Shown in pieces: positions 1 to 64,000 of a DNA stretch of 64,000 nt. The stretch spans positions 372,001 to 436,000 of the forward strand of contig NZ_CP009830.1 of NCBI RefSeq assembly GCF_000959525.1. Direction: 5' to 3'. Position 1 is the stretch's first letter. Each line of letters begins with the position of its first letter. This stretch comes from Burkholderia multivorans ATCC BAA-247. Lineage in GTDB: Bacteria > Pseudomonadota > Gammaproteobacteria > Burkholderiales > Burkholderiaceae. The notes beneath the pieces are model-generated. The model was not told the origin of the DNA. It made no database searches and saw only the letters and a list, made by a program, of their open reading frames with translations. The position numbers were made by a program, and so were the translations under genes.

Positions 1-1956
1 GCAGCGCCTCGGTGCGGCCCGTGCGCCCGGTGCCGACGCGCCGCATCGTCAGCGCGCGGCGCTCGCGGTCCTGCCACGCGGGCACGCTGACCTCGTCGCC
101 GTGCTCGTCGAACCACGCGATCTCGCGCATGCCGGGCGCGCCGTCGCGGTCGCCGGACGGAAAGCGCGGCGTCGACATCACCGGATACATGCGCCGCAGC
201 GCGGCGAGCCGCGACACGAAGCGCGTCATCTGCACGGCCTCCGGCTGCTGCGCGGCTTCCCAGTCGAGCCACGACAGCTCGTTGTCCTGGCAGTACGCGT
301 TGTTGTTGCCGTGCTGCGTGCGGCCGAATTCGTCGCCGGCCACGAGCATCGGCGTGCCGAGCGCGGTAAACAGTGTCGCGAGCATCGAGCGCGCGACGCG
401 GCCGCGCACGTCGCGGATCGCCGGATCGTCGGTCGGCCCCTCGACGCCCCAGTTCGCGCTGCAGTTGTCGTCGCGGCCGTCGCGGTTGCCTTCGCCGTTC
501 GCTTCGTTGTGCTTGCCCGCATACGAGACGACGTCGGCGAGCGTGAAGCCGTCGTGCGCGGTGACGAAGTTGATCGACGCCCACGTGCGGCGCCGCTGAT
601 GGTTGAACAGGTCGGCCGAGCCCGCGAGCCGCGCGGCCAGCTCGGGGCGCTGGCCCGCGTCGCCGCGCCAGTAGCGCCGCACGGTGTCGCGAAAGCGGTC
701 GTTCCATTCGGCGAAGCCGGGCGGATGGCGGCCGAGCTGATAGCCGCCCGGGCCGACGTCCCACGGCTCGGTGATCAGCTTGCGCTGCGCGAGCACGGGG
801 TCCTGCCGCAGCGCATCGAAGAAGCCCGCGCCGGGATCGAAGCCGTGATCCTCGCGGCCGAGCGTCACGCCGAGATCGAAGCGAAAGCCGTCGATGTTGA
901 ACGCGGTCGCCCAGTAGCGCAGCGAGTCCATCACCATCTGCAGCACGCGCGGATGCGACAGGTTCAGCGTATTGCCGCAGCCGGTCTCGTCGACGTGATA
1001 GCGCCGGTCGTCGGGCACGAGCCGGTAGTAGCTCGCGTTGTCGAGGCCGCGCCAGGATAGCGTCGGCCCGAGCTGGTTGCCTTCGCAGGTGTGGTTGTAC
1101 ACGACGTCGAGCACGACCTCGATGCCGGCCGCGTGCAGCTGACGGATCGCGATGCGCATCTCGTCGAGCCGCCGCGTCGACAGATACGACGGCTCGGGCG
1201 CGAAGAACGCCGCCGTGTCGTAGCCCCAGTAGTTGCGCAGTCCGCGGTTCAGCAGTTCGCGCTGCTGCAGGAACGCATGCACGGGCAGCAGCTCGACCGT
1301 CGTCACGCCGAGCGCGAGCAGGTGATCGACGAAGGCCGGATGCGCGAGCGCCGCGAACGTGCCGCGCTCCGGCGCGCGCAGCCCCGGCCGGCGCATCGAC
1401 GCGCCGCGCACGTGCGTCTCGTAGATGACGGTGCTGCGCCACGGCACGCACGGGCGCCGGTCGTTGCTCCAGTCGAACGCCTCGTCGACGACGATGCACT
1501 TCGGCATCGCGGGCGCCGAGTCGCGCCGGTCCATCGACAGGTCGCCGCGATTCGAATGCACGCGATAGCCGAACAGCGCGTCGGACCAGCGGAAATGGCC
1601 GAGCAGCTTGCGCGCGTACGGATCGATCAGCAGCTTGGTCGGATTGAAGCGATGGCCGGCCTGCGGCTGATACGGACCGTCCGCGCGAAAACCGTACACG
1701 GTGCCCGGATGCGCGCCGGGCAGGTAGCCGTGCCACACCTCGTCCGTGCATTCGGGCAGGTCGAGGCGCGCGAGCTCCTTGCGGCCGGTCGAATCGAAGA
1801 TGCACAGCTGGATCCGGTGTGCGTGCGCGGAAAACACCGCGAAGTTCGTCCCGAGGCCGTCCCAGGTCGCGCCGAGCGGATAGCTGCGGCCGGGTTCCAG
1901 GCGAGGGGGCAGGGCGGTCGGCATGGGGGGAGTCTCCGTGTCGAGGGCGCCGTCGG

Positions 1957-1960
<4 letters not shown>
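1..1960 (-). CDS. glgX: Glycogen debranching enzyme GlgX (partial, C-terminus beyond window)
   Basis: Cytoplasmic GH13 isoamylase-type enzyme that hydrolyses alpha-1,6 branches of glycogen-like glucan. About 650 residues are visible: an N-terminal CBM48-like part (residues 20-120), then the catalytic barrel with RNYWGYDT, the nucleophile segment DGFRFD (about residue 360), the acid segment ITEPWD (about 397) and AHDGF (about 468). The ATG at 1960 overlaps the glgB stop as ATGA, which indicates translational coupling. An in-frame ATG at 1924 is an alternative start. It is the last visible gene of the glgE-treS-glgB-glgX operon and would remodel the polymer made by GlgE and GlgB. The stop codon lies outside the window. 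Confidence 0.95.
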
Positions 1961-7558
<5,598 letters not shown>

Positions 7559-7562
<4 letters not shown>

Positions 7563-10500
7563 CTTCCATGTCCTCCCGACGAGCGACGGTCGTCGTCCGT
7601 GGCGGGTCTGCTTGCCCGCGCCGCGCCGGCGGCGGGCGCCAGTCGCCAGATCGTGTAAGGCCGCACGTGCGGATCGAGCGACACGTATTGCCGATGGCCG
7701 CGCCACGTCGTCGGGTGCGCGGCGTCGTGTTCGTGCGCGTCGAGCGGTTCGCCTTCGACGAGCCCGAGGCCGCGCCACAGCGCGCCGTCGAGCGTGAAGT
7801 TCGCGGCCTGCGGGTGCCACGGATCGAGGCTGATCGCGACGACGACCACGCTGTCGAACGCGGGCGTCGCCTTCATGAACACGAGCACCGCGTCGTTGTC
7901 GGCGTCGACGAACGTGATGCCGAGATGCGTCTGCAGCGCGCGGTTGTCGCGCCGCGCGCGGTTCAGCCGCGCGATCTCGGCGCCGATGTGCGCGGCCTTG
8001 CTCCAGTCGCGCGCGCGCAGTTCGTACTTCTCCGCGTCCGCGTATTCCTCGCTGTTCGGCAGCGGCGCCGATTCGCCGAGCTCGAATCCCGAATACATGC
8101 CCCATGCGCCGGACAGCGTCGCCGCGAGCGCCGCACGGATGACGAACTGCGTACGCGGCGCGTTCTGCAGGTGGCGCGGATTGATGTCGGGCGTGTTCAC
8201 GAAGAAGTTCGGCCGGAAGTACTCGCGTGCGGGGCCTTGCGTCAGTTCGGTCAGATACTCGATGAATTCGCGCTTCGATTCGCGCCAAGTGAAGTAGGTG
8301 TACGACTGCGAGAAGCCGAGCTTCGCGAGGCGGCCCATCATCCCGGGCCGCGTGAACGCCTCGGACAGGAACACGACGTCCGGATGGCGGCCGCGAATGT
8401 CGGCGATCATCCACGCCCAGAACGGCAGCGGCTTCGTATGCGGATTGTCGACGCGGAAGATCCGCACGCCCGCGTCGATCCAGAACTGCACGACGTCGCG
8501 CAGCGCGAGCCACAGGCCGGGCAGCGCATCGGGCGCATAGAAGTCGGGGTTCACGATGTCCTGATAGCGCTTCGGCGGATTCTCCGCATAGCGCAGCGAG
8601 CCGTCCGGACGCCATGCGAACCAGCCGGGGTGCGCCTTGAGCCACGGATGATCGGGCGAGCACTGGATCGCGAAGTCGAGCGCGATCTCGAGCCCGTGGT
8701 CGCGCGCCGCGTCGATCAGCCGGCGGAACGAATCGAGCGTGCCGAGCTGCGGGTGCACGGCCGTGTGGCCGCCGTCGGGCGAGCCGATCGCGTACGGGCT
8801 GCCGACGTCGTCGGGTGCGGCCTGCAGGCTGTTGTTGCGCCCCTTGCGCGCGGTTGTGCCGATCGGATGGATCGGCGGGAAATACAGCACGTCGAAGCCC
8901 ATGTCGCGAATGCGCGGCAGGTGCGCGATCACGTCGTCGAAGGTGCCGTGCCGATCCGGATCGTTGCTCGCCGAACGCGGGAACATCTCGTACCAACTCG
9001 AGAAGCACGCGGCGCGGCGGTCGACGTCGACCGGATAGACGGTATCGTCGTGCGTGACGAAGGGCCGGTAGCGCAGCGCGGCGACCGCATCGGCGAGCGC
9101 GGGCGCGCCGAGCAGCGCGAGCCGGTCCTCCGGCGACGCGCGCTTGAATTCCTTCGTCAGCTGCTCGATGCGCGCGCGCGCCTGCGGATCGACCGGATCG
9201 GCGAGCTTCGCGGCGGTCGCGAGCAGCAGCTGCGCCTCGCGCAGTTCGAGCGACACGTCCTGGCCGGCCGCACGCTTTTTCGCGACGTCGTCGACGAGCG
9301 ACGCCCAGTCGTCGCGCCACGCGATCACGCGGAATTCGTGACGGCCGAGCCGGTCGAGCCTCACCTGCGCGCGCCAGCGATCGTTCGGCTCGGCGACGAA
9401 CGGCACCTCGCGCCAGTCGCTTTCGCCGGCCGCGCGCCACGCGAGCACGGCCGCGAGATGCGCATGGCCGTCCGAGAAGATCGACGCGCGCACGACGAGC
9501 GTCTCGCCGACCACGCGCTTGACCGCAAAGCGTCCGCCGTCGACGGCCGGCTCGACGCGCTCGATCGCGATCCGGTCGGCGCCGAGCGCGGCCGACAGCG
9601 CGTCCTGGTCGCGTTCGGGGTCCGCCGGCAGCGTCGCGGGCGGCGCGCGGCGCGCGTCGCGCAGCGCGCAGGCGCCGGGCGCGAGCGTGAACGCGTCGAG
9701 CGCGGCCGGCGTGCGCGACGGCGCGTCGTTCGGCGTCGCCACGTGCGTGAAGCCGCCCGGCACGCCGGGCAGGATCGTCGCCGGATCGACGCGCGCTTCG
9801 GCGTCGAGATCGGGGTTCAGCGCGATCAGCAGCGCGTCGTCGTCGTATTCGAGCGACGCGCTCGTGCCGCGCAGCAATACGGTCGCCGGTGCGTCGGGCG
9901 CGCTCAGCTGCAGCAGTTCGCCGCGTGCGGCCGCGACCGGCGTCGCGCGGCGCCAGGCGTTCGCGTCGGCGAGCGTACTCGACAGATCGAAGCGCGCGGC
10001 GTCGAACGCGGCGCGGTAGCGCGCGGCGCTCGCATCGCGTGCCATCAGCGGCAGTGCGACGCCGCGCTCGAAGCCCATCGGCACGAGCCAGCCCGTGCCG
10101 ACCGCGGCGGCCGTCCACAACGCGCGGCGATAGGCCCGTGCGACGCGCTCGTCGGGCGCATCGCGCCAGTCGTCCGCGAGACGCGGGCCGTCGAACGCGT
10201 CGGGAAACGCGATCGGTGCGCCGATGCGGCGCAGGAAGCGGTGCTCGTCGACGAACCACGGCGCGCGCAGATCCCACCAGCGCGCGGACGAGAACACGGC
10301 GTCGAAGCCGGCCGATTCGAGCGGCGCGAGCGCGTCGCGCGCATGGCCCGGCACGCCGGCGATCAGCGCGAGCGACGGCCGCACGCGCTGCAGCGCGGCG
10401 CGCCACTGCGCCCACCATGCGGCCGGCAGGTGCTGCGGCGCGTCGACCAGAAAGCCGGCGGCGCCGGCCTGCGCATAGGCCGTCAGATGCGCGCGCCACC

Positions 10501-10954
10501 ACGCCGACAGCGCATCGCGCGCCGCGTCGTCGGTCAGGTTTGCGTGCGCGATGTCCTGCGCGTGTGCAGCGCTGCGCGGGTCGATCAGCGCGTCGTCGTG
10601 CGCGCGCTCGACGTACCAGTGCGGATGCGCGGCCCGCAGCGGGTTGTCGCGCGCGACGCGCTCCGGCACGACTTCGAGCAGCACGCGCAGCCCGTGCCCT
10701 TGCGCGAGCTGCGCGAGCCGCGCGAAGGTGTCGAGCGCGCTGTCGCGCGTGCCGAACACGTCGGCGGGCCGGTCGAAATCCGCGACGTGGCGCGCAAAGC
10801 CGGCGGGGCTCGACGCCCAGAACGCGCCGACGAGCACATGATCGAAGCCCATCCCCGCGACATGCGCGAAGGTCGCCGACCATGCGTCGAGCGGCCCGAC
10901 GAGGCGGGCGTCGCAGAAGTAGAGATGCGGAGCGAAGGTCGGCACAGGTTCCAT
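7559..10954 (-). CDS. glgE: GlgE maltosyltransferase with extra N-terminal GH13-like domain
   Basis: About 1131 residues, far longer than the roughly 660 of a plain GlgE. The C-terminal part (from about residue 480) is GlgE: it transfers maltosyl units from alpha-maltose-1-phosphate to glucan ends. Catalytic residues by family comparison are D836 (FRVDNPHTK), E865 ([12 protein letters not shown]) and D923 (NTPDINPRH). Residues 1-430 resemble a GH13 barrel ([33 protein letters not shown]), but the usual acid Glu and the His-Asp pair are not found, so it is probably catalytically dead. The ATG at 10954 is chosen because the match begins at MEPVPTF; the ribosome site is weak and a different start is possible. 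It is first in the operon, 48 bp below an exact sigma-54 promoter. Confidence 0.93.
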
Positions 10955-11001
10955 GTGAGCGTTCGGGCAGGCAGCGAGGGCGATCAGGGCGCAAGCCGAA
11001 C

Positions 11002-11015
11002 GCAACGCGCGTGCC
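11002..11015 (-). promoter_or_regulatory. Sigma-54 promoter of the glgE operon (exact)
   Basis: Minus-strand GGCACGCGCGTTGC matches GGCACG-N4-TTGC at all ten fixed bases. The -12 GC is 48 bp above the glgE ATG, and transcription should start about 12 bp downstream of it. An A/T island (minus-strand ATGTAAAA, 11077-11084) lies 62 bp upstream. Confidence 0.8.
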
Positions 11016-11123
11016 CGCTCCGCGCAGCGCCGCGCGACAACGCCGGCGCGGTGCCGCGCCGATGCGGCCCTGTCGTTTTTACATGAGGTGCGTACCGGGA
11101 ACGCGCGGCGGCGCGGCGCACGC

Positions 11124-11612
11124 TCACATGCGCGGCACCGAGCGGATGTCCGTGCTGTCGCCGAGCGCCGAGGCGTCGTCCGCTTCGGGCAGCGGCGCGC
11201 CGGGGTCGTAGCGCACGATCGCGCCGCGCTCGATGCGGTGCGGGAAATCGGGCGGCGCGTCGACCGTGTCGCCGAAACAGGCGCGCACGTACGCGCGCAG
11301 CAACGCGACGCGCGCATTCGGGCCGCGCGCGGCGCAGGTCGACGGGCCGTCGGCGAACGACGCGTCGCACTCGACCTCGCCGCCGCGCCGCACGATGCGC
11401 AGGTCCGTGACGCGATCGAGCACGGCGCCCGCGTCGGCCCACGAGCGCGACGGCGCGAAGTGCGCGTCGAGCCGGCGCAGCGCGTCGCACGCGGCCGTCA
11501 CGACCACGGTCGGCGTGACGGCCGTGAAGCGCAGTGTGTCTTCGTGGTCGGCGCAGAGGCCGCGCACGCACCAGTAGTCGAGCGCGGTTCCGTCGAGTTC
11601 GTCGATCTGCAT
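11124..11612 (-). CDS. NinX/DUF2591-like small protein
   Basis: 162 residues. The first 20 (LDGTALDYWCVRG) resemble the DUF2591/NinX family, whose members begin with a similar ALDYWVA segment. NinX occurs in lambdoid phages and as stand-alone bacterial genes, and its function is not established. The remainder ends in an acidic tail. GGAGAG stands seven bases before the ATG at 11612. No phage gene is nearby. The gene has its own exact sigma-54 element inside the end of the upstream EEP gene, so it is probably expressed both from that operon and separately. Confidence 0.6.
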   Translation of the reverse strand: MQIDELDGTALDYWCVRGLCADHEDTLRFTAVTPTVVVTAACDALRRLDAHFAPSRSWADAGAVLDRVTDLRIVRRGGEVECDASFADGPSTCAARGPNARVALLRAYVRACFGDTVDAPPDFPHRIERGAIVRYDPGAPLPEADDASALGDSTDIRSVPRM

Positions 11613-11626
11613 GGAGCTCTCCGTCG

Positions 11627-12463
11627 TCAGGGGGCGTCTTTGCGCGCAAGCGGCGTGCCCGGCCGGTCGAACGGTGCGGCGGCCGGCTCCGGCTCCGGCT
11701 GCGGCGCGCGCATCCGCGCGACGAGCGGATAGTGGTCGGACGCGTGCCGCGCGCGGGCGCTGCGATGGACCGCGACGTCGACCAGCAGCTCGCCCGGATG
11801 CACCCAGATCCGGTCGAGCGAGAACAGCGGGCAGACGGTCGGAAACGTGCGCGGCGCGGGCGCGCGCCGGAACCGCGTGACGAGCGCCTGCAGCGCGCGG
11901 CCGCGCACGAACCATTCGTTGATGTCGCCGAGCAGGATCACCGGCATCGCCCCGGTGTCGAACGCGGCGAGCAGCCGCTGCACCTGCGCGCTGCGTTCGC
12001 GCGCGGACAGCCCGAGGTGCGTCGCGACGACGCGCAGCGGGCCGGTGCGGCAGTCGATGTCCGCATCGAGCGCGCCGCGCGGCTCGCGCTGATGGAACGA
12101 CAGATCGAGCGTGCGCGCCGCGCGGATCGGATAGCGCGACAGCACCGCGTTGCCGTAGCGGCGCTCGGCCGTATCGATCGTCGGGCCGGCCGCCGCGTGC
12201 ATGCCGGTCGCGTCGCGCAGATGCGCGAGCACGTCGGGCCCGCGCGTGCCGCCGAGCGGCACTTCCTGCAGCGCGATCACGTCCGCGTCCAGTTCGTCGA
12301 TGACCGCGGCGATCCGGTCCGCTGCGCGCGCGTGCCACGGGCCGTAGCCGCCGTGGATGTTGTACGTCGCGATGCGCAGGTCGCGGCCGCCCGGCGCGGC
12401 CGCGGGCGGCGCGGGGGCCGTGATGACTTCGGGCGGCGCTGCCGTGTGCCGGATCAGCGCCAT
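11627..12463 (-). CDS. Endonuclease/exonuclease/phosphatase (EEP) family protein
   Basis: 278 residues of the metal-dependent EEP fold. Motifs are ATYNIHGGYG (about 32), the metal-binding Glu in ALQEVP, GDINEW and the terminal SDHYPL. Members hydrolyse phosphodiester bonds in DNA, phosphoinositides or sphingomyelin, so the substrate cannot be read from sequence. No signal peptide is seen. The ATG at 12463 overlaps the end of the PLD-VTT gene by 10 bp. EEP genes beside a cardiolipin-synthase-like PLD gene are a recurrent bacterial pairing, which makes a lipid or phosphodiester role at the membrane plausible (inference). Confidence 0.85.
   Translation of the reverse strand: MALIRHTAAPPEVITAPAPPAAAPGGRDLRIATYNIHGGYGPWHARAADRIAAVIDELDADVIALQEVPLGGTRGPDVLAHLRDATGMHAAAGPTIDTAERRYGNAVLSRYPIRAARTLDLSFHQREPRGALDADIDCRTGPLRVVATHLGLSARERSAQVQRLLAAFDTGAMPVILLGDINEWFVRGRALQALVTRFRRAPAPRTFPTVCPLFSLDRIWVHPGELLVDVAVHRSARARHASDHYPLVARMRAPQPEPEPAAAPFDRPGTPLARKDAP
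11646..11659 (-). promoter_or_regulatory. Sigma-54 promoter of the NinX-like gene (exact, intragenic)
   Basis: Minus-strand GGCACGCCGCTTGC, all ten fixed bases. It lies inside the last codons of the EEP gene and 33 bp above the ATG at 11612, in the right orientation. The same 14 bases recur at 15780 and 28008. Confidence 0.7.
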
Positions 12464-14694
12464 CGCCGCAGCATCCTGACGAGCAGCGCCGACACGCCGA
12501 CGAGCGCGATGCCGATCGCCGCGAGCCACGCGAACGCGGTCGGCCCCGGATGGCTGAACGCGGCGAGCAGCTGGTTCGCGAAGATCACCGTGAGCACGAT
12601 GCCTGGCAGCATGCCGATCGCCGTGCCGATCACGAAGTCGCGCAGCCCGATATGCGACGCGCCCGCGACGAGGTTGACGACCGTAAACGGCGCGATCGGC
12701 AGCAGCCGCAGCACCGTCATCGCGACCACGCCGCGTTTGCCGAGATGCTCGCTGAGCCGGTTCGCGCGCGCGCCGGCGAGCCGGCGCACCGCGTCGCGGC
12801 CGAGCCAGCGGCCGAGTCCGTAGGTCGCGACCGCGGCCATCAGGGTGCCCGCGCCCGCATAGGCGAAACCGGGCCACGCGCCGAACACGAGGCCGGTCGC
12901 CGCGATCAGCAGCGTGATCGGCACCGCGAGCGTCGCCGCAATCACGTAGCCGAGCAGCAGCAGCACGGGCGCGGCCGGCAGTCGCGACATGCCGGCGGCC
13001 GCATGTGCGAGCGATGCGACGTTCAGGCGCTCGCCGAGCGGCGAGAAGCGCCACGTGAGCGCGAGCGCGGCGATCAGCAGCACGATCGCGCCGAGCACGA
13101 GGAAGCGCGCGCTGAGCGTGCGGTGCTGTTCGCGCGGCACGAACTCGCGGATCAGCCGATCGGGCTCGATCGGCTGCTCGGGATCGAGCCACGCGCTGAC
13201 CGGCACGAGCGCGTCGAGCTGCGGCGCGACCGACGGATCGAGCGTGCGCAGCGAACGTCCGCGGTCCTTGCGCAGCCGGTCGAGCGCGTCGTTCGGCCGC
13301 GCGCCGCGCGCGAGCGCGTCCGCGAACGCGTCGGCGACGGTCGCGGGCGTCGTGCCGAGATGCTCGGCCAGCAGGCGGTCGCGCGTGCCGGCGATCGCGG
13401 CGCGCACGCGCGGGTCGCCGGCCGCGACCAGCGCGACGCAGCATTCGGTGTCGAGCAGCATCGAGCGGTTGTTCAGGTTCGCGCTGCCGATCATCAGGCA
13501 TTCGTCGTCGACGATCGCGACTTTGCTGTGCACGTTCACGCAGCCGTCGCCGAGCCCGTCGACGTGCGGATACAGCAGCCGGTAGCGCCCGAAGCGGTCC
13601 GCCGCGACGAGCGTGGCGTGCAGCCGCGCGCGCAGCACGCCCATCGTCGCTTCCTGCAGCCAGCCGCTCTGCACGCGCGGCGCGACGACCGTCACGTCGG
13701 GCCCGTCCTCGTCGGCGAGGCGCGCGGACAGCGTCTCGCGCACGACGGCCGCGGTGAAGTACTGGTTCTCGATATACAGATGGCGGCGCGCGGTGCGGAT
13801 CGTGTCGGCGACCAGTTCGCGCACCTGGCTCACCGGCGCCGAGTCGCGATGGCGCGGCGCCGTATAGGCGATGCCGAGCTGCACGTCGCGCACGTCGACC
13901 TGCGCGCCGGGCGGCCACGGGTCGGGATCGTCGTCGCGTTCGAGATGCTTGTGCGCGCGGATCGCGATCGGCCGTCCGCATGCGCGCAGCCAGCGCGCGC
14001 GTGCCTGCTCGCCGATCGCTGCGGCCGCGTCGCCGTCGAACATCGTGTGCACGTCGTGGAACGGTCCGTACGGCATGCCCTGTTCGTCGCGCCGGCGCGG
14101 GTCGTCCGCCGCATGCGCGGGCGTGTCCCAGCGCGCACGCGTCAGATCGAGGCCGCCGACGAACGCGAGCCGGTCGTCGATCACGACGAGCTTCTGATGA
14201 TGCGACGCGCCGCGCGGATGCGCATCGTCGAGCCGGAACACGATCCCGCGATGCGCGCGCCAGCTCGCACGATAGACGGGCGGCCAGTCGCGCTCGAGCG
14301 CGTAGATCATCGCGAAGTCCCACGCGAGCACGTAGATCCGCAGGTTGTGCCGGCGCGACGCGAGCGCGTGCAGGAACGCCGCGAGCGTATCGGGGAAGCC
14401 GTCGTCGGCGCCGCCCGGCATGAGCCGCATCCGGCTGTCGACGTCCCAGCCGAGGATGAACACCGTATGGCGCGCACGCAGGAGCGCGGCCCGCAGTGTC
14501 GAGAAATACGCGTCGCCGTCGATCAACGTCGCGAAGCGGTCCGCATGACGAATCGTGTCGCAGTTGCGGCCGACCTCGAGCAGGCCGTGCCGGACGATCG
14601 CGTCGCCCGGTGCGGCGCCGCGCTGCGCGTCGTCGGCGCGCGCCGGGCCGGCCGTCGCGAAGCCGGTGCGCGAGCCGCGGGCCGGCACGATCAT
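12454..14694 (-). CDS. Phospholipase D-like / VTT (DedA-like) membrane fusion protein
   Basis: 746 residues. The N-terminal two thirds hold two PLD HKD motifs: H166-x-K168-x4-D173 in SHHQKLVVID, and H389-x-K391-x4-D396 in VHSKVAIVDDE, followed by IGSANLNNRS. Such enzymes exchange or cleave phosphatidyl groups, for example in cardiolipin synthesis. From about residue 520 there are several hydrophobic segments and a VTT/SNARE-associated domain (TYGLGRWLGRDAVRRLAG, LRLLPIAPFTVVNLVAG), as in DedA/TVP38 lipid scramblase-like proteins. This suggests that a lipid-modifying enzyme is coupled to lipid movement across the inner membrane (inference). The ATG at 14694 overlaps the preceding stop as ATGA. 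Confidence 0.9.
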   Translation of the reverse strand: MIVPARGSRTGFATAGPARADDAQRGAAPGDAIVRHGLLEVGRNCDTIRHADRFATLIDGDAYFSTLRAALLRARHTVFILGWDVDSRMRLMPGGADDGFPDTLAAFLHALASRRHNLRIYVLAWDFAMIYALERDWPPVYRASWRAHRGIVFRLDDAHPRGASHHQKLVVIDDRLAFVGGLDLTRARWDTPAHAADDPRRRDEQGMPYGPFHDVHTMFDGDAAAAIGEQARARWLRACGRPIAIRAHKHLERDDDPDPWPPGAQVDVRDVQLGIAYTAPRHRDSAPVSQVRELVADTIRTARRHLYIENQYFTAAVVRETLSARLADEDGPDVTVVAPRVQSGWLQEATMGVLRARLHATLVAADRFGRYRLLYPHVDGLGDGCVNVHSKVAIVDDECLMIGSANLNNRSMLLDTECCVALVAAGDPRVRAAIAGTRDRLLAEHLGTTPATVADAFADALARGARPNDALDRLRKDRGRSLRTLDPSVAPQLDALVPVSAWLDPEQPIEPDRLIREFVPREQHRTLSARFLVLGAIVLLIAALALTWRFSPLGERLNVASLAHAAAGMSRLPAAPVLLLLGYVIAATLAVPITLLIAATGLVFGAWPGFAYAGAGTLMAAVATYGLGRWLGRDAVRRLAGARANRLSEHLGKRGVVAMTVLRLLPIAPFTVVNLVAGASHIGLRDFVIGTAIGMLPGIVLTVIFANQLLAAFSHPGPTAFAWLAAIGIALVGVSALLVRMLRRWR

Positions 14695-15029
14695 CGTGCG
14701 TCGACGTCCCGGTCGCCGTCGATGCGCTGCAGCAGCACGTCGCAGCGTGCGCGCAGCGCCTGCATTTCCGGCGAATGCGCGTCGAGGCGTACGCGCTCGC
14801 CGTCGGCCGGCTGGCCGTGCGCCGTCGCGACCTCGTAGATGCCTTCCGCGATCGCCGAGGCGGCTTCGACGATGCGGATCCGGTCGAGCCAGTCGCATTC
14901 GGCGTGGTGGTACGCGAGCCATGCGCGCAGCGCGCCGACGACCTGGCCGATCGTGAGCCACGCGCCGGAACGCATGCGCGCGGCCAGTTGGCTGGTGACG
15001 AGATACGAAAGCAGATCGGTCTGGGTCAC
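14691..15029 (-). CDS. Uncharacterised 112-residue protein
   Basis: Not recognised. Mainly helical and soluble in appearance, with HHAECDWLDRIRIVEAASAIA in the middle and an acidic, Arg-rich C-terminus; no signal peptide or membrane segment. The GTG start at 15029 is supported by AAGGAG six bases upstream and by a GTGA overlap with the mgtC-like stop. It is also coupled by ATGA to the PLD-VTT gene, so it sits between two membrane proteins and may be an accessory to one of them (inference from position only). Confidence 0.75.
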   Translation of the reverse strand: MTQTDLLSYLVTSQLAARMRSGAWLTIGQVVGALRAWLAYHHAECDWLDRIRIVEAASAIAEGIYEVATAHGQPADGERVRLDAHSPEMQALRARCDVLLQRIDGDRDVDAR

Positions 15030-15721
15030 ACGAGACTCCTTGACGAAGTGTCGGGACGGCAGATCCGTACGCCGGCGAGGTTTTGCAGCGTCCGGCAGAT
15101 CGCCGCGAATTCCACCGGGCTCGTTCGCGAGAACGAGACCGAGATGTCGTCGGTGTCCGGATCGTCGTCCGACTGCTGGACGATGAACCGCTTCACGCGC
15201 ACGTGCCGCGTGCCGAGCGCGTCGTGCAGCGTGCGTAGCGTGAGCCCGCCGCGCTCGACGACGAGCCGCAGCGTGCGCTGTTGACGCTGCGCGATGAAGC
15301 GGCGTTCGAGCGGCTTCACGCCCGCGAGGATCACGAGCACGATGACCGTCGCGCCGACCGACGCGACGATCATGCCGCCGCCGACCGCGAGACCGACACC
15401 GGCGACGGCCCAGAGGCTCGCCGCGGTCGTCAGCCCGCGCACTACTTCGCCGCGCAGCAGAATCGAACCGGCACCGAGAAAGCCGATGCCGGACACCACC
15501 TGCGCGGCGACGCGCGACGGATCGAGTACGACGCCGTTGCGGCCGGCGACGTCTTCGAAGCCGTAGGTCGACACGAGCATCGTCAGCGCGGAGCCGACGC
15601 ACACGAGCATGTGCGTGCGCAGGCCCGCGGCCCAGTTCAGCCGCTCGCGCTCGAGGCCGATCACGCTGCCGAGCAGCGCAGCGAGCAGCAGGCGTCCGAG
15701 GAGTTCGACGTGGCCGATCAT
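15026..15721 (-). CDS. MgtC/SapB-family inner-membrane protein (first paralogue)
   Basis: 231 residues: about four to five hydrophobic segments in the first 140 residues with the MgtC signature (GLERERLNWAAGLRTH, GIGFLGAGSILL), then a cytoplasmic C-terminal domain. MgtC proteins support survival at low Mg2+ and in macrophages, partly by inhibiting F-type ATP synthase; true Mg2+ transport is not accepted. GGGAG precedes the ATG at 15721. It is the first gene of an operon with the unknown protein, PLD-VTT and EEP genes, driven by an exact sigma-54 element 58 bp upstream. A second paralogue is at 55502. Confidence 0.9.
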   Translation of the reverse strand: MIGHVELLGRLLLAALLGSVIGLERERLNWAAGLRTHMLVCVGSALTMLVSTYGFEDVAGRNGVVLDPSRVAAQVVSGIGFLGAGSILLRGEVVRGLTTAASLWAVAGVGLAVGGGMIVASVGATVIVLVILAGVKPLERRFIAQRQQRTLRLVVERGGLTLRTLHDALGTRHVRVKRFIVQQSDDDPDTDDISVSFSRTSPVEFAAICRTLQNLAGVRICRPDTSSRSLV

Positions 15722-15779
15722 CGCGTGTCTCCCGAGGTGGCGCCGACCCGGTGCCGGGACGGTTCGATGCCACGGGGAT

Positions 15780-15793
15780 GCAAGCGGCGTGCC
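15780..15793 (-). promoter_or_regulatory. Sigma-54 promoter of the mgtC-PLD operon (exact)
   Basis: Minus-strand GGCACGCCGCTTGC followed by AT, all ten fixed bases, 59 bp above the mgtC-like ATG. A seven-T tract (15866-15872) lies about 75 bp further upstream. Confidence 0.8.
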
Positions 15794-15902
15794 GGTTCGC
15801 CACGCGCGGGTACGCCGCGTGCGCGCGCAGCATCGGGCGCGCGCGGCCGTCGTGCGGCGCGCATTTTTTTCAGATGATCGCAGATAAGCACAGGAGGCCA
15901 TC

Positions 15903-16145
15903 GTGCAGCATCAACAGGACGCACAGGTACGCGATCCGTATCGCGGCCACGAGATCCGCGTGTGGGCGCGGCGCAACGAGCGCGGCGCATGGCGCGACGA
16001 AGTGCAGCTCTACGTCGACGGCGCACGCATCGAGCTGATCGTGCCGGAGCCGGCCGGCCCCGAATGGCTGACCGAGGACGAAGCGCTGCGTGCGGGCGTC
16101 GAGCGCGGCCGCTATCTGGTCGACAAGCGCGTCGACGACGATTGA
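15903..16145 (+). CDS. Small conserved-type hypothetical protein (80 aa)
   Basis: 80 residues, family not recognised. It begins at GTG 15903 because AGGAGG lies six bases upstream. The predicted pattern is beta-rich (HEIRVWARRNERGAWRDEVQ, YVDGARIELIV), then an acidic helix, ending LVDKRVDDD. No membrane segment. It stands divergent from the mgtC operon and 66 bp before sdhB, and the sdhB sigma-54 promoter begins directly after its stop codon. Function unknown. Confidence 0.7.
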   Translation: MQHQQDAQVRDPYRGHEIRVWARRNERGAWRDEVQLYVDGARIELIVPEPAGPEWLTEDEALRAGVERGRYLVDKRVDDD

Positions 16146-16146
16146 C

Positions 16147-16160
16147 GGCACGGCGCTTGC
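16147..16160 (+). promoter_or_regulatory. Sigma-54 promoter of the orphan sdhB (exact)
   Basis: Plus-strand GGCACGGCGCTTGC, all ten fixed bases, starting 2 bp after the stop of the 80-aa gene and 52 bp before the sdhB ATG. Confidence 0.8.
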
Positions 16161-16211
16161 GCCGCCTCTGCCACTGTGCGGCCGCGCGGCGGCCGCTTGC
16201 CGGGAGACACG

Positions 16212-16922
16212 ATGGACGACGACACGCGCATCCTCCATATCTATCGCTACGACCCCGATCGGGACGCGGCGCCTTACATGCAGCGCTACGAGATCGCCGT
16301 GCAGCCCGACGACCGGATGCTGCTCGACGTGCTCGGGCGCCTCAAGCGCGAAGACGAGACGCTCTCGTATCGACGCTCGTGCCGCGAAGGGATCTGCGGC
16401 TCCGATGCGATGAACATCAACGGGTCGAACGGGCTCGCGTGCCTGACCAACATGAAGACGCTGCCGCGCGAGATCACGCTGCGCCCGCTGCCGGGCCTGC
16501 CGGTCGTGCGCGACCTGATCGTCGACATGACCGACTTTTTCAATCAATACCACTCGATCAAGCCGTATCTGATCAACGATACGCCGCCGCCCGAGCGCGA
16601 GCGCCTGCAGTCGCCGGCCGAGCGCGACCAGCTCGACGGGCTGTACGAATGCATCCTCTGCGCGTGCTGTTCGACGCAGTGTCCGACGTTCTGGTGGAAT
16701 CCGGACAAGTTCGTCGGGCCGGCCGGGTTGCTCCAGGCGTACCGGTTCATCGCCGATTCGCGCGATCTCGCGACGGGCGAGCGGCTCGATAACCTCGAGG
16801 ATCCGTATCGGCTGTTCCGCTGCCGGACCATCATGAACTGCACGAGCGTGTGCCCGAAGGGGTTGAATCCGGCGCGCGCGATCTCGAACATTCGGGCGAT
16901 GCTGGTGCGGCGCGCGGTGTAA
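16212..16922 (+). CDS. sdhB: Succinate dehydrogenase iron-sulfur subunit paralogue (orphan SdhB)
   Basis: 236 residues, full SdhB length. Ligands for all three clusters are present: [2Fe-2S] C57, C62, D65 and C77 (SCREGICGSD); [4Fe-4S]/[3Fe-4S] C147, C150, C153, C157 (CILCACCSTQCP), C204, C210 and C214 (CRTIMNCTSVCPKG). SdhB carries electrons from the FAD subunit to ubiquinone. No sdhA, sdhC or sdhD is in the window, so this copy must either serve a remote complex or replace the housekeeping SdhB under certain conditions (inference). GGGAGA precedes the ATG at 16212. The preceding sigma-54 element suggests conditional expression. Confidence 0.93.
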   Translation: MDDDTRILHIYRYDPDRDAAPYMQRYEIAVQPDDRMLLDVLGRLKREDETLSYRRSCREGICGSDAMNINGSNGLACLTNMKTLPREITLRPLPGLPVVRDLIVDMTDFFNQYHSIKPYLINDTPPPERERLQSPAERDQLDGLYECILCACCSTQCPTFWWNPDKFVGPAGLLQAYRFIADSRDLATGERLDNLEDPYRLFRCRTIMNCTSVCPKGLNPARAISNIRAMLVRRAV

Positions 16923-17264
16923 CGGGCGAGGCGAGGGTGGCGATCGTGGAGCGCTTGCGAGCAGGTGTGTGATGCGGTGGCGGCGATGGTGCGCGCGAGG
17001 CGGTGTCTCGGTGGCGCGCGCGTCGTGATCGAATGCGTGTTTGCCGCGATTGTCGGTATGTGTCAGCCTGCCGGTGGCGCGCAGTACTGTGCCAGTGAGT
17101 GGACGAACGCGGCGGGCGGTCAGTCGTGGCCGTCCTGCCTTGCAATATTTTTCGTTAGCGGTGACAAGAAGCGTTACGGATGTCGTTGCGAAAGCAACTA
17201 GTCGAGATTGAACGCGCGGCCCGTATGCGCGTTGCTGTCGGCACACCGTGAATTTGTCGTAGTC
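16923..17264. other. Intergenic region between convergent sdhB and cytochrome c genes
   Basis: No convincing gene. A relatively A/T-rich part (about 17145-17215) includes a small hairpin, GTTGC-GAAA-GCAAC, near 17185-17200. No T-tract terminator or -24/-12 element was seen. The tandem repeat at 17265 follows. Confidence 0.6.
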
Positions 17265-17312
17265 TGCCTGCGTGCCTGCGTGCCTGCGTGCCTGCGTGCC
17301 TGCGTGCCTGCG
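17265..17312. repeat. Six tandem copies of TGCCTGCG
   Basis: Six perfect 8-bp units in a row, non-coding, 28 bp beyond the cytochrome c stop codon. Unit length and perfection suggest slipped-strand instability. Role unknown. Confidence 0.95.
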
Positions 17313-17340
17313 TTCCGCGGCGCACCGCCCGTCTCCCACG

Positions 17341-18969
17341 TCATCGATGAATCGCCGCACGCAGTCTGCGCACATCCTGCGTCGACACCGGCGCCGCGCG
17401 ATTGCCCCATGCGCCGCGCACGTAGCTGACGACCGCCGCGATTTCGCTGCTCGTCAGCGCGCCGCGCATCGCCGGCATGCGCCGCACGCCGCTACGATCG
17501 TCGCTTGGCGCCGGACGCGCACCTTCGACGACGATGCGGATCGCGCTCGTCGGATCGGCCGCGACGACGACCGGATTGCCGGCGAGCGGCGGGCCGTGAT
17601 GCGGTATGCCCGTTCCGTCCACACCGTGACAGCGTGCGCAGAAGCTCGCATATACGCCCGCGCCGGGCGCCTGCTGGCCGCCTTCGGGGCGCGGGCCGGC
17701 CGCGGTCAGCCGCGGCATGCCGACGCCGAGCGGATTCGTCGCGGCAGTCGGTTGCGCGGGCAACGACTTTAGATAGACGGCGATCGCATGGCGATCGCCG
17801 TCGGTCAGCAGCGCGGTGCTTTCGCCGACGACCGGCGCCATCGCACCGAACACCGAACCGTGCCGCGTGTGGCCGTCGCGCAGGAATGCCGCGATGTCGT
17901 CGACGGACCAGCGGCCGAGTCCGTCGTTGTCCGCACCGGTCAGGTTCGGCGCGAACCAGTGATCGGTCACGCCGCCCGTCAGAAACTTCGCGCTGCGCTC
18001 GTCGTAGCCGCGCTCGTTATATGCGGGGCCGCGCGGCGTATGGCAGGCGCCGCAGTGGCCGAGCCCCTGCACCAGGTACGCGCCGCGGTTCCATGACGCG
18101 GAGTGCGACGGCGACGGCACGAAGCGTTCGTCGTTGGCGAACACCAGGCGCCACAGCCCGAGCGCCCAGCGCTGATTGAACGGAAACGGCAGCGCCGTGC
18201 GCTTGCCGGCCTGCGGCGACGGCGCGACGCCGTGCATGAAGTACGCGTAGAGCGCACGCACGTCGTCCGGATGGAGCCGCGCGAACGAGGCATACGGCAT
18301 CGCCGGATAGAGGTTGCTGCCGTCCGCGCGCACGCCGCGCCGCAATGCATCGTCGAACTGCTGCAGCGTGTAGCGGCCGATCCCGTGTACGGGATCGGGC
18401 GTGATGTTGGGCGCATAGATCGGACCGAACGGCGAATTCACCGGCTGTCCGCCCGCGTAGGGCGTGTGGTCGGCCGCATCGTGACATGCGGAGCAGTCGC
18501 CGGCATGGGCGAGATAGCGGCCGCGCTCGATCAGCGCGGCATCGGCATCCGCGGCGGTCGCCGCGACGAGCGGCCGGCGCACGTCGTCGTGCGCCGACGC
18601 ATCCGGCACCGCAGCGCCGGTTCCCGAGGCAGCGGATGCCGACGCTTGCGCGTCCGACGCACCGCCACCCGCCGCCGCACCGCCGTGCCGCGCGGATAGC
18701 CGCGCATCGCGCTCCGCGCGCGCGGACATCGCCGCATCGGCCGGCGCGCGAATCCGCGTGAAGCGCCATCCGGATGCCGGCTCCGGCGCGGACGCCGCCG
18801 ATGCCGCATCGGCCGCATCGGCCGTATCGCGTTGCGCGCTGCCGTCGTCGAGCGGATCGCAGCCGCCGAGCACGGCGGAGAGCGCGAGCGCCACGATCAC
18901 CGGCCGACGCGCGCAGCGCAAGCCAAACCGGAAGCGAAACCGAAAGCGAGCGGGCGAGATCAGCGCCAT
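17341..18969 (-). CDS. Trihaem cytochrome c lipoprotein (alcohol/sugar dehydrogenase cytochrome type)
   Basis: 542 residues. An Arg-rich N-terminus and hydrophobic segment end in the lipobox VLGGC (C37), so the protein is probably anchored in the cell envelope. An Ala/Ser-rich linker (45-140) is followed by three CxxCH haem sites: CSACH (C159), CGACH and CARCH. This arrangement is that of the cytochrome subunit of membrane alcohol/gluconate dehydrogenases, which passes electrons to quinone or an oxidase. It is the last gene of the oxidase operon (10-bp overlap with the preceding gene). It could feed the oxidase subunit II haem c, or accept electrons from the GMC dehydrogenase at 30709, which lacks its own cytochrome gene (inference). 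Confidence 0.92.
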   Translation of the reverse strand: MALISPARFRFRFRFGLRCARRPVIVALALSAVLGGCDPLDDGSAQRDTADAADAASAASAPEPASGWRFTRIRAPADAAMSARAERDARLSARHGGAAAGGGASDAQASASAASGTGAAVPDASAHDDVRRPLVAATAADADAALIERGRYLAHAGDCSACHDAADHTPYAGGQPVNSPFGPIYAPNITPDPVHGIGRYTLQQFDDALRRGVRADGSNLYPAMPYASFARLHPDDVRALYAYFMHGVAPSPQAGKRTALPFPFNQRWALGLWRLVFANDERFVPSPSHSASWNRGAYLVQGLGHCGACHTPRGPAYNERGYDERSAKFLTGGVTDHWFAPNLTGADNDGLGRWSVDDIAAFLRDGHTRHGSVFGAMAPVVGESTALLTDGDRHAIAVYLKSLPAQPTAATNPLGVGMPRLTAAGPRPEGGQQAPGAGVYASFCARCHGVDGTGIPHHGPPLAGNPVVVAADPTSAIRIVVEGARPAPSDDRSGVRRMPAMRGALTSSEIAAVVSYVRGAWGNRAAPVSTQDVRRLRAAIHR

Positions 18970-19361
18970 GGACTGCACGGCCCCACGAAACCTGTGACGA
19001 TCCCGGTAAACACGAGACCGACGACGAACCCGAGCGCGGCGAGCACCGCGCAGCGGACCAGAAACCGCGTGCTGTCGTCGCGCGTCGCCGCGCGGATGTC
19101 GGGCTCGTCGGGCCGGCGCCAGACACGGGCGATCCACGCCGCACACGCGGCCGCGAGCGCGAACGCGCCGCCCGCGATGAGCGCGAGCCAGACGCCGACA
19201 TGCGCCCAGCGCGGCGCGAGCTGCGCGACGCCGAGCGGATAGCACGCGGTCGACGCGAGCGTCTCGGACGCAGCCATCTGCGCGAACCACAGCGCGGGCG
19301 CGCCGACGAGCCCGGCCGCGATCGCGAGCAGCGGCGTCAACGAACGGCGGGCGTGTGTCAT
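18960..19361 (-). CDS. Small membrane protein of the oxidase operon
   Basis: 133 residues with three likely membrane segments (about 8-30, 55-80 and 105-128). Family not recognised. ATGA overlap with the ctaDE fusion upstream, AGGAGG eight bases before the ATG at 19361, and a 10-bp overlap with the cytochrome c gene downstream place it inside the oxidase operon. It may be a small structural subunit or an assembly factor of the complex (inference from position and size). Confidence 0.75.
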   Translation of the reverse strand: MTHARRSLTPLLAIAAGLVGAPALWFAQMAASETLASTACYPLGVAQLAPRWAHVGVWLALIAGGAFALAAACAAWIARVWRRPDEPDIRAATRDDSTRFLVRCAVLAALGFVVGLVFTGIVTGFVGPCSPWR

Positions 19362-21994
19362 CCGGGCCTCCTGAGCCAGTACGGCGTCACGTACAGCGCG
19401 GTGAAGATGAACAGCCAGACGAAATCGACGAAGTGCCAGTACAGCGCGCCGACGGTCAGCGCGACGCGCCGCTCGCGGTCGAAGAAGCCGGCCGCGGTCC
19501 AGCCGGCGAGCAGCGCGAGAATCGCGAGCCCCGCGACGACGTGCGCAAGGTGAAAGCCCGTGATCGTGAAATACAGGCTGCCGTACAGATGGGCGGTCGG
19601 CCCGTACGGATGCTCGCGCCATTCGTGCAGCTGGACGAGCGCGAACGCGACGCCGAGCACGAGCGCGACGGCGAGCGCGGCGACGGCACGCGGCCGACGG
19701 CCGGCGCGCACCGCCCGTTCGGCGAGCCAGACGAACACGCTGCTCGACAGCAGCACGGCCGTGTCGACGCCGGCGAGCCCGAGCTTCGGCATCCCTTCGG
19801 GCGGCCACGGCGCGGCCGACTGCGACTGGAGGTAGAAATAGCTGAACAGCAGATAGCCGAACAGGCCGGCCTCGGTCACGACGAGCGTCAGCACACCCCA
19901 CCAGCCGCCCGCGCGTTTGCCGCAGCTGCCGACCGGCAGCGGCGCGCCATACGGCGCGGGCGCGGCCGGCGGTGCAGCGGCAGCGGCCGGCTCGTGCATC
20001 GTGAACGGCGCGGGCGGCGGCACGCCGTCGCGCTCGGGGGCGGGGGCGCGCTGGCCGAGCGAGCGGCGCGGCCACAGCCACGCGCCGAGCGCGATCGCGC
20101 AGCCGAGCGCGGCAACGCCGACGAGCGTCGGCGAGCGCACCAGCATCGCGGCGAACACGGCCGTCGCGAGCAGCGACAGCACGAACGGCACGCAGGTGTC
20201 CTCCGGCATCTTGAGGATCGCGCTCGGCGTCGCGGCGAGCGGCGACACCGCGAGCGCCTCGCGCCCGTCGGCGAGCCGGTAGCCGACGCGCAGGCTCGAA
20301 CGGCGCGGCTCGCCGCGCGTTTCCCACAGTGGATGGCGCGACGCGATCAGCGGCAGCACCGCGAAGTTGTAGGCGGGTGTCGGCGACGCGACCGACCATT
20401 CGAGGCCCGGCGCGCCCCACGGATTGTCGCCGGCGCGCGCGCCGCGCCGCGCGCTGACGAGCGCGTTGATCACGAACATCACGATGCCGATGCCGAACAC
20501 GAACGAGCCGATCGTCGTCAGCAGGTTCGACGTATCCCAGCCCATGCCGGACGGGTAGGTGTAGATGCGGCGCGGCATCCCTAGCAGCCCCGACACGTGC
20601 ATCGGAAAAAAGCCGACGTTGAAACCGATCAGCACGACCCAGAACGTCCAGCGGCCGACGCGCTCGTTCATCATCCGGCCCGTGAACTTCGGAAACCAGT
20701 AGGTGATGCCGCCGAGCACCGGAAACACGTTGATCCCGAGCAGCACGTAGTGCAGATGCGCGACGACGAAGTACGTGTCGGTCAGCTGCCAGTCGAGCGG
20801 CACGGCCGCCGTCATCACGCCCGATACGCCGCCGATCACGAACATCAGCACGAAGCCCGCGAAGTACAGGAACGGCGTGCGGAACACGGGCCGCCCGGTC
20901 CAGATCGTCGCGATCCACGCGAACACGGCGACCGCGCTCGGAATCGAGATCAGCATGCTGGCCGCGCCGAAGAACGCGAGCGCGAGCGGCGCGATGCCGG
21001 TCGCGAACATGTGATGCACCCAGACCTCGAAGCCGATCAGCATCGTCGCGACGGTCGACACCGCAACGGCTTCGTACGCGACGAGCGGCCGCCGGCAGAA
21101 CGTCGGCAGTGCATCGGACACGATCCCCATCGCGGGCAGCACGACGACGTACACCCACGGGTGCGCGAACATCCAGAACAGGTGCTGCCAGAGCAGCGGG
21201 CGGCCGTCGTGCGCGACGTCGAAGAAGTGCGTGCCCGCATTGCGGTCGAGCCACAGCAGGAAGAACGCCAGGCTCACCGACGGCACCGCGACCAGATTCG
21301 CGACGGATGCGGTCAGCGTGCCCCACACGATGATCGGCAGCCGGTCGATCGACATGCCGTGCGCGCGCATGCGCAGCAGCGTGACGACGAAGTTCGCGGC
21401 GCCGCCCGTCGTCGAGATGCCGAGCAGGATCATCCCGAGCGCATAGATGTCGATGTTCGCGCCCGCGCTGTAGTCGAGCGACGTGAGCGGCACGTAATTG
21501 AACCAGCCGCCGTCGGGCACCGCGCCGAGCGGAAAGCTCGCGTAGAGGAACAGCCCCGCGAACAGGAACACCCAGTACGAGAACGCGTTCAGCCGCGGAA
21601 ACGCCATGTCGCGCGAGCCGAGCATCAGCGGCCACAGATAGTTCGCGAAACCGGACAGCACGGGCAGCGCGTACAGGAAGATCATCGTCACGCCGTGCAT
21701 CGTGAACAGCGCGTCGTACTGCGCGGGCGTGAGCAGCGTCGCGTTCGGCCGCGCGAGCTGGATGCGCATCACGAGCGCCTCGACGCCGCCGAGCAGCAGA
21801 AACGCGAAGGCGGTGACGATGTAGCGCAGGCCGATCCGCTTGTGGTCGACGGTGCCGAGCCAGCCGCGCCAGCCCGGCTCGGACTCCCACAGCGCGGCGA
21901 GCGCGCGCTCGTCCGGCGAGCCGGGCGGCGCGTCGCCGAGATCCGGCACGCGCTCGAGCACGGGGCGGGAGTCGTGGGTGACGGCCATCGGCAT
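19358..21994 (-). CDS. ctaD: Haem-copper oxidase subunits I+III fusion (CtaD-CtaE), unusual proton channels
   Basis: 878 residues. Residues 45-560 are subunit I and about 690-878 subunit III. Haem and copper ligands are intact: H100 (low-spin haem), H278, H327, H328 (CuB), H413 (haem a3) and H415 (low-spin haem), plus cross-link Tyr Y282. The D-channel entrance D129 (SRDMAFPR) is kept. The D-channel Glu of HPEVY is W280 (HPWVY), with no compensating Tyr-Ser pair before it, and the K-channel Lys of PTGVKVF is A356 (PSAVAVF). The enzyme should reduce O2 with cytochrome c electrons, but its proton route is uncertain. Transcribed from coxB, 7 bp away. Confidence 0.93.
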   Translation of the reverse strand: MPMAVTHDSRPVLERVPDLGDAPPGSPDERALAALWESEPGWRGWLGTVDHKRIGLRYIVTAFAFLLLGGVEALVMRIQLARPNATLLTPAQYDALFTMHGVTMIFLYALPVLSGFANYLWPLMLGSRDMAFPRLNAFSYWVFLFAGLFLYASFPLGAVPDGGWFNYVPLTSLDYSAGANIDIYALGMILLGISTTGGAANFVVTLLRMRAHGMSIDRLPIIVWGTLTASVANLVAVPSVSLAFFLLWLDRNAGTHFFDVAHDGRPLLWQHLFWMFAHPWVYVVVLPAMGIVSDALPTFCRRPLVAYEAVAVSTVATMLIGFEVWVHHMFATGIAPLALAFFGAASMLISIPSAVAVFAWIATIWTGRPVFRTPFLYFAGFVLMFVIGGVSGVMTAAVPLDWQLTDTYFVVAHLHYVLLGINVFPVLGGITYWFPKFTGRMMNERVGRWTFWVVLIGFNVGFFPMHVSGLLGMPRRIYTYPSGMGWDTSNLLTTIGSFVFGIGIVMFVINALVSARRGARAGDNPWGAPGLEWSVASPTPAYNFAVLPLIASRHPLWETRGEPRRSSLRVGYRLADGREALAVSPLAATPSAILKMPEDTCVPFVLSLLATAVFAAMLVRSPTLVGVAALGCAIALGAWLWPRRSLGQRAPAPERDGVPPPAPFTMHEPAAAAAPPAAPAPYGAPLPVGSCGKRAGGWWGVLTLVVTEAGLFGYLLFSYFYLQSQSAAPWPPEGMPKLGLAGVDTAVLLSSSVFVWLAERAVRAGRRPRAVAALAVALVLGVAFALVQLHEWREHPYGPTAHLYGSLYFTITGFHLAHVVAGLAILALLAGWTAAGFFDRERRVALTVGALYWHFVDFVWLFIFTALYVTPYWLRRPG

Positions 21995-22001
21995 CCTCCG
22001 T

Positions 22002-23021
22002 TCAGTGCAGCGTCGCGAGATAGGCGGCGAGATCGTCGGCGTCGCGCGGCGCGAGCGCGAACGACGGCATCAGCGTCTGCGGCTTGATCTGCTGCGCGTG
22101 CGCGATCCAGCGGCGCAGGTTGTCCGGCGTGTTGTCGAGCGTGCCGGCCGCGAGCGACCGGCGCGACGCGAGGTGCGTGAGGTCGGGACCCGCATCGCCG
22201 GCCGCATCGGTGCCGCGCACCGCGTGGCAGCCCGCGCAGCGCGCGGCGAACACGCGCGCGCCGTGCGCGGCCGCGCCTGCGGGCGGTGCGGCGGCCGGCT
22301 GGCGCTGCGCGTCGAGCCACGCGCGAAACGCGTCGGGCGGCTGCGCGACCACGTCGAACGCCATGTGCGCGTGCTGCGCGCCGCAGTACTGCGAGCACTG
22401 GCCGCGATAGACGCCGGGCCGGTCGGCCTGCAGCCACTGCCGGTTCGTCTGGCCGGGAATCGTCTCGGTCTTGCCCGCGAGCTGCGGCACCCAGAATGCG
22501 TGGATGACGTCCGCGCTCTTCAGTTCGATCGCGATCGGCTCGCCCACCGGAATATGGATTTCGTTCGCGGTGACGAGCGCCGGTTCGCCCGGATAGCGCA
22601 CGGCCCACCACCAGTCGTGCGCGATCACGGTGATCGTCAGCGCGGGCGGGCGCGGCGGATAGGCGACCGCGCCCAGCACGCGCAGCATGTAGACGAGCGC
22701 GCCGAACAGCAGCACGGCCGACACCGCGCTGCCGATCGCGACGAAGCGCACGCCGTCGCCGCCGCGGGCCTCGCGCCTGCGGCGGCGAAACAGCGCCAGC
22801 GCGAGCAGCGTCGCGATCGCGATGCAGACGAACGTGCAGAGCGCGAGCAGCGCCCACCCGAGCACGAACACCGGCCGCGCGGCGGGGCCGGCCGCGTGCG
22901 CGACATACGCGAGCGGCAGCGGTTCGGCGGCGGCCTGCGCGCATGCAATGGCTGCGGACGCAACGATACACGCGAGGGCGCACGCGACGCGGCGCACGTT
23001 CGGGGAAAGCGGGACCAGCAA
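22002..23021 (-). CDS. ctaC: Cytochrome c oxidase subunit II with fused cytochrome c (caa3 type)
   Basis: About 339 residues. Signal-like N-terminus, two membrane segments (about 45-70 and 90-112), a cupredoxin CuA domain with IHAFWVPQLAGK and ligands CSQYCGAQHAHM, then a class I cytochrome c domain (CAGCH, distal Met in LMPSFAL). It receives electrons from soluble or membrane cytochromes and passes them to subunit I. The start is taken at TTG 23021 because AAGGAG lies five bases upstream and the signal-like segment begins there; no ATG fits. First gene of the oxidase operon. Confidence 0.9.
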   Translation of the reverse strand: MLVPLSPNVRRVACALACIVASAAIACAQAAAEPLPLAYVAHAAGPAARPVFVLGWALLALCTFVCIAIATLLALALFRRRRREARGGDGVRFVAIGSAVSAVLLFGALVYMLRVLGAVAYPPRPPALTITVIAHDWWWAVRYPGEPALVTANEIHIPVGEPIAIELKSADVIHAFWVPQLAGKTETIPGQTNRQWLQADRPGVYRGQCSQYCGAQHAHMAFDVVAQPPDAFRAWLDAQRQPAAAPPAGAAAHGARVFAARCAGCHAVRGTDAAGDAGPDLTHLASRRSLAAGTLDNTPDNLRRWIAHAQQIKPQTLMPSFALAPRDADDLAAYLATLH

Positions 23022-23070
23022 CGCGACTCCTTGCCGAATGCGGCGGACGACGACGGCGACAGGCGGTGCA

Positions 23071-23084
23071 GCAATTTCCGTGCG
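23071..23084 (-). promoter_or_regulatory. Sigma-54-like promoter of the caa3 oxidase operon (9/10)
   Basis: Minus-strand CGCACGGAAATTGC: only the first G of GGCACG-N4-TTGC differs. It is 50 bp above the subunit II start. A palindrome TTACA-N7-TGTAA (23138-23154) lies 54 bp further upstream. Confidence 0.5.
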
Positions 23085-23137
23085 TGCGCGCGGCGAGTGC
23101 GGCGCGCGACGCGTGCGCGCGTGCATCGGCGGCCGCG

Positions 23138-23154
23138 TTACAGCGGCGTTGTAA
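23138..23154. promoter_or_regulatory. Inverted repeat between divergent oxidase and SDR promoters
   Basis: TTACA-N7-TGTAA, extending to TTACAGC/GTTGTAA with one mismatch. It sits about midway between the minus-strand promoter at 23071 and the plus-strand promoter at 23208, which is a suitable position for a shared activator or bending protein. Confidence 0.4.
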
Positions 23155-23207
23155 ATCGGGCGTGCGCGCGCGCCGTGCGGCCGGATCGCATGCGCCGGCC
23201 GTCGCGC

Positions 23208-23221
23208 GGCATGCCGGTTGC
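23208..23221 (+). promoter_or_regulatory. Sigma-54-like promoter of the SDR-GH15 operon (9/10)
   Basis: GGCATGCCGGTTGC; one fixed base differs. The same 14 bases occur at 36435 upstream of another gene. 80 bp before the GTG at 23301. Confidence 0.5.
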
Positions 23222-23300
23222 TCCGTCGCCCGCGTCCCTGGCGCGCGGCGTGTGCACGGCCGCGACGCGCGGGCCACGGAGCAGATCGGAGGAAACGAAC

Positions 23301-24284
23301 GTGAAAACCGTCGCGATCACGGGCGCGAGTGCCGGCGTCGGCCGCGCGACCGCTCATGCCTTTGCCCGGCTCGGCGCGAACGTCGCGCTGCTGGCGCGCG
23401 ATCCGCGCGCGCTCGAGGACGCCGCCGCGGAAGTGCGGGCGTACGGCGTGCAGGCGCTGCCGATCGCGGTCGACGTTAGCGACGCCGCCGCGCTCGATGC
23501 GGCCGCCGCGCGCATCGAGCGCGAGCTGGGGCCCGTCGACGTGTGGGTCAACAACGCGATGGTCACCGTGTTCGCGCCGTTCGACGCGATCGCGCCGGAG
23601 GATTTCGCGCGCGTGACCGACGTCACCTATCTCGGCTGCGTGAACGGCACGCGCGCGGCGCTGGCGCGGATGCGCACGCGCGATCGCGGCACGATCGTGC
23701 AGGTCGGCTCGGCGCTCGCGTATCGGTCGATTCCGCTGCAGGCGCCGTATTGCGGCGCGAAGCATGCGATCCGCGGCTTCACCGACGCGCTGCGCTGCGA
23801 GCTGCTGCACGACGGCAGCCGCATACGCGTGACGATGGTGCAACTGCCCGCGATCGATACGCCGCAGTTCGACTGGGCCGAATCGGAACTGCCGAACAAG
23901 CCGCGGCCCGTCGCGCCGGTATACGCGCCGGAAGTCGCGGCCGATGCGATCGTGCGCGCCGCGCGTCGGCCGTGCCGCGAACGCTGGGTCGGCTGGTCGT
24001 CGCTCGCGGCGATCCTCGCGAACGGCGTCGCGCCGGGCTGCTTCGACCGCTATCTCGCGTACACGGCCGTGCGCGCCCAGCAGCGCGCGGAGCCGGCCGG
24101 CGTGCGCGCGTCGAACCTGTGGGAGACGGTGCCGGACGGGCACGCGACGCGCGGCGCGTTCACCGACGAGGCGCACCGCACGGGCGCGGACGGCGCGCTC
24201 GGCTCCGCGCGCGCGCTCGCGTTCGGCGCGGCGTTCGTGCTGGTCGCGGCCGGTGTCGCGGCCGCGCGGAAGCTGAACCGATGA
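23301..24284 (+). CDS. Short-chain dehydrogenase/reductase with C-terminal membrane segment
   Basis: 327 residues. Classical SDR Rossmann fold: GASAGVG for the nucleotide (residues 8-14), NNAM, catalytic Ser in GSALAYR and YxxxK in YCGAKHA. Residues 250-327 extend past the fold and end with a hydrophobic segment (about 300-320) and Lys/Arg, suggesting membrane tethering. Substrate unknown. The GTG at 23301 has GGAGG eight bases upstream. ATGA overlap with the GH15 gene makes the two co-translated. Confidence 0.87.
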   Translation: MKTVAITGASAGVGRATAHAFARLGANVALLARDPRALEDAAAEVRAYGVQALPIAVDVSDAAALDAAAARIERELGPVDVWVNNAMVTVFAPFDAIAPEDFARVTDVTYLGCVNGTRAALARMRTRDRGTIVQVGSALAYRSIPLQAPYCGAKHAIRGFTDALRCELLHDGSRIRVTMVQLPAIDTPQFDWAESELPNKPRPVAPVYAPEVAADAIVRAARRPCRERWVGWSSLAAILANGVAPGCFDRYLAYTAVRAQQRAEPAGVRASNLWETVPDGHATRGAFTDEAHRTGADGALGSARALAFGAAFVLVAAGVAAARKLNR

Positions 24285-26071
24285 GTGCGACGCCGATCGA
24301 GGACTACGCACCGATCGGCGACGGCCGAAGCGCGGCGCTCGTCGCGCGCGACGGCAGCATCGACTGGCTCTGCTGGCCGGACTTCGATTCGCCGCCGTGC
24401 TTCGCCGCGCTGATCGGCACGCCCGAGAACGGCCGGTTCCGGCTCGCGCCGCGCGAGCCCGACGCGCGCGCCACGCGTCGCTATCTGCCCGGCACCGCGA
24501 TTCTCGAAACGACGTTCGACACGTCGTCGGGCCGCATCGTCGTGATCGACTGGATGAGCTGGGCCGCGGACGATCCGTGCCTGATCCGCAGCGTGCGCGG
24601 CGAGCACGGGTGCGTCGCGCTCGACGTCGAGCTCGGCGTGCGCTTCGACTACGGCTATGCGCTGCCGTGGTGCCGGCGCTTCGGCCGCCGCTGGCGGATG
24701 ATGACGGGCGGCGACGCGATGTGGGTCGACACCGATGCCCGGCTCGACGTGCAGGACGACCGGCTGGTCGGCACGCCAACGATCGCGGCCGGCGAGCGCA
24801 TCGATATCTGCATCAGCTATGCGCGCTCGTACGACCGCGCGCCGGCGGTGCCCGATGCGTATGCGTCGCTGCGCGACACGCACGCGTTCTGGCGCGCGTG
24901 GTCGCGCAGCCACGCCGCGCAGGGGCCGTACGGCGACGCGATCGAACGCGCGCTGATCACGATCAAGCTGCTGACGAGCCGGCGCACCGGCGGCATCGTC
25001 GCCGCGCCGACCAGTTCGCTGCCCGAGCGCTTCGGCGGCGTGCGCAACTGGGACTACCGGTTCTGCTGGCTGCGCGACGCGAGCTTCACGCTGCGCGCGC
25101 TCGCGCGCTGCGGCTATCGCGACGAGGCGGCCGGCTGGCGCGACTGGCTCGTGCGCGCGATCGCCGATCATCCGTCGCAGCTGCAAGTGCTCTATGCGGC
25201 CGACGGCAGCCGCCGCGCGGACGAATGGCAGGCCGAGCACCTGGCCGGCTACGGCGGCGCGCGGCCGGTGCGCTTCGGCAACGCGGCCGCGCAGCAACAG
25301 CAGCTCGACGTCTACGGCGAAGTGCTCGGCGCGCTGTATCAGGCGCGCCGTCACGGGCTGCCGCCGGACGACGACGCGTGGCTGCTCGAGCGGCGGCTGA
25401 TCGACCATCTCGCGACGATCTGGCGCGAGCCCGACGAAGGGATCTGGGAAGTGCGCAGCGGCCGTCATCAGTTCACGTCGTCGAAGGCGATGGTGTGGGC
25501 CGCGGTCGAAAGCGCGTACCGTTCGGCGCGCGCGTTCGGACATCACGCGCCGCTCGACGACTGGCGGCGCTGGGCCGACACCGTGCGCGACGAGGTGCTC
25601 GCGCGCGGCTATCACGCGAAGCTCGGGCGCTTCGTCGATCGCTTCGACGGCGACGGCCTCGACGTGAGCCTGCTGCTGATTCCGCTGAGCGGGATGCTCG
25701 ATGCGAGCGACCCGCGCGTGGCGGCGACGGTCGCCGCGATCGAGCGCGAACTGCTCGAGGACGGGCTGCCGTTCCGCTATCGGCCCGAGCGTTTTGTCGA
25801 CGGTTGCGAAGGGGACGAGGGCGCGTTCGTCGCGGCCGGCTTCTGGCTCGCGCAGGTGTACCGCCTGCAGCGCCGCGACGACGATGCGCACGCGCTGTTC
25901 GAGCGGCTGCTCGCGCTGCGCAACGACGTCGGGCTGCTGTCCGAGGAGTACGACGTGCACACGCACCGGATGTGCGGCAATTTTCCGTTTACGCTCGCCC
26001 ACGTCGCGCTCGTCAACGCGGCACTCGCGCTGCAGTGCGACGCACAGCAGGACGACGTCGGCGTCGCGTAG
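24281..26071 (+). CDS. GH15 glucoamylase/trehalase-like hydrolase
   Basis: 596 residues, typical of bacterial GH15 proteins with an N-terminal beta domain (IEDYAPIGDGRSAALVARDG) and an (alpha/alpha)6 barrel. Catalytic-type segments are NWDYRFCWLRDAS (about residue 250) and CEGDEGAF near residue 500. Family members release glucose from alpha-glucan ends or hydrolyse trehalose; which applies here cannot be told from sequence. Given the trehalose-glucan operon nearby, a role in mobilising that store is reasonable (inference). No signal peptide, so cytoplasmic. Coupled to the SDR by ATGA. Confidence 0.88.
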   Translation: MSATPIEDYAPIGDGRSAALVARDGSIDWLCWPDFDSPPCFAALIGTPENGRFRLAPREPDARATRRYLPGTAILETTFDTSSGRIVVIDWMSWAADDPCLIRSVRGEHGCVALDVELGVRFDYGYALPWCRRFGRRWRMMTGGDAMWVDTDARLDVQDDRLVGTPTIAAGERIDICISYARSYDRAPAVPDAYASLRDTHAFWRAWSRSHAAQGPYGDAIERALITIKLLTSRRTGGIVAAPTSSLPERFGGVRNWDYRFCWLRDASFTLRALARCGYRDEAAGWRDWLVRAIADHPSQLQVLYAADGSRRADEWQAEHLAGYGGARPVRFGNAAAQQQQLDVYGEVLGALYQARRHGLPPDDDAWLLERRLIDHLATIWREPDEGIWEVRSGRHQFTSSKAMVWAAVESAYRSARAFGHHAPLDDWRRWADTVRDEVLARGYHAKLGRFVDRFDGDGLDVSLLLIPLSGMLDASDPRVAATVAAIERELLEDGLPFRYRPERFVDGCEGDEGAFVAAGFWLAQVYRLQRRDDDAHALFERLLALRNDVGLLSEEYDVHTHRMCGNFPFTLAHVALVNAALALQCDAQQDDVGVA

Positions 26072-26078
26072 GGCCGCC

Positions 26079-26107
26079 GGCGCCGCCGAACGCGGCACGC
26101 CGGCGCC
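26079..26107. terminator. Possible bidirectional hairpin between convergent genes
   Basis: GGCGCCG (26079-26085) pairs with CGGCGCC (26101-26107) around a 15-base loop, in the 44-bp gap between the GH15 and ThDP-enzyme stop codons. There is no clear T tract, so termination is only suggested. Confidence 0.3.
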
Positions 26108-26115
26108 ACGTGCGC

Positions 26116-27936
26116 TTACGATTCTTTCTTGCCGCCGCCGCGCTCGCCGTTGCCCGGCAATACGGCCGACAGCACCTGCCGCGCGGTTTCGACGATCACG
26201 TTATGCTCGCGCGAGTCGCCCTTGAGCAGCGTCTCCGCGAAATGCTTCGCCTGCTGCAGCGTGACGTGCGGCGGCAGCGGCGGCACCTCGGGGTCGCTCT
26301 TGACTTCGAGCACGACCGGCCGGTCCGACGCGAGCGCTTCGTCCCAGGCGGCGCCGAGCTGCGCCGGATCGTCGACGTAGATGCCCTTCAGCCCGAGCAG
26401 CGTCGCAAAGCGCGAGTAAGGCACGTTCGGAATCTGCTGCGACGCGTCGAACTTCGGATCGCCTTCCATCACGCGCTGCTCCCACGTGACCTGATTCAGA
26501 TCCTCGTTGTTGAGCACCATGCAGATCCAGCGCGGATCCGCCCATGTGCGCCAGTATTTGGACACCGTGATCAGCTCGGCCATGTTGTTCATCTGCATCG
26601 CGCCGTCGCCGACCAGCGCGATCACGGGCCGCAGCGGATACGCGAACTTCGCGGCGATCGCGTACGGGACGGCCGCGCCCATCGACGCGAGGCCGCCGGA
26701 CAGCGAACCCATCATCCCGCGGCGCATCGTCAGGTCGCGCGCGTACCAGTTCGCGCACGAGCCCGAATCGCTGGTCAGGATCACGTCGTCGGGCAGCCGC
26801 GGCGACAGTTCGGTGAACGCGCGCTGCGGGTTCACGCCGCGGCCGGGGCTCGCGCTCGCGGCGGCGCGCGCGGCGAGCGTGTCGCGCCATTCGTCGTTCC
26901 ACTGCGCGATGCGCTCGCGCCACGCGGTGTCGTGCCGCGCGTTCAGCAGCGGCAGCAGCGCGCGCAGCGTCTCGGCGCTGTCGCCGACCAGATTGACCTC
27001 CATCGGAAAGCGCAGGCTCAGCATGTCGGCCTTCAGATCGATCTGCACGCCGCGCGCCTGACCTTCCTTCGGCAGGAATTCCGAATAGGGGAAGCCGGAG
27101 CCGACCATCAGCAGCGTGTCGCATTCGGTCATCAGCGAATAGCTCGGCTTCGTGCCGAGCAGCCCGATCGAGCCCGTGACCCACGGCAGATCGTCGGGCA
27201 GCGCGGCCTTGCCGAGCAGCGCCTTCGCGGCGCCCGCACCGAGCCGGTCCGCGACCGCGATCACCTCGTCGGTCGCGTGCAGCGCGCCCGCGCCGACCAG
27301 CATCGCGACCTTCGAACCGGCGTTCAGCACGTCGGCCGCGCGCTGCAGATCGTCCGCATAGGGCACGACCTTCGGCCGCGTATAGCCGACGCCCGAATGC
27401 ACGGTGCCGTGCGCGCGCTTCGGCGCCGCATAGTCGAGCTCCTGCAGATCGTTCGGCAGCACGAGCGCGGTGACCGCGCGCGCGCCGAGTGCGGTGCGCA
27501 CCGCGCGATCGACGAGGTGGCGCACCTGGCCCGGCACCGTCGCGAGTTGCACGAACGCGCCCGCGACGTCCTTGAACAGCGCCGGGAGATCGACCTCCTG
27601 CTGATAATGGCCGCCGAGCGCCGCGCGCGCCTGCTGGCCGACGATCGCGAGCACCGGCATATGATCGAGCCGCGCGTCGTACAGGCCCGTCACGAGGTGG
27701 GCGGCGCCCGGCCCCGACGTCGCGACGCAGACGCCGAGTTCGCCTGTAAATTTTGCATGCGCGGACGCCATGAAGGCCGCCATCTCCTCGTGTCGCGCCT
27801 GCACGAATTCGATCTTGCCCTCTGCGCGGTTCAGCGCACCGAAGAACCCGTTGATGCCGTCGCCCGGGTAGCCGTACACGCGGCGCACGCCCCAGTCGTA
27901 CAGCCGTTCGACGATGAAATCCGCCACTGTCGCCAT
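26116..27936 (-). CDS. Thiamine-diphosphate-dependent oxidase/decarboxylase (pyruvate oxidase-like)
   Basis: 606 residues of the POX/acetolactate synthase fold: N-terminal PYR domain (YGYPGDGINGF, catalytic Glu in ARHEEMAAF), central FAD/nucleotide-type domain, and PP domain with the ThDP motif GDGAMQM...NNEDLN (about residues 430-470). The overall pattern is close to PoxB-like proteins that convert pyruvate to acetate and CO2 and pass electrons to quinone, but a membrane-binding C-terminal helix is not obvious. AAGGAG precedes the ATG at 27936. Monocistronic from an exact sigma-54 element. Confidence 0.88.
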   Translation of the reverse strand: MATVADFIVERLYDWGVRRVYGYPGDGINGFFGALNRAEGKIEFVQARHEEMAAFMASAHAKFTGELGVCVATSGPGAAHLVTGLYDARLDHMPVLAIVGQQARAALGGHYQQEVDLPALFKDVAGAFVQLATVPGQVRHLVDRAVRTALGARAVTALVLPNDLQELDYAAPKRAHGTVHSGVGYTRPKVVPYADDLQRAADVLNAGSKVAMLVGAGALHATDEVIAVADRLGAGAAKALLGKAALPDDLPWVTGSIGLLGTKPSYSLMTECDTLLMVGSGFPYSEFLPKEGQARGVQIDLKADMLSLRFPMEVNLVGDSAETLRALLPLLNARHDTAWRERIAQWNDEWRDTLAARAAASASPGRGVNPQRAFTELSPRLPDDVILTSDSGSCANWYARDLTMRRGMMGSLSGGLASMGAAVPYAIAAKFAYPLRPVIALVGDGAMQMNNMAELITVSKYWRTWADPRWICMVLNNEDLNQVTWEQRVMEGDPKFDASQQIPNVPYSRFATLLGLKGIYVDDPAQLGAAWDEALASDRPVVLEVKSDPEVPPLPPHVTLQQAKHFAETLLKGDSREHNVIVETARQVLSAVLPGNGERGGGKKES

Positions 27937-28007
27937 GCCGTTTCTCCTTGGTTCGCGGTGACCCGCACGCAACCTGCCGGTGCGCGCGGCGATGAACGTG
28001 CCGCGGC

Positions 28008-28021
28008 GCAAGCGGCGTGCC
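28008..28021 (-). promoter_or_regulatory. Sigma-54 promoter of the ThDP-enzyme gene (exact)
   Basis: Minus-strand GGCACGCCGCTTGC, all ten fixed bases, identical to the elements at 11646 and 15780; 72 bp above the ATG at 27936. Confidence 0.8.
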
Positions 28022-28035
28022 GCCCGAAGCTGACA

Positions 28036-28049
28036 GGTATGCAGGTTGC
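28036..28049 (+). promoter_or_regulatory. Possible sigma-54 promoter of the enolase-superfamily operon (8/10)
   Basis: GGTATGCAGGTTGC: good -12 and correct GG-N10-GC spacing, but the -24 differs at two bases. 34 bp before the ATG at 28083, divergent from the strong element at 28008. Confidence 0.3.
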
Positions 28050-28082
28050 ATGCGCGACGGCACGCAGCCACGGAGCGCGACG

Positions 28083-29183
28083 ATGAGTCTTTCCGATGCG
28101 CCGACCCTCGGCGACGTGCGGGCGCGCGCGTATCGCGTGCCGACCGACCGGCCGGAGGCCGACGGCACCTATGCGTGGACCGCCACGACGATCGTGGTCG
28201 TCGAGATCGATGCGGGGCCCGTGACGGGGCTCGGCTACACGTACACCGATGCGAGTGCCGCGTCGCTCGCGACCTCGCTGCTCGCCGACGCGCTGCGCGG
28301 CCGTCCGCTCGCCGATGTGCCGGCTGCCGTCGACGCGCTGTGGCGCGCGGTGCGCAACATCGGCCGCGCAGGCGTGGCGGCGACCGCGATCTCGGCGCTC
28401 GACGTCGCGCTGTGGGACGCAAAGGCGAAGCTCGCCGGCGTGCCGCTCGCGACGCTGCTCGGCCGGCGCCGCGAACGCGTGCCGGTCTACGGCAGCGGCG
28501 GCTTTACCACGTACGACGCGGCGACGCTCGCCGCGCAGCTCCGCGGCTGGCGCGACGAAGGCATTCGCGCGTGCAAGATCAAGATCGGCGTGCAGGACGC
28601 GTGCGACGCCGCGCGGCTGCAGACCGCACGCGACGCGCTCGGCGCGGACGTCGAGTTGTTCGTCGATGCGAACGGCGCGTACTCGGCGCGCACCGCGCTC
28701 GCGTTCGCGGAGCGCGCCGCGCGCTACGACGTCCGCTGGTTCGAGGAGCCGGTCAGCAGCGACGATATCGCGGGGCTGCGGTTCGTGCGCGAGCATGTCG
28801 GCGCGCGCGTCGACGTCGCGGCCGGCGAATACGCGTATACGCCCGACGACTTCCGGCGCCTGCTCGAAGCCGGCGCGGTCGACGTGCTGCAGGCCGACGC
28901 GACGCGCTGCGGCGGCGTCAGCGGGTTTCTCGCGGCGGGCGCGCTCGCCGACGCGTATCACGTCGACCTGTCCGCGCATTGCGCACCCGCATTGCATCGG
29001 CACGTCGGCTGCGTCGCGCCGCGCATGCGGCACGTCGAATGGTTTCACGATCACGTGCGCATCGAACGCATGCTGTTCGACGGCGCGCCGCCGCTGATCG
29101 ACGGTGCGCTCGAGATCGACGCGGGACGGCCGGGCGTCGGTCTCGAACTGAGGACGGCCGATGCGCAACGTTATGCGATCTGA
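28083..29183 (+). CDS. Mandelate racemase/muconate-lactonising-type enolase-superfamily enzyme
   Basis: 366 residues. N-terminal capping domain, then a TIM barrel with KxK base CKIKIG (about residue 163), metal ligands in DANGAY, EEPV and AGEY, and His in SAHCAPALH. These enzymes abstract a proton next to a carboxylate, usually in sugar-acid dehydration or racemisation. The exact substrate is unknown. The gene leads a cluster with a gluconate-dehydrogenase-like pair, which fits sugar-acid metabolism. The ATG at 28083 is preferred to an upstream in-frame start at 28017, which would put the promoter inside the gene. Confidence 0.87.
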   Translation: MSLSDAPTLGDVRARAYRVPTDRPEADGTYAWTATTIVVVEIDAGPVTGLGYTYTDASAASLATSLLADALRGRPLADVPAAVDALWRAVRNIGRAGVAATAISALDVALWDAKAKLAGVPLATLLGRRRERVPVYGSGGFTTYDAATLAAQLRGWRDEGIRACKIKIGVQDACDAARLQTARDALGADVELFVDANGAYSARTALAFAERAARYDVRWFEEPVSSDDIAGLRFVREHVGARVDVAAGEYAYTPDDFRRLLEAGAVDVLQADATRCGGVSGFLAAGALADAYHVDLSAHCAPALHRHVGCVAPRMRHVEWFHDHVRIERMLFDGAPPLIDGALEIDAGRPGVGLELRTADAQRYAI

Positions 29184-29217
29184 ACGACCTGAACGACCGG
29201 AAGGACCAGGAGGCACG

Positions 29218-30072
29218 ATGCGCGTTTTCCGCCCGCCCGCGACCGCGCGCGACGAGCAGCTGCTGCGCGATGCCGCGCGGCTGCTGAACCGCAGCGCGCT
29301 GCTGCTGGCCGGCTCGGTATTGGCCGACAGCGGCGTCGAGCACTATCGCGGCACGTTTCACAACCGCGCGATGGTCGCGCCGCTCGTGATGTCGACGCTG
29401 TCGGTGATCGCGAGCGTGCACGGTCACGCGGACGACACACCCGCGCGACACCGGCTGCGCGATGCCGTGCATGTCGCGTCCGCGGCGACCGGCCTCGCCG
29501 GTTCCGCATTCCATCTGTACAACGTGACGAAGCGCGTGGGCCGCTTCAGCTGGCACAACCTGTTCTACGGCGCGCCGCTCGGCGCACCGGTCGCGCTGCT
29601 GCTGTCCGGCGCGCTCGGCGCGGCCGGCGAACGGATGCGCGACTCGCCGGCCGCCGCGCCGTGCATCGGCGGCCGCCCTGCGGGCCGTGTGCTCGCAGGG
29701 CTCGTCGCCGCGGGGCTCGTCGGCACGCTCGGCGAGGTCGGCCTGCTGCATTTTCGCGGCGCGTTCCAGCATCGCGCGATGTTCGCGCCGCTGATCGCGC
29801 CGCCGGTCGCCGCGCTCGCGGCCGCGCACGTCGCGCTGTCGCGCCCGCGCGCCGCTCGACCGTTCTGCCGGTTCTGGATGCGCGCGACCGCGCTGCTCGG
29901 GCTCGTCGGCGTCGCGTTCCATACGCGCGGCGTCGCGCGGCAAATGGGCGGCTGGCGCAACTGGTCGCAGAACGTGCTGTCGGGTCCGCCGCTGCCTGCG
30001 CCGCCGGCGTTTACGGCACTCGCGATCGCGGGCCTGGCGGCGACGGCGCTGGCCGAACGGGAGGGACGATGA
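29218..30072 (+). CDS. Hydrophobic membrane protein with duplicated halves
   Basis: 284 residues, family not recognised. The two halves look like an internal duplication: GVEHYRGTFHNRAMVAPL in the first half corresponds to EVGLLHFRGAFQHRAMFAPL in the second. About six hydrophobic segments. The repeated HxRGxFxxRAM with His residues could bind haem or metal (speculation). CAGGAGG precedes the ATG at 29218. ATGA overlap with the gluconate dehydrogenase subunit 3-like gene suggests it is the membrane anchor or electron-transfer partner of that enzyme. Confidence 0.7.
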   Translation: MRVFRPPATARDEQLLRDAARLLNRSALLLAGSVLADSGVEHYRGTFHNRAMVAPLVMSTLSVIASVHGHADDTPARHRLRDAVHVASAATGLAGSAFHLYNVTKRVGRFSWHNLFYGAPLGAPVALLLSGALGAAGERMRDSPAAAPCIGGRPAGRVLAGLVAAGLVGTLGEVGLLHFRGAFQHRAMFAPLIAPPVAALAAAHVALSRPRAARPFCRFWMRATALLGLVGVAFHTRGVARQMGGWRNWSQNVLSGPPLPAPPAFTALAIAGLAATALAEREGR

Positions 30073-30719
30073 AGCGCGAGAACGAGCGCGCGGCCGTGCT
30101 GCCGCGCTATCCCGATTACGACGTGCTCGCGAAACGCGACACGCCGTCGTGGAACGACGCGACGCGTCGCGCGATCGACGCGCGGCTCAAAGTCGCGGCC
30201 ACCGCGCCGCGCGCGCTCGACGCCGAGCGGTTTGCGACGCTGCGCGCACTCTGCGCGCGGATTGTGCCGCAGCCGGCCGGCAGCGATGCGATACCGACCG
30301 CCGCGCTCGTCCATGCGCGGCTCGCGAACGACGAAGGCGACGGCTTTCGCGACGCGCGGCTGCCGCCGCTGCGCGACGCGTGGCAGATCGGCCTCGCGGC
30401 GCTCGACGCGATGGCACATCGCGCGCATCGCGCGTCGTTCGCATCGCTCGACGGCGACACGGCCGACGCGCTGTTGCGCGCGGTGCAGCGCGGCGAGATC
30501 GATGCCGCGGATCGCGGCGCCTGGGCCGGCATGGACGCGCGCACGTTCTTCACGAAACGCGTGCTGATGGACGTCTGCGGTGCGTACTACAGCCATCCGT
30601 ACGCATGGAACGAGATCGGCTTCGGCGGCCCCGCGAGCCCGCGCGGCTACGTGCGGATGGACTTCAATCGGCGCGACCCGTGGGAAGCGCGCGTCGGAGG
30701 CGACGACGATGGCCGCTGA
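30069..30719 (+). CDS. Gluconate 2-dehydrogenase subunit 3-like protein
   Basis: 216 residues matching the small-subunit family of membrane gluconate/sugar dehydrogenases (ERFATLRALCARIVPQP, TFFTKRVLMDVCGAYYSHP, WNEIGFGGPASPRGY). These subunits usually carry a Tat signal or accompany the large subunit through export; here no clear twin-arginine signal is present at the N-terminus. It overlaps the GMC large subunit by 11 bp, so the two are made together. No third cytochrome subunit follows. Confidence 0.82.
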   Translation: MKRENERAAVLPRYPDYDVLAKRDTPSWNDATRRAIDARLKVAATAPRALDAERFATLRALCARIVPQPAGSDAIPTAALVHARLANDEGDGFRDARLPPLRDAWQIGLAALDAMAHRAHRASFASLDGDTADALLRAVQRGEIDAADRGAWAGMDARTFFTKRVLMDVCGAYYSHPYAWNEIGFGGPASPRGYVRMDFNRRDPWEARVGGDDDGR

Positions 30720-32379
30720 CGCGCCGCTGTCCGCGACGACGCCGCGCGGCTGCGACGGCCGTGCACCGGACCCGCTGCGCATTGGCGGCTGGATGCCGAT
30801 GCGCATGTTTCGCGACGACGATCCGGTCGACTTCGTGATCGTCGGCACCGGCGCCGGCGGCGGCACGCTCGCGTGCAAGCTCGCCGAATACGGCTATTCG
30901 GTCGTCGCACTCGACGCGGGCGCGTGGTGGCGGCCGCTCGAGGAGTTCGCATCGGACGAGTCGCATCAGCGCAAGCTGTTCTGGACCGACGAACGCATCT
31001 GCGACGGCGCCGATCCGCTGACGCTCGGCACCAACAACAGCGGCCGCGCGATCGGCGGCAGCACCGTGCACTTCGCGATGGTGTCGCTGCGGTTTCGTCC
31101 CGAATGGTTCCGCTCGCGTAGCGCACTCGGCTACGGCGTCGACTGGCCGCTCGACTGGCGCGAGATGTGGCATTACTACCGCGAGGTCGAGCAGGCGCTG
31201 AAGATCAGCGGCCCGGTCCGCTATCCGTGGGGGCCGCCGCGCCCGCGCTATCCGTATCGCGCGCACGAACTGAACGCCGCCGCGCTGGTGCTCGCGCGCG
31301 GCGCCGAGGCGCTCGGCATGGACTGGGCGCCGACGCCGCTCGCCACGCTGTCCGCGCCGCGCGGCCGCGCGCATCCGTGCGTGTATCGCGGCTTCTGCAT
31401 CGCCGGCTGCGCGACGAACGCGAAGCAGAGCGCGCTCGTCACGTGGATTCCGCGTGCGGTGTCCGCGGGCGCCGAAGTGCGCGACCTCGCGATGGCGTTG
31501 CGCATCGAGGCCGAAGGCGATCGCGTGACGGGCGTGCACTATCGCCGCGACGGCCGCACGCGATTTCAGCGCGCGCGCAACGTCGTGGTGGCGGGCTATG
31601 CGATCGAGAGCCCGCGGCTGCTGCTGCTGTCCGCGAACGGCCGCCATCCGCAAGGGCTCGCGAACAGCTCGGGCCTCGTCGGCCGCTATCTGATGGCGCA
31701 GCTGAACCAGGCGTCGTGGGGGACGATGGACGACGAGGTGCGCTGGTACAAGGGGCCGCCGTCGTTGTCGCTGACCGAGCACTGGAACTACGTCGACGAA
31801 GGCAAGGACTTCTTCGGCGGCTACTGCTGGATGAGCCAGGGGCCGCTGCCGATCGAATGGGCGCGCAAGCTCGCGTCGCGCGGGCTGTGGGGCGATGCGC
31901 TCAAGCGCGAGATGGCGCGCTACAACTTCCAGGCGGGGCTGAAGATCGTCGGCGAGACGCTGCCGCGCGCGGACAACCGCGTGACGCTCGCCGACGAGCG
32001 CGACGCGTACGGGCTGCCGGTCGCACGCGTGACCTACGCGTACGACCACAACGACCGGCGCATGATCCGCCACGCGCTCGCGCAGATGTCGCGCGCGCTC
32101 GAGGCGGCCGGCGCGCGCGACATCTGGCACGAAGAGGACGACACCTGCCATCTCGCCGGTACCGTGCGCATGGGCGACGATCCGGCGACGAGCGTCGTCG
32201 ATGCCGATTGCCGGAGCTGGGACATCCCGAACCTGTGGGTCTGCGACGGCTCCGTGTTTCCGACCGTCGGCGGCGTGAATCCGTCGCTGACGATTCAGGC
32301 GATCGCGTGCCGTACCGCCGATCGCATCCGCACGCTCGTCGCGCGCGGCGAAGGACACGCGCGTGCGCGGCGTCGCTGA
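30709..32379 (+). CDS. GMC-family oxidoreductase (membrane sugar/gluconate dehydrogenase large subunit type)
   Basis: 556 residues. FAD-binding VGTGAGGGTLACKLAEYG (about residue 45), a GMC-type NNSGRAIGGSTVHF, and C-terminal HLAGTVRMGDDP and WVCDGSVFPTVGGVNPS with the catalytic His/Asn region. CVYRGFCIAGCATNAK has the Cys-rich insertion seen in gluconate/sorbitol dehydrogenase flavoproteins. It would oxidise a sugar or sugar acid and pass electrons to a cytochrome c or quinone. GGAGG precedes the ATG at 30709. The expected cytochrome partner is absent here; the trihaem cytochrome at 17341 is a candidate. Confidence 0.88.
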   Translation: MAADAPLSATTPRGCDGRAPDPLRIGGWMPMRMFRDDDPVDFVIVGTGAGGGTLACKLAEYGYSVVALDAGAWWRPLEEFASDESHQRKLFWTDERICDGADPLTLGTNNSGRAIGGSTVHFAMVSLRFRPEWFRSRSALGYGVDWPLDWREMWHYYREVEQALKISGPVRYPWGPPRPRYPYRAHELNAAALVLARGAEALGMDWAPTPLATLSAPRGRAHPCVYRGFCIAGCATNAKQSALVTWIPRAVSAGAEVRDLAMALRIEAEGDRVTGVHYRRDGRTRFQRARNVVVAGYAIESPRLLLLSANGRHPQGLANSSGLVGRYLMAQLNQASWGTMDDEVRWYKGPPSLSLTEHWNYVDEGKDFFGGYCWMSQGPLPIEWARKLASRGLWGDALKREMARYNFQAGLKIVGETLPRADNRVTLADERDAYGLPVARVTYAYDHNDRRMIRHALAQMSRALEAAGARDIWHEEDDTCHLAGTVRMGDDPATSVVDADCRSWDIPNLWVCDGSVFPTVGGVNPSLTIQAIACRTADRIRTLVARGEGHARARRR

Positions 32380-32418
32380 ACGGCCGCGCGATCGCGATCG
32401 GCGTGCCGCCAGCACGCG

Positions 32419-32432
32419 GGCACGGTGCCTGC
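32419..32432 (+). promoter_or_regulatory. Sigma-54-like promoter before DUF305-cydAB (9/10)
   Basis: GGCACGGTGCCTGC; only the first T of the -12 differs. 57 bp before the DUF305 ATG. Confidence 0.5.
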
Positions 32433-32488
32433 GCGCCTCGCGCCGGGCCGCGCACCGCGCCGCCTTTCATTCGACAAGGAGGTTGGTC

Positions 32489-32881
32489 ATGCCGATTCAT
32501 TCCCACCGATTCGTCCGCCCGCTGCGCTGTGCGGCCGCCTGCGCGGCGCTCGCGGCGCTCGCGGCCGCGATGCCGGCCGCCGCGCAGCTGCGGCCGACCG
32601 ACCCGACCGTCGTGCCCGACTCGTCGACGCAGGCCTTCCAGCGCGCGGACCACCGGATGATGGAAGCGATGGACGCCGCGCGCTATACGGGCGACGCCGA
32701 TCGCGATTTCGTCTCGCATATGGCGCCGCATCACCAGGGTGCGATCGACATGGCGCAGGTCGAGCTGAAATACGGCAAGGATCCGACGCTGCGGCAGCTC
32801 GCGAGCCGCATCGTCGCCGCGCAGCGCGACGAGATCGCGCTGATGGAGCGCTGGCAGAAGGCGCACGGCGCGACGCCGTGA
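32489..32881 (+). CDS. DUF305 secreted metal-binding-type protein
   Basis: 130 residues with a signal peptide (cleavage after AAMPAAAQ) and a DUF305 helical domain: HRMMEAMDAARYTGDADRDF, MAPHHQGAIDMAQ, and further His/Met. Family members such as CopM bind copper in the periplasm. Upstream of a copper-free quinol oxidase and in a region with haem-copper oxidase genes, a copper-buffering role is plausible (inference). AAGGAGG stands six bases before the ATG at 32489. Likely cotranscribed with cydAB, 42 bp downstream. Confidence 0.85.
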   Translation: MPIHSHRFVRPLRCAAACAALAALAAAMPAAAQLRPTDPTVVPDSSTQAFQRADHRMMEAMDAARYTGDADRDFVSHMAPHHQGAIDMAQVELKYGKDPTLRQLASRIVAAQRDEIALMERWQKAHGATP

Positions 32882-32923
32882 GCGCGCATGGCGACCGCGC
32901 CGTCGCGCCTGACCGGAGGTCCC

Positions 32924-34351
32924 ATGGACATCGATGCATTGCTGCTGTCGCGATTCCAGTTCGCCTGGGTGATCGCGTTTCATATCCTGCTGCCCGCGTT
33001 CACCGTCGGGCTGTCGTGCTTCATCGCGACGCTCGAGGTGCTGCACTGGGCGACGCGGCGTACGGTGTATCTGCGGCTGTCGACGTTCTGGCTGCGAATT
33101 TTCGCGGTGTCGTTCGGCATGGGCGTCGTATCGGGCATCGTGATGCCGTTCCAGTTCGGCACGAACTGGAGCCGGTTCGTCGCGGCGACGTCGAACGTCG
33201 TGGGCGGCTTCATGGCGTACGAAGTTCTGACCGCGTTCTTTCTCGAGTCGGCGTTTCTCGGCGTGCTGCTGTTCGGCCGCCGGCGCGTGCCGCCGTGGGC
33301 GCATGCGATGTCGGCCGTGCTGGTCGCGCTCGGCACGCTGCTGTCGTCGTTCTGGATTCTCGCGGTGAACAGCTGGATGCAGACGCCGACCGGCTACCGG
33401 ATCGTCGACGGACGCTTCTATCCGGACAGCATGCTGTCGGTACTGCTGAGCCCGTCGTTCCCGTTCCGGCTCGCGCATACGGTCACCGCGTTTCTCGTCA
33501 CGACCGCGTTCGTCGTGCTCGCGGTCGGCGCGCACTATCTGCTGCAGCGGCGCGCGCCCGACGAAAGTCGCGTGATGGTCCGCATGGGGCTATGGTTCCT
33601 GACGATCGCCGTGCCCGTGCAGATCGCGCTCGGCGACGCGCACGGCCTCAACACGCTGGCACATCAGCCGGTGAAGCTCGCGGCGATGGAAGGGCTGTGG
33701 GACACCGGCCGCGGCGTGCGCGCGACGCTGTTCGCGTGGCCCGATCAGGCGCGCGAGACGAATCGCTTCGAGGTGTCGATTCCGCGCCTCGGCAGCCTGT
33801 ATCTGACGCACGACTGGAACGGGCTCGTGCACGGGCTGAAGGACTGGCCGCGCGACCAGCGGCCGTCGGTGCCGGTCGTGTTCTTCGCGTTCCATCTGAT
33901 GGTCGGGCTCGGCATCGTGATGCTCGCGATCGTCGTGCGCGGGCTCACGCTGTGGCGCAGACGCAGGCTGTACGCGGCACGCGGCTGGCTGCACGCGTGC
34001 CGTCTGGCGATGCCCATCGGTTTCCTCGCGGTGCTCGCGGGCTGGACGACGACTGAAGCCGGCCGGCAGCCGTGGACCGTGTACGGGCTGATGCGCACGG
34101 CCGACTCGGTCACGCCGTCGCTGACGACGGGCGACGTCGCGCTGTCGTTCGCGCTCTATGCGATCGGCTATCTGGCGATCTTCGGCGCGGGCTTCGTGCT
34201 GCTGCGCCGGCTCGTGCGGCTCGGGCCCGACACGGCGCCCGCGCATGCGGGAACGCCGGGCGCGGCCGTCTCGGAGCGGCCCGCGCGGCCGCTGTCGGCC
34301 GTGTCGGACAGCGGCGCGCAACCACCGGGAGCAAATGATGACAGGGCTTGA
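32924..34351 (+). CDS. cydA: Cyanide-insensitive/bd-type quinol oxidase subunit I (CioA/CydA)
   Basis: 475 residues, about nine membrane segments. Haem ligand His20, the quinol and haem d acids in MAYEVLTAFFLES (E100 and E108), the second His in RLAHTV, and the hallmark GRQPW are all present. The Q-loop is short, as in CioAB-type enzymes. It oxidises ubiquinol and reduces O2 without pumping protons, useful at low oxygen or with respiratory inhibitors. GGAGG precedes the ATG at 32924; the end overlaps cydB by 17 bp. Confidence 0.95.
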   Translation: MDIDALLLSRFQFAWVIAFHILLPAFTVGLSCFIATLEVLHWATRRTVYLRLSTFWLRIFAVSFGMGVVSGIVMPFQFGTNWSRFVAATSNVVGGFMAYEVLTAFFLESAFLGVLLFGRRRVPPWAHAMSAVLVALGTLLSSFWILAVNSWMQTPTGYRIVDGRFYPDSMLSVLLSPSFPFRLAHTVTAFLVTTAFVVLAVGAHYLLQRRAPDESRVMVRMGLWFLTIAVPVQIALGDAHGLNTLAHQPVKLAAMEGLWDTGRGVRATLFAWPDQARETNRFEVSIPRLGSLYLTHDWNGLVHGLKDWPRDQRPSVPVVFFAFHLMVGLGIVMLAIVVRGLTLWRRRRLYAARGWLHACRLAMPIGFLAVLAGWTTTEAGRQPWTVYGLMRTADSVTPSLTTGDVALSFALYAIGYLAIFGAGFVLLRRLVRLGPDTAPAHAGTPGAAVSERPARPLSAVSDSGAQPPGANDDRA

Positions 34352-35351
34352 TCTCGTACCGCTGTGGGCCGGTGTGCTCGCGCTGTCGGTGCTGATGTAC
34401 GTGCTGCTCGACGGCTTCGATCTCGGCGTCGGGATGCTGTTCTTCTGGCGCCGCGACGAAGCGGAGCGCGACCGCATGATCGCGTCGGTATCGCCGGTGT
34501 GGGACTTCAACGAAACCTGGCTCGTGCTCGGCAGCACGCTGCTGCTTGCCGCGTTTCCGGGCGCGTTCTCGGTCGTCGTGCCGGGCGTCTACTTTCCGGT
34601 GCTGCTGATGCTGCTCGGGCTGCTGTTTCGCGGCGTCGCGTTCGAGTTTCGCGGCGTGGTCGGCGCGCGCAAGCGGCTCTGGAGCGGGGCGTTCGCGTGC
34701 GGCTCGCTTGTGGCGACCGCCGCGCAGGGCGCGGTGCTCGGCATGTTCGTGCAGGGCTTTCGCGTCGTCGACGGGCGTTTCGCCGGCACGAGCTGGGACT
34801 GGGTCGCGCCGTTTCCGCTGCTGACCGCGGCGGGGCTCGTCGTCGGCTATCTGCTGCTCGGCGCCACCTGGCTCGTGATGAAGACCGAAGGGCCGCTGCA
34901 GCTCGCCGCGCGGCGAGCCGCGCGCCACGCACTGATCGGCGTGATCGTGTTCATCGTCGCGGTCAGCATCTGGACGCCGCTCGCCGATCCGGCGATCGCC
35001 GCGCGCTGGTTTGCCTGGCCGAACCTGCTGTTCTTCTCGCCGGTGCCGGTGCTGACGGCGCTGCTCGCGTGGCTCGCCTGGCGCGCGCTGCACGGCCGCG
35101 GCGAGGTGCTGCCGTTCGTCGCGTCGATCGGGCTGTTCTTTCTCGGCTTCTCGGGACTCACGATCAGCCTGTGGCCGCACGTCGCGCCGCCGTCCGTGAC
35201 GCTGTGGTCGGCCGCGTCGGCGCAGATGTCGCAGGAATTCCTGATGATCGGCACCGCGTTCATGCTGCCGGTGCTGCTGATGTATGTGGGCTGGTCGTAC
35301 TGGGTGTTCCGCGGCAAGGTGCGCGGCGACGTCGGGTACGAGCATATGTGA
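34335..35351 (+). CDS. cydB: bd-type quinol oxidase subunit II (CioB/CydB)
   Basis: 338 residues, eight to nine membrane segments, with LLDGFDLGVGMLF, SPVWDFNETWLVLG and a C-terminal YVGWSYWVFRGKV, all typical of CydB. It completes the bd oxidase with CydA. Two adjacent ATG codons (34335 and 34338) follow GGGAG; the second has the better spacing. No small CydX-like reading frame was found after it. Confidence 0.94.
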   Translation: MMTGLDLVPLWAGVLALSVLMYVLLDGFDLGVGMLFFWRRDEAERDRMIASVSPVWDFNETWLVLGSTLLLAAFPGAFSVVVPGVYFPVLLMLLGLLFRGVAFEFRGVVGARKRLWSGAFACGSLVATAAQGAVLGMFVQGFRVVDGRFAGTSWDWVAPFPLLTAAGLVVGYLLLGATWLVMKTEGPLQLAARRAARHALIGVIVFIVAVSIWTPLADPAIAARWFAWPNLLFFSPVPVLTALLAWLAWRALHGRGEVLPFVASIGLFFLGFSGLTISLWPHVAPPSVTLWSAASAQMSQEFLMIGTAFMLPVLLMYVGWSYWVFRGKVRGDVGYEHM

Positions 35352-35383
35352 CGGCCGCGGCCGACGAAAAGGGGAGACGACGG

Positions 35384-36127
35384 ATGGCAGGTGAACGCGC
35401 ACGCGACGCGGGCGAAGCGATCGACAGCGTCGCCGACTACATGACGCGCATCGCCGCGCAGGACGACGGCCGCGCCGCGCGGCTCTTTCGCGGGCAGTGC
35501 AACGCGGGCTGGGCGCTCGCGCCGAGCATCGCGCGCGGGCGCTCGACGCCCGATATCGAAGCGCGGATGCTCGACGAATTCATGCGCAGTGCGCTGCCGC
35601 ATCTCGAACCGGCGCCGAATCTCGACGCGTGCGACTGGCTCGCGATCGCGCAGCAGCACGGGATGCGCACGCGCTTGCTCGACTGGTCCGGCAGCGCGCT
35701 CGCCGCGCTGTGGTTCGCGGTCAGGAGCGCGTCGGAGGCGGGCGTCGACGGTGTCGTCTGGTGCCTGCGTCACGATGCGGACGACATCGCGACGATCGCC
35801 GAGCGGCGCGCGCCGCTCGGTGTCACGCGCACGAAAGTGTTCCGGCCGCGCCATGTGATGCCGCGCATCACCGCGCAGGACGGGTGGTTCACGATCCATA
35901 GCTACGACGCCGATGCGCAGTGCTTCGCGCCGCTCGACGAACAGCCGGACTTCGCGGGGCGCCTCACGCGCATCGTCGTGCCGGGCGAGCGGTTCGCCGC
36001 GATCCGGCATGAGCTTGCGCGCGTCGGAATTAGCGTCGCGACGATCTTTCCGGATCTCGACGGCATCGCGCAGTGGACCGACACGCGGTACTTCCCGGAC
36101 GACGAGGATACGCACGCGCCGCGGTGA
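35384..36127 (+). CDS. FRG-domain protein
   Basis: 247 residues. Residues about 30-110 match the FRG domain (LFRGQCNAGWALAPSIARG, HGMRTRLLDWSGSALAALWFAV). FRG proteins are found in many bacteria, sometimes linked to toxin or defence modules, but their activity is unproven. GGGGAG precedes the ATG at 35384, 33 bp after cydB on the same strand, so it may be the last gene of the quinol oxidase operon. No antitoxin-like gene is adjacent. Confidence 0.8.
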   Translation: MAGERARDAGEAIDSVADYMTRIAAQDDGRAARLFRGQCNAGWALAPSIARGRSTPDIEARMLDEFMRSALPHLEPAPNLDACDWLAIAQQHGMRTRLLDWSGSALAALWFAVRSASEAGVDGVVWCLRHDADDIATIAERRAPLGVTRTKVFRPRHVMPRITAQDGWFTIHSYDADAQCFAPLDEQPDFAGRLTRIVVPGERFAAIRHELARVGISVATIFPDLDGIAQWTDTRYFPDDEDTHAPR

Positions 36128-36230
36128 GGGTGCAGAGGATGCATGCGGCGCATACGGCGCGGCACGGCACGGCGCGCGCATCGCGCAAACCATGCAAACC
36201 GCCACATCGCATACGCTCCGAACGCCCGCA

Positions 36231-36363
36231 CAGCACGCAGCACGCAGCACGCAGCACGCAGCACGAAGCACGAAGCACGAAGCACGAAGCACGAAGCACG
36301 AAGCACGAAGCACGAAGCACGAAGCGCGAAGTGCGAAGTGCGAAGTGCGAAGTGCGAAGCGCG
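36231..36363. repeat. Nineteen 7-bp tandem units (CAGCACG/AAGCACG/AAGTGCG)
   Basis: 133 bp made of 5 CAGCACG, 8 AAGCACG, 1 AAGCGCG, 4 AAGTGCG and 1 AAGCGCG. The change of unit along the array shows successive expansions. It is non-coding: the frames crossing it are open only because the unit lacks stops. It abuts the 8-bp array at 36365. Confidence 0.97.
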
Positions 36364-36364
36364 T

Positions 36365-36428
36365 GGCGCATCGGCGCATCGGCGCATCGGCGCATCGGCG
36401 CATCGGCGCATCGGCGCATCGGCGCATC
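36365..36428. repeat. Eight perfect tandem copies of GGCGCATC
   Basis: 64 bp, ending 6 bp before a sigma-54-like -24 box at 36435. With the 7-bp array it fills the region where a sigma-54 activator would normally bind. The remaining intergenic part (36128-36230) shows nothing recognisable. Confidence 0.97.
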
Positions 36429-36434
36429 GGCCCG

Positions 36435-36448
36435 GGCATGCCGGTTGC
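36435..36448 (+). promoter_or_regulatory. Sigma-54-like promoter directly after the repeat arrays (9/10)
   Basis: GGCATGCCGGTTGC, identical to the element at 23208; one fixed base from GGCACG-N4-TTGC. 107 bp before the ATG at 36556. Confidence 0.55.
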
Positions 36449-36555
36449 TTCATACAGCGTCGACGCCCGCATCGGGACCGTACCCCGCGCCACTACGTTG
36501 CCGCGGCGCGCGGTCCGCGTGCGGGTGCGCTTACTTGTTCCATCCGGGAGGTGTC

Positions 36556-37068
36556 ATGCGCGAAGCGAACGATTCATCCCGCGTCCGGCCGGACGCGGCC
36601 GACCGTCACGGGACCGACCGCGCGTCGGCCCCGCATCCCGTCACGCGCGCGTTCGAGCGCTTCGCGTCCGGCGTCACGGCGTGGGCCGGCTCGCCGATCG
36701 CGTTCGGCTCGGCCGTCGCCGTGACGCTGCTGTGGCTCGTCAGCGGGCCGCTGTTTCACTATTCCGACGCGTGGCAGCTCGTGATCAACACGGGTACGAC
36801 GATCATCACGTTCCTGATGGTGTTCCTGCTGCAGCGGAACCAGAACCGCGACAGCGTCGCGCTGCATCTGAAGCTCGACGAACTCGTCGCGGCGACGCGT
36901 TCCGCGAGCGACCGGCTGATCGGGATCGAGGATGCGTCGGAGGAGGAGCTGAATCAGCTCGCGCAGGCGTACATGAAGCTCGCGAAGCGGGCGGGCACGC
37001 GCGAAGGCCTCGAAGAGGATTGCGCACGCGTGCGCGACATGGCCGACGCGCCGCGGGACGCGTCGTGA
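36556..37068 (+). CDS. Low-affinity iron permease-family membrane protein
   Basis: 170 residues with two membrane segments. The signature is NTGTTIITFLMVFLLQRNQ followed by RDSVALHLKLDELV, diagnostic for this short bacterial family related to part of yeast Fet4. Substrate transport by the bacterial proteins is not demonstrated. GGGAGG is six bases before the ATG at 36556. The upstream region holds the microsatellites and a sigma-54-like promoter. Confidence 0.88.
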   Translation: MREANDSSRVRPDAADRHGTDRASAPHPVTRAFERFASGVTAWAGSPIAFGSAVAVTLLWLVSGPLFHYSDAWQLVINTGTTIITFLMVFLLQRNQNRDSVALHLKLDELVAATRSASDRLIGIEDASEEELNQLAQAYMKLAKRAGTREGLEEDCARVRDMADAPRDAS

Positions 37069-37120
37069 CGAACGCGCTTTTCGGCACCGCCGCATCGCGC
37101 GTGCGCGCCCGACATCCGCA

Positions 37121-37142
37121 TTTTTCAAGCGTTTGTCATTTC
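37121..37142 (+). promoter_or_regulatory. IHF-like bipartite element, copy 1
   Basis: TTTTTCAA-N4-TTGTCATTTC. TTTCAA-N4-TTG is one base from the IHF consensus WATCAA-N4-TTR and follows a T tract. The same 18 fixed bases recur at 41279. It lies 27 bp before the ATG at 37169. Confidence 0.45.
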
Positions 37143-37168
37143 GTTCGGCGCGCTGCGAACGCGTACCG

Positions 37169-37720
37169 ATGAGCGCGACCGAACTCGCGGACGGCTATCT
37201 GCGCTTCTTCGTGCTGCCGCTCTGGATCGCGGCCGGCTTCGTCGACTGGCTCTGCCATCGACGCTCGCAGATCGCCTCGACGTCGGGCGTGCGCGAGTCG
37301 CTGCTGCATGTCGCGCAGCTCGTCGAGGTCGGCATTCCGCTGCTCGTCGCGCTGCTGTTCGAAATCGATCTGACCGTGCTCGCGCTGATGGCGGCCGGTT
37401 TCGTGCTGCACGAGTTCACCGCGCTGGCCGACGTCCGCTTCGCCGTGTCGCGGCGCGACGTGTCGCCGTTCGAGCAGCACGTGCACAGCTTTCTCGAAAT
37501 GATGCCGCTCGTCGCGCTCTCGCTGATCGCGTGGATCGTGCTGCCCGCACGGTTGCGCGACGGCGTGCACGCGGCCGACTTCGCCCTGCGCTGGCGGCCG
37601 ACCGAGCCGCTTTACATCGTCGTACTGCTCGCGGCCGTGCTCGTGTTCGCGGTGATTCCGTATGCGGAGGAGTGCGTGCGCGGCTGGCGGTATGCGCGGC
37701 GGCACGCGGCATCGCGCTGA
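37169..37720 (+). CDS. Uncharacterised membrane protein (183 aa)
   Basis: 183 residues, about five hydrophobic segments, with conserved-looking polar positions inside the membrane (LPLWIAAGFVDWLCHR, LLFEIDLTVLAL, HEFTALADVRFA, FEQHVHSFLEMMPL). Family not recognised. The His/Glu/Asp pattern could bind metal or haem (speculation). The ATG at 37169 is taken rather than an in-frame codon at 37133 inside the IHF-like element; the ribosome site is weak. Confidence 0.7.
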   Translation: MSATELADGYLRFFVLPLWIAAGFVDWLCHRRSQIASTSGVRESLLHVAQLVEVGIPLLVALLFEIDLTVLALMAAGFVLHEFTALADVRFAVSRRDVSPFEQHVHSFLEMMPLVALSLIAWIVLPARLRDGVHAADFALRWRPTEPLYIVVLLAAVLVFAVIPYAEECVRGWRYARRHAASR

Positions 37721-37814
37721 GTGCTGTCTGGCGTATACCGAGCGCGCGACGCGGATTGCGCCGCCGATGCAGCGCGTGCAGCCGCGGCAGCTTGTGCGGC
37801 TCGCGCACGATCGA

Positions 37815-37828
37815 GGAACGGCGCGTGC
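37815..37828 (+). promoter_or_regulatory. Possible sigma-54 promoter of the BON gene (8/10)
   Basis: GGAACGGCGCGTGC: GG-N10-GC spacing is kept, with one mismatch in each box. 52 bp before the ATG at 37880, the same distance as at sdhB. Confidence 0.3.
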
Positions 37829-37879
37829 TGCGTAGGCGGCGAAGCCCGGCCGTCCCCGGGTATTGCGCACGGTGTTGCC

Positions 37880-38359
37880 ATGGAATCCCAGACTCGTCTG
37901 AAACCGCTGATGAATCTTGCTGCGGCCGTCGCATGCGGCGCGGTCGCGATGTACTTTCTCGATCCGGCGTCGGGCCGCCGCCGACGTGCGTACGTCTGCG
38001 ACAAGGCCGCGGCCGGCGGACACGGCGTCGTCGACTATGCGAGCAATTGCGCGAAACAGGCGACCGATCGCGCGCGCAGTGCGATCGCGGGTCTGCGCGA
38101 GCACTGGCAGCCCGAGCATGCGGACGACGCGCTGATCGCGGCGCGCGTGCGCGCCGAACTCGCGCGGCTCACCGGTCGTCCGCACGACATCGACGTGAGC
38201 GTCGAGGACGGCCATGTGCGGCTGAGCGGCGCGATCGACGAAGCCGAGCGGCAGGCGATCGTCGACGGCGTGTCGGCCGTCGACGGCGTGCGGACCGTCG
38301 ACGACGGGCTCGGCACGCGCAGCGAGTACCGCGCAGACGCGGGCGACGGCGCGAGCTGA
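37880..38359 (+). CDS. BON-domain protein with N-terminal membrane segment
   Basis: 159 residues. One hydrophobic segment near the start (AAAVACGAVAMYFLDPASGRRRR), then a single BON domain (about 85-150; LIAARVRAELARLTG, VSVEDGHVRLSGAID, GVRTVDDGL). BON domains bind phospholipid or ligands and occur in osmotic-stress and envelope proteins such as OsmY. The FLDPxSGRRRR start is common in Burkholderia-type small stress proteins (recollection). The ribosome site before the ATG at 37880 is poor. Confidence 0.85.
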   Translation: MESQTRLKPLMNLAAAVACGAVAMYFLDPASGRRRRAYVCDKAAAGGHGVVDYASNCAKQATDRARSAIAGLREHWQPEHADDALIAARVRAELARLTGRPHDIDVSVEDGHVRLSGAIDEAERQAIVDGVSAVDGVRTVDDGLGTRSEYRADAGDGAS

Positions 38360-38603
38360 TGCGCCCCGGCGCGGCGGCGTGCGCGACACTCGCGCGCCGC
38401 CGCCCGCCCGCGTGCGCCCGCGCCGGGCGAGCGCAACCTTGCGTTGTGCGACGATCTCTCGCAGCGTCGCACCGCGTCCCGCCCGCACGGCGCCGCGCCG
38501 GCGCGTCCGCGCGCCGGACGCGCCGTCATTCGCCCCGCGGCGCACCTGCCGCGGGTGTTCCTGTCGCGCCGCACGCGGCGGCGCCCGTTCCGGAGAACAG
38601 CCG

Positions 38604-39086
38604 ATGGCCGAACGCCTGCCTGACGATACGACACCCCCTCCTTCCGAACCGAATGCGCACGACGCACTCGAACGCCTGCTCGGCAGCCTGCACCGTCACG
38701 GCTTCCTGCGTTTCGCGAACGACGTGGTCAGCGCGAACGCGAAGATCGCCGAGGTGCTGGTCGGCGCGCTCGACAAGCCCGGCACGCAGACCGGCGTGCA
38801 GAATCTCGCGATGCTCGTGATGGCGCTCTCGCGCGTGCCGCCCGAACAGTTCGGCAAGACGATGTTCGCGGCCGCCGACGCACTGCGCCACATCGGCGCG
38901 TGGCAGCCGGCCGAGCACGAACATGTCGCGCCGGGCGTGCGCGGCGTCTACCGGCTGCTCAACGACGACGCGCTGTGGGAAGCGATCACGCCGCTGCTCG
39001 AAGGGCTGAAGGTGTTCGCGCAGGGGCTTGCGCGCGAGCCCGAGCAATCGGTCACGGCGCTGACCGGGAAGGCGGACGGCGCGTAA
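38604..39086 (+). CDS. DUF1641-family protein
   Basis: 160 residues, helical, with the DUF1641 pattern (ALERLLGSLHRHGFLRFANDV, GVYRLLNDDALWEAITPLLEGLKVFAQGL). Homologues often sit beside formate dehydrogenase or disulfide-reductase genes; their role is unknown. GGAGA lies eight bases before the ATG at 38604. The last 35 bp overlap the convergent NUDIX gene. The 244-bp region before it is very G/C rich; I found no convincing promoter there. Confidence 0.8.
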   Translation: MAERLPDDTTPPPSEPNAHDALERLLGSLHRHGFLRFANDVVSANAKIAEVLVGALDKPGTQTGVQNLAMLVMALSRVPPEQFGKTMFAAADALRHIGAWQPAEHEHVAPGVRGVYRLLNDDALWEAITPLLEGLKVFAQGLAREPEQSVTALTGKADGA

Positions 39087-39567
39087 GCGCGGGTGCGTCC
39101 GCGCTCGCGACGTCGCGCAGCTGCGCGAGCTGACGCACGATGCGCTGTGTCGGCGTGCTGGCCGGCCAGCGCGCCACCGCGTCGATCGGCACCCAGCGGC
39201 ACAGCGCGATCTCGCGGCCGGGGCACGCATGCATGCCGGCCGGCAGATCGACGACGAACACGTGATGGCGTTTCACATTGCCGTCGACGTAGAAGAAATA
39301 CGCGAGGTCGAGCCCCGTCAGTCCCGTTTCCTCGTGCAGCTCGCGATGCGCGGCGTCGAGCGCGGACTCGCCGCGGCGAATCACGCCGCCCGGCAGCGTC
39401 CAGCGCGACGACGGCCGGCGCGCGACCAGCAGAACGCGGCCGTTGCGATGACAGAGTACCGTCGCGCGTTCCTTCGCCAGCGGCGCGAGCGGGACCGCGC
39501 GAACGGGAAAGTCGGCGGGATCGGGCAGTTTCATGTCGGGTAGCGGACAGGCGGCGGGGGCATTCAT
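39052..39567 (-). CDS. NUDIX hydrolase
   Basis: 171 residues. The NUDIX box G-x5-E-x7-RE-x2-EE-x-G is complete (begins GGVIRRGESA, ends RELHEETGL). Such enzymes cleave nucleoside diphosphates linked to another group; the substrate cannot be predicted. ATG 39567 gives the longest product, but the exact sigma-54 element is so close that its transcript would begin about two bases upstream, so either the mRNA is nearly leaderless or translation starts at ATG 39534 (MKLPDP). It converges with DUF1641 with a 35-bp overlap. Confidence 0.9.
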   Translation of the reverse strand: MNAPAACPLPDMKLPDPADFPVRAVPLAPLAKERATVLCHRNGRVLLVARRPSSRWTLPGGVIRRGESALDAAHRELHEETGLTGLDLAYFFYVDGNVKRHHVFVVDLPAGMHACPGREIALCRWVPIDAVARWPASTPTQRIVRQLAQLRDVASADAPALTRRPPSRSAP

Positions 39568-39580
39568 GGCGGAGCATCGC

Positions 39581-39594
39581 GCAAGCCGCGTGCC
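39581..39594 (-). promoter_or_regulatory. Sigma-54 promoter of the NUDIX gene (exact)
   Basis: Minus-strand GGCACGCGGCTTGC, all ten fixed bases, ending 14 bp before ATG 39567. Confidence 0.75.
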
Positions 39595-39668
39595 TGCCGC
39601 GGCGGCCCGCCGAGCGGGGGCGAGCGGCCGGTCGCACGCGCCGCGGCGGCGCGGCCGGCCGCGACCGC

Positions 39669-40190
39669 TCAGCGTTTCGCCGTCGTGTTCGGACGCATCT
39701 CGCGCGCGAGATACGTGCGCACGACGCCCGCCATGTTGTGCTCGAGCCAGGCCGCCATCGCCTGCTCTTCGGGCAGGATCCGCTCGCAGATCGTCTGCGT
39801 CTCGACGTCGCCGGCCACGCGCGCGGCCTCGATCAGGTTGCGGTACGCGGCGATCTCGAAGTGCTCGAACATGTAGCTCGCCATGCCGCCCTTGACGATC
39901 TCGTCCGACACGAACATCCCCGACATGCCCTGCACCCAGGCCATCGTCTTTGCGCCGAGATCCTTCACGGTCGACACCGAGCCGCCGCGCCGCTCGATGC
40001 AGCTGCGGATCAGCCGCGCCTGTTCGCGCGTTTCCTCGATGTGCTGCTCGATGCGCCGCTTGAGGTCCGGATAATGTTCGATCCGGCCGGCCATCGACGA
40101 CAGCATCGTCTCGGCCTGTTCCTCCATCGCATGCGCGTCGCGCAGCCATTCCATCAACCGCTCGTCTACTACGTTCGCTTCGCTTGCCAT
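39669..40190 (-). CDS. DUF892 (YciE/YciF-type) ferritin-like protein
   Basis: 173 residues of a four-helix ferritin-like fold with E/H metal-ligand pattern (HAMEEQAETML, IEQHIEETREQARLI, FEHFEIAAYRNLI, LPEEQAMAAWLEHN). YciE/YciF are stress-induced proteins with a di-iron-type site and unproven chemistry. AGGAG precedes the ATG at 40190. It follows the Mn catalase gene by 62 bp on the same strand, so both probably belong to one oxidative-stress unit. Confidence 0.88.
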   Translation of the reverse strand: MASEANVVDERLMEWLRDAHAMEEQAETMLSSMAGRIEHYPDLKRRIEQHIEETREQARLIRSCIERRGGSVSTVKDLGAKTMAWVQGMSGMFVSDEIVKGGMASYMFEHFEIAAYRNLIEAARVAGDVETQTICERILPEEQAMAAWLEHNMAGVVRTYLAREMRPNTTAKR

Positions 40191-40252
40191 GCCTCGTTCT
40201 CCTGTCGTTTCGGTGAATGCGGGCCGAGGCGCGCGTACGCGCCCCTTGTGCG

Positions 40253-41170
40253 TTACACGCCCGGCGTGCCGGACACCGGCGGCACCGGCGATGTCGTGCT
40301 GTCGTGCGGTGCACCGGCGCCGAGCTCGGCACCGGTCGTCGGATCGCAGTTCGGGTCGGACGCGAGCCGGCGCGCCATCGCTTCGAGCGCCTGCGACTGC
40401 GTCGGATCGACTGCGCCCGTCGCGAGGCCGTCGCCGCCGTCGACGGCCGGCTCGCCACGCCGCACCGACAGCGCATCGCCGCGATTCCACGGGCCCGGCA
40501 TCGGCTCCGCGCCTTCCTGCATCCGGAAGTACACGCGGTCGTACGGCTCCATCGGCGGCAGCTTGCCGGGCGGGAAGTTCGCGGTGATCGCGTAGAGCGC
40601 CTTCTCGAACGACTTCTGGTGCGACACTTCGCGCGTCATCAGGAAGCCGAGCGCTTCGCGCACGCTCGGATCGTCCGACACGTTGATCAGCCGTTCGTAG
40701 ATGATCTTCGCGCGCGCCTCGGCCGCGATGTTCGAGCGCAGATCGGCGGTCGGCTCGCCGATCGTGTCGATGTACGCGGCGCTCCACGGCACCGCGCCCG
40801 AATTCGTCAGCGGCGAACCGGCGCCGTACAGCAGCTGCGTCACGTGGCTGTCGTTGCCCGCGCCGTTCAGCTTGCGGTACAGCTCGGCCTGTTCGTCGAC
40901 TGCTTCCGCGAGCTCGCCCTTCGCGCCGCGGTTCAGCATCGCGACGAGCGAGCCGATCACTTCCAGGTGGCTCAGCTCCTCGGTCGCGATGTCGAACAGC
41001 ATGTCCTTGCGGCCCGGATCTTCCTCGGTGATCGCCTGCGTGAAGTAGCGCATCGCGGCGGCGAGTTCGCCCTGCGGTCCGCCGAACTGTTCGAGCAGCA
41101 GGTTGGCGAGACCGGGGTTCGGCGCGTCGACGCGCACCGTGTACTGCAATCGGGTGTTGTGAATGAACAT
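40253..41170 (-). CDS. Manganese catalase
   Basis: 305 residues. Di-manganese site pattern: Glu in ELAAAMRYFTQ, ELSHLEVIG, Glu in AEARAKIIYERL, and EVSHQKSFEKAL. It disproportionates H2O2 without haem in the cytoplasm. The C-terminal 60 residues (Asp/Pro/Ser rich) are low complexity. GGAGG lies six bases before the ATG at 41170. An IHF-like element is 109 bp upstream, with a weak sigma-54 candidate between. Confidence 0.93.
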   Translation of the reverse strand: MFIHNTRLQYTVRVDAPNPGLANLLLEQFGGPQGELAAAMRYFTQAITEEDPGRKDMLFDIATEELSHLEVIGSLVAMLNRGAKGELAEAVDEQAELYRKLNGAGNDSHVTQLLYGAGSPLTNSGAVPWSAAYIDTIGEPTADLRSNIAAEARAKIIYERLINVSDDPSVREALGFLMTREVSHQKSFEKALYAITANFPPGKLPPMEPYDRVYFRMQEGAEPMPGPWNRGDALSVRRGEPAVDGGDGLATGAVDPTQSQALEAMARRLASDPNCDPTTGAELGAGAPHDSTTSPVPPVSGTPGV

Positions 41171-41214
41171 GAAGCCTCCGTGTGAAAGTGGACGACGGTT
41201 GCGCCGGATGCCGA

Positions 41215-41228
41215 GCACGTCGCGGGCC
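41215..41228 (-). promoter_or_regulatory. Possible sigma-54 promoter of Mn catalase-DUF892 (8/10)
   Basis: Minus-strand GGCCCGCGACGTGC, one mismatch per box, 45 bp above the ATG. The IHF-like element at 41279 lies 51 bp upstream of it, as expected for an IHF-assisted promoter. Confidence 0.3.
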
Positions 41229-41278
41229 CGTAGTGCGGCGCGCGCCGCGCGGGCGGCCGTGGCCGCGTGCGTCCGCGG

Positions 41279-41300
41279 TTTTTCAACGCGTTGTCATTTC
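41279..41300 (+). promoter_or_regulatory. IHF-like bipartite element, copy 2
   Basis: TTTTTCAA-N4-TTGTCATTTC, the same as at 37121 except for N4. The core CAACGCGTTG is palindromic. Confidence 0.45.
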
Positions 41301-41332
41301 TGCTGACGTGTCGCCGGGCGCGCGGCCGTCCG

Positions 41333-41539
41333 TCAGGGCTTGCCAGCGGCGCGGTCGCCGTGATCGGCCGGTTGCACGCCGGGCAGCGCATCGGCCGGCT
41401 GCGGCTTGCCTTCGGCCGGATCGCGCGCGCTGCGCGGCGGCGGCGTCGCGGTGCCGCCGCGCTTGCCTTCGGGGCCCGGCGTGCTGTCGCCGCGATCTTC
41501 GCCGCGCGTATCGGTGTCGAGCGGGCTGGGACGGGTCAT
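41333..41539 (-). CDS. Small disordered hydrophilic protein (68 aa)
   Basis: 68 residues rich in Pro, Asp, Gly, Arg and Glu, with almost no hydrophobic residues (LDTDTRGEDRGDSTPGPEG, DHGDRAAGKP); predicted fully disordered. CAGGAGG six bases before the ATG at 41539 and its own promoter support translation. Similar in style to the proteins at 57376 and 60422. Possibly a hydrophilin-like desiccation or stress protectant (inference). Confidence 0.7.
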   Translation of the reverse strand: MTRPSPLDTDTRGEDRGDSTPGPEGKRGGTATPPPRSARDPAEGKPQPADALPGVQPADHGDRAAGKP

Positions 41540-41574
41540 CGAATGCCTCCTGTCGGAACGGGACGGATTCGCGC

Positions 41575-41588
41575 GCATCGCGCGTGCC
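41575..41588 (-). promoter_or_regulatory. Sigma-54-like promoter of the 68-aa protein (9/10)
   Basis: Minus-strand GGCACGCGCGATGC, one base off, identical in all 14 bases to the element at 57557. 35 bp above the ATG. Confidence 0.55.
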
Positions 41589-41687
41589 GGCTGCGCGACG
41601 CCGCGCGGCCGGTGCAACCGTCGTTGTAAAAAATGCGCGTCGGAGCGGCTGCCGCGTCGTCGGTGCGACATGGATAGGAGCCGGGCA

Positions 41688-41701
41688 GGCGCGGCACTTG
41701 C
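41688..41701 (+). promoter_or_regulatory. Sigma-54-like promoter of the efflux operon (9/10)
   Basis: GGCGCGGCACTTGC, one base off, 68 bp before emrA. The A/T island TTGTAAAA (41624-41631) lies between it and the divergent promoter at 41575. Confidence 0.45.
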
Positions 41702-41769
41702 TTCGATCGCGCGCCATGAGGCCCGCGCGCACGTCGGTGCGCACGGGTTGCACACAGGAGCGCCGTTCG

Positions 41770-43173
41770 ATGTCCGAGGTCACCGTGTCCCCGTTGCCCG
41801 ATCGCCTGCGAGACCGCGTCGCGCCGACGCGCGCTTCGCCGCTCGCGCGACGGCAGGCGCGGACGCGCACCGCGCGCGGCGTCCGGCGTCGCGCAAGCGC
41901 GCGCACGGCCGATGCGCCGCTCGACCGCGAGCCGGGCGGCGCGCCCGTGCGCGTCGCGCGTGCCGGCGACGACGATGCCGGCCGCGGCAGCGGAACCGGC
42001 AGCGGACACGGCGAGCCGCGCGGCGAGCGCGACGCCGACGCACCGGGCGGCGGCGGTGGAGACAGGCATCCGCACGACGATCGCGGCGGCCGCACCGGCG
42101 GCGACGGCGATGGCGCGGGAGACGGCGGCGAACGCAAGCGGCCGGGCCGCAAGCCGCTGATCATCCTCGGCGCGATCGCGTTGTTGATCGTCGTCGGCGG
42201 GCTCGTGTGGTGGTTCGCGACGCGCAATCAGGAGAGCACCGACGATGCGTACACGGACGGCAATGCCGTCGCCGTCGCGCCGCACGTGTCGGGCTACGTG
42301 ACGCGCCTCGCGGTCGACGACAACGTCTACGTGCATCGCGGCGACGTGCTCGTCGAGATCGATCCGCGCGACTACCGCGCACAGGTCGACGCGGCGCGCG
42401 CGCAGCTCGGTCTCGCCGAGGCGCAGCTCGACGCGGCCCGCGTGCAGCTCGACATCGCGCGCGTCCAGTATCCGGCGCAGTACCGGCAGGCGCGCGCGCA
42501 GATCGAATCGGCGGAGGCCGCGTACCGGCAGGCGCTGGCCGCGCAGGCGCGGCAGCGCGCGGTCGATGTGCGCGCGACCTCGCAGCAGGCGATCGACGCG
42601 GCCGACGCGCAGCGCGCGAGCGCCGACGCGAACGTCGCGATGGCGCAGGCGCAGGCGCGCACCGCGAGCCTCGTGCCGCAACAGATCCGGCAAGCCGAAA
42701 CGGTCGTCGAGGAGCGCCGTCAGCAGGTCTTGCAGGCGCGCGCGCAGCTCGAGCAGGCGGAGTTGAATCTCGCGTACTGCACGATGCGCGCGCCGTCGGA
42801 CGGCTGGGTCACGCGCCGCAACGTGCAGCTCGGTTCGTTCCTGCAGCCCGGTACGTCGATCTTCTCGATCGTGACGCCGCGCGTGTGGATCACCGCGAAC
42901 TTCAAGGAGTCGCAACTGAAGCGGATGCGCGTCGGCGATCGCGTCGACGTGTCGGTCGACGCGTATCCCGATCTCGATCTGCACGGTCACGTCGACAGCA
43001 TCCAGCTCGGCAGCGGCTCGCGGTTTTCCGCGTTCCCGGCCGAGAACGCGACCGGCAACTTCGTCAAGATCGTCCAGCGTGTGCCGGTGAAGATCGTGCT
43101 CGACGATCCGCTGCCGCGCAATCCGCCGCTCGGCCTCGGCCTGTCGGTCGAGCCGACCGTCCATCTGAAATGA
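41770..43173 (+). CDS. emrA: EmrA/HlyD-type membrane fusion protein
   Basis: 467 residues. An unusually long, charged, Gly/Asp/Arg-rich cytoplasmic tail (1-128), one membrane segment (129-150), then the periplasmic adaptor: STDDAYTDGN, biotinyl-lipoyl-like HVSGYVTRLAVDDNVYV, a coiled-coil hairpin (about 215-340) and the beta barrel with TPRVWITANFKESQL. It links the EmrB transporter to the outer-membrane channel. ATG 41770 with AGGAG ten bases upstream. The long tail is absent from E. coli EmrA; its role is unknown. Confidence 0.92.
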   Translation: MSEVTVSPLPDRLRDRVAPTRASPLARRQARTRTARGVRRRASARTADAPLDREPGGAPVRVARAGDDDAGRGSGTGSGHGEPRGERDADAPGGGGGDRHPHDDRGGRTGGDGDGAGDGGERKRPGRKPLIILGAIALLIVVGGLVWWFATRNQESTDDAYTDGNAVAVAPHVSGYVTRLAVDDNVYVHRGDVLVEIDPRDYRAQVDAARAQLGLAEAQLDAARVQLDIARVQYPAQYRQARAQIESAEAAYRQALAAQARQRAVDVRATSQQAIDAADAQRASADANVAMAQAQARTASLVPQQIRQAETVVEERRQQVLQARAQLEQAELNLAYCTMRAPSDGWVTRRNVQLGSFLQPGTSIFSIVTPRVWITANFKESQLKRMRVGDRVDVSVDAYPDLDLHGHVDSIQLGSGSRFSAFPAENATGNFVKIVQRVPVKIVLDDPLPRNPPLGLGLSVEPTVHLK

Positions 43174-43260
43174 CCGGCCGCCGCTGCATGCGGCGCGCCG
43201 CGCACGGAGCGCAACGATGTCCGACCTTCGACTGCCGTTCATCCGAGCGGCCCTCGGCCG

Positions 43261-44853
43261 ATGAACCGGCCCGCCGATCAGGCGGCGGCACCCGGCGGCG
43301 ACTGGCGGCCGGCCGCGAATCCGTGGCTCGTCGCCGTCGTGGTCACGCTCGCCGCCTTCATGGAAGTGCTCGACACGACGATCGTCAACGTCGCGCTGCC
43401 GCACATCGCGGGGACGATGTCCGCGAGCTACGACGAGGCCACCTGGACGCTCACGTCGTATCTGGTCGCGAACGGGATCGTGCTGCCGATCTCCGGGTTT
43501 CTCGGCCGGCTGCTCGGACGCAAGCGCTACTTCGTGCTCTGCATCGCCGCGTTCACCGCGTGCTCGTTCCTGTGCGGCATCGCGACGAACCTCGGCGAGC
43601 TGATCGTGTTCCGCGTGCTGCAGGGCTTGTTCGGCGGCGGGCTGCAGCCGAACCAGCAGTCGATCATCCTCGACACGTTTCCGCCCGAGCAGCGCAACCG
43701 CGCGTTCTCGGTGTCGGCGATCGCGATCGTCGTCGCGCCGGTGCTCGGGCCCACGCTCGGCGGCTGGATCACCGATCACTTCTCGTGGCGCTGGGTGTTC
43801 CTGCTCAACGTGCCGATCGGCGTGCTGACCGTGCTCGCCGTGATGCAGCTCGTCGAGGATCCGCCGTGGCGACGCGGCGCGGTGCGCGGGCTGTCGGTCG
43901 ACTACGTCGGGATCGGCCTGATCGCGATCGGGCTCGGCTGCTTGCAGGTCATGCTCGATCGCGGCGAGGACGAGGACTGGTTCGGCTCGACGTTCATCCG
44001 GACCTTCGCGGTGCTGTCCGCACTCGGGCTCGTCGGCGCGACGCTCTGGCTGCTGCGCACGAGGAAGCCCGTCGTCGATCTGTCGTGCCTGCGCGATCGC
44101 AACTTCGCGCTCGGCTGCGTGACGATCGCGACGTTCGCGGCCGTGCTGTACGGCAGCGCGGTGATCGTGCCGCAGCTCGCGCAGCAGCATCTCGGCTACA
44201 CGGCGACGCTCGCCGGTCTCGTGCTGTCGCCGGGCGCGCTGCTGATCACGCTCGAGATTCCGCTCGTGAGCCGGCTGATGCCGCACGTGCAGACGCGCTA
44301 TCTCGTCGGCTTCGGCTTCGTGCTGCTCGCGTTCGCACTGGCCTATTCGCGCATGCTCGTGCCCGACATCGACTATCGGCATCTGGTGATGATTCGCTGC
44401 GCGCAGTCGCTCGCGATCGGCTTCATGTTCGTGCCGATCACGACGCTCGCGTATCTGACCGTGCCGCAGCGGCTGAACGACGATGCGTCGGCGCTGTTTA
44501 CGATGTTCCGCAACGTCGCCGGGTCGATCGGCATCTCGGTGTCGACTGCGCTGATTCGCGAACGCACGCAGGCACGCATGGCGCATCTGTCCGCGCATAC
44601 GTCGCCGCTGTCGCAGAACTTCCAGGACGCGCTGCATGCGAACGCGCGAGCGATCGCGGAGCTGTCGGGCGGCACGCCGGCGGCCGCGCTGCAGACCGCG
44701 AACGGCCGGCTCTACGAGACCTTCGTGTCGCAGGCGACGATCCTCGCGTATATCGACGTATTTGCGCTGCTCGCGGTGTTTTGTGCCGCGTGCATTCCGC
44801 TGACATTCCTGTTTTCGCCGGTGAAGGCCGCACGCGCCGGAGGAGGGCATTGA
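43261..44853 (+). CDS. emrB: DHA2-family drug:H+ antiporter (EmrB type)
   Basis: 530 residues, 14 membrane segments, with DHA2 motifs: EVLDTTIVNVALPHIAG (motif D1), GRLLGRKRYF (motif A-like), GLFGGGLQPNQQSIILD, and SAIAIVVAPVLGPTLGGWITD (motif C). It exports hydrophobic drugs or signals through the EmrA and outer-membrane partner. An 87-bp gap separates it from emrA, and one base separates it from the channel gene. Confidence 0.93.
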   Translation: MNRPADQAAAPGGDWRPAANPWLVAVVVTLAAFMEVLDTTIVNVALPHIAGTMSASYDEATWTLTSYLVANGIVLPISGFLGRLLGRKRYFVLCIAAFTACSFLCGIATNLGELIVFRVLQGLFGGGLQPNQQSIILDTFPPEQRNRAFSVSAIAIVVAPVLGPTLGGWITDHFSWRWVFLLNVPIGVLTVLAVMQLVEDPPWRRGAVRGLSVDYVGIGLIAIGLGCLQVMLDRGEDEDWFGSTFIRTFAVLSALGLVGATLWLLRTRKPVVDLSCLRDRNFALGCVTIATFAAVLYGSAVIVPQLAQQHLGYTATLAGLVLSPGALLITLEIPLVSRLMPHVQTRYLVGFGFVLLAFALAYSRMLVPDIDYRHLVMIRCAQSLAIGFMFVPITTLAYLTVPQRLNDDASALFTMFRNVAGSIGISVSTALIRERTQARMAHLSAHTSPLSQNFQDALHANARAIAELSGGTPAAALQTANGRLYETFVSQATILAYIDVFALLAVFCAACIPLTFLFSPVKAARAGGGH

Positions 44854-44854
44854 C

Positions 44855-46666
44855 ATGACGACGTGCGACGCCGCCCGCCGCAGCCGCCGGCCGCGCGCGC
44901 TGCGCCGTGCGACCGCCGCGGCTGCCGCGGTCGCCGGCACGCTGCTGGGCGCATGTACGGTCGGCCCGGATTTCACACCGCCGCGCGCCGACGTGCCCGC
45001 GGGCTGGCATGCGCTGCAGCGCGCCGACGCGGCCGCGCCTGCGTCGGGCGCGCGCGCGCCGGCTTCCACGCCGACGACGGACGCCGATCCCGATCCGCGC
45101 TGGTGGCGCGCGTTCGGCGATCCGCTGCTGGACCGGCTCGTCGAACGCGCGGCGCGCGACAACCTCGACGTGCAGGCCGCGGTGCTGCGCATTGCGCAGG
45201 CGCGTGCGCAGGTGCGTGCCGCCGCCGCGCAGGGCTTGCCCGACGTGCGCGCAAGCGCGAGCTATCAGCGCGAGCAGCTCGGCCTGAAGGGGTTCGTCGA
45301 AGATCAAGGGTTGGACCGGCAGATCGACCGGCTCGGCGCGCCCGGTTCGCCGCTCGACCGGCTCGGGGCGGGCACCGGCGCGGCCGTGCAGCAGCGTGCG
45401 CGCGGCGCGCTCGATGCGCTGGAATCGCCGGTCAACCTGTGGCAGGCCGGCTTCGACGCGTCGTGGGAGCTCGATCTGTTCGGACGCGTGCGGCGTGCGG
45501 TGGAGGCGGCCGATGCGCAGGCGGGTGCGGCCGTCGCGAGCCACGACGACGCACTGCTGTCGCTCGAAGCGGAGGTCGCCCAGACCTATCTGCAGCTGCG
45601 CGGTGCGCAGACGCAGCGCGCGCTCGCCGACGAACTCGTGCGTGCGCAGCGCGAACTGCGCGATCTGACGCGCGAGCAGGCCGCACACGGCCTGGCGAGC
45701 GACCTCGACGTGCGCAGCGCCGACGCGCGGCTCGCCCAGTTGCGTGCGCAACTACCGAAGTTCGATCAGCAGATCGTGCTGCTGAAGAACGGGCTTGCCT
45801 ATCTGGTCGGCGGTGCGCCGGGCGCGCTCGACGACTGGCTCGACACGCCGCGTGCGCTGCCGGGCGTGCCGCCCGCCGTGCCGGTCGGCCTGCCGTCGAC
45901 GCTCGCGCGCCGCCGGCCCGACATCCGGCGCGCGGAAGCCGACCTGCACGCGGCGACGGCCGACGTCGGCGTCGCGGTCGCGCAGTTCTATCCGGACGTG
46001 TCGCTGACCGGGCAAGTCGGGCTGCGCGCGACACATGTGCGCGAACTCGCGCACTGGTCGCATCTGTTCTATGCGTTCGGGCCTGCGGTGTCGCTGCCGA
46101 TTTTTTCGGGCGGCGCGCTGGTGTCGAACCTGCGGCTCACGCAGGCGCGTCAGGCGGAGGCGGCGCTCGCGTATCGGCAGACCGTGCTCGTCGCGCTGCG
46201 CGACGTCGACAATGCCCTCGCCGTGTACCGCACCGACCAGACGCGCGCAGCCGCGCTCGACGATGCCGTGCGCGCGGAGCAGGGCGCGCTGGAACTCGCG
46301 CGCGATCGTTACCGCAAGGGGCTGTCGCCGTTTCTCGACGTGCTGGACGCGGAGCGGCAATGGTCGGAAGGGCGTCAGCAGGCCGTGCAGGGCGCGCTGC
46401 AGACGACGACCGATCTCGTCGCGCTGTACAAGGCGCTCGGCGGGGGTTGGCGGGAGGGGGATGGCGGGCGTGATGGTGTGGCGCGTGCTGATGCTCGGCG
46501 TGTCGATGCTTCGCATGTCGATGCTGCGCGTGCCGATGCTCCGCATGCCGATGCTCCGCATGCCGATGCTGCGCGTGCCGATGCTCCGCATGCCGATGCT
46601 TCGCGAACCGATGCTTCGCGAACCGATGCGGCGGCGCGCGACGCGCAGGCGCCCGCGCAACCGTAG
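44855..46666 (+). CDS. NodT-type outer-membrane efflux lipoprotein with repeat tail
   Basis: 603 residues. Lipoprotein signal with lipobox LLGAC (about residue 34) followed by TVGPDFTPP, then the TolC/NodT fold (two repeated halves; NLWQAGFDASWELDLFGRVRR, LARRRPDIRRAEADLHAATADVGVA). Forms the outer-membrane duct of the EmrAB system. The last 60 residues, beyond the fold, are a repeat of about five residues (ADAPH, ADAAR, TDASR) encoded by a 15-bp DNA repeat, so length may vary between strains. Confidence 0.9.
   Translation: MTTCDAARRSRRPRALRRATAAAAAVAGTLLGACTVGPDFTPPRADVPAGWHALQRADAAAPASGARAPASTPTTDADPDPRWWRAFGDPLLDRLVERAARDNLDVQAAVLRIAQARAQVRAAAAQGLPDVRASASYQREQLGLKGFVEDQGLDRQIDRLGAPGSPLDRLGAGTGAAVQQRARGALDALESPVNLWQAGFDASWELDLFGRVRRAVEAADAQAGAAVASHDDALLSLEAEVAQTYLQLRGAQTQRALADELVRAQRELRDLTREQAAHGLASDLDVRSADARLAQLRAQLPKFDQQIVLLKNGLAYLVGGAPGALDDWLDTPRALPGVPPAVPVGLPSTLARRRPDIRRAEADLHAATADVGVAVAQFYPDVSLTGQVGLRATHVRELAHWSHLFYAFGPAVSLPIFSGGALVSNLRLTQARQAEAALAYRQTVLVALRDVDNALAVYRTDQTRAAALDDAVRAEQGALELARDRYRKGLSPFLDVLDAERQWSEGRQQAVQGALQTTTDLVALYKALGGGWREGDGGRDGVARADARRVDASHVDAARADAPHADAPHADAARADAPHADASRTDASRTDAAARDAQAPAQP
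46504..46623. repeat. Eight in-frame 15-bp repeats in the efflux channel tail
   Basis: Units of CGATGCTNCGCNTGC type, best copies at 46534-46563 and 46579-46593. Because 15 is a multiple of 3, copy changes keep the reading frame and only alter the number of ADAPH-like pentapeptides. Confidence 0.9.
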
Positions 46667-46882
46667 CCGTGCGCGGGGGCGCGCGCTGCGTCATGCTGCG
46701 CCGATACCGGCGCGTGCTGCATGCATCGGCGATGCTGCTGGACGACCAGCGCGCAGCGGCGACACGCGCGGCTCGGGCGCCTTGCCGCGGCTAAGCCGGC
46801 GCAACTGGAACTTCACCGCGGCCCACCGACGCCGATTGCGCCACGCGCGCGCCGCGCCGAGGCGTTCCTCTAATGCAGGTCC
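46667..46882. other. Intergenic region after the efflux operon
   Basis: Part of a 323-bp gap on the plus strand. No gene or clear terminator seen. The last part carries the MerR-type promoter described separately. Confidence 0.5.
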
Positions 46883-46913
46883 TTGACCTTGAAGTGAAGT
46901 TCAAGCCTAGAGT
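46883..46913 (+). promoter_or_regulatory. MerR-family-type promoter/operator 1
   Basis: -35 TTGACC (46883-46888), a 19-bp spacer and -10 TAGAGT (46908-46913). The spacer holds the inverted repeat CTTGAA-N6-TTCAAG. A 19-bp spacer with a central dyad is the hallmark of MerR-type activation. Drives the ADC-fragment/reductase pair. Confidence 0.7.
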
Positions 46914-46989
46914 GCCGGCTGAGGGTCTTTGAGCCCGCGGGCTCGCGGTGTAGTGCCTGCCGCGACGAATCAGCGAGGAGAGGCAGGAC

Positions 46990-47292
46990 ATGGACATACG
47001 CACCGGCACCACGCCAGTCGGCTTCGGGCCGCACACGGTCGACGTGCCCGCCGGCGGCTACTACGACCGCTTCCGGATGAATCCGGATCTCGACGACTTC
47101 GCGCGCGACCCGGCCGCCGGCAATGTCGCCTTCTTCCGGCGCATTCCAAAGCGCATCGTGGAGTCGTCGCTCGGCGCCATCCGGGCGCCGAATTTCTACT
47201 ACCGTTCCGGCAGCGTGCAACTGCTGTTCGTCGCGCCGCTCGTAGCGCTGAGCGCGCGTTATCCCATCGTGTCGCCAAGGAATCATCGATGA
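46990..47292 (+). pseudogene. N-terminal fragment of an acetoacetate decarboxylase-like protein
   Basis: 100 residues. The segment VPAGGYYDRFRMNPDLDDFARDP...APNFYYRSGSVQLLFVAPLVAL resembles, from memory, the first 90 residues of Burkholderia acetoacetate decarboxylase-family proteins of 250 or more residues, but the reading frame stops right after. It still has a good ribosome site (GAGGAGAGG before ATG 46990) and ends in an ATGA overlap with the next gene. Most likely an internal deletion removed the rest, leaving a leader-like remnant that couples translation. It could instead be a genuine small protein. Confidence 0.5.
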
Positions 47293-48530
47293 CCCACCCC
47301 TCCTACGACCTCGTGGTGTTCGGCGCGACGAGCTTCGTCGGCCAGATCCTCACGCGCCATCTGGCCGAACATCTCTCGAGCGGCGCCGACACGCTGCGCT
47401 GGGCGATTGCCGGCCGCTCCGAAGCGAAGCTTGCGCAGTTGCGCGATTCGCTCGGCGACGCGGCGCGCACGCTGCCGATCCTCGTCGCCGACGCGTCCGA
47501 CGACGCGCAGCTCCAGACGCTCTGCGCGCAGACGCGCGTCGTCGTGTCGACCGTCGGCCCCTATGCGCTGTACGGCGAGCCGCTCGTGCGCGCCTGCGCG
47601 CAAAGCGGCACCGACTATTGCGATTTGACCGGCGAGACGCAGTGGATCAAGCGCATGATCGACCGATACGAAGCAGCCGCCACGCAGTCGGGCGCGCGCA
47701 TCGTGCACTGCTGCGGCTTCGATTCGATTCCGTCGGATCTTGGCGTGTACGTCCTTCAGCAACGCGCGCTGCACGAATGGGGCGCGCCGGCCGAGCACGT
47801 GACGATGCGCGTCAAGACCCTGAAGGGCAGCGCGTCGGGCGGAACGGTCGCGAGCATGATCAATGTCGTTCGCGAGGCCGCGGCCGATCCGGCACTGCGC
47901 CGCATGCTGCTCGATCCGTATGCGTTATGCCCGCGCGATCATCGCTTCACGGTGCGTCAGCATGCGGTCCGGTCGGCCGAGTTCGATCGCGATTGCGACG
48001 CGTGGATCGCGCCGTTCGTGATGGCGGCCGTCAACGAGCGCGTCGTACACCGTTCGAACGCGCTGGCCGGCGACGCATACGGCAACGGCTTCCGCTACGA
48101 CGAAGCGATCGTGACGGGGCACGGTATCTGCGGGAGCGTCGTTGCGCGGGCGACCGTCGTCGCGCTGGGCGCATTCATGGCCGGCGTGCTCGTGAAGCCC
48201 GTGCGCAGCGCGATGGAGCGTTTCCTGCTGCCGAAGCCCGGCGAAGGGCCGAGCCTCGCTGCCCAGCGCGCGGGCTGCTTCGATCTGCGCTTCTTCGGTC
48301 ACGCACCGGACGGGCGGATCGTGCGCCTGAAGGTGACCGGCGATCGCGATCCCGGTTATGGGTCGACGGGCAAGATGCTCGGGCAGGCGGCGATCTGTCT
48401 CGCGCTCGACTGCCGCGCAGGCAGCGACCGCACGCGCGGCGGCGGGTTCTGGACGCCCGCGACGATGTTCGGCGAGCGGCTCGTCGACCGGCTCGTGCGG
48501 CATGCGGGCTTGCGTTTCGACGCGATCTGA
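47289..48530 (+). CDS. Saccharopine dehydrogenase-like / trans-acting enoyl reductase-family protein
   Basis: 413 residues. Rossmann start LVVFGATSFVGQILTRHLAE, NADP-binding AGRSEAKL, then TVGPYALYGEPLVRACAQSGTDYCDLTGETQW and CCGFDSIPSDLG, which are signatures of this oxidoreductase family (related to mycobacterial trans-acting enoyl reductases). A hydrophobic stretch near residue 285 may touch the membrane. Substrate unknown. ATGA-coupled to the upstream fragment and under the MerR-type promoter. Confidence 0.88.
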   Translation: MTHPSYDLVVFGATSFVGQILTRHLAEHLSSGADTLRWAIAGRSEAKLAQLRDSLGDAARTLPILVADASDDAQLQTLCAQTRVVVSTVGPYALYGEPLVRACAQSGTDYCDLTGETQWIKRMIDRYEAAATQSGARIVHCCGFDSIPSDLGVYVLQQRALHEWGAPAEHVTMRVKTLKGSASGGTVASMINVVREAAADPALRRMLLDPYALCPRDHRFTVRQHAVRSAEFDRDCDAWIAPFVMAAVNERVVHRSNALAGDAYGNGFRYDEAIVTGHGICGSVVARATVVALGAFMAGVLVKPVRSAMERFLLPKPGEGPSLAAQRAGCFDLRFFGHAPDGRIVRLKVTGDRDPGYGSTGKMLGQAAICLALDCRAGSDRTRGGGFWTPATMFGERLVDRLVRHAGLRFDAI

Positions 48531-48670
48531 GCCGATTCCGCAACGACGTGTGCGGTGCCGATGCGGCACCACCGCGCACCGCTGCGACGCGTCGCGAAAT
48601 CGCCGGCCGATGCGGCACCGATGGGCCGGCGCATGCGTTGCGTTTCGTTGCGTTGCGCGCGCGCGACCGG

Positions 48671-49354
48671 CTACAGCAGCGCCGCGACCTGCTCGGCCGT
48701 CGCCTTCGCCGACTGCGGATTCTGTCCCGTCACGAGGTGCCCGTCGACGACGACGTTCGACGTAAACGGCAGCAGCGCCTTCTCATAGCGCGCGCCGCGC
48801 CGTTTCATTTCCTCTTCGACGTTGTACGGCACCTTGTTCGCGACGCCGGCCAGCACCTCCTCGATCCACGCGTAGCCCGTGAGCCGGCGTCCGGTCACGA
48901 GCAGCGACCCGTCGGACAAGCGCGTGTTCAACAGCCCGCAATAGCCGTGGCAGACCGCCGCGACGATGCCGCCGCGTTCGTAGATCTCGCGCGTGAGCCG
49001 CTGCAGCCCTGCATCGTCGGGGAAGTCCCACATCACGCCGTGACCGCCGGTGAAGTAGATCGCATCGAACGCGGCCGCGTCGATGTCGTCCGGGCGTGCG
49101 GTGTTGGCGAGCAGCGTCTGATGGGCGGGGTCGGCGCGCCACGCTTTCGCGGCGGCGTCCGCGTGCGGCCATTTGAGCGAGCGCGGCTCGAGCGGCGACA
49201 CGCCGCCTTTCGGGCTGACGAGCTGCTGCGTGTAGCCGCGCGCGGCGAAGATGTCGTACGCGTGCGTCAGTTCGGCGAGCCACAGGCCGGTCGGCTGCGA
49301 CGGGTCGGCGTAATGCGCGATGTTGGTGACGACGTGGAGGATGCGTCGAGTCAT
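48671..49354 (-). CDS. DJ-1/PfpI (Hsp31-like) class I glutamine amidotransferase-fold protein
   Basis: 227 residues. Nucleophile elbow AAVCHGYCGLL with the catalytic Cys, plus FTGGHGVMWDFPDD, as in HchA/Hsp31-type proteins with chaperone, glyoxalase-III or deglycase activity. ATG at 49354. Its promoter at 49462 has the same MerR-type layout as that of the reductase operon, suggesting a shared response to aldehydes or electrophiles (inference). Confidence 0.9.
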   Translation of the reverse strand: MTRRILHVVTNIAHYADPSQPTGLWLAELTHAYDIFAARGYTQQLVSPKGGVSPLEPRSLKWPHADAAAKAWRADPAHQTLLANTARPDDIDAAAFDAIYFTGGHGVMWDFPDDAGLQRLTREIYERGGIVAAVCHGYCGLLNTRLSDGSLLVTGRRLTGYAWIEEVLAGVANKVPYNVEEEMKRRGARYEKALLPFTSNVVVDGHLVTGQNPQSAKATAEQVAALL

Positions 49355-49461
49355 GTTCGGTAGTCCTGTCGCGATCGGCCACGGGCCGCCGCGGATCGCG
49401 CGACGTGGTTTGCCGCAGGGCAGGGCGCGTACCGGTGGCCTCGGTACGCGCGCGGACGTTA

Positions 49462-49492
49462 ACCATAACCTTCAAGCAAAGTTCAAGGTCAA
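49462..49492 (-). promoter_or_regulatory. MerR-family-type promoter/operator 2
   Basis: Minus strand: -35 TTGACC (49492-49487), a 19-bp spacer and -10 TATGGT (49467-49462). The spacer starts TTGAAC and ends TTGAAGGT, close to operator 1. 108 bp above the DJ-1-like ATG. Confidence 0.7.
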
Positions 49493-49822
49493 GCGGTTTG
49501 CGCGGCTGCGGTCGAACCGGTCGTCGACGATGTAAGGCCGAGCGATCGCGTCGGGTCTCGGCCTGCCCGGTGAGGCGTTGCATGCTGTGCGTTTCACCGG
49601 TGCCGACGCGACGTGCGTTTTTGAAAGCCGAAGTTACGTATAGGGATGATGTCGTTATGATAAGAAAACTTATCCCGATGAACGCAAATACCGACGTGAT
49701 TGGCTTGCCATGCTCGGGACGATTGCGCGTCGGCGCGGCGGCTCATCGACTGCAGTGCCGCACCGGCGCATACGCAGGGACGTCACGCGCCGGTCGCGAT
49801 CGCAATTCCCGCGCGCCGCGCA
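49493..49822. other. Intergenic region between hmp and the DJ-1 promoter
   Basis: Contains an A/T-rich island (about 49629-49690), exceptional in this sequence, with the hairpin GATAAG-AAAA-CTTATC (49659-49674) nested in GGGAT/ATCCC. A plus-strand frame from 49657 has atypical codon use and was not called. Function unknown; possibly the 3' end of the hmp transcript. Confidence 0.5.
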
Positions 49823-51082
<1,260 letters not shown>

Positions 51083-52162
51083 CTAGGTACGCTCGGCGAG
51101 CACTTCGTCGGCGAGCGTCGCGACTTCGTCGACGGTCACGTCGTCGACGAAGCTGTCGTCGTGCGCGCAGCGCGACGTCAAGTTCGGCTCGCCGCAGACC
51201 GGGCAGACGATGCGCGCCGACACCGCCGCGCGACAGCGGCCCTGAGCGAGCGGCAAGGCCTGCAGCGCATTGGTGAACCAGAATATGCCCACGCAGGGCG
51301 TGCCGAGCGCGGCCGCGAGATGCAGCGGCCCCGTGTCGTTCGACAGCATCAGCGCCGCATGTTCGAGCAGCGCCGCGAGGCCGCCGATGTCGAGCGCGCC
51401 GGCCAGATCGAGCGCGGGCGCGTGCATCGCGTCGAGCACCGCGCGTACGAGCGGCCACTCCTGCGTGGTGCCGACCACCGCGATGCGCAGCCCGCGCGCC
51501 GCGAGCCGGTCGGCGACCGCCGCGAAATGCCGCGGCGACCAGCGCCGGCGGGGATCGCGTGCGGACGGCTGCACGACGACGAGCTCGTGCAGATGCTTCG
51601 CGATGTCGGGCGGCAGCGCCGCGCGCATCGCGTGGCGGTCGCGCTCGATCACGGTGAGGTCGGGGCCGGCCGGCCACAGCGTCGCGCCGGCCAGGCTCAC
51701 GATTTCGAGCGCGAGCAGGCGCCGGTTCTGCCAGCGGCCGTAGGGCGTCCAGCGATCGAGCGGCGGCGCGCCCGGTGCGCACGCGCCGACGGCGATCCGC
51801 GCACCGAGCGCGCGCGTGAACGGATTGGCCTGCGCGCCGCCGCCGTACAGCTGCACCGCGACATCGAACGGCGGATCGTCGGCACGCACGCGAAACATTC
51901 GGTCAACGGGCGGGGCGTCGGGCGGCAGCGGGCGGCCGGGATCGACGGCGGCCGGCCGGACGCGCACCACGTCGATCGGGCCCGGCCGATCGCGGAAGAA
52001 CGACGCATGCCAGTCGAGCCCGACGTAGACGATGCACGCGTCGCGGTAGGCGACGCGCAAGGCGCGCAGCGCCGGCAGCGTCATCATCGTGTCGCCGAGC
52101 GCGTCCGGGCCGACCACCGCGATCGACCGGACGTCGCCGATATGTCCGTCAACGGATCGCAT
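51083..52162 (-). CDS. GT9-family heptosyltransferase-like protein
   Basis: 359 residues with the GT9 layout: N-terminal Rossmann (VVGPDALGDTMMTLPALRAL), C-terminal VVVQPSARDPRRRWSPRHFAAVADRL and SNDTGPLHLAAALGTPCVGIF. A terminal CPVCGEPNLTSRCAHD cluster could bind zinc. Expected to add heptose or a similar sugar to a surface glycan from a nucleotide sugar. Start overlaps the preceding gene by 14 bp. Third gene of a three-gene glycan operon. Confidence 0.88.
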   Translation of the reverse strand: MRSVDGHIGDVRSIAVVGPDALGDTMMTLPALRALRVAYRDACIVYVGLDWHASFFRDRPGPIDVVRVRPAAVDPGRPLPPDAPPVDRMFRVRADDPPFDVAVQLYGGGAQANPFTRALGARIAVGACAPGAPPLDRWTPYGRWQNRRLLALEIVSLAGATLWPAGPDLTVIERDRHAMRAALPPDIAKHLHELVVVQPSARDPRRRWSPRHFAAVADRLAARGLRIAVVGTTQEWPLVRAVLDAMHAPALDLAGALDIGGLAALLEHAALMLSNDTGPLHLAAALGTPCVGIFWFTNALQALPLAQGRCRAAVSARIVCPVCGEPNLTSRCAHDDSFVDDVTVDEVATLADEVLAERT

Positions 52163-53909
52163 GAGCGGCTTCGTCGATCAGGTGCGCGAGCACGAACGGC
52201 GCATCGACGTCGCGCTCGCGCACGGTCGTCGGCAGTTCCGCGTGATACGCGCCGGACGGAAACAGGCCGCAGCCGCCGAAGCGCGCCATCACGCGCAGTT
52301 GCGCCAGCACATCTTCGCCGCAATGCCGCGTCGGCAGCGCACGCCAGAATTCGAAGCCGCCGCTCGCGCGCAGCTTCGCGGTATCGAACAGCACGCAGCC
52401 GCCGACCCAGGCGACGCGGTACACGCGCGACGCGTCGCGCGGCACGCGCAGCCGGCATTGCGCGTGATACAGATTCGCTGCGCTGTGCAGGTGATGGCGC
52501 GCCCATTCGGGACCGCCGGGCGCGAGCACCTCGGGTCTCACGCGACCGTCCCAGAATTCGACCTGCTGATGGTGCGCGCGCACGTCGTCGATATGGCTGA
52601 GCCCGTGCAGCGCGGAGCCGACGAAGCCGCACCGCTGCGTGTCGAGCGCGTGCACGAGGCGCGCGACGAGATCGGCTTCGAGAATCACGTCGTCGTCGAC
52701 GTACAGGCAGCGCGGCGCACGCGCATGCGCCAGCAGGAACGCGCGCTGTTCGGCGAGCCCCATCGCCGGCACGTGGCGCTCGATCTGCACGTCGACGCCC
52801 TGCGCGCCGGCGAAGCGCACGGCGGCACGCAGCAGCGCATCGTCGGCAGCCGCGACGGCCGATTGATCGGAGACGACGACGCGCAACGGCCGATGCGTCT
52901 GCAGCGCGACGGTCGTCAGCGTCAGCGCGAGCGCGTGCGGGCGGTCGCAGGTCGGAATCAGCACGTCGACTGCGTGCGATGCCGTCTGTGTCGGCGATGG
53001 GCGGTCGATCGTGTCGTGCGCGTCGTGCGCGTCGTGTGAGGTGTGCGCTGCGTGGCGCGACGCGGCTAGGTTCGCGTCGGCGGCCGCGCCGCGCGGCAGA
53101 CCTGGCGGCGGGCCCGGCGGCGTCGGCGGCGCATCGGGCAGAACGTCCATCGGCGGCGTCGGCGGCATGTCGGGCGGAACATCGGTCGGCCGTGTCGGCG
53201 GCGGGTCGTCGGGTGCGGCCGGTTCGGCCGCATCGTCACGTGTCGCCTCGGCCGATGCTGCAGCCGATGCTGCAGTCGCCGCGACCGATCCCGCGTTCGC
53301 GGCCGCCGTGTCGTTCGCGACGCGGCCGCCCAGATACGGATTCAACGCCGGATCGTTGTACATCTTGTACTGCCGATACACCTTGAAGCGCGCCGTGCCG
53401 GCCGCCGCGTCGGCGAGCAGCGCATCGAGGCACGCGGCGAGATCGGTGCGCTGCTCGCGCAGGCGTTCGAGTTTCGCGCGGCACGATGCGCGATGCGCGG
53501 CGTCGACGTCGTCCCGCGCGAGCTGCAACCCCATGTGATGGATCTTCAACGCGAGGATCGAGAGCCGATCGATCATCGAACCGGCCGTTTCGCTGTTGAG
53601 CCGCGCATCCGCGTGCGCGGGCGGCAGCGCGGCGAGCAGCACCTCGTCGAGCGCCTCGACCGCGTCGTTGCGCTGCTGGTTCAGCCGATCGATCGCGCGC
53701 TTGTTCTCGACGATCGCGCGATCGGCCACGTCGCGGCGCCGCGCTTCGTCCTCGTGGCGCCACAGCGACGCATTGCAGTCGTGATTGCGATGGATCTGCC
53801 GCCACGCGGGACCGACGTCGTCGACGGTCGCACCGCAGTCGTCGTCCACGCGCGCGAGCAGCGCCGCATCGTGGAAGTACGTGATGTCGGCAGCATGGAT
53901 CGGTTGCAT
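52149..53909 (-). CDS. DUF4254 + GT2 glycosyltransferase fusion
   Basis: 586 residues from ATG 53909, chosen because GAGGAG is six bases upstream (a GTG at 53936 is possible). Residues 1-195 are a DUF4254 helical domain (NCASLWRHEDEARRRD-like start, KRAIDRLNQQRNDAVE, YRQYKMYNDPALNPYLGG). Residues about 205-315 are an Ala/Pro/Asp/His low-complexity linker. The C-terminal part is a GT2 glycosyltransferase (DVLIPTCDRPHALALTL, DXD in LYVDDDVILE). DUF4254 proteins are usually separate genes in glycan loci; the fusion suggests they act on the same chain. Confidence 0.87.
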   Translation of the reverse strand: MQPIHAADITYFHDAALLARVDDDCGATVDDVGPAWRQIHRNHDCNASLWRHEDEARRRDVADRAIVENKRAIDRLNQQRNDAVEALDEVLLAALPPAHADARLNSETAGSMIDRLSILALKIHHMGLQLARDDVDAAHRASCRAKLERLREQRTDLAACLDALLADAAAGTARFKVYRQYKMYNDPALNPYLGGRVANDTAAANAGSVAATAASAAASAEATRDDAAEPAAPDDPPPTRPTDVPPDMPPTPPMDVLPDAPPTPPGPPPGLPRGAAADANLAASRHAAHTSHDAHDAHDTIDRPSPTQTASHAVDVLIPTCDRPHALALTLTTVALQTHRPLRVVVSDQSAVAAADDALLRAAVRFAGAQGVDVQIERHVPAMGLAEQRAFLLAHARAPRCLYVDDDVILEADLVARLVHALDTQRCGFVGSALHGLSHIDDVRAHHQQVEFWDGRVRPEVLAPGGPEWARHHLHSAANLYHAQCRLRVPRDASRVYRVAWVGGCVLFDTAKLRASGGFEFWRALPTRHCGEDVLAQLRVMARFGGCGLFPSGAYHAELPTTVRERDVDAPFVLAHLIDEAAHAIR

Positions 53910-53942
53910 CGGCCTCTCCTCGATCGGTTCGGACACGCGGCG

Positions 53943-55052
53943 CTAGCGCGCGGACACGTCGCCGCGCGGCGGCGACAGCGCGGCCGCCGCCTGCGCGCGC
54001 GTATCGCGCGACAGCAGCATGCAGCCCGCTTCGAGCACGTCGTTCACGCGCGTCGCGTCGGGGTCGCGCACGCACACGTGGCGGTCGCGGTCGAGCGGGG
54101 CCCAGCGTTCGGGGTCCGCGCGGCCGAATACGACGACGCTCGGCACGCGCAGCGCGGCCGCGAGATGCGACACGCCGGTGTCGTTGCAGAGCAGGAGCCG
54201 GGCACGCGAGATCAGCGCGGCCATCGCGCCGATCGACAGCCCGCAGGTCGCGTCGATCGTGTCGCCGCCGGTAAGCGCGGCGACATGACGCGCGAGCGGC
54301 TGCTCGGCCGCGGACCCGGTCAGCACGATCGTCAGCCTGTGACAGGCGGCGAGATGGCGCGCGACGTGCGCGAACGCGTCGGGAGGCCAGCGCTTGTGCG
54401 CGGCGCTCGCACCCGGATGCACGCAGAGCAGCGGCCGGTCGCCGAGCCGTGCGAGGAGCCCGCTGTCGCGCAGCTCCGCGTGGTCGGCCGGCGTCAGCGG
54501 AAATTCGAGGTGCGGCGCGTCGGTCGACGGCGTCGCTGCGCCGAGTGCGCGTACGAGCCGCAGCAGGCGCAGCGGCTCGGGGCCGCAGTCCGGATACGGC
54601 AACCACGCGCGCGTCGCGGGCACGGCATCGGTGCGCGTGAAGCCGGCGACGGCCCGCGCGCCGAACCGGCCGACGATCGCGTTCGTCACGCGGCCGTCGC
54701 CATGCATCTGGATCGCGAGATCGGGCTGCCAGCGCGCAAGCGTCGCATCGAAGTCCGCGCGTGCCGCTTCGTCGATCGTGCTCTCCGGCAGCCGCGCATC
54801 GCCGGGAAAAACCGCGATGTCGTCGACGTAGCGATCGTAGCGGCCCATCCACTGCGCGGCCGCCTGCAGCGTGACGAGGCGGATCGCGGCCGCCGGCTGC
54901 GCGTCGCGCAGCGCGCGCAGGGCGGGGACGGCACACAGCATGTCGCCGAGCCGCAGTGCGCGGAACACGACGATCGAGCGCAGCGGGCGCGCGAGCGGCG
55001 GCGTATCGGCGGCGCTCTTCTGCATCGACGCGGCAAACGGGATCACGGCCAT
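53943..55052 (-). CDS. GT9-family heptosyltransferase-like protein
   Basis: 369 residues: VVFRALRLGDMLCAVPALRAL at the N-terminus, CVHPGASAAHKRWPPDAFAHVA and CNDTGVSHLAAALRVPSVVVFG in the donor domain. First gene of the glycan operon, 33 bp before the DUF4254-GT2 gene. The ribosome site before ATG 55052 is weak, and ATG 55025 is an alternative. Target glycan unknown; no other LPS-core genes are in the window. Confidence 0.87.
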   Translation of the reverse strand: MAVIPFAASMQKSAADTPPLARPLRSIVVFRALRLGDMLCAVPALRALRDAQPAAAIRLVTLQAAAQWMGRYDRYVDDIAVFPGDARLPESTIDEAARADFDATLARWQPDLAIQMHGDGRVTNAIVGRFGARAVAGFTRTDAVPATRAWLPYPDCGPEPLRLLRLVRALGAATPSTDAPHLEFPLTPADHAELRDSGLLARLGDRPLLCVHPGASAAHKRWPPDAFAHVARHLAACHRLTIVLTGSAAEQPLARHVAALTGGDTIDATCGLSIGAMAALISRARLLLCNDTGVSHLAAALRVPSVVVFGRADPERWAPLDRDRHVCVRDPDATRVNDVLEAGCMLLSRDTRAQAAAALSPPRGDVSAR

Positions 55053-55501
55053 GACGGAAGCGGTTCGGAAGCGCCGCAGGCGGGCGCGATGGCGTGCGAT
55101 CGCGCATCGGCCGTACCCGCAGCACCTGGCCGCGCGCCGCACGGCGCCGCATGCAGAGGCGACGCGCATTGCAGCGGCCAAGCAGCGGGCGCGCAGACAC
55201 GCCCCACGGACGTCGCACACCGCCGACACCTTTCTACAATCGCGCGGACAGGTTCTACACGTGCACGAACGGCCGCACGACGCGCGCGGAGAGGCAATCG
55301 CGATCGGCGACGCATTTGTCGGACGACGGCGCGCGCGCGTGGCGATGTAGCGGGGACGGAACTTGCTGATCGGTCGCATCCACCGCGATCCCCGCGGTGC
55401 GGGCAAGCGCCGACGTCGTCGGCCGGCATCCCGCGCGCGCTGTGCGCTGCCGCGTGCGCGCGACGGCGTGCCGATCGCGCGTCGGCGTGCGGAGCGCGCA
55501 C
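55053..55501. other. 449-bp intergenic region, divergent glycan and mgtC promoters
   Basis: No gene supported. Two direct TTCTACA copies lie 22 bp apart (about 55232-55260) in a less G/C-rich stretch. A minus-strand 8/10 sigma-54 match (55104-55117, GGTACGGCCGATGC) is 52 bp above the glycan operon. A 9/10 plus-strand match is listed separately. Confidence 0.5.
55351..55364 (+). promoter_or_regulatory. Sigma-54-like promoter of the second mgtC gene (9/10)
   Basis: GGGACGGAACTTGC, one base off the consensus; 137 bp before ATG 55502, a longer leader than at the other sites. Confidence 0.4.
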
Positions 55502-56212
55502 ATGGACACGATGCCGATCGTTCTTCAATGGGGCGACATCCTCGCCCGCGTCGCACTGTCGCTGGTCGCCGGCGCGCTGGTCGGCTTCGACCGCAGCGAG
55601 GCCGGCAAGACGGCCGGCCTGCGCACGGCGATGCTCGTCTGCGCCGCCGCGTGCCTGGCGATGCTGCAGGTGAACGCGCTGCTCGGGCAGAGCGGCAAGA
55701 CGCCGCAAAGCTTCGCGCAGCTCGATCTGATGCGGCTCCCGCTCGGGATCCTGACCGGCATGGGCTTTATCGGCGGCGGCGCGATCCTGCATCGCGACGG
55801 GCTCGTCACCGGCGTGACGACGGCCGCGACGCTGTGGTTCGTCACGGTGATCGGGCTTTGCATCGGCGGCGGGCAATTGCAGCTGGGCGCGCTCGGGCTC
55901 GCGGTCGGGCTGGTCGTCATATGGCCGCTGCGGCACGTCGAGCAGCGGCTGCGGCGCACGCGCACCGCGCTCGTGACGGTCGAATACGAGATCGCGTCGA
56001 CGAGCCGCGACCGCCTGCTCGCGCTGATGCGCGAGGCTGGCTTCAAATGCCGCGTGCGCGCGTTTCACGAAGCGGCGACGCAGTCGCTGCGCGAGGAAAC
56101 CTTCGTCGTGCAATGGCGCGAAACGCCCGACAACGACGCGATGGTGCACCGGCTCACGGGCATGGCGGGCCCCGCCGGCCTGAAATCGATCCGCTGTTCG
56201 GCGGAGAACTGA
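55502..56212 (+). CDS. MgtC/SapB-family inner-membrane protein (second paralogue)
   Basis: 236 residues: MgtC membrane domain (GFDRSEAGKTAGLRTAML, GMGFIGGGAILHRDG) and a C-terminal ACT-like cytoplasmic domain (VTVEYEIAS). Same family as the protein at 15026 but clearly diverged. GGAG six bases before the ATG at 55502. Leads a plus-strand run with CBS and DUF2934 genes. Possible role in Mg2+ limitation or acid stress, by family. Confidence 0.88.
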   Translation: MDTMPIVLQWGDILARVALSLVAGALVGFDRSEAGKTAGLRTAMLVCAAACLAMLQVNALLGQSGKTPQSFAQLDLMRLPLGILTGMGFIGGGAILHRDGLVTGVTTAATLWFVTVIGLCIGGGQLQLGALGLAVGLVVIWPLRHVEQRLRRTRTALVTVEYEIASTSRDRLLALMREAGFKCRVRAFHEAATQSLREETFVVQWRETPDNDAMVHRLTGMAGPAGLKSIRCSAEN

Positions 56213-56239
56213 TGCGCGCCGGTGCGCGAATCTGCGCGC

Positions 56240-56253
56240 GGAACGCCCGATGC
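56240..56253 (+). promoter_or_regulatory. Possible sigma-54 promoter of the CBS gene (8/10)
   Basis: GGAACGCCCGATGC, one mismatch in each box, 51 bp before ATG 56304. Confidence 0.3.
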
Positions 56254-56303
56254 TCGTTCGCCGCACCGCGCTTTGCGGTTTTCCGGTTTGGAAGGAGTGA
56301 ACC

Positions 56304-56729
56304 ATGACGAAAGTAGCTGATGTAATGACGCGCGACGCCGCGACGATCGGGCCGACGCAGACGCTGCGCGATGCGGCGAAGCTGATGGACGACCTGAACG
56401 TCGGCGCGCTGCCGGTGTGCGACGGAACGCGGCTGATCGGGATGCTGACGGACCGCGACATCGTCGTGCGCGCGGTGTCGATGGGCGTGCCGCCCGACGA
56501 GTCGATCGAGGGCGTCGTCAGCGGACCCGCGAACTGGTGCTACGAGGACGACGACATCGCGGAGGTCCAGAAGAAGATGGAGGACGCGCAGATCCGTCGC
56601 GTGCCGGTGGTCGACCGCGAGAAGCGGCTGGTCGGCATCGTCGCGCTCGGCGATCTCGCGACCTCGGCCGACGGCGGCATGTCGTCGACGCTCGGTGCCG
56701 TCTCGTCGCCGTCGCGGCCGGAGCGCTGA
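56304..56729 (+). CDS. CBS-domain-pair protein
   Basis: 141 residues forming one Bateman module: [45 protein letters not shown], then [32 protein letters not shown]. Stand-alone CBS pairs bind adenosine nucleotides and often act as energy or stress sensors. AAGGAG precedes the ATG at 56304. Its stop shares one base with the DUF2934 start (TGATG). Confidence 0.93.
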
Positions 56730-57064
56730 TGGCGGCCCCGCGCAAGGCCCGGCGCACGGGCAGCAAACGCATCGATCATCGGGAGAAGATGATGGACGAT
56801 CGGCAGAACGTGAAGAACGGCGAGAGGGAAGCGCAGATCAGGGAACGCGCGTACCGTCTCTGGCAGGACGCCGGCTCGCCGGACGGCAACGCGGAAGCGT
56901 ACTGGCTGATGGCGGAGCGGCAGCTCGACGCGGAGGGCGGCGCGACGGCCGCGACCGAGCCGCCGCTCGAGCAGTCGGCGCAACGCCGGATTCCCGGCGA
57001 GCCGCTGCAGGAGGACGACAGCGCGCTGTCCGACGAGCTCGCGCACGACCGGCGGCGCACCTGA
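56729..57064 (+). CDS. DUF2934-family small protein
   Basis: 111 residues from ATG 56729, coupled by TGATG to the CBS gene. The DUF2934 segment is IRERAYRLWQDAGSPDGNAEAYWLMAERQL; the rest is charged and probably disordered. A double ATG at 56789/56792 behind GGGAG is an alternative start, removing a basic 20-residue extension. Function unknown; common in Rhizobium and Burkholderia stress regions. Confidence 0.78.
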   Translation: MAAPRKARRTGSKRIDHREKMMDDRQNVKNGEREAQIRERAYRLWQDAGSPDGNAEAYWLMAERQLDAEGGATAATEPPLEQSAQRRIPGEPLQEDDSALSDELAHDRRRT

Positions 57065-57131
57065 ACGACGACGGCCACAGCGCGTCGGCGTGCGGCCGGC
57101 GCGCGTGCGCGCGTCGTCATGGAGATTCGAG

Positions 57132-57296
57132 ATGACGGCTCATGCAGGCGAGAAAGCGGAGAAGACGGGCGACTTCCGCTGCGAGAAGTGCCATCGCTCG
57201 ACGCACGTGCGCGAGGGCGAGCGGATTCCGAAGTGTCCGCATTGCGGCAACGACACGTACGGCGAGCGCACGCGCGAGCCCGGCAACAAGGGGTGA
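57132..57296 (+). CDS. Small zinc-ribbon protein (54 aa)
   Basis: 54 residues with two knuckles: CEKC (about 17-20) and CPHC (about 35-38), plus HREGERIPK-like basic linker. A treble-clef or rubredoxin-like zinc site is expected. ATG 57132 with GGAG eight bases upstream. Function unknown. No promoter recognised in the 67-bp gap. Confidence 0.75.
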   Translation: MTAHAGEKAEKTGDFRCEKCHRSTHVREGERIPKCPHCGNDTYGERTREPGNKG

Positions 57297-57375
57297 GGGA
57301 GAGGCGCCGTGCAACAGGCGCCGCGCGAGCGCGCCGTGCAGACAGGCGCCGTGCCGCGAGCGCCGTGCGGCGACG

Positions 57376-57504
57376 CTAGCCGTCTTCGCCGACTTCCGTC
57401 GGATCCGGCAGTTCGGGCAGATCGTCGTTGCGCTCGGGCGCGGGCGGTTCGGCCGGGCGGCCGGTATCGTCGTGTTCCTGCGGCGGGGTCGGGGTGCCGG
57501 TCAT
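57376..57504 (-). CDS. Small acidic disordered protein (42 aa)
   Basis: 42 residues, too short for most gene finders. Pro/Asp/Glu rich (TPPQEHDDTGRPAEPPAP, LPELPDPTEVGEDG), no hydrophobic core. Translation is supported by GGAGG seven bases before ATG 57504 and a sigma-54-like promoter 53 bp upstream. Resembles the 41333 and 60422 proteins in composition. Confidence 0.6.
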   Translation of the reverse strand: MTGTPTPPQEHDDTGRPAEPPAPERNDDLPELPDPTEVGEDG

Positions 57505-57556
57505 GATCGTCCTCCGTGATGATCGCGGCCGCGGAATCGGCCGTCACGATGGACGA

Positions 57557-57570
57557 GCATCGCGCGTGCC
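57557..57570 (-). promoter_or_regulatory. Sigma-54-like promoter of the 42-aa protein (9/10)
   Basis: Minus-strand GGCACGCGCGATGC, identical to the element at 41575. Confidence 0.5.
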
Positions 57571-57616
57571 GCAGGCGCCGCACACGGTACGCACCGGCAA
57601 CGCGGCCGCTACGCGC

Positions 57617-59896
57617 TCACAGTTCCGGCTGCCCGTCGACCTGCGGCAGCGGCGGAACGGGCGACGCGGCCGGCACGGGCGCCACGGATGCGACGGATGC
57701 CACGGGCGCCAGCGGCGGCGCATGCACGGGGTCGCTGTCGTCCATCGCGCGATGCAGCGTGGCCGGATCGACCGGCTTCACGAGATGATGGCGGAACCCC
57801 GCTTCGAGGCAGCGTTCGCGATCGGCGATCCGGCCGTAGCCGGTCAGCGCGAGGAACGTGCAGGGCTTGTCGGTCTCGATCGCTTTCAGCCGCCGGATCA
57901 GTTCGTAGCCGTCCATGACCGGCAGCCCGATATCGAGGATCGCGACGTCGGGCTCGTGCGAGCGGAACGCGCCGAGCGCGGACAGCGGGTCGTGCACGAC
58001 CGCGACGTCGTGCCCCGCGTCGCGCAGCCACTGCGCGAGCGTCGCCGCCGCGTCCTCGTTGTCGTCGACGAGCAGCACGCGGCGGCGCGTGCCGACCGGC
58101 ACCGCGACGGGCGGATGTTCGAGTTCGCGCGCGTCGGCCTCGACTGCAGGCGGCCGATATTCGGGCAGCGTCACCGTGAACGTGCTGCCGAGACCGGGGC
58201 CCGCACTGTCGGCGCGGACGGTCCCGCCATGCAGCATCACGAAGCTCTTCACGAGCGCGAGGCCGATGCCGAGGCCGCCGTCCATGCGCCCCGGCTCGCC
58301 GCCGAGCCGGAAAAACGGTTCGAAGATGCTGTCGAGCCGGTCCGGCGGAATGCCCGCGCCGCTGTCGCGCACTTCGATGACGATCGTGTCGCCGTCGCCG
58401 CGCGCGACGTGCAGCCCGATGTCGCCGCCCGGCGCCGTGTACTTCGCCGCGTTGGTCAGCAGGTTCGCGACGACCTGCGACAGCCGCACCGGATCGCCGT
58501 GACAGCGGACGTCCGCGTCGATGTCGACGTGCAGCCGATGGCGGCGCTGTTCGAGCAGCGGGCTCGCGACTTCGACCGCGCGGTCGACGATGTCGCCGAG
58601 CCGCACGGCTTCCTTCTTCAGCTCGATCTTGCCGCGCGTGATGCGCGACACGTCGAGCAGATCGTCGATCAGCCGCACCATGTGATCGAGCTGCCGCTGG
58701 ATGATCGCGATCTCGTTCGGCGTCGCGTGCCCTTCGCGGCTGCGCACGAGCTCGAGCGCGAGCGAGATCGGCGTCAGCGGATTGCGCAGTTCGTGGCCGA
58801 GCACGGCGAGGAACTGGTCCTTCGCGTGATTGGCGTCGCGCAGCTCGGCGAGCAGCCGGTCTCGCTCCGCGTTGGCCGCCTGCAGCTTCTCGCGCGCGGC
58901 GACGTGCTCGGTCACTTCGACCGCGCTGACGATCACGCCGATGCCGTCTGCCTGCGGCTGCGGGTTGAAGTGCAGCCGATAGACGCGCGCGCCCTCAGGC
59001 GTCGCGCGGTCGCGATGTTCGCCGATCGTCGTCGACACGCCGTGCGCGCGCGCATCGTCGAGCGCGCGCGTGACGGCCGGCGAGTCCGCGCCGGGCATCA
59101 CGGCGGCGAGCGGCCGGCCGACGATGTCGGTGCGTCCGCACATCGCGGAAAACCGGTGGTTCGCGATCACGATGCGGTGTTCGGGGCCGGCGAGCAGCGC
59201 GATCGGCAGCGGCGCGTGCATCAGCACGCCGTTGCGCTGGCGCTCGGCGTCCTCGCGGCGGCGGATCTCGGCGCCGAGTGCGCGCGAGCGCTGCTGCGAC
59301 AGCGCGAGCGTCAAATGCAGCTCGCGCTCGTCGTTGCGCAGCGACGCGGCCGGCAGCACGCGCCGATGCAGCGCGCAGACGTGGCGAAACAGCGTCGATT
59401 GCTCGGCGCCCGGAAACGCATCGTGCGGATAGCCGCAATAGAGCGAGAAGCGGTGCCGCTCGATCAGCTCGTTCCAGAGCGCCTCGAGCCGCAGCGCGGC
59501 GTCCGGCTGGCCGCGCGCGCAGAGCACGGCGACCATTTCGCCGAACGCATGCACCGGCCGGCCCGCGGCGATCGCGGCTTCGACGATCGCGCCGACCGAG
59601 CGCTGAAAACGGTCGCGATCGGGCATGTCGCCGTTCATGAAGCGCGCGAGCAGCGCTTCCGCGTCCGACACGAACACGCGCCGGCGTGCCGGCTCGCCGA
59701 TCGCCGCGACCAGCGCGCCGAGCCGCTCGACGACGTCGGCGAGGCGGTCGGCGCGCACGATCACGATCGCGCTGCCGCCGCTGCGCAGCGCTTCGCCCGC
59801 GAATGCGACGACCTCCGGCAGCAATTGCTCGACGGAATCGTAGAACTGGACGAAATGGTCGGCGCCGCTCGGCGCCGGTTCCAGCGGAGAAACCAT
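57617..59896 (-). CDS. Hybrid histidine kinase: MEDS-PAS-HisKA-HATPase-REC
   Basis: 759 residues, no membrane segment, so a cytoplasmic sensor. MEDS (DcmR-type) domain at 12-175 (HFVQFYDSVEQLLPEVVAFAG), PAS about 222-335, HisKA with phospho-His H368 (GHELRNPLTP), HATPase with N482 (NLLTNAAKY), DSGAGIP and GLGIGLALVK, and a receiver domain from 605 with D611-D612 and phospho-Asp D655 (LDIGLPVMDGYE). The C-terminal tail is Ala/Pro/Val rich. MEDS domains sense small organic signals in some methylotroph and archaeal systems. The gene has an exact sigma-54 element 207 bp upstream, placing it inside the putative regulon. Confidence 0.92.
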   Translation of the reverse strand: MVSPLEPAPSGADHFVQFYDSVEQLLPEVVAFAGEALRSGGSAIVIVRADRLADVVERLGALVAAIGEPARRRVFVSDAEALLARFMNGDMPDRDRFQRSVGAIVEAAIAAGRPVHAFGEMVAVLCARGQPDAALRLEALWNELIERHRFSLYCGYPHDAFPGAEQSTLFRHVCALHRRVLPAASLRNDERELHLTLALSQQRSRALGAEIRRREDAERQRNGVLMHAPLPIALLAGPEHRIVIANHRFSAMCGRTDIVGRPLAAVMPGADSPAVTRALDDARAHGVSTTIGEHRDRATPEGARVYRLHFNPQPQADGIGVIVSAVEVTEHVAAREKLQAANAERDRLLAELRDANHAKDQFLAVLGHELRNPLTPISLALELVRSREGHATPNEIAIIQRQLDHMVRLIDDLLDVSRITRGKIELKKEAVRLGDIVDRAVEVASPLLEQRRHRLHVDIDADVRCHGDPVRLSQVVANLLTNAAKYTAPGGDIGLHVARGDGDTIVIEVRDSGAGIPPDRLDSIFEPFFRLGGEPGRMDGGLGIGLALVKSFVMLHGGTVRADSAGPGLGSTFTVTLPEYRPPAVEADARELEHPPVAVPVGTRRRVLLVDDNEDAAATLAQWLRDAGHDVAVVHDPLSALGAFRSHEPDVAILDIGLPVMDGYELIRRLKAIETDKPCTFLALTGYGRIADRERCLEAGFRHHLVKPVDPATLHRAMDDSDPVHAPPLAPVASVASVAPVPAASPVPPLPQVDGQPEL

Positions 59897-60421
59897 TGTT
59901 GTGTCTCGCTACGGGTTGCCGTGAAGCGTTGCGCACGGTGGTCGCCGTGGTACCGCGCGCGCTGCCGCATGGCCATGCTCGTCCTCGCGGTCGTTGCGCG
60001 CGCCGCCGGCAGGCGATGCGCGCACGACACCGGACGAGTCGTTTCCTGTCGTTGCCCCAAACCACGGCAGTCTGACGATGCCGCAATGCGGTAGCCGGGC
60101 GTAGCAATGTGCGTGCCGCGCCCCGGCGTCCGCCCGGACGACCGCCTGGCCGCGCGGGACGGGGCGGCCGCGCCGCGCGCGAGTCGGCCCTCGTGCGTGC
60201 GGCGCTTGTAAATTCTGCATCGTGTGTAGCGGACGGACAAGCCGCGGCGCGTGCGGCGGCGTGCACGGCGGGCCGGTCGCCGCGGATTCCCGCCAATTCG
60301 CCGCATGGTCGCACGCCACCGTCGCACGCGCGTCGGAATGGCGCTTGCTTGCGGCCACGCTGCAGGCCGCCGCCGCTCCGGCGGCGGCGTACCGTTGCAG
60401 CCGCATCTACCGGAAAGAACC
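59897..60421. other. 525-bp divergent promoter region
   Basis: No gene supported. Carries the exact minus-strand sigma-54 element at 60104, the A/T island TTGTAAAT (60206-60213) about 90 bp above it, and a weaker plus-strand match, GGAATGGCGCTTGC (60335-60348, 8/10), 73 bp before ATG 60422. Confidence 0.6.
60104..60117 (-). promoter_or_regulatory. Sigma-54 promoter of the hybrid kinase gene (exact)
   Basis: Minus-strand GGCACGCACATTGC followed by T, all ten fixed bases; predicts an untranslated leader of nearly 200 bases before ATG 59896. Confidence 0.75.
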
Positions 60422-60712
60422 ATGACGCAATCGAAACAGCAACAGGAACGCGACACGCGCGGCACGCGCCCCGGCACGCAGGACGAACAGCCTTTGCAGC
60501 CGGCCGAGCCGCGGCACCGTCCGGAGGCGGGCCGCCCGCCCGGCCATGCGCCGGGCGGCGGCGAGCTCGACGAAATTCCGGACGCCGACGTCGGCAAGGT
60601 CGCGCCCGACGATCCGCGCGAGACCGAGGTGCGCGACCCGGCGAACGACAAGCCGTGGCCCGAGGAGCACGACGGGCCCGACGACGCCGGCGACCGGCCG
60701 CGGCCGCTGTAG
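60422..60712 (+). CDS. Disordered hydrophilic protein (96 aa)
   Basis: 96 residues dominated by Gln, Pro, Asp, Glu, Arg and Gly (KQQQERDTRGTRPGTQDEQP, EIPDADVGKVAPDDPRETEV, a Pro/Asp/Glu-rich end). No hydrophobic core; predicted disordered and heat-soluble, like hydrophilins. GGAAAG stands six bases before ATG 60422. The third such protein in the window. Confidence 0.75.
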   Translation: MTQSKQQQERDTRGTRPGTQDEQPLQPAEPRHRPEAGRPPGHAPGGGELDEIPDADVGKVAPDDPRETEVRDPANDKPWPEEHDGPDDAGDRPRPL

Positions 60713-60832
60713 GGCGCACGCGCCCGACCGGCGTCCCCCGGTCGATAACCGAATTCTCACCAGGCGTCGCGCGCGTGCCGCGGGCGCTGTCGACACGGCC
60801 GTTCCCGCCGGGCGGTCGATGGAGTCTCGATC

Positions 60833-61834
60833 ATGTCATCCGATGAAATTTCCGCATCGCGGCGCAAATGGATGCAGGGCACGACCGCAGGGCTCGTGGC
60901 CGGCGTCGCGATGCCCGCCGTCGCGCAGACGGGCGCCCCGTCCGCCGGCGATACCGCGCCGCGCGACCCGCGCCCGCTGTATCCGCACGCGCCGTTTCCG
61001 GCCCAGCATCAGCCGTGGCCGGGGCTCGCAGGCCGCATGACGCCGCGCCCCGATCACGGCGAGCGCAGCTATCGCGGCAGCGGCCGGCTGGCGGGCCGCA
61101 AGGCGCTGATCACGGGCGGCGACTCGGGCATCGGCCGCGCCGTCGCGATCGCGTTCGCGCGCGAAGGCGCGGACGTCGCGATCGTCTACCTGCCGGACGA
61201 GGAGCCCGATGCACGCGAAGTCGTGCAGCTGATCCGCAGTGCGGGGCGCACGGCGGTGCCGCTGCCGGTCGACATCCGCAGCGAGGCCGCGTGCAACCGG
61301 CTCGTCGAGCAGGCCGCCACCGCGCTCGGCGGGCTCGACATCCTCGTGAACAATGCGGCGCGCCAGCAGAGCCACCCGTCGATCCTCGACATCAGCACCG
61401 AGCAGTTCGACTGGACGCTGCGCACGAACCTGTACGCGATGTTCTGGATCACGCGCGCGGCGATCCCGCGGATGCCGGCCGGCGCGGCGATCATCAATAC
61501 GACGTCGGTGAACGCGTACGATCCGTCCGCGAACCTGCTCGACTACGCGATGACGAAGGCCGCGATCGCGAATTTCACGAAGGGGCTGGCCAAGCAGATG
61601 ATCGAGCGCGGGATACGCGTGAACGGCGTCGCGCCCGGGCCGTTCTGGACGCCGCTGCAGGTGAGCGGCGGGCAGACCGAGCAGAACGTCGAGAAGTTCG
61701 GCGAGCAGGTGCCGATGGGCCGGCCGGGACAGCCGGCCGAGATCGCGTCGATCTACGTCGAGCTCGCGTCGGCGCAGGCGAGCTACGTGACCGGTCAGAT
61801 CTACGGCGCGTCGGGCGGCGCGGGGCAGCCGTGA
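60833..61834 (+). CDS. YghA-type SDR oxidoreductase with Tat-like signal
   Basis: 333 residues. The N-terminus has twin arginines, SRRKWMQ, then a hydrophobic stretch ending AMPAVAQ, which looks like a Tat signal peptide. The rest matches YghA/general-stress-protein-39 SDRs: GSGRLAGRKALITGGDSGIG, NNAARQQ, catalytic Ser in INTTSVNAY and YAMTKAA. NAD(P)-dependent SDRs are normally cytoplasmic, so export with bound cofactor would be notable. ATG 60833 follows GGAGTC weakly. The 120-bp gap before it shows no clear promoter. Confidence 0.9.
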   Translation: MSSDEISASRRKWMQGTTAGLVAGVAMPAVAQTGAPSAGDTAPRDPRPLYPHAPFPAQHQPWPGLAGRMTPRPDHGERSYRGSGRLAGRKALITGGDSGIGRAVAIAFAREGADVAIVYLPDEEPDAREVVQLIRSAGRTAVPLPVDIRSEAACNRLVEQAATALGGLDILVNNAARQQSHPSILDISTEQFDWTLRTNLYAMFWITRAAIPRMPAGAAIINTTSVNAYDPSANLLDYAMTKAAIANFTKGLAKQMIERGIRVNGVAPGPFWTPLQVSGGQTEQNVEKFGEQVPMGRPGQPAEIASIYVELASAQASYVTGQIYGASGGAGQP

Positions 61835-61869
61835 CGGCGGCCGTGAAGGCCGCCATGAATGCGGGCGTC

Positions 61870-61899
61870 TTGGAAAACTGTATGAATATACAGTATAGT
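61870..61899 (+). promoter_or_regulatory. uvrA promoter with LexA box
   Basis: LexA box CTGTATGAATATACAG (61878-61893) fits CTGT-N8-ACAG perfectly. It fills the 18-bp spacer between -35 TTGGAA (61870-61875) and -10 TATAGT (61894-61899), so LexA would block the polymerase and DNA damage would induce uvrA. Confidence 0.85.
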
Positions 61900-62003
61900 A
61901 TCCGTCGACATTGAGCCGTGCGCCGCGTCACGCGCGCGGCCGCGAGCGTGCGCCGCCGTCCGGCGCCGCGCACGCCGGCCAACTCTTTCCGACGGGTAAT
62001 CCA

Positions 62004-64000
<1,997 letters not shown>

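Follow-up and report, generated by a model that had tools for sequence, protein, structure and literature searches.

A clustered set of sigma-54 promoters around a second sigma-54 gene on the smallest replicon of Burkholderia multivorans ATCC BAA-247

Promoter elements and genes of the window

The 64,000-nucleotide stretch of Burkholderia multivorans ATCC BAA-247 analysed here (the window) holds genes for glucan and trehalose metabolism, oxidases, efflux and a hybrid kinase, several of them preceded by sigma-54-type elements (Table 1). All seven exact GGCACG-N4-TTGC elements of the original prediction were found where it had placed them, and each lies upstream of and in line with a same-strand gene starting 33 to 207 nt downstream (genes were called with our own codon-usage script rather than a standard gene finder). 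Dinucleotide shuffles give 0.38 exact matches, in agreement with the earlier estimate of fewer than one, and none of 100 shuffles reaches seven. The spacing is strict: when the two halves are set 0 to 12 nt apart, the window has seven matches at N4 and none or one at each other distance, a 226-kb stretch has 16 at N4 versus 0 to 3 at other spacings, and 36 related loci have 103 versus 2 to 9. The core hexamers are canonical, and the fixed-spacing GG-N10-GC arrangement of -24 and -12 elements is that of a sigma-54-dependent regulon.

Table 1. Promoter elements, genes and candidate upstream activating sequences (UAS); positions are those of the window, or of the replicon where prefixed C1
Feature	Position	Strand	Details
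GlgB branching enzyme, in glgE run	1957..4155	-	PF22019, PF02922, PF02806
Trehalose synthase/maltokinase-like fusion, second gene of glgE run	4152..7562	-	PF00128, PF16657, PF18085
GlgE, alpha-1,4-glucan:maltose-1-phosphate maltosyltransferase, first gene of run	7559..10954	-	PF11896, PF21702
Sigma-54 -24/-12 element, GlgE-led glucan-trehalose operon	11002..11015	-	exact
Candidate UAS TGTAAA in CATGTAAAAACGACAG, glgE promoter	11078..11083	-	kept in relatives
Sigma-54 element before gene 11124-11612 (PF10765 match)	11646..11659	-	exact; start 33 nt away
Sigma-54 element before MgtC-family gene 15026-15721 (PF02308)	15780..15793	-	exact; start 58 nt away
Sigma-54 element before SdhB-like iron-sulphur protein gene 16212-16922 (PF13085, PF13534)	16147..16160	+	exact; 51 nt to start
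Candidate UAS TGTAAA, SDR/GH15 promoter	23150..23155	+	52 nt before -24 GG
Sigma-54 element GGCATG...TTGC before SDR and GH15 genes 23301-26071 (PF00106, PF00723)	23208..23221	+	one mismatch, intergenic
Sigma-54 element before PoxB-like ThDP enzyme gene 26116-27936 (PF02776, PF00205, PF02775)	28008..28021	-	exact; 71 nt to start
Sigma-54 element GGCACG...CTGC before DUF305 gene and oxidase gene pair	32419..32432	+	one mismatch, intergenic
DUF305 gene and cytochrome bd-type oxidase gene pair	32489-35351		PF03713, PF01654, PF02322
Sigma-54 element GGCATG...TTGC before low-affinity iron permease-like gene 36556-37068 (PF04120)	36435..36448	+	one mismatch, intergenic
Sigma-54 element before NUDIX gene 39052-39534 (PF00293)	39581..39594	-	exact; 46 nt to start
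Candidate UAS TGTAAA (TTGTAAAAAATGCG), HlyD/MFS promoter	41625..41630	+	57 nt before -24 GG
Sigma-54 element GGCGCG...TTGC before HlyD/MFS efflux gene pair 41770-44853 (PF16576, PF07690)	41688..41701	+	one mismatch, intergenic
MEDS-PAS-HisKA-HATPase-REC hybrid kinase	57617-59896		PF14417, PF08448, PF00512, PF02518, PF00072
Sigma-54 element before hybrid kinase gene 57617-59896	60104..60117	-	exact; 207 nt to start
Candidate UAS TGTAAA (TTGTAAATTCTGCA)	60207..60212	+	88 nt from 60104 element, opposite orientation
Divergent pair of enhancer-binding-protein genes, GSFTGA loops	C1:330457-333216		inside island
Candidate sensor kinase, hybrid kinase	C1:334951-337254
rpoN2, second sigma-54 gene	C1:352491-353918		inside island, 18 kb left of window

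The whole genome has 59 exact matches versus 24 for the reversed pattern, so single chromosomal matches will often be due to chance. The window makes up 1% of the genome and holds 7 of the 59. The original prediction turned on whether exact matches are denser here than elsewhere, and they are, at 109 per Mb inside the window versus 8.3 per Mb outside (Poisson p approximately 1.5e-6).

The one-mismatch elements are a different matter. The window contains 15 rather than the eight originally proposed, and exact and one-mismatch matches together number 22 versus 11.8 expected (reached by one of 100 shuffles), so that the one-mismatch sites taken alone are close to chance. Four of the eight (23208, 32419, 36435 and 41688) are retained, being intergenic, preceding a gene and matching a relaxed pattern; the others (23071, 41575, 57557 and 55353, the last originally placed at 55351) have their mismatch at a base where that pattern tolerates none. 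Across the 226 kb, 16 of 22 one-mismatch sites accepted by the relaxed pattern are intergenic and upstream of a same-strand gene. With 11 promoters in all (seven exact, four with one mismatch), only a subset of operons is served, and the proposal that the regulon covers most of the window does not hold in that form.

Promoter positions are conserved among relatives. An exact site lies upstream of glgE in 11 of 14, and in 35 related loci upstream of orthologues of g047 (14/15), g058 (13/15), g061 (6/7) and g037 (4/5); for g045 the figure is 9/17, plus six copies with one mismatch. These counts omit copies whose start falls at the end of a locus. Together with the strict spacing, the position and the orientation of the elements, this conservation gives good support to a dispersed sigma-54 regulon.

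The island extends past the window: it spans approximately 314-432 kb on a replicon of 550 kb, the smallest of the genome. All 16 exact sites in the 226 kb are intergenic with a same-strand gene 33-207 nt downstream, and nine of them lie outside the window; the clustering thus stands, the window as its boundary does not. Judged by gene content, the output is best read as a stress and energy set, comprising glucan/trehalose metabolism, oxidases, BON, CBS and DJ-1/PfpI proteins, and efflux, a content suggestive of a general stress response regulon. Upstream of the Ku/LigD stress genes of the island, no such sigma-54 promoter was found.

The Mn catalase gene (40253-41170) was considered as a member and rejected, its upstream region having no site better than two mismatches in this genome. 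Exact sites are absent from all 14 related copies, a single one of which carries a one-mismatch site, at 316 nt upstream. Of 18 genomes with RpoN2, 10 have the gene, versus 1 of 11 without.

A second sigma-54 factor and its candidate activators

The genome has two sigma-54 genes, with matches at C3:3109795 (RpoN1) and C1:353442 (RpoN2). The three RpoN2 domains (PF00309, PF04963 and PF04552; AID, core-binding and DNA-binding) all score above cut-off, and a C-terminal segment reads ARRTVTKYRQ in RpoN2 versus ARRTVAKYRE in RpoN1. The rpoN2 gene is itself preceded by a sigma-54 promoter; this one has T at -26 and an upstream TGTAAA element.

An enhancer-binding activator gene was expected near but outside the window, and a divergent pair of such genes was indeed found. 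Both members have GSFTGA rather than the canonical GAFTGA loop. The genome encodes 20 full enhancer-binding proteins, of which 16 have GAFTGA, GAYTGA or GAFDGA and four, including the island pair, GSFTGA; as the other two lie on other replicons, this loop is not exclusive to RpoN2 partners. GSFTGA loops are known in published activators (PMC4676750, PMC11999139), and the available text of PMC4676750 lists two GSFTGA activators with Ralstonia RpoN2 as predicted target, together with a GSFTGA loop in the AcoR-like Rsc3129. At the rpoN2 loci of 23 relatives, all 35 enhancer-binding-protein frames have GSFTGA. The receiver-domain activator (455 aa) is the prime candidate; in 7 of 13 activator-holding Burkholderia loci, a hybrid-kinase frame comes directly after the frame of this activator or overlaps it.

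The original prediction named RpoN as the factor. Its dispersed sigma-54 regulon stands, but the island also holds RpoN2 and the GSFTGA activators, 18-42 kb left of the window, which points to RpoN2 rather than the housekeeping RpoN as the likely factor. Among 61 Burkholderia genomes, 50 have both RpoN2 (65-100% identity) and the receiver-domain activator and the same 11 have neither (Fisher p 2e-12), a pattern that joint loss with a single replicon region, and not regulation, could also explain. Of 120 family genomes, 59 have both, two RpoN2 only and four the activator only; the two are at most 30 kb apart in 46 of the 59. The mean number of exact sites per genome is 42.4 without RpoN2 versus 59.9 with it (reversed control, 29.2 versus 31.2). 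At E 1e-60, glgE is found in 14 of 18 genomes with RpoN2 and in none of 11 without, and therefore gives no test of site loss in the latter.

In relatives, a candidate upstream activating sequence, TGTAAA, precedes the promoters of rpoN2 and glgE at a near-fixed distance and is conserved together with the promoter. The glgE copy is retained by 13 of 14 relatives, with a script offset from the -24 GG of 64-65 (11) or 73 (2). The word is present at a minority of island promoters. An unsupervised search of 27 upstream sequences gave compositional CGCG patterns only with a zero-order background; with a third-order background and 23 of the 27 sequences (four partners of divergent pairs being dropped), it gave two motifs, a TTGTAAA-like 14-mer and an 18-mer of different appearance that overlaps it at many places. 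The 18-mer score of 64.7 is barely above five null runs (51.5-63.1), which cover the 18-mer alone, so the case for TGTAAA rests on its conservation at two promoters and on a count of UAS-plus-promoter composites. These number 4 in the 11 genomes without RpoN2 versus 105 in the 50 with it (controls, 0 and 12), a count that is not independent, since the composite pattern derives from the promoters of rpoN2 and glgE, which also account for many of its matches.

In the 226 kb, 4 of 11 TGTAAA words lie upstream of a listed site, such stretches making up 3.5% of bases. Part of this excess must reflect that such words are commoner between genes.

A proposed circuit and its rivals

We consider it probable that the elements are genuine sigma-54 promoters of a clustered regulon, with RpoN2 as the most likely factor and the GSFTGA pair as the most likely activators. 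Stress and energy-storage genes would probably be run as one unit by RpoN2 with its own activators. A sensor kinase, for which the hybrid kinase at C1:334951-337254 is a candidate, would phosphorylate the receiver-domain activator in response to a presumed stress signal; the activator would bind at a site that contains TGTAAA and lies some 50-90 nt upstream of the -24 element, and would remodel the complex of RpoN2 with RNA polymerase. Such an enhancer site may be present at most island promoters. Given that the rpoN2 promoter has T at -26 and shares the upstream element, RpoN1 could start the circuit, much as Ralstonia rpoN2 depends on rpoN1 for its expression, giving a cascade from RpoN1 to RpoN2 to the island.

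A bolder version, which we hold only tentatively and judge somewhat less likely than its negation, is a Burkholderiaceae stress programme in which RpoN2 co-evolved with GSFTGA activators and a promoter class without T(-26), forming a sigma-54-to-sigma-54 cascade with a canonical promoter on rpoN2 and RpoN2-class promoters on the island. T at -26 is present in 2 of 26 island promoters versus 34 of 35 rpoN2 promoters, a suggestive but not clean difference. The odds of this bolder version are lowered by the exact sites elsewhere in the genome, of which 36 of 43 also lack T(-26) and seven have it. Roughly half of these 43 may be chance matches, given the reversed-pattern count.

The strongest rival, although unlikely, holds that the promoters are genuine but served by RpoN1 (chromosome C3) with assorted local activators, RpoN2 being redundant or antagonistic. 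RpoN1 could read the same canonical core hexamers, and the 36 of 43 sites mean that island promoters need not form a separate class. According to the available text of PMC4676750, Ralstonia rpoN2 mutants had no phenotype in the metabolism or virulence tested and the authors propose an antagonistic role, and Ralstonia rpoN2 expression requires rpoN1 (PMC4371752). However, most Burkholderia genomes keep RpoN2, and do so together with one particular GSFTGA activator; promoter enrichment tracks the presence of RpoN2, the island surrounds rpoN2, and a B. pseudomallei mutant in rpoN2 expresses less katE (PMC4745423). RpoN2 dependence of the island is what we infer.

Rather less probable is a mosaic reading, in which the operons were acquired independently, answer to different activators and cluster because this is where accessory genes insert. 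The downstream genes are biochemically unrelated, the candidate UAS is at a minority of promoters and the genome offers 20 full enhancer-binding proteins, but replicon C1 has just five of their genes, two of them in the island; many species keep UAS and promoter together upstream of glgE and rpoN2, and conservation of promoter positions holds for individual genes. That the elements arose by chance or from base composition and have no promoter function is very improbable, since the reversed-pattern matches and the near-expected one-mismatch count are outweighed by the shuffles, by enrichment at N4 alone, by exact sites that are all intergenic and in line, and by conservation in relatives.

Comparison with known systems

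Other bacteria place stress and reserve genes of this kind under RpoS or ECF factors. The RpoN2 reading, if true, would supply an example of stress genes whose control is enhancer-dependent and not of the sigma-70 type, and the T(-26)-less promoter class, if real, would tie stress and reserve genes to ATP-driven, enhancer-dependent initiation. No description of this regulon was found in the open-access literature searched.

The lxa (low-oxygen-activated) locus of B. cenocepacia J2315, also a Burkholderia stress locus, was considered first because of the hypoxia theme. It carries universal stress proteins and lies on chromosome 2. The comparison was dropped, as no Usp domain was found in the 90 proteins scanned of 178 called. 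B. cenocepacia H111 is described as lacking lxa (PMC3759415).

The replicon studied here is probably pC3, the small third replicon of the B. cepacia complex tied to stress tolerance. In H111, pC3 carries caa3 and cio-2 oxidases, types also present in the window, although the available text of PMC11742914 describes no sigma-54 control. According to the same source, H111 does not express the pC3 caa oxidase operon under the conditions reported; this operon is one where the missing signal could be sought.

Cereibacter sphaeroides has RpoN1, RpoN2 and RpoN3, each with its own activator (NifA, FleQ and AprX, respectively), and selectivity involves promoter position -11 and activator contact (PMC11999139, citing earlier work). 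This alphaproteobacterium differs in its outputs, which are nif, flagella and xrpA rather than a stress island.

Closer likenesses, drawn from published descriptions rather than computed orthology, are found in B. pseudomallei and Ralstonia. B. pseudomallei RpoN2 (sigma N2), also a second sigma-54 encoded on a secondary replicon, influences the stress gene katE, its sole transcript-confirmed target in the available text; two amino-acid enzymes were also lowered on gels of the mutant, and no activator or promoter cluster is described there (PMC4745423). Ralstonia solanacearum GMI1000 has a megaplasmid rpoN2 (Rsp1671) preceded by a sigma-54 promoter, and two GSFTGA enhancer-binding proteins with neighbouring locus numbers, Rsp1667 and Rsp1668 (PMC4676750, PMC4371752); it differs in that no phenotype was found for rpoN2, and the available text describes no stress island or TGTAAA element. 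The Ralstonia and Burkholderia papers left the role of RpoN2 open. The island offers a target list, a partner activator, a candidate enhancer and a promoter difference, so that the reason for keeping two sigma-54 factors becomes directly testable.

Sigma-54 sites on the smallest replicon

The window contains 7 copies of the exact -24/-12 element, GGCACG-N4-TTGC, compared to a mean of 0.38 in shuffles, none of which attained 7, in agreement with the original prediction that fewer than one match would arise by chance. The same prediction listed additional elements differing at one fixed base. Exact and one-mismatch sites together number 22 versus 11.8 expected, so that the one-mismatch class as a whole barely exceeds chance. 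When the spacer was slid from 0 to 12, N4 alone was enriched, both in the window (7 versus 0-1) and in the 226-kb region C1:300001-526000 (16 versus 0-3); around the gene for a second sigma-54 (rpoN2, see below) in 36 loci of relatives, sliding from 0 to 10 gave 103 sites at N4 versus 2-9. The window spans C1:372001-436000. C1 is the smallest replicon (550,289 bp) of the three-contig, 6.32-Mb genome, and we infer that it is a pC3-type megaplasmid.

Sites were placed relative to 178 gene calls made with our own script. All 16 exact sites in the 226-kb region are intergenic and lie 33-207 nt 5' of a same-strand gene, which extends beyond the window the earlier claim that exact elements are in line with a downstream gene. 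For one-mismatch sites passing a relaxed pattern, 16 of 22 are intergenic and 5' of a same-strand gene (4 intragenic), versus 3 of 25 two-mismatch sites (21 intragenic). The proposed local clustering also holds at genome scale, where the exact pattern occurs 59 times and its reverse 24 times: the density outside the 226-kb region, 7.05/Mb, predicts 1.6 exact sites inside, and 16 are observed (p 2e-11). The elements in the window and in the surrounding island (C1, approximately 314-432 kb) are almost certainly sigma-54 promoters.

Next to one of these elements, at 36435, short tandem arrays with units near GAAGCAC and CATCGGCG lie directly 5', in a stretch that is possibly length-variable. The 14-mer GGCACGCGCGATGC is present twice in the window, at 41575 and 57557 (minus strand), each time 5' of a small called open frame.

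RpoN2 and the GSFTGA activators

The sigma-54 DNA-binding family profile matches two genes in the genome, at C3:3109795 (RpoN1) and C1:353442 (RpoN2). All three sigma-54 domains (activator-interacting, core-binding, and DNA-binding) are present in RpoN2, which shares 45% identity with RpoN1 across the aligned part. Its nearest named record is in Burkholderia pseudomultivorans LMG 26883 (99%), which very likely places the organism in the Burkholderia cepacia complex. The rpoN2 gene is located 18 kb left of the window, amid exact sites at C1:349735, 350074, 360554, and 361757. For the adjacent end-joining genes, the site scan found no sigma-54 site of their own. A TTGTAAAA word at C1:348584, found in similar places in several relatives, has no called sigma-54 site nearby in this genome and could be an unrecognised enhancer of a neighbouring gene.

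Enhancer-binding proteins number 20 full and 7 weak partial matches, and the loops of the former are GAFTGA (14), GSFTGA (4), GAYTGA (1), and GAFDGA (1). Two GSFTGA proteins are encoded by a divergent pair at C1:330457-333216, candidates for the nearby activator gene that was to be sought outside the window; the other two are on C2 and C3. The C2 protein, a paralogue of the receiver-less member of the pair, is encoded at a distance of approximately 6-7 kb from a divergent pair of exact sigma-54 sites and may run a second small regulon. On C3, the largest replicon, the gene lies within approximately 2 kb of an exact site (C3:1715985).

Features of the island and related loci (window coordinates are marked as such)
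Feature	Coordinates	Locus	Description
rpoN2	C1:352491-353918		Open reading frame, 475 aa
GSFTGA divergent pair, member 1	C1:330457-331500
GSFTGA divergent pair, member 2 (receiver activator)	C1:331849-333216		Receiver, AAA+, and HTH domains
Ku and LigD genes (end joining)	C1:354947-358792	L034	Shortly downstream of rpoN2
TTGTAAAA word	C1:348584	L033	At end of receiver-domain gene
GSFTGA protein on C2 with two divergent exact sites	C2:1341264-1342235, C2:1348299-1348766	L057, L025, L026	66% paralogue of receiver-less activator
Fourth GSFTGA protein	C3:1717787-1718287	L058	Enhancer-binding protein
caa3-like oxidase	window 17341-23021
Tandem arrays	window 36255-36434		5' of element 36435
Hybrid kinase	window 57617-59896		N-terminal MEDS sensory domain

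RpoN2 orthologues (65-100% identity; RpoN1 scores 43-46% in this comparison) are present in 50 of 61 Burkholderia genomes, the window's included, and absent from 11, one of which is just 82% complete. The receiver activator, at 81-100% for its best match, shows an identical distribution, with 50 genomes carrying it together with RpoN2 and 11 lacking both (Fisher p 2e-12, uncorrected for ancestry). Its receiver-less partner is tied to RpoN2 less strictly, since a paralogue at 63-69% identity exists, found also in two genomes without RpoN2. Among 120 family genomes, including 11 Burkholderia, our thresholds gave 59 with both RpoN2 and activator, 2 with RpoN2 alone, and 4 with the activator alone. 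Where both occur, they lie within 30 kb in 46 genomes and within 11 kb in 40; some of the 13 wider separations arise because the genes are on different contigs of drafts. Genomes with RpoN2 average 59.9 exact sites versus 42.4 in those without (reversed control, 31.2 versus 29.2), and glgE occurs in 14 of 18 versus 0 of 11, differences that could partly be due to phylogeny or loss of a replicon region.

Promoter conservation, sequence classes and a candidate upstream element

Across 35 related loci, the exact site is kept at the called genes g047 (14/15), g058 (13/15), g061 (6/7), and g037 (4/5); g045 has 9 exact and 6 one-mismatch sites in 17 loci, and g046 has 5 and 9 in 15. None of the genes that are site-less here (g036, g038, g039, and g053-g057) has a site with 0 or 1 mismatch in those loci. 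An antisense control, run with the first version of the scan, was low save where the stretch holds another promoter. For rpoN2 itself, a sigma-54-like site precedes the gene by 38-59 nt in each of the 35 relatives; it matches the island consensus exactly in 1, with one mismatch in 18, and with two in 16.

In an alignment of 14 rpoN2 upstream sequences, TTGTAAAAAA and TGGCAYG-N4-YTGC are conserved within diverged DNA, 73-75 nt apart in most loci. Of 15 rpoN2 loci from other family members, inspected by eye, 13 showed a promoter of the TGG(C/T)A type, all with A/T after the GC, and 9 showed the TGTAAA word. At glgE, in 14 relatives plus the window, the site is exact in 12 of 15, and TGTAAA lies at a script offset of 64-65 in 12 and 73 in 2, and is missing in 1. 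The composite TGTAAA-N48-78-GGCAYG-N4-YTGC gave 105 matches versus 12 reversed controls in 50 genomes with RpoN2, and 4 versus 0 in 11 without; the rpoN2 and glgE promoters served to define the pattern and themselves account for many of the matches. All three matches in the window's genome (rpoN2, glgE, and window 23150) fall within the island. Because TGTAAA is not at every island promoter, and a blind motif search scored barely over its null, we regard it as a candidate upstream activating sequence.

T at -26 is found in only 2 of 26 island promoters (14 exact, 12 one-mismatch) and in 8 of 101 exact sites from the neighbourhood of rpoN2 in relatives, versus 34 of 35 rpoN2 promoters. It is also present in 8 of 14 sites that lie near enhancer-binding-protein genes and have no more than one mismatch, some of these sites being intragenic (p 0.001 versus the island), and in 4 of 6 accepted C1 sites to the right of the island. 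Against a difference in promoter class, only 7 of the 43 exact sites in the remainder of the genome, a set with many chance matches, have T. Of the 26 island sites, 9 have A or T following the GC. Going by sequence, T(-26) might distinguish promoter classes, but this is suggestive only.

Gene content and comparison with known systems

The first genes behind sites encode, among others, BON, SDR, CBS-pair, DUF3175, DJ-1/PfpI, SdhB-like, PoxB-like, NUDIX, and hybrid-kinase proteins, MgtC, and GlgE, the last followed later in the gene run by trehalose-synthase/maltokinase-like, GlgB, and GH77 4-alpha-glucanotransferase genes. A cytochrome bd-type oxidase, an iron permease-like protein, and efflux proteins are also behind sites, while the sole element preceding the caa3-like oxidase is the degenerate 23071. 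The MEDS hybrid kinase, whose own gene is behind an exact site, is a possible feedback sensor.

We consider it likely that the island promoters belong to a dedicated regulon of RpoN2 and a GSFTGA activator. Least certain is its designation as a stress programme, for which the basis is gene content together with a single published target. Our literature searches, within the texts they covered, found no description of such an island regulon.

At 28 rpoN2 loci, 13 of them picked because the receiver activator was present, enhancer-binding-protein frames occur at 23 and total 35, and all 35 have GSFTGA, in a search also able to detect GAFTGA and GAYTGA. In Ralstonia, the predicted target listed for the GSFTGA proteins Rsp1667 and Rsp1668 is RpoN2 (Rsp1671), and the AcoR-like Rsc3129 has a GSFTGA loop too (PMC4676750); GSFTGA thus accompanies RpoN2 loci, but not exclusively. 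Ralstonia rpoN2 is reported to have a sigma-54 promoter and to require rpoN1 for expression (PMC4371752), and an rpoN2 mutant of B. pseudomallei is described as having lowered katE expression (PMC4745423). Replicon pC3 carries both caa and cio-2 in B. cenocepacia H111. Expression of caa was absent under the conditions reported, and cio-2 was up 3.5-fold in late stationary phase; without roxS or anr, cio-2 was little changed in liquid culture and down approximately two-fold on plates (PMC11742914). In Cereibacter sphaeroides, RpoN1 and RpoN2 are reported to be separated by recognition at -11 and by contact with the cognate activator (PMC11999139).
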